From an uncultured Clostridia bacterium (lineage in GTDB: Bacteria > Bacillota > Clostridia > Christensenellales > DTU072), in the NCBI GenBank assembly GCA_944362765.1, contig CALVTP010000017.1:1-33199 (forward strand): a stretch of 33,199 nt of DNA, read 5' to 3'. Of the stretch, positions 1-33,199 are shown piece by piece (the stretch's first letter is position 1; each line of letters starts with the position of its first letter). The notes under the pieces are model-generated. The model saw only the letters and a list, made by a program, of their open reading frames with translations, did not search any database and was not told the DNA's origin. Made by a program: the position numbers and the translations under genes.

Positions 1-182
1 AAAAAAGTTATGGATTTCTCCATTTGATTATAACAAAAGATATCCGGGGTGTAAAGATAAAATTCGTTTATAAAGGAAGACGAGCCCGGGAGGGAACTTC
101 CGAGAGGAGCAAAGACAACGGAAAAAAGCCTTTGTCGGCATGCCGCAATTGCCGCGGCAGCCCCGAAGCGCCTTCCTGCGGG

Positions 183-225
183 GCGATTTCCCTCTTTACT
201 AAATGCGATTTCCCTCTTTACTAAA
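183..225 (+). promoter_or_regulatory. Tandem 21-bp direct repeat (putative operator)
   Basis: Two identical 21-bp copies, at 183-203 and 205-225, each contain TTTCCCTCTTTACTAAA. The period is 22 bp, about two helical turns, so both copies face the same side of the DNA. The second copy overlaps the -35 box of the promoter just downstream. A regulator binding side by side is the natural reading. The regulator is not identifiable; slippage duplication is the alternative. Confidence 0.5.
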
Positions 226-245
226 CTTTAATATTAATATATAAT
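217..245 (+). promoter_or_regulatory. Promoter of the transporter-lipoprotein operon
   Basis: TTTACT at 217-222, a 17-bp spacer and TATAAT at 240-245 make a good vegetative promoter. Transcription would start near 252, giving a leader of about 37 nt that includes the GGAGG ribosome site at 280-284 before the ATG at 289. Bases 1-182 hold no convincing gene. Confidence 0.55.
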
Positions 246-288
246 ATTTTATATCCGCAGATTTTTTAAGACAACGACGGAGGTAGCG

Positions 289-2913
289 ATGCAACTCATT
301 CAAAAAACAAAAACGGCGGCGGGAAACCTTTTTGACAAAGTCAAAAAATTGCTGATAAACCTCTATGACGAGGTGACGCTGCATTGGTCGAAGCCCGCCA
401 AGGGTAACTCCGTTTCCTACCGCGAATTTCTTAATTATTCGCTGGGCGGCATGGGACAGCGCATGGTCACGTACCTATTGGGATACATGTTGTTAAGCGC
501 CACCAATACCCTTCTCGGCTCCTCGATAGGTATCCGTCCGATGCACCTGCAATACATGTCCATAGTTGCGACGGTTTTGGGCATCTTTTTTGCGGTGCTC
601 CGCGGAAAGTGGGTCGACAACACCAGAACGCGCTGGGGAAGGTTCCGCCCGTATATAGCTTTGACGGGCTTCCCGCTGGTGGGACTGACGCTGGTATTCC
701 TGTTCCTTCCCTTCGACCAAATGACCTATACCGTAAAATTCATTTGGGTATTCGCTTTTGCCGTCGCAATAAACGTCTTCCAACCCCTCTTTACCGAAAC
801 TTATACGGCTTTGGCGTCGGTAATGACGGCGAACAGCAACGAGCGCGCACGTCTTTTGACGGTCAGCATGCTGATAGCTTCTTTTGCTCCGACCATCTAT
901 AACTTCGTCATTCCGTTGATAATGGACGCGGTGAAGCTGAGTTTCACCGATCTCGACACCTATCGCTACATAATAGCCGCAGTCGCCGTCCTCGGCGTCG
1001 GAATGAATATGTTCACCGCCTTGGGCTGCAAAGAACGCGTCATCGCAAGTAAGTCCTACGCCCCTAAAGTCTCCGTCGCCGAAGGCATGGCGGGCGCCTT
1101 CAAAAACAAGTATTGGTGGATAAGAAATATCGCCTCCATCATCGGCTTTTTGGAGTCGGCGTTCCTGGTAATATTCAATTGGATGTACATCTACGGCACT
1201 CAGGACATGAGTACCTACGCCTTTTTGCAGACGATTTACGGCCTTGCCTCGACGATAGCCATGCTGATAACGCCGTTGCTTTTAAGAAAGCTCGGAAACC
1301 GCGGCATACTCCTTTTCCACAATATAACGAACATCATTTTGATTTCATTTATGTTGTTGGTGTACGAAGTACCGCTGTTGTACTTCGTGGTGCTGTTTGC
1401 AAATACCGTCATAAACCAATTGCAATTGGTCTATAACCCCGTGCTGGAAGCCGAAGTCAAGGATTACCAGCAATTCCTCACCGGGAAAAGGGTGGACTTC
1501 ATCCTGACCGCCGCAGGGCAGGTTCTGGTACCGATAACGTTGGCGACGAGCTTCGTTCTGCCGTTCGTCTACGAAGCAATGGGTCTTACGACCAACTACG
1601 ACGTTCTCTATGACCCGTTGGTCAGAAACAACATGTTCGATATGTTGTGCGTGTGCTCGATAATCGGAGCTACGCTGAACCTTATTCCTTACTTTTTCTA
1701 TCGCCTTTCGCGCGAACAGCACCGCATGATAGTGCGCGTGTTGCACAGAAGGGCGGCGTTTGCCGACTTTGCCGCAGGCTCCGCTACGGCAAGGCAAATC
1801 GTCGAAACAGTCACCGAGGACAGGGAAATCCGTGAAATCATCGCTGCTCCCGAACCCGACGTAAAAGGCGCCCGTAAAAGGCTGTTGGCGGCATACATGC
1901 TCCCCGGAAAGGGCGACGCAAAAACAGCCAAAAAAGAAGCCGTCCGCGCCGCGAAAGAGGAATATAAGGCGGCGAAGAGCCTCGCTTTAAACAAAGAAGC
2001 GTACAAGGTCATTTACCTTGCGGAAGAGCAAAAGTTCATTACTCCGGAAGGGCAATTGCGCCTCCGCTTCGGAAGAGCAATGACCCGCTACTCCCATTCC
2101 GAAATCGCCGCGGTGGAGTTCGATTCGCTCGGAATATTGGAGCCGTCGGATGACTCCGAATTCGAAAAAGTGCGCGTTCAGGTACTCGAAGGTAACGATA
2201 AGGAAGCCAAAAAGCTGAAAAGATTATACAAACGACTTTCTTCGAAGTATGAAAAAATGCGCGCCGCGATCAAAAAAGCCTACCCGGACGCCGTTCCGAC
2301 GGGACTAGAGGAAGCTATCGAAAAGGCGTACGCCATGCCCACCTCAGGAAAGGAGCAGATCAAAGAGCGCGACAAAGCCATTGACCGCGCCGAACGCGCC
2401 ATGCTTTCATATAACAACGTCTTCGGCTTTTACATCGAGTGCGCCGAGTTTTTGGCGGAGTCGGAAAACAGAAAATACTACTCCGAAATAGAGGCGCGTT
2501 ACGAAGAGGCGCTGAAGACGATAGCGGAGGAAGAAAAGCAAGCCGCCGAAAAGCAGGCAGCCGAAAGGGAAAGAAAGAGGCAGGAGCTGGAAGAAGCCCG
2601 CCGTCGCCGTTTCGAATCCTACTCCCCCGAAAAGCAGGCCAAAATCCTGGCGCGCCGCGAACGCGCCGCCGAAAGGGAGAAGGAGCGCGCCGAAAAACTT
2701 GCCCGCGAAAACGCCGTCGGCTGCGTTACGACGGGCATGACGGCAGCGGAGGCAGAAAAGGAAAGCGAGCTTCCCGATACCTCAGGTAAAACTTTTGAAG
2801 AGGTTGCCGCCGCCTCGGCAGCGGACAGCAAAGGTTTCGAAGAGTCAAAAAGCGTCAGAACCGCAACGGAAGCGTGCGGCGAAAAAGAAACCGAGGAGAG
2901 CAACAATGACTAA
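289..2913 (+). CDS. GPH-family (MFS) sugar:cation symporter with long charged C-terminal extension
   Basis: A polytopic membrane transporter of 874 residues. The first roughly 480 residues are a glycoside-pentoside-hexuronide type MFS domain (MelB/XynB-like). The loop motif GKWVDNTRTRWGRFRPY at residues 106-122 is the family signature, and about twelve hydrophobic segments follow. GPH members usually end near 450-500 residues. This one continues for about 380 residues that are very rich in Lys, Glu, Ala and Arg with heptad-like stretches, so probably a cytoplasmic helical or coiled-coil tail. The start is supported by GGAGG five bases before the ATG. It overlaps the downstream lipoprotein gene by 8 nt, so the two are very likely co-translated. 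The substrate cannot be named; a glycoside or sugar is the family expectation. The role of the tail is unknown. Confidence 0.85.
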   Translation: MQLIQKTKTAAGNLFDKVKKLLINLYDEVTLHWSKPAKGNSVSYREFLNYSLGGMGQRMVTYLLGYMLLSATNTLLGSSIGIRPMHLQYMSIVATVLGIFFAVLRGKWVDNTRTRWGRFRPYIALTGFPLVGLTLVFLFLPFDQMTYTVKFIWVFAFAVAINVFQPLFTETYTALASVMTANSNERARLLTVSMLIASFAPTIYNFVIPLIMDAVKLSFTDLDTYRYIIAAVAVLGVGMNMFTALGCKERVIASKSYAPKVSVAEGMAGAFKNKYWWIRNIASIIGFLESAFLVIFNWMYIYGTQDMSTYAFLQTIYGLASTIAMLITPLLLRKLGNRGILLFHNITNIILISFMLLVYEVPLLYFVVLFANTVINQLQLVYNPVLEAEVKDYQQFLTGKRVDFILTAAGQVLVPITLATSFVLPFVYEAMGLTTNYDVLYDPLVRNNMFDMLCVCSIIGATLNLIPYFFYRLSREQHRMIVRVLHRRAAFADFAAGSATARQIVETVTEDREIREIIAAPEPDVKGARKRLLAAYMLPGKGDAKTAKKEAVRAAKEEYKAAKSLALNKEAYKVIYLAEEQKFITPEGQLRLRFGRAMTRYSHSEIAAVEFDSLGILEPSDDSEFEKVRVQVLEGNDKEAKKLKRLYKRLSSKYEKMRAAIKKAYPDAVPTGLEEAIEKAYAMPTSGKEQIKERDKAIDRAERAMLSYNNVFGFYIECAEFLAESENRKYYSEIEARYEEALKTIAEEEKQAAEKQAAERERKRQELEEARRRRFESYSPEKQAKILARRERAAEREKERAEKLARENAVGCVTTGMTAAEAEKESELPDTSGKTFEEVAAASAADSKGFEESKSVRTATEACGEKETEESNND

Positions 2914-3712
2914 AAAAGTTACGGCGACTATAATTTTGATAGTTTTGATTTCGGCGATGGTCGCAGCGCTTGCAGGCTGCAACACAGTGGATAAGCAAGA
3001 GGCAGTTAAGGTGCTCAAAAATGCGCTTGTGGAATCCGAAAACGGCGATAACGGAAAAATATTCTATTGGCGAGAATCTTTCGCTACTTACAGGGAAGGG
3101 ACCTCAAACCACGTCAGGCAAACCGAAGTCAACGTCTTATGCGATCTTGACGATATCTACAAATTCATTCGGATCGCGAGGGAAGGCGAGTACGATTATC
3201 AGGGTTTGAAGGTGCATATCACCGAACGTGACGACGGCAAGAACATCTACGACGCCTACTACGGCGGATCGGACGACGGGCGCGACTACAAAGCGGTTGC
3301 CGCAAATGGCGTCGACTACGAATATGCCGCCGAAGAAGATGCCGCGTATAATTATGTTGAAAGCGATGAGTTTAAAGCGAAGTATTCACTTTCTTCGCGG
3401 TTGAACCTTCTGGACGAACTTGTCGCGGACGACGGGTACTACGAGATAGAGTCGGCTCAAAAACAGGGCAATCTCGTCACCATAAACCTGAAAGTCACCT
3501 CAAAGTACCGTGATTTTTACGAAAAAAAGCATGGCGACGAAAGTCCGCTTGACGGCAAAAGGGTGCTTATCGAGGTTGCTTACGGGCGCATTGCCAACGT
3601 AATGACATATCGCGATGAACCTACCGACAACGGCATACTGACGATGGAGTACGAAAGTTACATGCTGGAAATTTCCTATCTCGGACCGAAGTTCGACGTA
3701 CCGAGAAAATAA
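2906..3712 (+). CDS. Predicted lipoprotein, function unknown
   Basis: 268 residues from the ATG at 2906, which overlaps the end of the transporter gene by 8 nt and has GAGGAGAG upstream. A more upstream in-frame start at 2795 exists but lies inside the transporter gene and would bury the signal peptide. Residues 1-25 form a signal peptide ending in LAGC, with Cys25 as the predicted lipidated residue, so the protein is anchored on the outer face of the membrane. The rest is a soluble, acidic, Tyr-rich domain that alternates short beta-like strands, ending in VPRK. I do not recognise a family. Co-translation with the transporter suggests a partner or sensor role, but that is inference. Confidence 0.75.
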   Translation: MTKKVTATIILIVLISAMVAALAGCNTVDKQEAVKVLKNALVESENGDNGKIFYWRESFATYREGTSNHVRQTEVNVLCDLDDIYKFIRIAREGEYDYQGLKVHITERDDGKNIYDAYYGGSDDGRDYKAVAANGVDYEYAAEEDAAYNYVESDEFKAKYSLSSRLNLLDELVADDGYYEIESAQKQGNLVTINLKVTSKYRDFYEKKHGDESPLDGKRVLIEVAYGRIANVMTYRDEPTDNGILTMEYESYMLEISYLGPKFDVPRK

Positions 3713-3822
3713 CGTCCGTCGTCGGCGGGCGATGCCCGAAGGCAGCAAAAAAAAGCAACGGGACGAATAAATTTACGCCGGACAGCGGGGAAAAGCGGAT
3801 AATACAAAACGGAGAATAGCTT

Positions 3823-4599
3823 ATGTGTCTCATGAAAAAATTGTTGCACTTGATTTTGCCGTTCCCTTCTTTTGAGAGCGCAGAGAGAGTATTGTTTATT
3901 TCTCCGCATCCCGACGACATAGAGGTGGCGGCGGGGCAGACTGCCGCAAAGCTGGCAGCGGCGGGGAAGAAGGTGCGCTTCCTGATTTGCATGGACGGCA
4001 GGTACGGCGCCGAGAGCGCCGACGTCAACCCCGACGAACTCCGCGTAGTCAGGGAAGGGGAGGAGCGCGCCTCCGCAAAGCTTTTAGGCGTCGAAGACGT
4101 GCGTTTTCTGGGCTTTTCCGACGGTGGCTTTTACAATGCGGAGGAGCTTTACAAAGCCGTCTACAAGGAGATCCTGGTTTTCAAACCCGACCTGGTATTT
4201 TGTCCCGATCCCTGTTTGACGACGGAGTGCCACGTCGACCACCTGAACACCGGCAGGGTGGCGATGAGGGCGTTTTTGTTTGCTTCGAATGCGCCGATGG
4301 CGGCGTTGAACGGCTTGGAGCCCGCTTCTCCGAAGCTTCTTGCGATGTACTACACCGACTCCCCGAATTATTACTTTGCGACGGGGAAGGAGTACAGAAA
4401 GTTGCAAAAAGAGGCGTTGAAGCGGCATTCTTCGCAAATGAGTTACACTCCCGACAAGAAAGGAAGCGGCGACCTTATCCGGCTCTATATCGATTTCAGG
4501 ACGGTGCGTTTCGGGTTAAAAAGCTTCCATCCCGGCGGAGCGGAAGGTTTCAGGTGCCTGACCCCCACACACGCTCATTGCTGTGCCGAAAAAATCTGA
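3823..4599 (+). CDS. PIG-L / LmbE family N-acetyl-sugar deacetylase-like protein
   Basis: 258 residues. The zinc-binding signature PHPDD is at residues 28-32, and a later CHVDHLNTG supplies the expected HxxH ligands. This is the arrangement of the LmbE-like family, which removes acetyl groups from N-acetylglucosaminyl substrates (MshB, BshB and GlcNAc-PI deacetylases are examples). The length fits the family. GGAG eight bases before the ATG supports the start; a second in-frame ATG lies three codons later. It has no close operon partner in its known pathways: a lipoprotein gene lies upstream and a LysR gene 41 nt downstream. The family includes bacillithiol, mycothiol and antibiotic enzymes, and the sequence alone does not decide which applies. 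Confidence 0.85.
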   Translation: MCLMKKLLHLILPFPSFESAERVLFISPHPDDIEVAAGQTAAKLAAAGKKVRFLICMDGRYGAESADVNPDELRVVREGEERASAKLLGVEDVRFLGFSDGGFYNAEELYKAVYKEILVFKPDLVFCPDPCLTTECHVDHLNTGRVAMRAFLFASNAPMAALNGLEPASPKLLAMYYTDSPNYYFATGKEYRKLQKEALKRHSSQMSYTPDKKGSGDLIRLYIDFRTVRFGLKSFHPGGAEGFRCLTPTHAHCCAEKI

Positions 4600-4640
4600 C
4601 CGCCGCAGAGTCGCAGAGATTATAAATTCAAGATAACGCT

Positions 4641-5528
4641 ATGGAAATAAGAGTTTTACGTTATTTTTTGGCGGTAGCCGAGGAGCTTAACATCACCAAG
4701 GCAGCCGAATACCTGTGTATTGCGCAGCCCAGCCTATCAAAGCAAATGCAAGCGTTGGAGGAGGAACTCGGGCGTAAACTGTTTGAGCGCGGCAGCCGCA
4801 AGATCGTCCTGACGGAGGCGGGAATACGCCTCAAAAAACGTGCCGAGGAGATAATCGAGCTGGTCGAAGTCACCGAATCGGAGCTTCAGAACGCTATGGA
4901 ACCGATTGCCGGCGAAGTGCGGCTGGGCGGCGGCGAGTCGTATGCGGTGGGCTCGGTCGTGCAGGCGGCGAAGAGGTTTTGCGAACAGCATCCCGGGGTG
5001 ACTTTCGAATTTTTCAGCGGCGACGGCGACTCCGTCATGGAGCGGTTGGAGTCCGGACTTATAGACTTCGGGATCTTTGTGGATTGGAAGGAACTCGACC
5101 GTTGCAATTCCGTTCGATTACCGATGTCCGATACGTGGGGAGCGCTGGCGAGGAGGGACTCCCATCTGGCGGCAGCCGATAGGGTGACGGCGGAAAGTCT
5201 CGTCGGCGAACCGCTGATTCTACCCCGCCAACCCTTAAAAAAGCGCGATTCGGAATTGATGATCCGGTTGAAAGATGTTTTTCCGAAACTCGACATACGC
5301 GCCCGCTACAATCTCATATACAATGCGGCGCTGATGGTGAAAGCGGGAATGGGCACGGCAATAACTATCGACAAACTCGTCAACACAGAAGGCACGGAGC
5401 TGGTCTTTCTCCCGTTTGAACCGCCGCTCGTCACACACCTGGATTTTGTATGGAAGAAGCATGCCTCACTCTCCCGCCCCGCCGAAGCCTTCCTGGCACT
5501 TTTAAGATCCGGACTTGCAAACCGCTGA
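4641..5528 (+). CDS. LysR-family transcriptional regulator
   Basis: 295 residues, the usual LTTR length. Residues 1-60 are the winged helix-turn-helix, with the hallmark run of a helix, AAEYLCIAQPSLSKQMQALE and then a Glu-Leu-Gly-Arg-Lys-Leu-Phe wing. The remainder is a periplasmic-binding-protein-like effector domain (residues about 90-290). The start ATG at 4641 has no clear Shine-Dalgarno; a TATAAA at 4621 lies only 14 nt upstream, so a very short leader is possible. It follows the deacetylase gene by 41 nt and may regulate it, but LysR targets are usually divergent and here the genes are collinear. The effector is unknown. Confidence 0.9.
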   Translation: MEIRVLRYFLAVAEELNITKAAEYLCIAQPSLSKQMQALEEELGRKLFERGSRKIVLTEAGIRLKKRAEEIIELVEVTESELQNAMEPIAGEVRLGGGESYAVGSVVQAAKRFCEQHPGVTFEFFSGDGDSVMERLESGLIDFGIFVDWKELDRCNSVRLPMSDTWGALARRDSHLAAADRVTAESLVGEPLILPRQPLKKRDSELMIRLKDVFPKLDIRARYNLIYNAALMVKAGMGTAITIDKLVNTEGTELVFLPFEPPLVTHLDFVWKKHASLSRPAEAFLALLRSGLANR

Positions 5529-6001
5529 TCCCGCCCCGCCTTTTTGCAAAACACTTGTCTTGAATATCTCTTCCTTCTCTTCGATATTATGGAGCAAAGC
5601 GCCGTAAAATATGTCCCAAGCCGCGGGTGGCGGATTAATTTATCCACCGCATCAATGGACTCCTTATGAAAAAAGTCCGTACGGGGGGTACGGACTCTTT
5701 CATAGGTTTTGTTTTAGCGAGCGATTAACGTTCTCCTACTTCTACCAATACGGGGGGAGGGCTACAACCGACCATCCTCTCACTGTAAAATGAAGTCGTC
5801 GAGATGTAGACTACAGTGTAAAGTACGAGATACGGAGCGGATTGGGGCGAAGGAAAAAAGTTGTGATTGGTTTAAACGCTTCTTCCGGCGCAGCCTGCTT
5901 TACCGTTTATCGTAGCAAATTTAATATACTCATAGTACCCGGCAATATTTAAATAATACCGCTTCGAAGAAATTTCTATCGCCCCAGAAAATATCTTTTT
6001 T

Positions 6002-6131
6002 TATAATTTTCTTCCCGCAAGGTTAAAGTAAGAAAACTTTTCAGTTCGCGAAAACAGACACTTATAAAAAAGCTTGTACTCTCGTACAGGCTTTTCCATA
6101 AGGAAGGGATAGAAACGGGAAGAAAATTATA
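6002..6131. repeat. Element A, copy 2
   Basis: 130 bp. The 16-bp arms TATAATTTTCTTCCCG (6002-6017) and CGGGAAGAAAATTATA (6116-6131) are perfect inverted copies. The core carries the usual GTAC-centred hairpin followed by a T tract. Unlike copies at array starts, it abuts a D fragment and not a gene. Its arm again differs from those of other loci outside the shared TTTTCTTCCCG. Confidence 0.7.
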
Positions 6132-6149
6132 TACCCGCAGCTTGGGGCA

Positions 6150-6344
6150 TATTTCACGACGCTTTCGGGCGAAAGAAACAAGTTTCCTCCCTTCAGGAGT
6201 TGCCTCGGAGCGTATGTCGATACAGCCCTTCGCCAATTTCGCCCGAAATCGCAACTAGCAGAGGCTTTATCGCCTCTGTTAGTTGCTTCGCCGCAAACTA
6301 ACGCAAACAAGGCTTTTGTTTGTTTAAACAGCGTTTGCCTTTTT
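6150..6344. repeat. Module E, copy 1 (variable-stem hairpins)
   Basis: The module starts near GGGGCATATTTCACG and contains TTTCGGGCGAAA and its partner TTTCGCCCGAAA. It then has a 15-bp stem (6251-6265 with 6272-6286, one mismatch, loop TTTATC), followed by TTCGCCGCAAACTAACGC. The same flanks recur in reverse at 28505-28705, but the stem sequence there is completely different. Confidence 0.65.
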
Positions 6345-7720
6345 GCTTGCCCCAATCCGCTGCGTATCTCATAGTTTACACGATAGTCAACATTGTTACG
6401 CTTTTCTTTATAGTGTGAGCTGTTTTATAATAATCCCGCATAATTGACCTAAGAATATTTAATAACCCGCAAATCTATCTTTCTAAGACGATATCTCTTC
6501 CTTCTCTTCGGTATTATGGAGCAAAGCGCCGTAAAATATGTCCCAAGGCGCGGGTGGCGGATTAATTTATCCACCGCATCAATAGACTCCTTATGAAAAA
6601 AGCCCGTACGTGGTACGAACTTTTTCAAAAGGATTACGTTTAAGCGAGTGATAAAAGTTCTCTTGCTTTACTCTTGCGGGAAGGGCTATAACAAATAAAC
6701 CCCTCACTATAAAATACAGCCGTCGAGATGTAGACTACCGTGCAAAGAACGAGATACGGAGCGGATTGAGGCGAAGGCGGAGGATATAAGCTGTCTGAAC
6801 AAGTAATAGTTTGGACGCCGGTGTTGCGGGTGATTTTGCGTTAAATGGCGGCAGGAGTGTACAAAAATGTACATGACAGAGACATTTCACGCAAAAGCGC
6901 CCGCAAGAGCGCCTCAATACGCGGATAAAATTTTCTTTCCGCTTCAATTTCTTCCTTGTAATAAATGTTTCTACATGTATTGAACCTTTTCAACTAAAGT
7001 CCGTTTCCTTGAGGAATTAAAGCTTTCTTCTTTTACCTTTGCGGAAAGAAAATTAAATGCCTCACTGTAAAATACAGTCGTCGAGATGTAGACTACAGTG
7101 TAAAGTACGAGATACGGAGCGGATTGGGGCGAAGGTGAAAATGGAAAGCTGTTTGGGCAAATAGAAGCTAGGAGCACCGGTGTCGGGGGTGATTTTTCGC
7201 GAAGCGCCGAAGGGAGTGTACAAAGATGTACATGACTAGAGGCGCCCGTAGGGTGTAACCCTTAAAATTCTATACACTTCGCGGAAAGGCACCCCCGAGA
7301 GCGCCCCTAGCCGCGGGTGGCGGATTAATTTATCCACCGCATCAATGGACTCCTTATGAAAAAAGCCCGTACGTGGTACGAACTTTTTCAAAAGTATTAC
7401 GTTTAAGCGAGTGATAGAAGTTCTCTTGCTTTACTCTTGCGGTGGAAAAATTAATATAAACCCTCACTATAAACCCTAGCCGTCGAGATGTAGACGAGCG
7501 TGTATCGAACGAGATACGTAGCGGATTGGGGCGAAGGTGAAAACGGAAAGCTGTTTGAGCAAGTAGCAGCCGGGAGCACCGGTGTCGGGGGTGATTTTTC
7601 GCGAAGCGCCGAAGGGAGTGTACAAAGATGTACATGACTAGAGGCGCCCATAGGGTGTAGACCTTGAAATCTTATACACTTCGCGGAAAGGCACCCCCGA
7701 GAGCGCCCCAAGCCGCGGGT

Positions 7721-7862
7721 GGCGGATTAATTTATCCACCGCATCAATGAACTCCTTATGAAAAAAGCCCGTACGTGGTACGAACTTTTTCAAAAGGATT
7801 ACGTTTAAGCGAGTGATAAAAGTTCTCTTGCTTTACTCTTGCGGTGGATAAATTAATCCGCC
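7721..7862. repeat. Element A at the 3' end of rpsR
   Basis: 142 bp. The arms at 7721-7743 and 7840-7862 are perfect 23-bp inverted copies (TGCGGTGGATAAATTAATCC at the rpsR side). The right arm contains the last two codons (Ala, Asp) and the TAA of rpsR, which reads in from the minus strand. In rpsR orientation the core gives a GTACcacGTAC-centred hairpin followed by CTTTTTTC, a plausible intrinsic terminator for the rpsF operon. Confidence 0.8.
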
Positions 7863-8176
7863 TTATAAGGCAGGAGAGCCATAAACCTTGCTCTTTTTAT
7901 CGCTTGCGCCAGCGCGCGTTGGTGCTTCACGCACGTTCCCGACATGCGCCTGGGGAGTATTTTCCCTTTTTCGGTGATGAAGCGGGTGCGTTTCTCGCCG
8001 TCTTTACCGGTTTTCTCGGCGCCTTTTTCCATCTCTTTGACGAGGGCGATATAATCTATATCGTCGGTCTTGGTCTGGCAGAAGTAGCAAACCTTCTTTT
8101 TCGGGGCGCGTTTTGCGGGGCGGGGTGCCCTGGGTGTTTCTTTATTTTCCTTGGTTTGAGGAACGGTAGTAGTCAT
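7853..8176 (-). CDS. rpsR: Ribosomal protein bS18
   Basis: 107 residues; binds 16S rRNA with bS6 in the platform of the 30S subunit. The conserved stretch [13 protein letters not shown] is followed by the C-terminal block [28 protein letters not shown] and MALLPY. Compared with typical bS18 (about 75-80 residues) it has a basic, Pro-rich N-terminal extension of roughly 25 residues. It also has a charged insertion of about 15-18 residues ([14 protein letters not shown] region) between DIDY and the RFITEKGK block. Last gene of the rpsF-ssb-rpsR operon, 15 nt after ssb. The final codons and stop lie inside the arm of a repeat element. Confidence 0.95.
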
Positions 8177-8191
8177 ATCAATTCTCCTTTT

Positions 8192-8614
8192 TTAGAAGGG
8201 AAGATCGTCGTCTTCCTCGATTTGGACGGGGCGGGCGTCGTCGACTCTGTGTGCCTTTACCTCGGGGAGTTCCTGAGGCTCGCGGTTGTCGTCGGATTTG
8301 GTGAAGAGGAAATTGACTTCATCGGCGACTATCTCGGTGGTGTAGCGCTTGGAGCCGTCCTGGGCGTCGTAGGAGCCCGTCTGTATAGAGCCGCTGACGG
8401 CGACTCTGCTGCCTTTTTTCAAGATACGCGCGCAAGTTTCGGCGGTATTTCTCCAACAAGTGACCGGCAAAAAGTCGGTTTGTTGATTGCCCTCGCGGTT
8501 GGAATAATTGCGGCGATTGACCGCCAACGTAAAGCGGCAAACGGGGATATTGTTGGGAGTGTACTTTAATTCGGGGTCACGCGTGAGGTTACCGATAAGG
8601 ATACACTTATTCAT
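8192..8614 (-). CDS. ssb: Single-stranded DNA-binding protein
   Basis: 140 residues. The OB fold (residues about 1-105) starts MNKCILIGNLTRDPELKYTP and contains the usual GSRVAVSGSIQTGSYDAQDG strand-loop. A linker rich in charged residues follows, ending in the acidic tip DDDLPF that recruits replication and repair proteins. Sits between rpsF (9 nt upstream) and rpsR, the classic bacterial order. Binds ssDNA as a tetramer at replication forks. Confidence 0.96.
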   Translation of the reverse strand: MNKCILIGNLTRDPELKYTPNNIPVCRFTLAVNRRNYSNREGNQQTDFLPVTCWRNTAETCARILKKGSRVAVSGSIQTGSYDAQDGSKRYTTEIVADEVNFLFTKSDDNREPQELPEVKAHRVDDARPVQIEEDDDLPF

Positions 8615-8623
8615 AATTCCTCC

Positions 8624-8908
8624 TTATGCGAGCTTGGTGATGAGCTGGCGAACGATGTTATCGTTGATTCTCATCTGTCTGTCGATCTCGGCGGGGACGC
8701 CGGGGGCAGCTTCGAATTGCATCAAGACGTAGTAGCCTTCATTCTTGAAGTTAATGGGGTAGGCATATTTTCTGGTGCCCCATTTGTCAAGCATGCCGAC
8801 GGTACCGCCAAGTTCTGCTACAAGGTTGGAGAACTTGTCGATGATAGCGTCTTTGGCTTCGTCTTCGATGTCGTTATCGATGATGAATAAAAGCTGATAC
8901 TTGTTCAT
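8624..8908 (-). CDS. rpsF: Ribosomal protein bS6
   Basis: 94 residues with the bS6 ferredoxin-like fold. It begins MNKYQLLFIIDNDIEDEAKD and has the typical LDKWGTRKYAYPINFKNEGYYVLMQFEA block. Forms a heterodimer with bS18 on the 30S platform. The AAGGAGGT ribosome site (8913-8920 on the minus strand) is close to ideal. First gene of the operon with ssb and rpsR; the three share one promoter upstream. Confidence 0.96.
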   Translation of the reverse strand: MNKYQLLFIIDNDIEDEAKDAIIDKFSNLVAELGGTVGMLDKWGTRKYAYPINFKNEGYYVLMQFEAAPGVPAEIDRQMRINDNIVRQLITKLA

Positions 8909-8925
8909 AGATACCTCCTTTTGGA

Positions 8926-8948
8926 CTTATGGCTCCCGGGGGAGCAAG
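8926..8948 (-). promoter_or_regulatory. Hairpin in the rpsF leader (possible S6:S18 autoregulatory site)
   Basis: The minus-strand leader can fold GCTCC, loop CCCG, GGAGC, with an outer CTT/AAG pairing, just upstream of the ribosome site. Many bacteria control rpsF through a leader hairpin with an exposed CCG bound by the S6:S18 dimer, and a CCG is present in this loop. The match to that motif is only positional and partial. Confidence 0.35.
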
Positions 8949-8973
8949 GGTTATTTGCATAAAATGCTTAATT

Positions 8974-9002
8974 ATTATATATATGAAATAAACTATTGTA
9001 AA
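8974..9002 (-). promoter_or_regulatory. Promoter of rpsF-ssb-rpsR
   Basis: Read on the minus strand: TTTACA (9002-8997), a 17-bp spacer and TATAAT (8979-8974). The leader to rpsF would be about 58 nt and includes a hairpin and the ribosome site. Confidence 0.6.
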
Positions 9003-9323
9003 GCGTTTTCGGCAATTTTTTTATTTTCCGTGTTCGATCTACGCTGCGGAAAAGCCTTTCTAAGCCCTGAACTCAACATTAAAAAAGAAATTTTAGTAAA
9101 ACTTTTCGGCGTATAAGCCGCTGTTTTCAATAAAATATCGTTTTTCAGAGAGCGGCGGGTTAAAAGGCGTTTTCGAATCGAAATTTTACTTTGCGCACAC
9201 TCCAGGTTATTATGTTGTTTTAAATAAATTAAAACATATGGATAAAGTTGCTTGCGGTATAAATTTAACGGTTATTATAAGGTCAAAATACTTTGTCGCT
9301 TGAGAGGATAGTGTAAAATTTTG

Positions 9324-9404
9324 GTGACCGGAGGGTTGCCTGTTTTTGTTTGACCTTTCAACTTAATAAGGCAACCCGCCCGTCACACCTTTGAAAAAAG
9401 GTGT
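9324..9404 (+). other. Two adjacent strong hairpins in an intergenic region
   Basis: GTGAC(cgga)GGGTTGCC at 9324-9340 pairs with GGCAACCC(gccc)GTCAC ending at 9386, enclosing a loop of about 29 nt. The next hairpin follows at once: ACACCTTT, GAAA loop, AAAGGTGT at 9385-9404, a perfect 8-bp stem with a GNRA tetraloop. No ORF spans the region and no T tract follows, so it is not an ordinary terminator. The rest of 9003-9520 shows nothing else I can name. Confidence 0.4.
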
Positions 9405-9521
9405 AAAGTTACCGAAACAATTTATGATGTGGTCGTAATAGATACACAATTCAATTGCAATTGCATATTAATAATATTTGTTACGGCATGGCTTTATCTG
9501 TCAGCAAAATTCGGCGTTTAC

Positions 9522-9550
9522 TTGTAATTTGGTAACGATTATTCTATAAT
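9522..9550 (+). promoter_or_regulatory. Promoter of the MATE gene
   Basis: TTGTAA at 9522-9527, a 17-bp spacer and TATAAT at 9545-9550. The ATG is at 9565, so the leader would be only about 8 nt with no Shine-Dalgarno. Confidence 0.6.
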
Positions 9551-9564
9551 ACATAAATTGTAAT

Positions 9565-10956
9565 ATGGATAACAACGCTGTTGATTACGAAAATAAAAAC
9601 GATTTCTCGGTGGGCTCCGTCAAAAAGAGTATAGTAAAGCTTGCCATACCCTTGACGGTGGCGCAGCTCATCAACGTCCTTTATAACGTAGTCGACCGCA
9701 TCTATATCGGGCACCTCGCCGCCGATTCCACCAACGCGCTGTCGGGCGTCGGCTTGGCGCTTCCCATTATTACCATCATTACCGGCTTTGCCAACATGTT
9801 CGGCATGGGCGGAGCTTCATTGTGCTCGATTGCCCGCGGCGCACATGAGAAAGAACGCGCCGAAGGTATCTTGGGGACTTCCTTCGTCATGATTTTGATT
9901 GTGGGAGCGGTATTGACCGCGCTTCTCGAAGTCTTCGCAGAAGAGGTGTTGTATCTCGTCGGAGCGGGCAGCGAAACGATAGGTTATGCATTGGACTACC
10001 TCGTCATTTACCTTATCGGAACCGTCTTTCAAATGATGGCGCTCGGTATGAACTCCTTTATAAATTCCCAAGGGTTCGCCAAGACCGGCATGTTTACCGT
10101 TTTGATAGGCGCCGTGTTGAATATAGCGCTGGATCCGGTTTTTATCTTTGTCATGGATATGGGAGTCAAGGGCGCCGCCATCGCTACCGTAATCTCGCAA
10201 GTGGTTTCCGCAACCTGGGCTTTAGGGTTCCTGTTTTCTAAAAAAGCCATCATCCGCCTTCGTCCCAAAAATATCCGTATAAATCTCGGGTACCTTAAAA
10301 AAATCACCTCTTTAGGGTTGAGCGCCTTCGTTATGAACGCTTCGACCGGAGTCGTCCAAATCGTCAACAACGTCACTTTGGCGGAGTACGGCGGCGACCT
10401 CTATATCGGAGTCATGACGATTGTGAACTCCGTCCGGGAAATCGTCTACACCCCGCTTCAAGGCATCGCCGGCGGTGCCCAGCCCGTCATCGGTTACAAC
10501 TTCGGCGCCAACCGCGGTGAGCGCGTCCGCGAAGCCATCCGATTTTTGACGCTCATCTCCTTGTGCTTTACAATGGTGATCTGGGGGATCATTTTGATAA
10601 TTCCCGAGGCGGTCATGCGCGCATTCACCCCCGATCCCGCCTTGATAACCGCAGGCGTCCCCGCTCTCAATATCTACTTCTTCGGGCTCTTCCTTGCCGC
10701 TCTCCAATTCTCGGGGCAATATACCTTCGTCGCAGTCGGCAAGAGCAAGGAAGCCATTTTCTTCTCCACATTGAGGAAGGTCGTCATTGTCATACCGCTG
10801 GCGTGCACGCTCCCGTTGATGCCCTCGCTCGGAGTGAAAGGCGTGTTTTTAGCGGAGCCTATCTCAAGTTTCATAGCCTCGACGTTATGCTATCTCACTA
10901 TGTATTTAAGAGTATATAGGAAACTTTCCCCTATGAAGATTAAGAAAGTAAACTGA
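9565..10956 (+). CDS. MATE family multidrug efflux transporter
   Basis: 463 residues with about twelve transmembrane segments in two six-helix halves. It starts with a short polar segment and then SVKKSIVKLAIPLTVAQLIN, which is typical of the NorM/DinF-type MatE domain. The repeat-half motif QPVIGYNFGAN at about residue 310 is characteristic. MATE proteins export cationic drugs or metabolites using Na+ or H+ gradients; the substrate is not predictable. The start has a promoter but essentially no ribosome site. The last dozen or so codons overlap the left part of a repeat element A: the bases from GAAGATTAAG to the stop resemble the element core, so the native C-terminus has probably been replaced. 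Confidence 0.9.
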   Translation: MDNNAVDYENKNDFSVGSVKKSIVKLAIPLTVAQLINVLYNVVDRIYIGHLAADSTNALSGVGLALPIITIITGFANMFGMGGASLCSIARGAHEKERAEGILGTSFVMILIVGAVLTALLEVFAEEVLYLVGAGSETIGYALDYLVIYLIGTVFQMMALGMNSFINSQGFAKTGMFTVLIGAVLNIALDPVFIFVMDMGVKGAAIATVISQVVSATWALGFLFSKKAIIRLRPKNIRINLGYLKKITSLGLSAFVMNASTGVVQIVNNVTLAEYGGDLYIGVMTIVNSVREIVYTPLQGIAGGAQPVIGYNFGANRGERVREAIRFLTLISLCFTMVIWGIILIIPEAVMRAFTPDPALITAGVPALNIYFFGLFLAALQFSGQYTFVAVGKSKEAIFFSTLRKVVIVIPLACTLPLMPSLGVKGVFLAEPISSFIASTLCYLTMYLRVYRKLSPMKIKKVN

Positions 10957-11056
10957 TTTTGCTCGCGAAAAGGAAGTCCTTTGAAATAAGTTCGTACCTC
11001 CCGTACGGACTTTTTTATAAGGAGATATAGAATAGGGGAAATTTTCCTATATACTC
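10910..11056. repeat. Element A at the 3' end of the MATE gene
   Basis: 147 bp. The left arm at 10910-10934 is coding sequence (GAGTATATAGG and on). The right arm at 11032-11056 is its inverted copy with one mismatch in 25. The core has GTACctcccGTAC with a following CGGACTTTTTTATAAGG, in the same orientation relative to the gene as at the other loci. The stop codon at 10954 lies within the element. Confidence 0.75.
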
Positions 11057-11580
11057 TTTTATCCGCGTTTTGGGGCGCTCTCGGGGGTGCCTTTCCGCGA
11101 AGTGTATAAGATTTTAAGGTCTACACCCTATGGGCGTCTCCGGTCATGTACTCTCATGTACACTCCCTTCGACGCTTCGCGAAAAATCACCCCCGATATC
11201 GGCGAACCTGTCTTTTGTCGGTTTAAACTGCGTATGTTTATCACCTTCGCCCCAATCCGCTGCGTATCTCGTACTTTACACGCTCGTCTACATCTCGACG
11301 GCTGTATTTTATAGTGAGGGTTTGGTCGGTTGCGGTCTTTCCCCTATAAAATTGAAAGATAAAACCTGATTTGCTCGCGAAAAGGAAGTCCTTTGAAATA
11401 AGTTCGTACCTCCCGTACGGACTTTTTTTATAAGGAGATATAGAATAGGGGAAATTTTCCTATATACTCTTTTATCCTTCTAATGACAGGAGCGAGACAG
11501 CGACTGTCTTTCCCGAAAGTGCTGTAAAATATGCCACAAAGTGCGGGTTTTGGGGCTGCCTGCGGGGTCAGGCTGTTTTT
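11057..11580. repeat. Repeat array 2 after the MATE gene
   Basis: Contains a C palindrome (11081-11196), an inverted B unit (about 11250-11300) and a second A copy (11338-11469). The core and right arm of that copy (11445-11469) are nearly identical to those of the first, offset by about 411 bp, so this is a recent local duplication. Debris related to the ACAGGAGCGA...CGACTGTC hairpin follows near 11487-11510. No gene is seen. Confidence 0.75.
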
Positions 11581-11586
11581 CCTGTG

Positions 11587-12276
11587 TCAGTCTATTTTTA
11601 TCATTCTGTAACCGACTCCGACGTGGGTCTGGATGTATTGCGGAGAGTCCGGAAGCGGGGCTATCTTTTTTCTCAAGGTTGCCATAAATACTCTCAGCGA
11701 GCCGACGTTACTTTCCCATGCCGATTCCCATATGCTGCGCGTGATGAAGGTATGTGTCAGCACTTTTCCGACGTTTTTTGCAAGAATACATAATAATTTA
11801 TACTCTATCGGGGTGAGATGGAGTTCTTCTCCTGCGAGAAAGACCGAGCCTGCGGCGTAATCTATCGTAAGTTCTCCGTTGACAAACTTTGCGTCGGCGG
11901 TGACGGCGGAGGAGAGGCGGCGGATCGTGGCACGGATCCTTGCCAAAAGCTCTTCCACGGAAAAAGGCTTGGTCAGGTAATCGTCGGCGCCCGAGTCGAG
12001 TGCTTCTATCTTATCGCGGTCGTCGCTTCTTGCGGAGATGACGATAATCGGCATTTCCGACCAGGTGCGCACCTTTTTTATGACTTCAACGCCGTCGCAA
12101 TCGGGAAGTCCCAAGTCCAACAGCATGATATCCGGTCTGTTCGAAGCCGCCAGCATAATCGCCGTTTCACCGTTGCTTGCCGGAATGTGGCGGTAGCCGT
12201 GCGCTTTCAGCGTGGTAGTGATAAGATTGCTTATCGGCGGGTCGTCCTCGACAACCAGGATCGAAGCGTTATTCAT
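11587..12276 (-). CDS. KdpE-like response regulator (OmpR family)
   Basis: 229 residues. The receiver domain (1-115) has the acidic pair DD at 11-12, phosphoacceptor Asp54 in LLDLGLPD, and the conserved Lys in LTKPFS. A winged-helix DNA-binding domain follows (about 130-229), with LTPIEYKLLCILAKNVGKVLTH typical of KdpE. Its start overlaps the sensor gene's end by 8 nt, indicating translational coupling. In known systems KdpE activates high-affinity potassium uptake genes in response to KdpD. No kdpFABC is in view; the nearest potassium transporter genes are ktrAB, directly upstream in the same direction, so those are the likely targets (inference). Confidence 0.88.
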   Translation of the reverse strand: MNNASILVVEDDPPISNLITTTLKAHGYRHIPASNGETAIMLAASNRPDIMLLDLGLPDCDGVEVIKKVRTWSEMPIIVISARSDDRDKIEALDSGADDYLTKPFSVEELLARIRATIRRLSSAVTADAKFVNGELTIDYAAGSVFLAGEELHLTPIEYKLLCILAKNVGKVLTHTFITRSIWESAWESNVGSLRVFMATLRKKIAPLPDSPQYIQTHVGVGYRMIKID

Positions 12277-14098
12277 TTATGTTTACCTCCGCAAGCGGTA
12301 ATCTGAAAGTAAAGCGGGCGCCGGTGGGCTCGTTATCCGTCAAGTCGATGGCGCCGCCGTGCGATTCGATAATAACCCTTGCCAGATACAGCCCGAGCCC
12401 CAGGCTACGCCTTCTCGGTACGTTTTCCCCGGTGAAGAATTTTTCGAAGACCTTCGGCTTTATTTCATCGGGAACCCCCGGACCGTGATCGGCAACGGTA
12501 ACTGCGGCAAAATCTCCGTCTCGGGCAACCGAAACAGCGATTTCGGAACCCTGAGGCGAATATTTTGCGGCGTTATCAATCAGATTGACGACCACTTGAA
12601 TTATGAGTTTTGCGTCAATTTTTACAAACAGAAACTCTTCCGCGGAGAAGGTGATTTTGGAAGATTTTTCTTGAAAACGCACGTGCGTCAATGCCTCCGA
12701 TACGACCTCGTCCATCAATTCCGTCGTGAGGCGGAGCTTCAATTTTCCGTCCTCTATCTTGGTAACGGACAGGAGGTTTTCGACAAGCTTTATAAGCCAT
12801 ACGGAGTCGTTATAGATATCCGAATAGATGGCTTGGCGGGTGTCGCTGTCGAAGGCGTTTTCGTTGGTCATAAGGTTGGCTGCGTTGCCGGATATCGTCG
12901 TCAGCGGCGTTCTTAAGTCGTGCGAAATCGAACGAAGCAGATCGGCTCTCAGCTCCTCCCTTTTTGCGGAAGCAGCCGCAAGCTCCTTTTCGGCGAGATT
13001 CAGCTTGTTGTCGATCGCCAGCCTGCACTCGCCTACTATCGATTTTGCGATGCTGTCTTCGAAGGACTCCTCAGCGATATCGGTGATAAAAGTGGCATAG
13101 TGTGCGCCCCCTCTGTCGACGGAGTACAGCTTCTCTGAGGGACGCGCCGCCGGAGGAGCTCCTTTGACGACGGTTACATCGGAAGAGGTCAATTTTTGCA
13201 ATTGCTCTTTCGTTGCCAGGAGAATTTCCTCTTCCGTATCGGCATTTTGTATCAGGCGGTTGGCTTCAAACAAAATTTTAGTGCGGTAGGCTCTCCGCGA
13301 AGCTTCTTTTGCGCGTGTTTTCCATTTCGAAGCCAGCGTCCCCGCAAAAATCGACGCCGCAAGCATGACGAAAAATGTAACGAGATAACCTTCGTCATAT
13401 GCCTTCAACGAAAACCGCGGGGCGGTAAACAGTAGATTGAACAGCAACACGCCGGCTATCGACGAGAGCACCCAACAAAGCTTGCTGGAGGTCACTCCGC
13501 CGGTTATCAGGGCTCCTAAAATATAGACGGTGATGATGTTGGCTTCGGAAAAACCGAGCGCCGAAAAAAGATACCCGAGCGCCGTCGCTGCGGCAAGTAT
13601 GCCGAAAGCCAGACCGAAGTCCTTTATGAGTCCCTTCGCGTCGGGCGCGGTGAAAAGCTTCCGGGCGTGCATGCGGAAGGTTGTTTCGGAGTCGGGAATG
13701 ATGTAGATGTCTGTTCCGGGAGCCATCAGAATCAGCCGGTCGGCTATGGAGGGCTTTCCGAAAAAGCTTTTTTTCGAGGCGGCGGATCTTCCGATTACTA
13801 TTTTTGTCACTCCCGCAAGACGGGCGTATTCCGACAGATGAAACGCCACGTCGCTGCCGGATACCGAAGAAACTTCGGCGCCGAGTGACTCGGCAAGACG
13901 GAAGTTGTCGTGAAGCCTCCGGCGCTCTTCTTCGGTAAGATTGTTACCGGGATCGGCGATATAAAGGGCGCTGAGTGTTGCGTCGAAGGCGCTTGCCATC
14001 CTACCTGCCGTTTCTATTATTTTTTTGTTCGACGGCGCAGCCGACAGCCCCACAAGAATGTGACACCGTCTTTCGCAGTCCGAATTTGATAATGACAT
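12269..14098 (-). CDS. KdpD-like sensor histidine kinase lacking the N-terminal KdpD domain
   Basis: 609 residues against about 890 for full KdpD. It starts directly with a universal-stress-protein-like domain (about 10-137, HILVGLSAAPSNKKIIETAG). Four transmembrane helices follow (about 160-255), then a GAF-like linker (about 275-370) and a HisKA domain with phosphoacceptor His393 in SISHDLRTPLT. The HATPase domain carries NLIDNAAKYSP, DHGPGVP and a GLGLYLAR G-box. The Walker-type KdpD input domain that normally precedes the stress-protein domain, and that also reads c-di-AMP in Firmicutes, is missing. A promoter and two dyads sit just upstream. Paired with the KdpE-like regulator. Confidence 0.9.
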   Translation of the reverse strand: MSLSNSDCERRCHILVGLSAAPSNKKIIETAGRMASAFDATLSALYIADPGNNLTEEERRRLHDNFRLAESLGAEVSSVSGSDVAFHLSEYARLAGVTKIVIGRSAASKKSFFGKPSIADRLILMAPGTDIYIIPDSETTFRMHARKLFTAPDAKGLIKDFGLAFGILAAATALGYLFSALGFSEANIITVYILGALITGGVTSSKLCWVLSSIAGVLLFNLLFTAPRFSLKAYDEGYLVTFFVMLAASIFAGTLASKWKTRAKEASRRAYRTKILFEANRLIQNADTEEEILLATKEQLQKLTSSDVTVVKGAPPAARPSEKLYSVDRGGAHYATFITDIAEESFEDSIAKSIVGECRLAIDNKLNLAEKELAAASAKREELRADLLRSISHDLRTPLTTISGNAANLMTNENAFDSDTRQAIYSDIYNDSVWLIKLVENLLSVTKIEDGKLKLRLTTELMDEVVSEALTHVRFQEKSSKITFSAEEFLFVKIDAKLIIQVVVNLIDNAAKYSPQGSEIAVSVARDGDFAAVTVADHGPGVPDEIKPKVFEKFFTGENVPRRRSLGLGLYLARVIIESHGGAIDLTDNEPTGARFTFRLPLAEVNINE

Positions 14099-14122
14099 TT
14101 CTCGTATTCCGGAAGGGCGATG

Positions 14123-14134
14123 GTTACTGGTAAC
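14123..14134. promoter_or_regulatory. Dyad GTTACTGGTAAC at the kdpD start region
   Basis: A 5-bp inverted repeat just downstream of the predicted start of transcription. It shares the GGTTAC half with the dyad at 14174-14186 on the other side of the promoter. The pair may be operators of one regulator. Confidence 0.35.
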
Positions 14135-14146
14135 TATACTATAACG

Positions 14147-14175
14147 ATTATACTATATCATAAACGAAATGGCAA
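14147..14175 (-). promoter_or_regulatory. Promoter of kdpD-kdpE
   Basis: Minus strand: TTGCCA (14175-14170), a 17-bp spacer and TATAAT (14152-14147). This lets the sensor-regulator pair be expressed independently of the upstream ktr genes. Confidence 0.6.
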
Positions 14176-14186
14176 CGGTTACCGTT
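14174..14186. promoter_or_regulatory. Perfect dyad AACGGTTACCGTT over the -35 region
   Basis: A 13-bp palindrome overlapping the -35 box of the kdpD promoter, in a position to repress. The regulator is unknown. Confidence 0.4.
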
Positions 14187-14190
14187 TAAC

Positions 14191-14427
14191 TCACGCGTCG
14201 AACTTGTTCTCCTTGTTCTCCTTGTTTTCCTTGATAAGTTTCTTGTGCGGAGATTTTACAGCCTTTGATTCCCTGAGAATACTTCTTAGTTCTTCCGAGT
14301 GGAAAATTTCTTCCGCGTCTTCCCGCGCCGAAGGCGGAGGCTTCGGCTTGGATTTTTCGGTAGCTTTTGCAACAAAATATCCGCAAATGCCAACCGGGAT
14401 CAGCAGCAGGGCAAGGAGAGCTTCCAT
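14191..14427 (-). CDS. Small single-pass membrane protein in the ktr cluster
   Basis: 78 residues from the ATG two bases after the ktrA stop; an upstream in-frame ATG at 14445, overlapping ktrA, would give 84. One transmembrane helix (ALLALLLIPVGICGYFVA) is followed by a Pro-rich, then acidic and Lys-rich cytoplasmic tail ending KENKENKENKFDA. I recognise no family. Position after ktrA and the single-helix form recall small accessory subunits of potassium systems such as KdpF, but no sequence similarity is claimed. Tight spacing with ktrA supports it as a real gene. Confidence 0.6.
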   Translation of the reverse strand: MEALLALLLIPVGICGYFVAKATEKSKPKPPPSAREDAEEIFHSEELRSILRESKAVKSPHKKLIKENKENKENKFDA

Positions 14428-14429
14428 TT

Positions 14430-15083
14430 CTATATGTCGAAGCATTTCTGGACGAGTTTATATTCGCCCAGAACAAAAAGAGACATATTTTCGGTTATTA
14501 CCGTTTCCGGAGCAACCAATGGAGCAATTTTTCCGTTGGATTTAGTCGCGATGATGCTGACGGAATACCTTCTTCGTATGTCTATCTCGGCGATGCTTTT
14601 TCCTATCCATTGCTTTGGCGGCGTCACTTCGAAAATGGAAAATCCCGAGCCGAGCTCTATGTAGTCCAGAAGGTGGTCGGCGGAGTATCTTGTCGCGAGC
14701 CAACTTGCGAGCTGTTTTTCCGGATAGACTATTTCGTCGGCACCGTTTCTTAGGAGAAATTTGGCTTGCCCGTCGCGTTCGGCGCGAGATACAACCTTTT
14801 TTGCACCCAGCTCCTTAAGCATATATGTCGTTTCCAGAGAGCTTTGGAAGTCGCCGCTTATCGTGACTATCGCTACGTCGTAGGAGTCGACGCCAAGCGA
14901 CTTCAAAAACTGCTCGTTGGTGGAATCGCCTATCTCCGCGGAGGTGACGAAAGGCATTATTTCGTTGATTTTCTGCTCGTCACGGTCGACAGCCATGACT
15001 TCGTGCCCTAGGTCGTTAAGCCTTAAAGCGATGTGGCGACCGAAGCGCCCGAGTCCTATTAACAATATCGATTTCGTTTTCAT
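14430..15083 (-). CDS. ktrA: Potassium uptake regulatory subunit (KtrA/TrkA type RCK protein)
   Basis: 217 residues. The N-terminal Rossmann RCK domain (1-135) starts MKTKSILLIGLGRFGRHIAL with the GxGxxG nucleotide-binding loop and an acidic residue after the second strand (VDRDE). A TrkA-C domain follows (about 140-217). Forms a cytoplasmic ring that gates the KtrB channel subunit in response to ATP/ADP and, in many Firmicutes, c-di-AMP at the C-terminal domain. Lies 39 nt after ktrB. Confidence 0.93.
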   Translation of the reverse strand: MKTKSILLIGLGRFGRHIALRLNDLGHEVMAVDRDEQKINEIMPFVTSAEIGDSTNEQFLKSLGVDSYDVAIVTISGDFQSSLETTYMLKELGAKKVVSRAERDGQAKFLLRNGADEIVYPEKQLASWLATRYSADHLLDYIELGSGFSIFEVTPPKQWIGKSIAEIDIRRRYSVSIIATKSNGKIAPLVAPETVITENMSLFVLGEYKLVQKCFDI

Positions 15084-15122
15084 AATTCTTTTTGTCCTTT
15101 CAATTGTTTCGGCTCGATTTAT

Positions 15123-16457
15123 TTATCCGACGCTGACGTTGTCGACGGGGAGTTTGGAGACGGGTTTATTCTTTTTCCCGAGTGCCGCGTAAATAAGCGT
15201 CAGTCCGCCCACTCGTCCGAAGAACATCAGCGCTATCAATATCAGTTTCGAGGCGATGCCGAGATTCGGCGTGATACCGAGTGTCAGCCCGACGGTGCCT
15301 ATTGCGGAAGCCACCTCGTAGAAGCACTCCGTAACAGGCAGCTTTTCGATGCCGCTTATCGTAAGTCCTGCCAGGAAAAAGAGGGTTATGTACATCATAA
15401 ACACGGTAGTGGCGTTTTTCGGGGTGGAGTCGTCGAGTCGGCGACGGAAGAGCTCCACGTCGTCTTTTTTCAGGAATACCGAAAACGCCGTCGCGAAAGT
15501 GATCGCGAAGGTCGTCGTTTTCATACCGCCCGCCGTAGAGCCGGGTGAGCCGCCTATCAGCATCAAAGCTATCATGATGTACAGCCCTACGTCGCTGATA
15601 GCGGGGAGGGAAACGGTGTTATAGCCCGCCGTACGCGGCGTCACCGACTGAAACAGCGAGGCGAGTATTCTTTCCCCGACAGGGAGCTCCTCGAATTCCC
15701 AAATGAAAAAATAGAGGGCGGGGACGAATATAAGAACGGCGGTGACGACGAGCGCGAGTTTGCTTTGCGTGCGGTAGCGGGAAAAGCGGAATTTGTGCTT
15801 TACGACGTCTTCCCACACCAAAAAACCGATACCGCCGATAACTATTAAAAGCATTATCGTCAGATTGATTACGGGGTCGGCGGAGTAGGCTGTCAGCGAC
15901 GAAAAAGCGCCCGTCTTGTCGCCCATAATGTCGAAGCCGGCGTTGCAGAACGCCGAAATCGAATGGAAAACGGCAAGCCAGATGCCTTCCGCGCCGTAGT
16001 CGATAATGAAGACGGGGGACATTATCAATGCGCCGACGAATTCTATGATGAAGACGCCGCGGATAATGAAGCCCGTCATTTTGACGATGCCGCCGACTTC
16101 GGGAGCTGCAAGCGCCTCCTGCATCGTGCCGCGCGCGAACAAGCCGGGTTTTTTTCCGGCAAGCATCATCAACAGAGCACCTACCGTGACGACGCCGAGC
16201 CCGCCCGTCTGTATCAGCGCGAGAATGACGATTTCGCCGAACAGCGACCAATGGAGGGCGGTGTCGTAAACGATGAGTCCCGTGACGCAAACCGCCGACG
16301 TGGAAGTGAACAGCGCGTCGATAAACGGAGTCCAACTGCCGTCCGAGGAAGAAAAGGGGAAGCACAAAAGCGCCGCCCCCAGCAAAATGACGCCGGAAAA
16401 CCCCAAAAGTATTATCTGAAAAGAACTTAGTCTGAATTTTCTTGATTTTACAGGCAT
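15123..16457 (-). CDS. ktrB: Potassium uptake membrane subunit (KtrB/TrkH family)
   Basis: 444 residues from the ATG at 16457, which has AGGTGG upstream; a TTG start 30 nt earlier is possible but lacks support. Four pore-loop units, each with the filter glycine, are visible: TSTSAVCVTGLIVYD, SAFCNAGFDIMGDKTG, SVTPRTAGYNTVSLP and VASAIGTVGLTLGITP. This is the one-polypeptide, four-repeat architecture of SKT potassium channels or transporters. Works with ktrA, its neighbour. Two 12-bp direct repeats lie just upstream. Confidence 0.93.
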   Translation of the reverse strand: MPVKSRKFRLSSFQIILLGFSGVILLGAALLCFPFSSSDGSWTPFIDALFTSTSAVCVTGLIVYDTALHWSLFGEIVILALIQTGGLGVVTVGALLMMLAGKKPGLFARGTMQEALAAPEVGGIVKMTGFIIRGVFIIEFVGALIMSPVFIIDYGAEGIWLAVFHSISAFCNAGFDIMGDKTGAFSSLTAYSADPVINLTIMLLIVIGGIGFLVWEDVVKHKFRFSRYRTQSKLALVVTAVLIFVPALYFFIWEFEELPVGERILASLFQSVTPRTAGYNTVSLPAISDVGLYIMIALMLIGGSPGSTAGGMKTTTFAITFATAFSVFLKKDDVELFRRRLDDSTPKNATTVFMMYITLFFLAGLTISGIEKLPVTECFYEVASAIGTVGLTLGITPNLGIASKLILIALMFFGRVGGLTLIYAALGKKNKPVSKLPVDNVSVG

Positions 16458-16488
16458 GTTACCACCTACGTCTGTATTGTAGCGCAAG

Positions 16489-16531
16489 CGGCATTAAGAA
16501 TACGTTATAAAAAGCTTGACGGCATTAAGAA
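16489..16531. promoter_or_regulatory. 12-bp direct repeat upstream of ktrB
   Basis: CGGCATTAAGAA occurs at 16489-16500 and again at 16520-16531, a period of 31 bp (three helical turns). On the ktrB strand this reads TTCTTAATGCCG twice. Direct repeats are the usual binding form of OmpR-family regulators, so this is a candidate site for the nearby KdpE-like protein. The remaining 16532-16751 shows GC-rich inverted repeats but no gene. Confidence 0.4.
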
Positions 16532-16751
16532 AACATTAACGCCCGACGTAAGACGCGCCGGCGCCGAGGCATAAAGAAAAACGCCTCATGCGTCGGCATT
16601 CGGGATGTATTAATAAATGTCGGGCGGGCGCGCGGGAGGCGCGAAAGAATCAATACATAATGCAATAATTAACAAAAGCGCGTGCCGGTACGACCTTTTT
16701 TAAGGGATGCGCGCTAAGCGTTCGGTAGGAATAGGGGAAGTTCCCCGGAAA

Positions 16752-17210
16752 TTATAAAAAGGGGGCGAAAGCTTCCGACCAGGCTCCGAAATCGAAACGG
16801 GTGTTGGCGGGTGAAGTGGAAGGCAGCGTCACCGTGTTACGGTATTGAGGAAAGTGTCTTTTAAAAAGTCGGGAAGCGGTGGAGCCGTTCAATACGATGA
16901 GTCGGATTTTAAGCTTATCGACCAGCGACGGAATATCCTGAACGACATAATCGGTTATGTCCTTGTCGAGGCTCGAATCGGTGCGGCAGCTTTTCACGAC
17001 ATCCCACAGCGCTATGCCGTGACGGCTCAGAAAAGACTTTTTGTCTTCGATCGAAGAGGGGGTGTCTTCGCCAAAAATCTTTGCTAAGGTAAACCAAAAT
17101 CTGTTTCTGGGGTTCCCATAGTAGAAGTTTTGCGCTCTTGACATCACCGACGGGAATGAGCCTAAAATCAAAATGCGGCTGTTTAAGGTAAAGCATGGCA
17201 AAAATGCCAT
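16752..17210 (-). CDS. DNA-deoxyinosine / mismatch uracil-type DNA glycosylase
   Basis: 152 residues from the ATG at 17210. A longer form from 17249 adds 13 residues outside the conserved domain; neither start has a clear ribosome site. The conserved opening NSRILILGSFPSVMSRAQNFYYGNPRNRFW is typical of the uracil-DNA-glycosylase superfamily members annotated as DNA-deoxyinosine glycosylase. Further family blocks are GIALWDVVKSCRTDSSLD and the late PSTSPANTR, which resembles the PSxSPAN motif near the active site. Likely excises deaminated purines or mismatched pyrimidines in base-excision repair. The gene follows the two-TM protein and its terminator. Confidence 0.85.
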   Translation of the reverse strand: MAFLPCFTLNSRILILGSFPSVMSRAQNFYYGNPRNRFWFTLAKIFGEDTPSSIEDKKSFLSRHGIALWDVVKSCRTDSSLDKDITDYVVQDIPSLVDKLKIRLIVLNGSTASRLFKRHFPQYRNTVTLPSTSPANTRFDFGAWSEAFAPFL

Positions 17211-17256
17211 ATGTCTAAGGTTCGAAGGAGAATTTCCGGTTCTAAGCATAGTGCAT

Positions 17257-17284
17257 AAAAAAGGCGCCGAGTAACGCTCGGCGC
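17257..17284 (-). terminator. Intrinsic terminator
   Basis: Minus strand: GCGCCGAG, loop CGTTA, CTCGGCGC, then CTTTTTT. It lies just after the stop of the two-TM protein gene and before the glycosylase gene. Confidence 0.8.
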
Positions 17285-17301
17285 AGGAGATTTAACTCGG
17301 G

Positions 17302-17643
17302 CTAAAAGGGGAGCATCCCCATAAAATAGAGCGCAACGCCTGCAATAATCACGACGACCCAAAAGCAAACTGACAAAATGATCGCAGCTTTCGCAAAGCT
17401 TTTTTGATTTTCGGTAGTACGCGGGTTTTTGCGGCGCGCCCAAGCTGTCAACGGTATAAAGTTGAACAGCGGGAAAAGTCCGAACACCAGCATTTTAAAC
17501 CAGGTCTTCGGGCTTAAATTCGGGGATGTAGGCACCAGCGGACGCGGCTTTCTCGGTTTCCTTTCCCCGACGCGGTAATCGGTAGAGGGATAAGGGGAAT
17601 ACCTTTGCGGACGCGTCGCGGCGGCAACGGGTTTTTTAGCCAT
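17302..17643 (-). CDS. Small two-TM membrane protein, unknown function
   Basis: 113 residues. Residues 1-45 are Pro/Arg/Lys-rich and disordered-looking. A first hydrophobic segment follows (TWFKMLVFGLFPLFNFIPL), then a basic loop (RRKNPRTTENQK) and a second helix (AAIILSVCFWVVVIIAGVAL). No family is recognised. GGAG before the ATG. It follows the YdbC-like gene by 21 nt and is followed by a terminator, so these two make a short operon. Confidence 0.7.
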   Translation of the reverse strand: MAKKPVAAATRPQRYSPYPSTDYRVGERKPRKPRPLVPTSPNLSPKTWFKMLVFGLFPLFNFIPLTAWARRKNPRTTENQKSFAKAAIILSVCFWVVVIIAGVALYFMGMLPF

Positions 17644-17664
17644 TTTTTCTCCGAGGGCGGTTTA

Positions 17665-17889
17665 TTACAGCTGCAGGGAGTCCAGAATTTCCTTTAAAGC
17701 TTTGGCTTCCTCGATACTCAGGGTCATGCCTTTACCCATTCTCTCGTGAGAGGGGCTCCACTCCCTGAGATCCAGACGAGGGTCTCTGCCGTTCCAGCTT
17801 ACATAATTAAGTTCTTTGGTCCAACCTCTGGCAGACGTCGATAAAACGCCACAAGTTTTAGTGATTTTATATTCGAGTTCGGCGGGCAT
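17665..17889 (-). CDS. YdbC/PC4-like ssDNA-binding protein
   Basis: 74 residues. The pattern GVLSTSARGWTKELNYVSWNGRDPRLDLREWSP, then HERMGKGMTLSIEEAKAL, matches the YdbC family, which has the fold of the eukaryotic PC4 coactivator and binds single-stranded nucleic acid as a dimer. The length is that of the whole family. AGGAGGAG precedes the ATG at the right spacing. Probably a general nucleic-acid binding protein; its cellular role is poorly known. Confidence 0.88.
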   Translation of the reverse strand: MPAELEYKITKTCGVLSTSARGWTKELNYVSWNGRDPRLDLREWSPSHERMGKGMTLSIEEAKALKEILDSLQL

Positions 17890-17925
17890 TTTGATCTCCT
17901 CCTGTGAATGCCTTTAATCTATTTT

Positions 17926-17955
17926 ATTATATAAGTATATGCGCGCGCGAGTCAA
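17926..17955 (-). promoter_or_regulatory. Promoter of the YdbC-like gene
   Basis: Minus strand: TTGACT (17955-17950), an 18-bp spacer containing alternating CG, and TATAAT (17931-17926). The start is followed by a leader of about 30 nt with AGGAGGAG. Confidence 0.55.
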
Positions 17956-18073
17956 AGAGTTTTACTTAAAATTTACTTATTTATAAAAAATTTTATATTC
18001 AGACCGCTCTGCGGCGCCCGAAAAGTCCTGCTTTTGAATCCCCGATAAATAACCGCTTCGGGCGAGGAAACGA

Positions 18074-18101
18074 CAAAAAAGGCGGCAGAGCTGCCGCCTT
18101 T
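18074..18101 (-). terminator. Intrinsic terminator of the beta-helix lipoprotein gene
   Basis: AAAGGCGGCAG and CTGCCGCCTTT form a stem with a two-base loop, and the minus strand continues TTTTTTG. Just downstream of the gene ending at 18129. Confidence 0.8.
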
Positions 18102-18128
18102 CGGATAGGATTATTGCAAAATGCCTGC

Positions 18129-19562
18129 TTATTTTTCCGAAGCGGTGACGGTGACTTCGTCAAAAGTGCAGCCGTCGCCCGCGGTAATCCCGGAAATGCG
18201 CGCTTCGCCGCCTACTCCTTTGAAGGAGATGTCGTCTACCGTGATGCCGCCAAGCTCATACTCGCCGGCATGCAACAGGAGCGTCATTCCCGTTTCCGCA
18301 GCATATTTCAGGGCGTTGACCGCCTTTTCGGAATCGCTTGCGTACGCCAGGATATACATCCTTTCGAATCCTAAAGAGTAGTCGGAGGCGATAATTTCGT
18401 TGTCGACGTCTTCAAAGCTGTTGTATTTTACGATGTCTTCATAGTTTATCGACACTCTGACCGAAGAGTTGCTGCCGTGGGTATTGGTGGTCTCGTAGGG
18501 GAAAGAATAGCCTGCGACCGTATTTATGGCAACGGAGCTCCACTCATCGTTTTTGAACCCGAATCCGGTTATTTTATTCATACGGATATTGACCGCGGAG
18601 TCGGTGTCGGTGCCTGCCGACAGCACTATTCCGTTGGCAATTGCCTCGGCTGCGTCGATGGCGTCCGAGCTCGGAGCGCGAAGCGTATTGAATTCCAGCG
18701 TCACTCTGTTTGAAGTTACGGTAATAGCGTTTCGGTGTGCCGAAGTAGCTTCCCCGGTTACCCATCCACGATTATTTATATTTAAACCTCTGATAACCGC
18801 TCCGTCGCAGTCGACGATGAACGAACCGTAAACGACGTTTTTATCAAGTCCGACTAAGCGGACGGCTTTTTTCATGGTATAGATGCTGTAACCGCTTTCA
18901 CGCGAGGCTTCGCCGACGGTGCCGGAGACGGTGATGAAAGAACCTTCTTCGGCTTCGGAAAGCGCTCTTTGGAGGGAAGCGGCGTCCGTCGCTTTATAGG
19001 CGGGTTCGGTTACGGTTATCGGCACGCGAAGCTTCAAGGTGCCGTAGCTGAGTTCGACTCCGTCGTCGCCTGCTTTCAGCGCTTCGGTAGGGTATCCGAA
19101 TTCGGTAACGGGCTTGGAGCTTCCGTCGGGGAACTTCGCTTCAAGCTTTATGCCGTCCGCGCGGAAGCGCTCTCCCGCCGCATACTCGGTGACGAGAGGC
19201 GAAGCCTTTAATTCCAGCGACGTCGGAGCCGTCTCGACTACGGAAACGTTGACCTTTACGGACGCTTCCTTTCCGTCCTCGGCATAGGTTATGGTCAATT
19301 CCTGTGTTCCCGTCTTGTTTTTGTCGAAGCCGGAGATCATTTCCGCCGTCAGCGGTACCTCTTTGACATCGCCGTTTTTATAGGTGACGACAAGGAGCTT
19401 GTCTTTCAGGTCGAGTTCCCCGCCCTTTACGACAGGTCCCAGGGTGGTGCCTTCTTTCAGGGCTATCGATTGGATTTCTTTATCGTTACAGGCGACCAGC
19501 ACGACAGCCGTCGCCAAAACAGCCACCGTCAAAAGCACAGCCAAAATTTTTTTGACTTTCAT
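18129..19562 (-). CDS. Cell-surface lipoprotein with Ig-like and right-handed beta-helix domains
   Basis: 477 residues. The signal peptide ends LVAC with Cys25 as lipidation site. Residues about 30-185 hold two tandem bacterial Ig-like repeats, each starting with a SIALKEG or SLELKAS type strand and containing a VTYKNGDVKEVPLT-like core. From about 190 the protein reads like a beta-helix: SLQRALSEAEEGSFITVSG, then VRLVGLDKNVVYGSFIVDCDGAVIRGLNINNRG, then short strands with asparagines. This fold occurs in polysaccharide lyases and adhesins, but no catalytic set is recognisable. AAAGGAGGT precedes the ATG and a terminator follows, so it is a single-gene unit. Likely glycan binding or processing at the surface (inference). 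Confidence 0.8.
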   Translation of the reverse strand: MKVKKILAVLLTVAVLATAVVLVACNDKEIQSIALKEGTTLGPVVKGGELDLKDKLLVVTYKNGDVKEVPLTAEMISGFDKNKTGTQELTITYAEDGKEASVKVNVSVVETAPTSLELKASPLVTEYAAGERFRADGIKLEAKFPDGSSKPVTEFGYPTEALKAGDDGVELSYGTLKLRVPITVTEPAYKATDAASLQRALSEAEEGSFITVSGTVGEASRESGYSIYTMKKAVRLVGLDKNVVYGSFIVDCDGAVIRGLNINNRGWVTGEATSAHRNAITVTSNRVTLEFNTLRAPSSDAIDAAEAIANGIVLSAGTDTDSAVNIRMNKITGFGFKNDEWSSVAINTVAGYSFPYETTNTHGSNSSVRVSINYEDIVKYNSFEDVDNEIIASDYSLGFERMYILAYASDSEKAVNALKYAAETGMTLLLHAGEYELGGITVDDISFKGVGGEARISGITAGDGCTFDEVTVTASEK

Positions 19563-19747
19563 TTTTTACCTCCTTTTTAGAGCTTTTTCAATAGTTTGCA
19601 TTCGTCGGGGATTTTTATGCGCTCCGAGGAAAAAGTCGGAGTTTCCGTTTTTCGTCGGCCGGCTTTTCAGTCATCGCACCGAAAGCTATTCCGGACAAAG
19701 CCGCCGGTCCGGACGATAAAATTTTAAATAACTTATTGTAAATGCGG

Positions 19748-19776
19748 TTGCATTTTTGTCACGCATGGTGTATAAT
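19748..19776 (+). promoter_or_regulatory. Promoter of the tandem PH-like genes
   Basis: TTGCAT at 19748-19753, a 17-bp spacer and TATAAT at 19771-19776, followed by GGAGGCGGAGA before the ATG at 19802. Confidence 0.65.
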
Positions 19777-19801
19777 ATGCTAAGTTTATCGGAGGCGGAG
19801 A

Positions 19802-20476
19802 ATGGATTTAAAACTTTCACCGAATGAAACGATCCTGCGCGAGTGGGACTTGGCTTCTGTCAAAAAAAGGGGAGATAACGGGGTTATTTCTTTAACTGTG
19901 ACCGATAAACGCTTGATTTCTTCCGAGATTCGGCGCAAATCCCGCGCAAGATACGATATTTTATTGGATAAAATACGCGGCGTAACCGTTTCGAAGGGAC
20001 GTACATTGGCCGCGTTGATTTTGGTGGTTATTCTGCTTTTGGCTTTCGCATTATATTTTCGTTCATTCGGAGAACAATTTCAAACAATATTTCAAGCGTT
20101 ATCCGACACGGAATTAGAGTCGGAACTGAGGGCGCTGTCAATAATTTCCGTCACGATGTTCTTCCTGGCTGCGATCGGCTTATTAGTCTCATTAATAATT
20201 TTTGTAATTAATAACAGCAGCACATTCACATTGATAATACACGGCAACTTCCGCGAAGTGCCTGTTCTGTCTGTGTCCAACCGACGCAGGACGAATAACG
20301 GAAGAGTACGCATTAAAATCAACCGCAAGTGCGCAACCGAGGTAGCACGCGAACTATCCGCGCTGTTAATGCAAAGGGCTTTGGAAGAAGGCTCCGGAGG
20401 CGCTTTATCCGCAAGGAAAACAGCAATAACCGCCCCGTCGAAAGTGAGTATCGACGTCATGAAAGAAGGGGAGTAA
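19802..20476 (+). CDS. Membrane protein with PH-like N-terminus (paralogue 1)
   Basis: 224 residues. The N-terminal block (MDLKLSPNETILREWDLASVKK, then SLTVTDKRLIS) resembles the bacterial PH-like domains that begin with an E-x-[IL]-x-x-W motif and a TDKRLI strand. Two hydrophobic segments follow (about 65-83 and 110-138), then a second PH-like half (STFTLIIHGNFREVPVLSV) and an amphipathic tail. It is clearly related to the 155-residue protein encoded 232 nt downstream. Function unknown. After the TAA the same frame stays open with a protein-like composition (see the separate entry). Confidence 0.7.
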   Translation: MDLKLSPNETILREWDLASVKKRGDNGVISLTVTDKRLISSEIRRKSRARYDILLDKIRGVTVSKGRTLAALILVVILLLAFALYFRSFGEQFQTIFQALSDTELESELRALSIISVTMFFLAAIGLLVSLIIFVINNSSTFTLIIHGNFREVPVLSVSNRRRTNNGRVRIKINRKCATEVARELSALLMQRALEEGSGGALSARKTAITAPSKVSIDVMKEGE

Positions 20477-20674
20477 ATTGCTGCAAATTCCGAAACGGGG
20501 ATTCCGAAAATCGCAAAAAAGGAGCCTGAAAGCGCCATATCCGACAGCTTGACAGAGAAGGAAACCGAGTTTAAGAAAAGCCGTCGGCAAGAGTAAGCCG
20601 GCAAAGAAAATAAACGGGCGGATGTAGCTCCGGACAAAGAACAAATACCAAGCAGGCTATTCTGCCTGAAATAA
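20477..20674 (+). pseudogene. In-frame continuation after the stop of paralogue 1 (decayed tail or read-through region)
   Basis: Reading on from the TAA at 20474 in the same frame gives a hydrophilic, Lys/Glu-rich stretch (PKIAKKEPESAISDSLTEKE). A second TAA comes at 20594, then 25 more residues ending PSRLFCLK before a third stop at 20672. Only two stops in about 200 nt, with a composition like a C-terminal linker, suggests a tail lost by nonsense mutation. Chance openness in an A-rich region is possible. Confidence 0.3.
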
Positions 20675-20708
20675 CGGGAAACAATAGTTAACCTACAGGA
20701 GGGTAAGT

Positions 20709-21176
20709 ATGGATATAAAACTTGCAGCGGGCGAACAGATCGTAAAGCAATGGGATTACGCCAAAACCAAGTCACAGGCGGGGCGCGCGAAACACTCGCT
20801 CATCGTTACCGACAAGCGTCTGATCTCAATTGTTGAGTCGAGAAAGCAGTTAAGCCGCGACGACTTTTTGCTTAAAGAGGTCAACGGCGTTTCCGTAAAG
20901 ACGGGAGCAAATAAAACGATGCTCATTCTCGGGATCGTTCTGTGCTGCTTGGTTATTACGCTGCCGCTCGGCATCATTTTTGTCATTTTAGGAAGAAAGC
21001 GCCAATTTTCCTTGACCATTTACGGCGGCTTCGTGGATGCCTCGCTGATCGATATAGGCGCGTCGGGCGGGATACTTTCGTTGTTCAGACGTAAGAAGAA
21101 ACGCACGAAGGTGAAGATCAGCGGCTCTGCTGCGGAGGAAATAGTGGATACCATCGGATCTCTTATATTAGAATAA
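20709..21176 (+). CDS. Membrane protein with PH-like domain (paralogue 2)
   Basis: 155 residues with the same start pattern as the preceding gene (MDIKLAAGEQIVKQWDYAKTK, then SLIVTDKRLIS). A hydrophobic hairpin at about 75-100 (MLILGIVLCCLVITLPLGIIFVILG) and a basic segment (RRKKKRTKVKISG) follow. Tandem duplication followed by divergence is the simplest account. AGGAGGGTAAGT precedes the ATG. Function unknown. The last codons (Leu, Glu, stop) lie in the arm of an element A. Confidence 0.7.
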   Translation: MDIKLAAGEQIVKQWDYAKTKSQAGRAKHSLIVTDKRLISIVESRKQLSRDDFLLKEVNGVSVKTGANKTMLILGIVLCCLVITLPLGIIFVILGRKRQFSLTIYGGFVDASLIDIGASGGILSLFRRKKKRTKVKISGSAAEEIVDTIGSLILE

Positions 21177-21305
21177 TTTTCTTCCCGCGAAGATTAAAGT
21201 TAGAGAGCTTTTATTGCTCGTGAAAATTAAACCTTATGGAAAAGCTTGTACGCACGTACGAGCTTTTTTCATAAGGAGGTGATTGATGCGGGAAGAAAAT
21301 AATTC
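21171..21305. repeat. Element A at the 3' end of paralogue 2
   Basis: 135 bp. The left arm GAATAATTTTCTTCCCGC (21171-21188) includes the gene's last Glu codon and TAA. The right arm (21288-21305) is its inverted copy with one mismatch. The next A copy's right arm (21695-21716) is a perfect 22-base inverted copy of 21167-21188, reaching one codon further into the gene. Confidence 0.8.
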
Positions 21306-21797
21306 CAATTAGCCGCAGCTTGGGGCGCTCTCGGGGGTGCCTTTCCGCGAAGTGTATGGGTTTATAAGGTCTACACCCTACGGGCGCCTCTAGTCATGTA
21401 CATCTTTGTACACTCCTGCCGGCGCTTCGCGAAAAATCACCCCCGACATCGGCGCTCCCGGCTACTACTTGTTCAAACGGCATAATATTATCGCCTTCGC
21501 CCCAATCCGCTGCGTATCTCGTACTTTACGCGCTCATCAACATCTCGACGGCTTCATCTTACAGTGAGAGTTTGGTCGGTAGAAGCCCTTCCCGCAAAGA
21601 TAATAGTGAGAGAACTTTAATTGCTCGCGAAAACAGACCCTTATAAAAAAGCTTGTACGCACGTACAGGCTTTTTTCATAAGGTAAGACCTGATGCGGGA
21701 AGAAAATTATTCTAATTATCCGCAGCTTGGGGCATATTTCACGGCGCTTTCGGGAAGGACAGGAGCGAAGCGACTGTCCGTTTTGGAGCCAACTCTT
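21306..21797. repeat. Repeat array 3: C, B and second A copy
   Basis: Holds a C palindrome (21331-21446), an inverted B unit (about 21500-21550), a second A copy (about 21588-21716) and a short GGACAG...CTGTCC hairpin segment near 21758-21780. All modules read in the same order and orientation as in arrays 2 and 4. No gene. Confidence 0.75.
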
Positions 21798-21962
21798 ATA
21801 ATACCGAAGAGAAGGAAGAGATATCGTCTTAGAAAGATAGATTTTGCGGCGGAGTGACGAAATGAGAGAGCGGCATACGACGTATGCCGCGAACGATATT
21901 TATATACTCCGCCACAAAAGATACTTTCTAGGGCGATAGAAATTTCTTCGAAGCGGTATTAT
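21798..21962. repeat. Module D, intact copy 1 (165-bp long-inverted-repeat element)
   Basis: Imperfect terminal inverted repeats of about 40 bp (ATAATACCGAAGA at one end, CGAAGCGGTATTAT at the other), an inner pair around GGCGGAGT and ACTCCGCC, and a perfect central hairpin GCGGCATAC, loop GAC, GTATGCCGC. No coding capacity; MITE-like. Confidence 0.65.
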
Positions 21963-22141
21963 TGAAATATAGCCGGGTTCTATAAGCAAATATAAAGACA
22001 GCATAGGGCATTATTTAAACAGGCTTTATCCAAAGAAACTCTTACAATAAACAATGTTATGTATTGAATCGGTATGCTATTATTTCAGCACGAAAACAAA
22101 TACATATCTTCAAATTAATTCAATAAATTTATCAAAAACTA

Positions 22142-22170
22142 TTGCAATTTTTCCCGCTTTATGATATAAT
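22142..22170 (+). promoter_or_regulatory. Strong extended -10 promoter with no ORF downstream
   Basis: TTGCAA at 22142-22147, a 17-bp spacer, and TATAAT at 22165-22170 preceded by TGA, an extended -10. Nothing that looks like a gene follows for about 850 bp, so it probably drives a non-coding transcript. Bases 21963-22141 show nothing else. Confidence 0.65.
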
Positions 22171-22335
22171 TATAGGGGACGGATACGGATACTCGATAAG
22201 CTCTCACTCCGTTGGCTCGAAGGGTGTTTACCCTTGGGGCAAACACTTGGGCTACGCACTTTTGCCGGCGCAAAAGTGCGCGCCCGCGCTCGCTCGAATC
22301 GTGGCAGAGTCGTGAGTGGCGTTGCAGTTCTACAT

Positions 22336-22725
22336 CACAAGGTGGTCGCTTCGCTCCGATTAGACTAGACCCACCCAACCGCCCACAAGGTTGCCGCTGC
22401 GCGGGATAGGGATATTGATATCAGAATAATCATACCGTTATTCCGCTTCAGCGTTCTCATGGCGATAACATCACACAAGGTTGCCGCTACGCGGATAAGA
22501 GGGAAGAAAGTAAGTATACCTTTGCTTTTAACTTATTACGATATCGATTCACAAGGTTGTCACTGCGTGGATTAGAAATATATAATTTCATGCTGCTATC
22601 CTGTATGCCCATTGCAGCATATTTACACAAGGTTGCTGCTACGTGGATTAGAAATATAAAAGAATCATGTTGTCATTTTGTATGTTCGGCGCAGCAGATT
22701 GCTACAAGGTTGCCGATGCGCGGGT
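22336..22725 (+). repeat. Array of CACAAGGTTGCCGC... units, about 76-bp period
   Basis: Copies start at 22336 (divergent), 22384, 22474, 22550, 22626 and 22703; the last four steps are 90, 76, 76 and 77 bp. The core CACAAGGTTGCCGCTGCGCGG folds as CCGC, loop TGC, GCGG. Changes in the copies keep pairing (CAC/GTG at 22550, CTGC/GTGG with G-T pairs at 22626). A second stem in each spacer is different but complementary: GTTAT/ATAAC, TAAGT/ACTTA, ATGCTGC/GCAGCAT, TGTTG/CAGCA. The spacing is too short and too degenerate for CRISPR. Confidence 0.6.
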
Positions 22726-22744
22726 CGGAGGTGAAATTTTGGCG

Positions 22745-22770
22745 AAAAAAAGAGCCCGCTTGCCGGCTCT
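22745..22770 (-). terminator. Hairpin with T tract on the minus strand
   Basis: Minus strand: AGAGCC, loop GGCAAGCG, GGCTCT, then TTTTTTC. It would stop transcripts coming from the right; on the plus strand the hairpin is preceded by A's and followed by ATTAATT, so it could also mark the end of the candidate RNA. Bases 22771-23010 hold only a CGTCGTA...TACGACG hairpin near 22869-22887. Confidence 0.5.
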
Positions 22771-23014
22771 ATTAATTGTGGAGGAGGGATTGAGAAATTT
22801 AATTTGGTTTTTACACTTTATCCGATGCCCTGCAAGCGTTTAAAAAGGGCTGTGTAGCGATTCAGTGCCGTCGTATTTCCTACGACGCTTATATCTTAGC
22901 AACATATTTTGAAAATCGCGGTATGCGATAGTTGAATGTTTGGTGAAATAGCTTTGTCGTTTAGCTTAAATTGCTTCATTTTAGGGCGTTCGGCGTTAAA
23001 ACGACGTCACTGTG

Positions 23015-23043
23015 TTGCATTTATCGATGCGATGCGGTATAAT
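23015..23043 (+). promoter_or_regulatory. Promoter giving a leaderless HAD phosphatase mRNA
   Basis: TTGCAT at 23015-23020, a 17-bp spacer and TATAAT at 23038-23043. The ATG begins at 23050, seven bases after the -10 box, exactly where transcription is expected to start. Confidence 0.6.
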
Positions 23044-23049
23044 TTAGCC

Positions 23050-23694
23050 ATGTCAGACATCAAATGCGTTTTATTCGATATGGACGGCACGTTGTGCAAT
23101 ACTTTATTAGATCTCGCACGCGCGGTGCAAGCGGCAATGGCAAATTTCGGTTGCCCTCAGCCTACCGACGACGACGTCCGCCACTTTGTCGGGAACGGGT
23201 CGTTTAAACTTATCGAGCTTGCACTACCCGCCGGCAGGGAAGCGCTTTTAAAGGACGCAGAACAATATTTTCAACAATATTACCGCTCTCATCTGACGGT
23301 GCATACCCGTCCTTACGACGGGATACCGGAACTGTTGCAGAGGCTGTCCGCCGCAGGTATTAGTTTAGGAGTCGTGTCCAACAAGGCGCAAATACCGCTG
23401 GAAACCATTGTTTCGACGTTCTTTCCCGAAACGTTCGGAGTTGTTGTAGGCGGCAGTCCCGATTATCCGTTGAAGCCGGCACCCGATATGCTCCTGAAGG
23501 CAATGGCGGAGCTAGGGGTAAGTGAGAACGAAACTCTTTACATAGGCGATTCCGACGTCGACGTCAGGGCGGCAAAGAATGCCGAGGTCAGGGGAGTCTT
23601 TTGCGACTGGGGCTTTCAGGGTGCGGAAGTGCTCTCCGAAGCAGGCGCCGAAAATATCGCGTTTCATCCCTCGGATATTTTAAAATACATATAA
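23050..23694 (+). CDS. HAD-superfamily phosphatase, phosphoglycolate phosphatase-like
   Basis: 214 residues from the ATG at 23050; a frame open further upstream (22936) crosses the promoter and is rejected. Motif I is FDMDGTLCNT (catalytic aspartates DxD near residues 9-11). Motif II is VVSNKA, motif III the Lys in PLKPAPD, and motif IV IGDSDVDVRAAKNA. A helical cap of subclass C1 lies between motifs I and II. These are the features of Gph/PgmB-type enzymes that hydrolyse small phosphate esters. The exact substrate cannot be named. The gene appears to be translated from a leaderless mRNA. Confidence 0.88.
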   Translation: MSDIKCVLFDMDGTLCNTLLDLARAVQAAMANFGCPQPTDDDVRHFVGNGSFKLIELALPAGREALLKDAEQYFQQYYRSHLTVHTRPYDGIPELLQRLSAAGISLGVVSNKAQIPLETIVSTFFPETFGVVVGGSPDYPLKPAPDMLLKAMAELGVSENETLYIGDSDVDVRAAKNAEVRGVFCDWGFQGAEVLSEAGAENIAFHPSDILKYI

Positions 23695-23783
23695 TTCAGG
23701 CTTTTTAACGGCATTTTTCGGGGTGGAACTATCTTCCGGCAAGCTTTTGCTTTTGGGGGGTAGTATTTTGTTTTCGACTGTGT

Positions 23784-23789
23784 TATAAT
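23784..23789 (+). promoter_or_regulatory. Extended -10 box of the lipase gene
   Basis: TGTTATAAT (TG, one base, TATAAT) with no good -35 box at 17 bp, as expected for an extended -10 promoter. It lies 53 bp before the ATG at 23843. Confidence 0.45.
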
Positions 23790-23842
23790 GAATATTATCA
23801 ATCTAAGCCATAAATCAAGACTTACATTGTTCGGAGGCGGTA

Positions 23843-25252
23843 ATGAAAAACAAATTGACATTTATTGTGGCTTTTTTGGTGGCGGTAACGTTGATTACCG
23901 TAGCCGTTTCGGGCTGTAACGATAAAGAGGGCGATCCCGCTCCCGTCGATGAGGTTTACTACCCCGCCGACGAGGCTCTTTATGCCGACGTTTACCCCGA
24001 TTACGCGAAGGAGGTCTACCTCGAATACGTCTTCGATCCGGAGCTTTCCGCCGAGCAAAACGATCAACTTGAAAAGGAATTGCATGAAACGGGACTCTAT
24101 TGGATAGACATCGACGCGAACGGCGAAGTCGTCTGGGTTCCCGCCGATACCGCCGAAGGCGCGGCGCTCATCGACCCCGACAAACCTACCGTCGTCAATA
24201 TCCACGGTATGATGATGGACGGCTATACGGCGGTCGAAAAATACTACGTCAACTCCACCATAGGTTCGGCGGAGGAATTGGGGCTGCCCGAGGGCACCGA
24301 CTACGCCTCCGTCAAGACGTTGAAGCTTTGGAAGGACAAAGGATGGAACGTCGGTATCTACAATTGGGCGCGCTTTACCGCCGAAAGCATCAACTTTTGG
24401 GACATAGAAAACAAAGTGTGGTCGACCAACGGCACTACCAACGTGCGCTGGGCGAGCTCCGACACAGTTCAACATGACTACCCGATGCAATACTCCGTCG
24501 GAGAGCTGTTCGCCGCCGACTATATCCGTGCCGTCAACTTGCTTCCCGACGACTTCGGTAAGTCCGAGATCCGCTTTACCGCGCACTCCATGGGCGGACA
24601 ATTGGTAGCCGCCGGAGCTTTCCTGCTTTCCGAAGTTTCGAAGGGCGCAACCCCCCAAATCTCACCCGACAAGCTTCCCGACAGAATTACGATGGACGAC
24701 ACCTTCTTCGGCGTCAAGCTGGCGCTGGGGGACAGCGAAATAGATATGTTCCAAAAGGGCTTGACCGTGCGCTGGTCCGGCGAAGCAATGCCCGGGGATC
24801 GCTGCGGCATGGCGTACGCCGAAGCTATCAAAGCGCTCGCTTATCAGGGCGTCGTCATAGAGTATTACTCTTATGACGGCTCGGCGCTGCACCTTGCCAT
24901 TTCCCCCGACATACGCGAAATTCTGTTGGACAATACCTGCTACATCCTGATGAATCCCGACTACGAACACTACTTCACCGCCGTCGGTAAAACCTACATG
25001 AAAATGGGCGACGGACATACTGCCGAAAGACAATTTTCGCAATGCTCCATCGTGCGTGACTACCCGGAGGACGATTCCGGCTTGACCGACGAACAAAAAA
25101 TCGCCTATGCCAACGCCCTTCCCACCGATGAGCTTAGAAAACTTGTCGGAAAAGTCTTCGAGATCACCGAAGGTGCAACGACGCTGACCACTACCGATGA
25201 TGTATACACCGAATTGACTAAAGAGCAGGTGTTGACACGGTTTAGTTTGTAA
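23843..25252 (+). CDS. Lipoprotein with alpha/beta-hydrolase (lipase-like) domain
   Basis: 469 residues. The signal peptide ends VSGC with Cys25 lipidated, so the enzyme is tethered outside the cell. From about residue 113 the alpha/beta-hydrolase core appears: VVNIHGMMMDG (oxyanion HG at 121-122) and the nucleophile elbow TAHSMGG with Ser249. An acidic residue and a late His would complete the triad, with candidates in MDDTFFG and MGDGHTAE. GGAGGCGG precedes the ATG. Likely hydrolyses an ester or acyl glycan outside the cell; specificity unknown. The stop codon lies inside the arm of an element A. Confidence 0.85.
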   Translation: MKNKLTFIVAFLVAVTLITVAVSGCNDKEGDPAPVDEVYYPADEALYADVYPDYAKEVYLEYVFDPELSAEQNDQLEKELHETGLYWIDIDANGEVVWVPADTAEGAALIDPDKPTVVNIHGMMMDGYTAVEKYYVNSTIGSAEELGLPEGTDYASVKTLKLWKDKGWNVGIYNWARFTAESINFWDIENKVWSTNGTTNVRWASSDTVQHDYPMQYSVGELFAADYIRAVNLLPDDFGKSEIRFTAHSMGGQLVAAGAFLLSEVSKGATPQISPDKLPDRITMDDTFFGVKLALGDSEIDMFQKGLTVRWSGEAMPGDRCGMAYAEAIKALAYQGVVIEYYSYDGSALHLAISPDIREILLDNTCYILMNPDYEHYFTAVGKTYMKMGDGHTAERQFSQCSIVRDYPEDDSGLTDEQKIAYANALPTDELRKLVGKVFEITEGATTLTTTDDVYTELTKEQVLTRFSL

Positions 25253-25379
25253 TTTTCTTCCCGCAAGAGGAAAGTAAGAGTACTTTAATTGCTCGCTATA
25301 ACAGACCCTTATAAAAAAGTTCGCCACCCGTGCGGACTTTTTTCATAAGGAGCTATTGATTGCGGGAAGAAAATTACAA
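25247..25379. repeat. Element A at the 3' end of the lipase gene
   Basis: 133 bp. The left arm TTGTAATTTTCTTCCCGCAA (25247-25266) includes the last Leu codon and the TAA. The right arm (25360-25379) is a perfect 20-bp inverted copy. The core has the hairpin followed by CGGACTTTTTTCATAAGG, in gene orientation. Confidence 0.82.
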
Positions 25380-25833
25380 CCCGCGGCTTGGGGCGCTCTC
25401 GGGGGTGCCTTTCCGCGAAGTGTACAGGATTTAAAGGTATACACCCTACGGGCGCCTCTAGTCATGTACATCTTTGTACACTCCTGCCGGCGCTTCGCAA
25501 AAAATCACCCCCGACACCGGTGTTCCCGGCTGCCACTTGCTCAAATAGCTTTCCATTTTCACCTTCGCCCCAATCCGCTGCGTATCCCGTTCGATACACG
25601 CTCGTCTACATTATTACGGCTGTATTTTATGGTGATGGGTTTATTTGTTATAGCCTTTCCTGCAAGATTAAAGTTAGAGAACTTTTATTGCTCGCGAGAA
25701 CTAAAACCTTATAAAAAAGCTTGTACGCACGTACAGGCTTTTTTCATAAGATAAGACCTGATGCGGGAAGAAAATTACAACCCGCGTAGCAGGACAGGAG
25801 CGAAGCGACTGTCCGTTTTGGAGTTAAGCCTTG
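25380..25833. repeat. Repeat array 4: C, B and second A copy
   Basis: C palindrome at 25399-25514, inverted B near 25568-25620, and an A copy whose right arm GCGGGAAGAAAATTACAA (25763-25780) again carries the inverted lipase tail. A GGACAG...CTGTCC segment follows. The order is the same as in array 3. Confidence 0.75.
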
Positions 25834-25998
25834 ATAATACCGAAGAGAAGGAAGAGATATCGTCTTAGAAAGATAGATTTTGCGGCGGAGTGACGAAATG
25901 AGAGAGCGGCATACGACGTATGCCGCGAACGATATTTCTATACTCCGCCACAAAAGATAATTTCTAAGGGGATAGAAATTTCTTCGAAGCGGTATTAT
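25834..25998. repeat. Module D, intact copy 2
   Basis: 165 bp, the same length as the copy at 21798-21962 and very similar to it throughout, with the same central GCGGCATAC...GTATGCCGC hairpin. Confidence 0.65.
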
Positions 25999-26420
25999 TG
26001 AAATATAGCGGGGTACTATGAGTATATTAAATTTGCTATGATAAACGGTAAAGCAGGCTTCACCGGTATGTGCAATTAAACCAACCACATCTCTTTTTTC
26101 GCCCCAATCCGCTCCGTATCCCGTACTTTACACGCTCGTCTACATCTCGACGACTTCATCTTACAGTGAGGGGATGGTCGGCAGAAGCCCTTCCCGCAAG
26201 AGGAAAGTAAGAGCACTTTTATTTCTCGTGAGAACAAAACCTTATGGAAAAGCTTGTACGCACGTACAGGCTTTTTTCATAAGGTAAGACCTGATGCGGG
26301 AAGAAAATTACAACCCGCGTAGCAGGACAGGAGCGAAGCGACTGTCCGCTTTGGAGCCAACTCTTATAATACCGAAGAGAAGGAAGAGATATCGTCTTAG
26401 AAAGATAGATTTTGCGGCGG
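25999..26420. repeat. Repeat array 4 continued: B, third A copy, truncated D
   Basis: Inverted B (about 26099-26150) and an A copy with right arm GCGGGAAGAAAATTACAA (26296-26313, lipase tail again). The first 55 bp of a D element follow (26366-26420) and stop at GCGGCGG, where unrelated sequence leading to the RhuM gene begins. Confidence 0.7.
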
Positions 26421-26535
26421 AATATTGTAAAAATGAATTATCACTCACACGTCATGGCGCCAAAAGCGTTATGCGTTTTTATCATTGTAAAGGATGACAT
26501 TTTTTTGTGTGAGTTGGATTAAATCAGAAATTTAT

Positions 26536-26564
26536 TTGAAAAAGTACGCGGGATCATATATAAT
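26536..26564 (+). promoter_or_regulatory. Promoter of the RhuM-family gene
   Basis: TTGAAA at 26536-26541, a 17-bp spacer and TATAAT at 26559-26564. The ATG is at 26596 with only a weak GAGAAG as ribosome site. An inverted pair ACTCACAC / GTGTGAGT (near 26443 and 26503) lies upstream. Confidence 0.6.
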
Positions 26565-26595
26565 AAAAATAGAAAGATAAGTGTGAGAAGTTCGC

Positions 26596-27600
26596 ATGAA
26601 AACGCTAATAAAAGAGAATCAGCATTTTATCATCTTTAAGACCGAAGATAGCAAAATTGAAGTTGATGTTCGCTTTCAGGGGGAAACCGTATGGTTGACG
26701 CTTGATCAAATGTCTATGCTGTTTGAAAGGGATAAGTCTACTATCTCCCGCCACATCAAAAATATTTTTGGGGAGGGCGAACTTGTGCGTGAAGCAGTTG
26801 TTGCAAAATTTGCAACAACTGCCGCAGACGGTAAAACCTATCAGGTTGATTACTTTAATCTTGATGTCATCATATCTGTCGGGTATCGCGTAAAATCACT
26901 GCGTGGTACACAATTTCGTCAATGGGCTACAAAACTAATCAACGAATATATCCGTAAAGGGTTTGCGCTTGACGATGACAGGTTGAAGGAACTTGGAGGA
27001 GGCGGTTATTTTAAGGAACTTTTGGAGCGCATCCGAGATATTCGCGCCTCCGAAAAGGTATTTTACCGCCAGATACTTGATATCTATGCAACGAGCATAG
27101 ACTACGATCCTCACTCCGAAATTTCCATTGCGTTCTTTAAAAAAGTACAGAACAAAATTCATTACGCCGTGCATGGTCAAACGGCTGCCGAAGTCATCTT
27201 TAACCGTGCAGATGCAGAAAAAGAATTTATGGGACTTACCACGTTTACGGGCAACCGCCCCCATCTGCAAGATGCCGTTATAGCAAAGAATTATCTCAAC
27301 GAAAAAGAATTGCGCAGCCTCGGTCAAATCGTTTCAGGGTATCTTGATTTTGCAGAAAGACAGGCTGAGCGAGAGCAGCCCATGACGATGGCTGACTGGT
27401 CAGCACATTTAGATCGGATACTTACAATGAGCGGTGAAAAACTACTTGTCGGAGCAGGAGCCGTCAGCCACGAGCAGGCAATGGATAAGGCAAAGTCAGA
27501 ATATAAAAAGTATCAGGCAAGAACTCTCTCCGAAGTGGAGCAAGCATATCTTGATTGCATAAGTGAATTAAATCAGAAAGCGGAAAATGATAAAAAATAG
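26596..27600 (+). CDS. RhuM-family protein (virulence RhuM / Fic-associated type)
   Basis: 334 residues. The opening domain carries VDVRFQGETVWLTLDQMSMLFERDKSTISRHIKNIFGEGEL, the hallmark of RhuM-family proteins, which begin with a winged-helix-like region. TTAADGKTYQVDYFNLDVII and GYRVKSLRGTQFRQWATKLI follow. The family is widespread on genomic islands and near restriction or defence genes; its biochemical role is not established. It stands alone here between repeat arrays, with a truncated D element before it, so it was probably acquired. Its TAG stop lies inside a copy of the guaA-tail arm that starts the next array. Confidence 0.85.
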   Translation: MKTLIKENQHFIIFKTEDSKIEVDVRFQGETVWLTLDQMSMLFERDKSTISRHIKNIFGEGELVREAVVAKFATTAADGKTYQVDYFNLDVIISVGYRVKSLRGTQFRQWATKLINEYIRKGFALDDDRLKELGGGGYFKELLERIRDIRASEKVFYRQILDIYATSIDYDPHSEISIAFFKKVQNKIHYAVHGQTAAEVIFNRADAEKEFMGLTTFTGNRPHLQDAVIAKNYLNEKELRSLGQIVSGYLDFAERQAEREQPMTMADWSAHLDRILTMSGEKLLVGAGAVSHEQAMDKAKSEYKKYQARTLSEVEQAYLDCISELNQKAENDKK

Positions 27601-28282
27601 AATGGGAGTAATTTTATTCCCGTATCAATATCTCCTTATGAAAAAAGTCCGCACGGGTGGCGAACTTCTTCATAAGGGTTTGTTTTCGCGAGCAATAAAA
27701 GTACTCTAATTTTAATCTTACGGGAAGGGCTTCCACCGACTATCCCCTCATTATAAAATACAGCCGTCGAGATGTAGACTGCCGTGTAAAGAACGAGATA
27801 CGGAGCGGATTGGGGCGATATTGGGGGTGATTTTTCGCGAAGCGTTATCCTCATGGGCGGGAGGTGGGTTAAGTCTAATCGGAGCAGAGCGACTACCTTG
27901 TCGCCGCTTGCGGCGAAACCTCGAACAAAATCAAAACAACCAAGCAATAAAGGTTTTGTTTTTGTTCGAAAAAGGCGGAGCGGAACCGTCAGATTGACTC
28001 GGAATGATTATGTTATTAATAAAGACCGTTAATGCGGGTGTTTGTCTCAATAATAAGCTAGCTTTAAGCGGGGTGCGCCGAGGAGATTCGATAGGCGAAG
28101 GCATACGCCGAAAGATTTTTTGATTTATCTAAGAAAACGTCCGAAGGCAATACCCCTCGGGGTCTTGTCGAGGGCGCTTTCGACGATAAGGCGGAAAAGA
28201 TTCGGCGTATGTCCTTCGAATATCGGATAGACGAGGCATACGAGTCAAGCCACGAGCTTCGCGCTCCGCCGGAGACGCGGGT
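27597..28282. repeat. Repeat array 5, first part: A, B, C remnant and palindromes
   Basis: The A copy starts with an arm (27597-27623) resembling the guaA 3' end (ATAGAATGGGAGTAATTTT). B follows near 27769-27820, then the first 25 bases of a C module fused to other sequence near 27824-27848. At 27862-27900 the reverse of a motif also seen at 22336 occurs (GGTAGTCGCTCTGCTCCG on the minus strand). A long stem lies at about 27921-27972 (TCGAACAAAA...TTTTTGTTCGA). Bases 28070-28270 hold another imperfect palindrome (CGAAGGCATACGCCGAA and TTCGGCGTATGTCCTTCG). No gene. Confidence 0.65.
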
Positions 28283-28716
28283 ACGATAGAATGGGAGCAA
28301 TTTACTTCCCGTTCAGGTCTTACCTTATGAAAAAAGTCCGTACGTGGTACGAACTTCTTCATAAGGGTTTGTTTTCGCGAGCAATAAAAGTACTCTAATT
28401 TTAAATTTTACGGGAAGGGCTTCCACCGACTATCCCCTCACTATATAATAACGCCGTCGAGATGTAGACGAGCGTGTAAAGTACGAGATACGCAGCGGAT
28501 TGGGGCAAGCAAAGAAAAAAGGCTGTTTGAACAGACAGACGTCGGGATTGCGTTAGTTTGCGGCGAAGCAGGCAATGATGCCTCGTGAGGCATCATTGCC
28601 TGCGGTTTCGGGCGAAACTCCCGCCGATTAGTATCGACATACAATCAAGGGAGCCCCTGTGGGAAACTTGTTTCTTTCGCCCGAAAGCGTCGTGGAATAT
28701 GCCCCAAGACGCGGGT
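28283..28716. repeat. Repeat array 5, second part: A, B and module E copy 2
   Basis: The A copy has a left arm at 28283-28312 carrying the guaA tail with the stop changed to CAA. B lies at about 28456-28507. E occupies 28505-28705, with a perfect 15-bp stem (28568-28582 with 28589-28603, loop TCGTGA) whose sequence is unrelated to that in E copy 1 although the flanks match. Confidence 0.7.
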
Positions 28717-28872
28717 ACGATAGAGTGGGAGTAATTTACTTCCCGTTCAGGTCTTACCTTATGAAAAAAGTCCGTACGTGGTACGAACTTCTTCATAAGG
28801 CTCTTTTTTCGCGAGCAATAAAAGTATTCTATCTTTACTCTTACGGGAAGAAAATTACTCCCACTCTATCGT
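28717..28872. repeat. Element A at the 3' end of guaA
   Basis: 156 bp. The arms at 28717-28746 and 28843-28872 are inverted copies over 30 bp with one mismatch. The guaA-side arm encodes the last five residues, Thr-Ile-Glu-Trp-Glu, and the TAA. In guaA orientation the core forms GTACcacGTAC and runs into CGGACTTTTTTCATAAGG, a likely terminator. Confidence 0.85.
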
Positions 28873-29805
28873 TGAAGGAGGTTTGGTAGTTATATCATAG
28901 ACTACGCGATTGACGCCTTTCACCTCTTTGACGATCCTCGAAGACGCCCTGCGCAGCACGGGATAGGGGAGCTCCACCCAATCGGCGGTGACTGCGTCGT
29001 GGGTATTGATGGCACGGAGCGCTATCATATGCTCGTAGGTTCTGACGCCGTCGGTGACCCCGGTAGACATGGAGTCGTTGATAATGGCAAAGTATTGCCA
29101 AACCTTGGTTCCGAGCCCGGCGTTTTCTATTTCTTCACGGAAGATGGCGTCGGCTTCACGCAGGATGTCGAGCTTTTCACGGGTGATTTCGCCGATGACC
29201 CTGACGCCGAGTCCCGGTCCCGGGAAGGGCTGACGGTCGACGATGAAATCGGGAAGTCCGAGCTCTCTGCCCACTTCGCGAACCTCGAACTTATAAAGGT
29301 CTCTGACGGGTTCCACCAAGCCTTCGAAACCGATGTCTTTCGGCAGCCCGCCGACGTTGTGGTGGGACTTGACGAGCTTGTTTTTGCCGTCGGTACCGGA
29401 TTCTATAATGTCGGGAAGAATGGTGCCTTGCGCCAAAAATTCGATTTTTCCGAGTTTTTTCGCCTCTTCTTCGAAGACTCTTACAAACTCTTCGCCGATT
29501 ATTTTTCTCTTCTTTTCGGGGTCGGACACGCCTTTCAATTTGTCAAGGAATCTGTCTTGAGCGTCTACGGCGACAAGGTTCATGCCGAATTGATCGCGGA
29601 AAACTTTCTGCACCTGCTCGAATTCGCCTTTGCGCAGAAGTCCGTGGTCGACAAATACCGAAATGAGGTTGGAGCCTATCGCCTTATGGATGAGTGCAGC
29701 ACATACCGAGCTGTCCACACCGCCCGAAAGCCCCAAAAGTACCTTTTTGTCGCCCACCTGTTCGCGGATCTTGGCGACTTGGTTTTCGATGAAGTTCTTG
29801 TCCAT
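28855..29805 (-). CDS. guaA: GMP synthase, ATP-pyrophosphatase subunit (no glutaminase domain)
   Basis: 316 residues from the ATG at 29805, which has AGGAGG at ideal spacing; the frame is open 20 codons further up without support. It makes GMP from XMP, ATP and ammonia. The PP-loop SGGVDSS is near residue 29, followed by FVDHGLLR, the [10 protein letters not shown] block, and the dimerisation domain [16 protein letters not shown], ending in the conserved TIEWE. Most bacterial GuaA proteins have about 510 residues with a fused N-terminal glutamine amidotransferase. Here that domain is absent, as in the two-subunit archaeal type, so a separate glutaminase should exist elsewhere. Confidence 0.92.
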
Positions 29806-29866
29806 TGTTCCTCCTGTGGCGGGGCTCGTGGTTTTCCCGAAGCCGCACGCCGTTTCGAATAACAAA

Positions 29867-29895
29867 ATTATACCTTATTCGTCGCCGGTTGACAA
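29867..29895 (-). promoter_or_regulatory. Promoter of guaA
   Basis: Minus strand: TTGTCA (29895-29890), a 17-bp spacer and TATAAT (29872-29867), with a leader of about 55 nt to the ATG. No purine riboswitch structure is evident in this short leader. Confidence 0.6.
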
Positions 29896-30006
29896 TTGAA
29901 TTTTTTATATTGTCGCCCGGGCGGAGAAAATTTTTCGGAAATCTTTCGCTCCGCGCGCCGCGATTTTCAGCCGCATAATTTTTTTCCGGAAAATGAAGAT
30001 AATCGC

Positions 30007-30035
30007 TTGACATCGGACAACCGAATAGTTACAAT
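30007..30035 (+). promoter_or_regulatory. Promoter of rex-adhE
   Basis: TTGACA at 30007-30012, a 17-bp spacer and TACAAT at 30030-30035: near consensus. The leader to rex is about 53 nt. Confidence 0.65.
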
Positions 30036-30038
30036 AAT

Positions 30039-30058
30039 ATCGATAAAAAAATATCGAT
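30039..30058. promoter_or_regulatory. Dyad operator at the rex transcription start
   Basis: ATCGATA, six A's, TATCGAT: a perfect 7-bp inverted repeat over 20 bp, placed at about -3 to +17. Size and AT-rich centre suit a dimeric repressor such as Rex, though it does not match the common TTGTTAA...TTAACAA form. Confidence 0.4.
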
Positions 30059-30095
30059 TAAATCGCGTCGAACGGCGCGGCTTGACGGAGGACGA

Positions 30096-30746
30096 ATGAA
30101 CGGAGAGGTTTCCCTTCAGACATTCCACAGGATGCCGCAATACTTAAAGGCTCTCTACGAATTCAAAAAGGAAGGCAGGGAGAATATTTCCAGCGTGCAG
30201 CTTGCGGAAGCGTTGAACATGACGCCGTCCATCGTAAAAAAGGATCTGTCGCAAGCCAAGATACAGGACGGGAAGCCGAAAGTCGGCTATGCGATAGGGG
30301 ATCTGATTGCGGGTATTTCCGAATTTTTAGGATACAACAATTTAAAAGAAGCGGTGCTTGTCGGGGCAGGGAAGCTCGGGCAGGCACTTTTGGGCTACGA
30401 AGGTTTCGGAGAATACGGGCTGAATATCGTGGCGGGCTTCGACATCGACGACTCGATAATAGGCGGGAAAATTCACGGCAAGCCGATACTTCCTACGGGG
30501 AAGCTGCAGGGCGCCATCGAAAAATTGGGTATAAAGATAGCCATATTGACGGTACCCGCGGAGCACGCTCAGGCGATGGCGGATCTGTTGGTGAAGGCGG
30601 GGATACGAGCTGTCTGGAACTTCACCACGGCGCACATACAGGTGCCGGAGAACATCGCGGTGAGGAACGAAAACATGGCTTCGTCGCTTGCGGTGCTGAG
30701 TGCGCAGCTGCAGGAGATCATAAAAAAAGAGGAAGCGCAGAACTAA
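30096..30746 (+). CDS. rex: Redox-sensing transcriptional repressor Rex
   Basis: 216 residues. An N-terminal winged helix (about 10-80: RMPQYLKALYEFKKEGRENISSVQLAEALN, then TPSIVKKDLS) precedes a Rossmann domain starting VLVGAGKLGQALL with the GxGxxG NAD(H)-binding loop. A C-terminal swapped helix ends the protein. Rex senses the NADH/NAD+ ratio and releases fermentation genes when NADH is high. It lies directly upstream of adhE, a classic Rex target. GGAGGACGA precedes the ATG. Confidence 0.95.
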   Translation: MNGEVSLQTFHRMPQYLKALYEFKKEGRENISSVQLAEALNMTPSIVKKDLSQAKIQDGKPKVGYAIGDLIAGISEFLGYNNLKEAVLVGAGKLGQALLGYEGFGEYGLNIVAGFDIDDSIIGGKIHGKPILPTGKLQGAIEKLGIKIAILTVPAEHAQAMADLLVKAGIRAVWNFTTAHIQVPENIAVRNENMASSLAVLSAQLQEIIKKEEAQN

Positions 30747-30809
30747 AAAACCGCCCTCAAAGGCGTCAAATATAAAAAAAAATAAACCTAAACCGGGAGA
30801 CAAAATACT

Positions 30810-33199
30810 ATGGAGACAACAAGAGAACTTGTAGATTCCGTCGAAAAACTCGAAGCGTTGCTCGCAAAAGTCAGGGCTGCCGAAGCCAAGTTTGCGACGT
30901 ACACGCAAGAACAAGTAGACAAGATCTTCTTCGAAGCGGCTATGGCGGCGAACCAGGCGCGCATTCCGCTTGCCAAGATGGCGGTTGAAGAGACCGGCAT
31001 GGGCGTGGTCGAAGACAAAGTCATCAAGAACCACTATGCCGCCGAGTACATCTACAACGCCTACAAAAACACCAAGACGGTAGGCGTCGTCGAAGAAGAC
31101 AAAGCGTACGGCATCAAAAAGATTGCCGAGCCTATCGGAGTGGTGGCGGCGGTTATTCCGACGACGAACCCCACTTCGACTGCGATATTCAAGACGCTTA
31201 TTTCGTTAAAGACCAGAAACGGCATCATCATCAGCCCCCATCCGCGCGCCAAAAAGAGCACGATAGCGGCTGCCAAGGTGGTTTTGGAGGCGGCTGTCAA
31301 AGCGGGTGCTCCCGAGGACATCATCGGCTGGATAGACGTTCCGAGCCTTGAAATGACCAATCTTCTGATGAAAGAAGCCGACATTATCCTGGCTACCGGC
31401 GGTCCCGGCATGGTCAAGTCGGCGTACTCCTCCGGAAAACCTGCCGTCGGCGTCGGCGCGGGCAACACTCCCGCTATTATCGATGAGACGGCGGACATAG
31501 TTTTGGCGGTCAACTCGATAATGCACTCCAAGACGTTCGATAACGGCATGATCTGTGCTTCAGAGCAATCGGTCATCGTTGACGACAAGATCTACGACGC
31601 CGTAAAAGCCGAGTTCTTAGCCCGCGGCGCCTATTTCCTCAATCCCGAAGAGACCGAAAAGGTCAGAAAGACTATCATAATCAACGGCGCGTTGAACGCC
31701 AAAATAGTCGGGCAGCGCGCTCCGAAGATAGCCATGCTTTCCGGAGTCACCGTGCCCGATTCAGTAAAAGTATTGATAGGCGAAGTCGAGTCCGTCGATA
31801 TTTCGGAAGAATTCGCTCACGAAAAGCTCTCCCCGGTACTTGCCATGTACCGCGCGAAGAACTTCAACGACGCCGTCGACAAAGCCGAAAGATTGATAGC
31901 CGACGGCGGCTTCGGACACACTTCCTCGGTATATATCAACCAACTTACCGAAAGCGACAAACTCGATATGTTCTTCGAGCGCATGAAGACATGCCGCGTC
32001 CTGGTCAACACTCCCTCCTCGCAAGGCGGCATCGGCGACCTGTATAACTTCAAATTGAAACCGTCGCTGACGCTCGGCTGCGGCTCGTGGGGCGGAAACT
32101 CCGTCAGCGAGAACGTAGGCGTCAAACACCTTATGAATATCAAGACCGTTGCGGAAAGGAGAGAGAATATGCTTTGGTTCAGAGCGCCCGAAAAAGTTTA
32201 TTTCAAGAAGGGCTGCCTCCCCGTTGCTTTGGACGAACTGAAACACGTCATGGGCAAGAAGAAGGCGTTTATAGTTACCGACAGCTTCCTGTATCAGAAC
32301 GGCTACACCAAGCCTATTACCGATAAGCTCGACGAAATGGGTATCACCCACACCACTTTCTTTAACGTCGCGCCCGATCCGACGCTGGCTTGCGCCAAGG
32401 AAGGCACCGCCGCGATGCGCGCCTTCGCTCCCGACTGCATCATCGCGATCGGCGGCGGCTCGGCAATGGACGCCGGCAAGATTATGTGGGTGATGTACGA
32501 ACATCCCGAAGTCGACTTCATGGATCTTGCGATGCGCTTCATGGACATCCGCAAGAGGGTCTACACCTTCCCGAAGATGGGCGAAAAGGCGTACTTCATC
32601 GCTATACCGACTTCGGCAGGAACCGGTTCCGAAGTCACTCCGTTTGCAGTTATAACCGACGAAAGGTCGGGCGTCAAGTACCCGCTCGCCGACTATCAAT
32701 TGATGCCGAATATGGCTATTATCGACGCAGACATGATGATGAGCGCGCCGAAGGGTCTGACCGCCGCTTCCGGTATAGACGCCGTCACCCACGCTTTGGA
32801 AGCCTACGCTTCGATGATGGCTACGGACTACACCGACGGATTGGCGCTGAGGGCATTGAAGATGATCTTCGAATATCTCCCCCGCGCTTACGACAACGGC
32901 ATGCACGATCCCGTTGCGCGTGAAAAGATGGGTAACGCCGCTACGATGGCGGGTATGGCTTTTGCCAACGCCTTCCTCGGCGTCTGCCATTCGATGGCGC
33001 ATAAGCTTGGCGCGTTCCACCACCTGCCGCACGGCGTAGCCAACGCTTTGATGATAGACGAAGTGTTGCGCTTCAACGCCGCGGAAGTTCCGACAAAGAT
33101 GGGTACTTTCCCGCAATACGGATACCCGCACACGCTGGCAAGGTATGCCGAAGTCGCCGATTACCTTGGAATAAAGGGCAAGAACGACGCTGAAAAACT
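30810..33199 (+). CDS. adhE: Bifunctional acetaldehyde-CoA / alcohol dehydrogenase (3' end beyond the window)
   Basis: About 796 residues are visible of the usual 860-890; the frame is open to the window edge. Converts acetyl-CoA to acetaldehyde and then ethanol, oxidising two NADH. The N-terminal aldehyde dehydrogenase half has IPTTNPTSTAIFK, GVGAGNTPAIID and catalytic Cys249 in FDNGMICASEQ. The iron-dependent alcohol dehydrogenase half starts near residue 450 and shows IGGGSAMDAGK, TSAGTGSEVTPF, GIDAVTHALEAY and the metal-binding HSMAHKLGAFHHLPHG. The start ATG has GGGAG upstream. It follows rex by 63 nt with no clear promoter between, so the two are probably cotranscribed and Rex-controlled. 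Confidence 0.96.
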   Translation, partial: METTRELVDSVEKLEALLAKVRAAEAKFATYTQEQVDKIFFEAAMAANQARIPLAKMAVEETGMGVVEDKVIKNHYAAEYIYNAYKNTKTVGVVEEDKAYGIKKIAEPIGVVAAVIPTTNPTSTAIFKTLISLKTRNGIIISPHPRAKKSTIAAAKVVLEAAVKAGAPEDIIGWIDVPSLEMTNLLMKEADIILATGGPGMVKSAYSSGKPAVGVGAGNTPAIIDETADIVLAVNSIMHSKTFDNGMICASEQSVIVDDKIYDAVKAEFLARGAYFLNPEETEKVRKTIIINGALNAKIVGQRAPKIAMLSGVTVPDSVKVLIGEVESVDISEEFAHEKLSPVLAMYRAKNFNDAVDKAERLIADGGFGHTSSVYINQLTESDKLDMFFERMKTCRVLVNTPSSQGGIGDLYNFKLKPSLTLGCGSWGGNSVSENVGVKHLMNIKTVAERRENMLWFRAPEKVYFKKGCLPVALDELKHVMGKKKAFIVTDSFLYQNGYTKPITDKLDEMGITHTTFFNVAPDPTLACAKEGTAAMRAFAPDCIIAIGGGSAMDAGKIMWVMYEHPEVDFMDLAMRFMDIRKRVYTFPKMGEKAYFIAIPTSAGTGSEVTPFAVITDERSGVKYPLADYQLMPNMAIIDADMMMSAPKGLTAASGIDAVTHALEAYASMMATDYTDGLALRALKMIFEYLPRAYDNGMHDPVAREKMGNAATMAGMAFANAFLGVCHSMAHKLGAFHHLPHGVANALMIDEVLRFNAAEVPTKMGTFPQYGYPHTLARYAEVADYLGIKGKNDAEK

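Follow-up and report, generated by a model that had tools for sequence, protein, structure and literature searches.

The five repeat arrays of the window (the whole stretch of DNA analysed, 33,199 nucleotides) each open with a hairpin element of approximately 125-155 bp, named T here, whose right arm is probably rewritten from the host gene by fold-back template switching during copying. An earlier note on this DNA had placed an element with matching arms on a gene 3' end at the start of each array, and recomputation reproduced this, the arms being 20-30 bp long and reaching into the gene. Its arm lengths for rpsR, the lipase-like gene, and guaA were retrieved unchanged; those for the PH-like gene (18 bp, one mismatch) and the MATE gene (25 bp, one mismatch) became 22 bp with two mismatches and 27 bp with one mismatch, respectively. 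The names MATE, rpsR, and guaA are backed by Pfam; for the PH-like and lipase proteins Pfam gave no family, and both names are those of the earlier note. The elements and the prototype spacer are listed below.

5637..5757, minus strand: distal T of the rpsR array, rpsR-type right arm
6007..6128, plus strand: T of the class that follows a run of T residues (..CTTTTTTTATAATTTTC), rpsR array, opposite orientation
6564..6683, minus strand: further T of the rpsR array, rpsR-type right arm
6929..7052, minus strand: weaker copy of a T subfamily, rpsR array (46 bits)
7328..7447, minus strand: second T of the rpsR array, retaining an rpsR-type right arm
7721..7862, minus strand: T on rpsR (Pfam Ribosomal_S18), flush with TAA; arms 7721-7743 and 7840-7862, 23 bp, no mismatch
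10908..11058, plus strand: T on the MATE gene; arms 10908-10934 and 11032-11058, 27 bp, one mismatch
11339..11453, plus strand: second T of the MATE array, MATE-type right arm
21167..21309, plus strand: T on the PH-like gene, flush with TAA; arms 21167-21188 and 21288-21309, 22 bp, two mismatches
21310..21587, plus strand: spacer repeat separating T copies, the prototype for a repeat of about 290 bp (55 genome matches with 21305-21600 as query)
21588..21708, plus strand: second T of the PH-like array, its right arm fitting the PH-like gene end better than that of the first copy
25247..25379, plus strand: T on the lipase-like gene, flush with TAA; arms 25247-25266 and 25360-25379, 20 bp, no mismatch
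25657..25776, plus strand: second T of the lipase array
26190..26309, plus strand: third T of the lipase array
27610..27727, minus strand: third T of the guaA array, guaA-type right arm adjoining the end of a RhuM-family gene
28299..28417, minus strand: second T of the guaA array, guaA-type right arm
28717..28872, minus strand: T on guaA (short paralogue), flush with TAA; arms 28717-28746 and 28843-28872, 30 bp, one mismatch

T is dispersed in its own genome (G000), where it occupies 114 places over about 230 kb, and five congeners (G001, G003, G005, G006, and G009) carry a few copies each, bringing the T-bearing genomes to six. The consensus, of about 125 bp, starts with TTTTCTTCCCGC, and the element looks like a mobile short palindromic repeat settling at gene 3' ends. 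Searching genome contigs with the arm pattern returned 11 stretches, five of which are likely true T elements by their core (L155, L156, and L161-L163); the interiors of the remaining six were unrelated to T, and these were taken as chance matches. The same pattern had no match in the viral contigs searched, Rfam gave no matches in the window at gathering score, and a literature search did not find a published description of such a family. Mobilisation by a reverse transcriptase (diversity-generating retroelement, retron, or group II intron) was considered and rejected, as RVT_1 had no match in the six T-bearing drafts (91-99% complete).

The position of T relative to genes is precise. T starts exactly at a TAA stop in 32 of the 44 copies classed as gene-side, a class assigned by hand, mainly where an open reading frame ended nearby, so that this ratio should not be read as applying to all copies. 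These counts exclude array-internal copies and those situated in a different repeat or behind a run of T residues, as well as L069, which a contig end truncates, and two copies with a reading frame that stops 21-25 nt ahead of T (L068:2966 and L081:2944). The earlier note had missed this exact start. A gene-side position applies to these 44 of the 114 own places, which corrects the earlier note, as many copies are array-internal without a gene to their left. Past the right arm, the usual bases are TTA, the stop in inverted form. On the MATE gene, the reading frame crosses the left arm of T and stops at a TGA (10954-10956). The comparison with related genomes lacking the element, which the earlier note had proposed, was possible for five of the flush genes, the readable congener orthologues of which end at the same place or within one codon without T, so that the stops of these genes are native. 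For rpsR, T is absent in all seven readable congeners. We know of no mechanism that places a repeat with single-base precision at native stops of core genes.

The arms of T are composed of two parts. Most copies share a common inner arm (TTTTCTTCCCGC/GCGGGAAGAAAA), and only an outer extension of 0 to about 15 nt beyond this constant part follows the gene. Hence, the claim that arms are locus-specific holds for the extension and not for the whole arm, and the earlier contrast with a normal transposon, said to have the same ends everywhere, needs rewording, since the ends of T are constant and it is the extension beyond them that varies. In the window, the extension is strong at guaA, where the arms take in the last five codons (ACGATAGAGTGGGAG), at rpsR, and at the MATE gene; it amounts to 3 nt at the lipase gene and is imperfect at the PH-like gene, where the gene-side right arm bears a closer resemblance to a different gene end, that of a GNAT-family gene (L079). 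The genome-wide comparison of the two arms confirmed the relation noticed earlier in the window. Indeed, the score for their gene-specific match averaged 7.49 over 39 copies (34 own copies and five of relatives, L161 and L162 included), compared with 3.56 ± 0.23 when right arms were swapped between loci; the maximum of 20,000 such permutations was 4.97, below the observed value, indicating that the gene-specific match of the arms is beyond chance. A dispersed repeat of the ordinary kind, with fixed ends and with gene matches that arose by chance or as an artefact of assembling a metagenome bin, would fit the constant inner arms and a draft genome of 68 contigs in which many T copies lie close to contig ends; this explanation is nevertheless highly improbable, as chance is contradicted by the permutations, and T also occurs at TAA stops in the separately assembled Ca. 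Stercoripulliclostridium merdigallinarum and an uncultured Clostridia bin, one of which has a T with a 12-nt tag derived from its own ribosomal L17 gene.

Fold-back copying, the favoured explanation, may proceed as follows. Together, the two constant arms of T make a strong hairpin; during copying of T by a polymerase, the nascent strand may fold onto its own left arm, briefly copy the gene beyond it, and return to the proper template. The outcome would be either an inverted copy of the gene end inserted beside the right arm or a right arm corrected to the left one. As the gene side is constrained by coding, the gene would act as template and the right arm would follow. Later duplication of T together with its spacer would spread the tag through the array, and a foreign or generic tag would remain in recently moved copies and in those overwritten by another locus. 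Two observations, among others, support this mechanism. Firstly, an inverted copy of at least 9 nt, stop included, was found within about 260 nt of 9 of 37 T-bearing gene ends, compared with 2 of 235 ordinary reading frame ends. Secondly, the tag of the T on pheA fits the codons of this genome, whereas the codons of G006 differ and its pheA lacks T.

A first indication of how the extension arose comes from the right side of the element. The longer the gene match, the greater the distance from spacer motif to arm (rho 0.60, p 2e-5; 44 of 48 copies, MATE being among the four left out); this test was confined to the right side because an earlier correlation of 0.81 was partly built in, its distance being the sum of arm and gap. 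In 47 of the 48 copies (a set without L161 and L162), 0-7 nt separate the paired arm from the spacer motif beyond it, for arms of 16 to 30 bp. The gene copy thus has the appearance of an insertion at the junction of T and the next repeat, with fixed neighbours. A second indication consists of identical changes in both arms, the sign expected of template switching at quasipalindromes. Over 15 constant arm positions in 44 own copies, 36 such changes were found against 3.55 expected under independence, although the register was picked by best pairing and the changes are often common to related copies (15 of the 36 in the TTTTCCTTTGCCC group and two in the two guaA copies). The same grid held 12 right-only, five left-only, and four both-different changes, with the MATE row misplaced; without MATE, there were 33 matched, 10 right-only, no left-only, and one both-different changes. 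More diverged copies had longer arms (rho -0.34, p 0.024). A third indication is the T on the MATE gene, which G000 and G006 have and the orthologues of G001 and G009 lack. Within the arm, the gene differs between G000 and G006 at five positions; the right arms repeat three of these differences and do not exactly follow the other two, this being the only orthologous pair in which the right arm follows the gene after the split.

These data bear on the long terminator stem around the stop codon that the earlier note had listed among its three causes. In such a case, selection would keep a long RNA stem for mRNA-end stability, termination, or ribosome slowing, and compensatory mutations would match the arms. 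T being flush with stops agrees with this, as do the very stable folds of the five elements as RNA (z -8.2 to -10.8 against 200 shuffles per element, with slight trimming of the MATE and guaA stretches) and the stalling of ribosomes by REP hairpins at most 15 nt from a stop (PMC12306157). Upon reading, the core hairpin was seen to run into a series of T residues, which pairs with a series of A residues; a terminator scan of 21100-29000 did not have the T cores among its 15 listed sites. Selection on the stem is nonetheless improbable, as the extension looks inserted rather than substituted, only one of 16 arm mismatches would allow a G-U pair, unmatched changes are confined to the right arm once the MATE row is set apart, and about half of the copies miss the extension. 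The permutation result, the insertion pattern, the matched changes, and the MATE pair together favour fold-back switching. Template switching and arm conversion, the other two causes proposed earlier and one process here, are therefore preferred to long-stem selection, which is less supported.

Some observations argue against fold-back switching as well. Little gene-specific match (score below 7) was found in 19 of the 39 copies. In the PH-like and L082 arrays, inner copies fit the gene better than the gene-side copy, so that an extra overwriting step is needed. Furthermore, the return point near the spacer motif shows unusual constancy for random template switching. The gene copy might instead be made on insertion: the left end of T would be joined at the stop, and its free right end would fold back, be extended along the gene by a polymerase, and be closed onto the repeat downstream. 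The single-strand step could come from an IS200-type Y1 transposase, and the inverted gene copy would be a signature of unusual transposition. The placement of the tag between the right end of T and the spacer motif is in line with this, and so is the frequent flush start at TAA. Similarly, Y1_Tnp matches occurred in five of the six T-bearing genomes, the own genome included, versus two of seven genomes without T; G000 has one open and one broken gene, and G001 has three, one of them at a distance of about 330 bp from a T. Copying on insertion is unlikely all the same, given the gene-side copies without a tag of their own gene (the same 19 of 39), the right arm of L203 that bears the end of the L206 gene, the MATE arms altered after the split of G000 and G006, and the T-bearing G006 without a Y1 match. 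A related, rather doubtful reading is that T, as a mobile hairpin, has stop codons as its targets and writes the inverted end of the host gene into itself, fold-back copying being part of integration; the right arm might then, just as tentatively, be a rewritable label of the current or former host gene, as for L203 with its L206 end.

If fold-back template switching is correct, the T family holds a natural record of this process at dozens of loci in one genome, and well-paired arms do not require selection on RNA structure. Matched arm changes should hence be taken with caution, as they would not be proof of a functional stem. The family also represents a repeat set that sits with single-base precision at the native stops of core genes.

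Among known systems, template-switch mutagenesis at quasipalindromes in E. coli, yeast, and RNA genes is alike in that fold-back copying makes arms more similar and stretches change in one event; template switching perfects imperfect palindromes in E. coli (PMC7202029), in yeast it homogenises the arms of inverted repeats (PMC8604942), and stems can be created by it (PMC8794818). In contrast, the process would act on T across a dispersed family in one genome, and T would gain arm sequence from the coding end of the host gene, with the tag copied through arrays. T further resembles REP and REPIN sequences as a short palindrome at gene 3' ends in many copies and arrays. REPs are described as palindromes of 20-40 bp with GTAG or CGTC at one end (PMC3733652), and 446 of 4,072 predicted REPs of E. 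coli lie within 15 nt of a stop (PMC12306157); T does not correspond to this description, being about 125 bp long and beginning with TTTTCTTCCCGC, and it differs by a conserved GCTCGC segment on one side, a frequent start exactly at TAA, and gene-dependent arms. Like MITEs, T is short, non-coding, and dispersed, and it possesses terminal inverted repeats; unlike those of MITEs, these lengthen with the host gene. No direct target duplication was seen, the empty congener sites covering five genes and the native sequence to the right of the arrays not having been recovered. Finally, integron attC sites are hairpins near stops, occur in arrays, and have arms that pair despite varying sequence, as is the case for T; in contrast to attC sites, the host genes identified for T are ordinary chromosomal genes, and the units of an array usually carry the tag of the local gene.

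A hairpin element of about 125-155 bp, T, heads all five arrays in the window (MATE, rpsR, PH-like, lipase-like and guaA). In gene orientation, the gene and its TAA are usually followed by TTTTCTTCCCGC, a segment conserved around TTATTGCTCGCGAAAAC, the core hairpin leading into TTTTTTCATAAGG, then GCGGGAAGAAAA and TTA; beyond these come some inverted bases from the gene's end and, from about CCGCGG, the spacer, a repeat of about 290 bp. The outer paired ends (arms) consist of a constant inner part and a gene-specific outer extension (tag). Paired arms on all five elements, as described in the earlier note, were recovered upon recomputation (20-30 bp, 0-2 mismatches), and the fold stability of all five was far above that of shuffled sequences.

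Repeats and genes in the window
21310-21587: prototype of the spacer
21750-21960 and 25780-26060: second repeat family, D, partly palindromic (TATCGTCTTAGAAAGATAGATTTTGCGGCGGAG..)
27595-27640: junction of the distal T of the guaA array with the end of a RhuM-family gene, the stop of which lies partly within the guaA tag
28855-29865: short guaA paralogue (339 codons)

In the source genome (G000; 1.71 Mb, 68 contigs), a draft in which many T copies touch contig ends, two DNA searches gave 45 T matches and 55 spacer matches; a profile search of the window and 40 fetched stretches placed T at 114 sites (≥40 bits). A covariance model found T in six of 40 genomes of the family (G000, at least 89 matches; G005, nine; G006, four; G001, three; G009 and G003, one each), the weakest matches being marginal, and gave no match in any of the 27 that belong to other genera. 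Scanning named genomes with a pattern retrieved T in Candidatus Stercoripulliclostridium merdigallinarum (G005) and in an uncultured Clostridia bin, probably G006. Distant T-like matches at gene ends (L170 in G003, L174 and L177 in G001, L169 in G009) have quite different arms that still pair with each other; those of L170 have about 24 nt in common, including the last codons and TGA.

Gene-side copies of T mostly sit at stop codons. With gene-side and array-internal copies classified by hand, an ORF of at least 60 codons adjoined 42 of the 44 gene-side copies, 32 of them with TAA immediately before the constant arm; the remaining ten ORFs run into T or end 7-17 nt before it, and two further copies with ORF ends 21-25 nt away were left out of the 44. 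TAA accounted for 33 of 37 ORF ends with T versus 125 of 235 in a background that includes spurious ORFs. Among the products of host genes (Pfam) are ribosomal proteins L7/L12, S21, L28 and S18, chaperonin, GAPDH, a glutamate-type dehydrogenase, DNA polymerase III alpha subunit, iron hydrogenase and GMP synthase. The earlier note had proposed looking for related genomes that lack the element at the same gene end, and such empty ends were found for five genes.

Readable congeners without T
guaA: 11 genomes in total for the short and the full-length paralogue
rpsR: 7 genomes
pheA: 11 genomes
dehydrogenase: 6 genomes

In these congeners the gene has the same end, or one within one codon, and continues into unrelated sequence without T; judged from this comparison, the stops of the five genes are therefore native, T having arrived afterwards. 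An exception is a GNAT gene (L079), of which congeners retain ..IYWYYF.. and continue, whereas T breaks in past that point in G000; the native DNA of the sister already reads TTATTTTC, which is arm-like. On contig C51, T lies flush on both stops of two convergent genes, with no recognisable native intergenic region left.

That the arms follow the local gene holds in part. Scored outward from the stop in 39 copies, own pairs averaged 7.49 versus 3.56 ± 0.23 for swapped pairs; 20 copies scored at least 7 (about four or more gene-specific bases) and 19 scored below. The pheA tag in G000, TAAACAATTA, equals the gene's own codons, and G006 has TACAAACAGCTG there, without T. In 47 of 48 copies a spacer motif lay 0-7 nt beyond the paired arm, even as arm length varied from 16 to 30 bp. 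The motif-to-arm distance, taken on the right side only, rose from 6 to 20 nt with gene-match length (rho 0.60; 44 of 48 copies). The inverted gene copy beside the right arm thus looks like an insertion; point mutation followed by selection would instead have overwritten the spacer start. Both the short guaA paralogue and the full-length one (515 codons; L085:1829-3373) carry T at the stop, with nearly identical tags.

The arms also change together. At 15 constant arm positions, both arms had the identical change at 36 of 57 changed sites, with 3.55 doubles expected, the effective number of matched changes being smaller since many are common to related copies. Without the wrongly placed MATE row, 33 changes were matched, ten right-only, none left-only and one different. 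G-U pairing is possible at one of 16 mismatches inside paired arms, and arms are longer in more diverged copies (rho -0.34, p 0.024). Among MATE orthologues, T is present in G000 and G006 (gene split across two contigs) and absent from G001 and G009; five bases differ between the G000 and G006 gene ends within the arm, three of which recur exactly in the right arms, as compared by eye.

Some tags do not match their gene. At L203, beside a weakly ECF-transporter-like gene, the right arm ends in GAAAAATGG plus TAA, the FAD-linked oxidase gene end of L206; each locus is close to a contig end, and since the two contigs are possibly neighbours, this tag may stem from exchange inside one array and not from a jump. 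Inner copies match the gene at L082 and at the PH-like gene, where the copy beside the gene bears a generic or foreign tag. The left flank of L068 resembles a right-arm tag plus spacer start. TAAGTAC directly precedes the constant arm at two different genes (L195:1586-1707 and L205:1509-1630), which suggests that there the left flank, too, was rewritten or moved with the element. Repeat D also occurs close to a number of T copies (in L062, L063, L070, L074, L076 and L087) and apparently harbours T itself, in copies that follow a T-run (..CTTTTTTTATAATTTTC). Many arrays finish with T in opposite orientation (L062, L063, L071, L074, L076-L078, L081, L085, L087), and inverted copies may therefore bound whole arrays.

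A candidate mobiliser of T is a Y1 transposase, present in five of six T-bearing genomes versus two of seven others (a small sample, uncorrected). IS200-type Y1 genes number three in G001, and G000 has one open and one broken. In G001, a lone T with half a spacer (L089; C1:230676-231513) lies about 330 bp from such a gene. No reverse transcriptase was found in the T-bearing genomes. Together with the inserted gene copy, the joint arm change and the partial post-split tracking at one gene, this favours fold-back template switching, in which the gene would serve as template, as the origin of the arm-gene match. Copying would take place by fold-back during replication, and right-only mismatches may represent changes still awaiting correction. 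Not the T family itself but single steps of such a fold-back model are supported by PMC7202029, PMC8604942 and PMC8794818.
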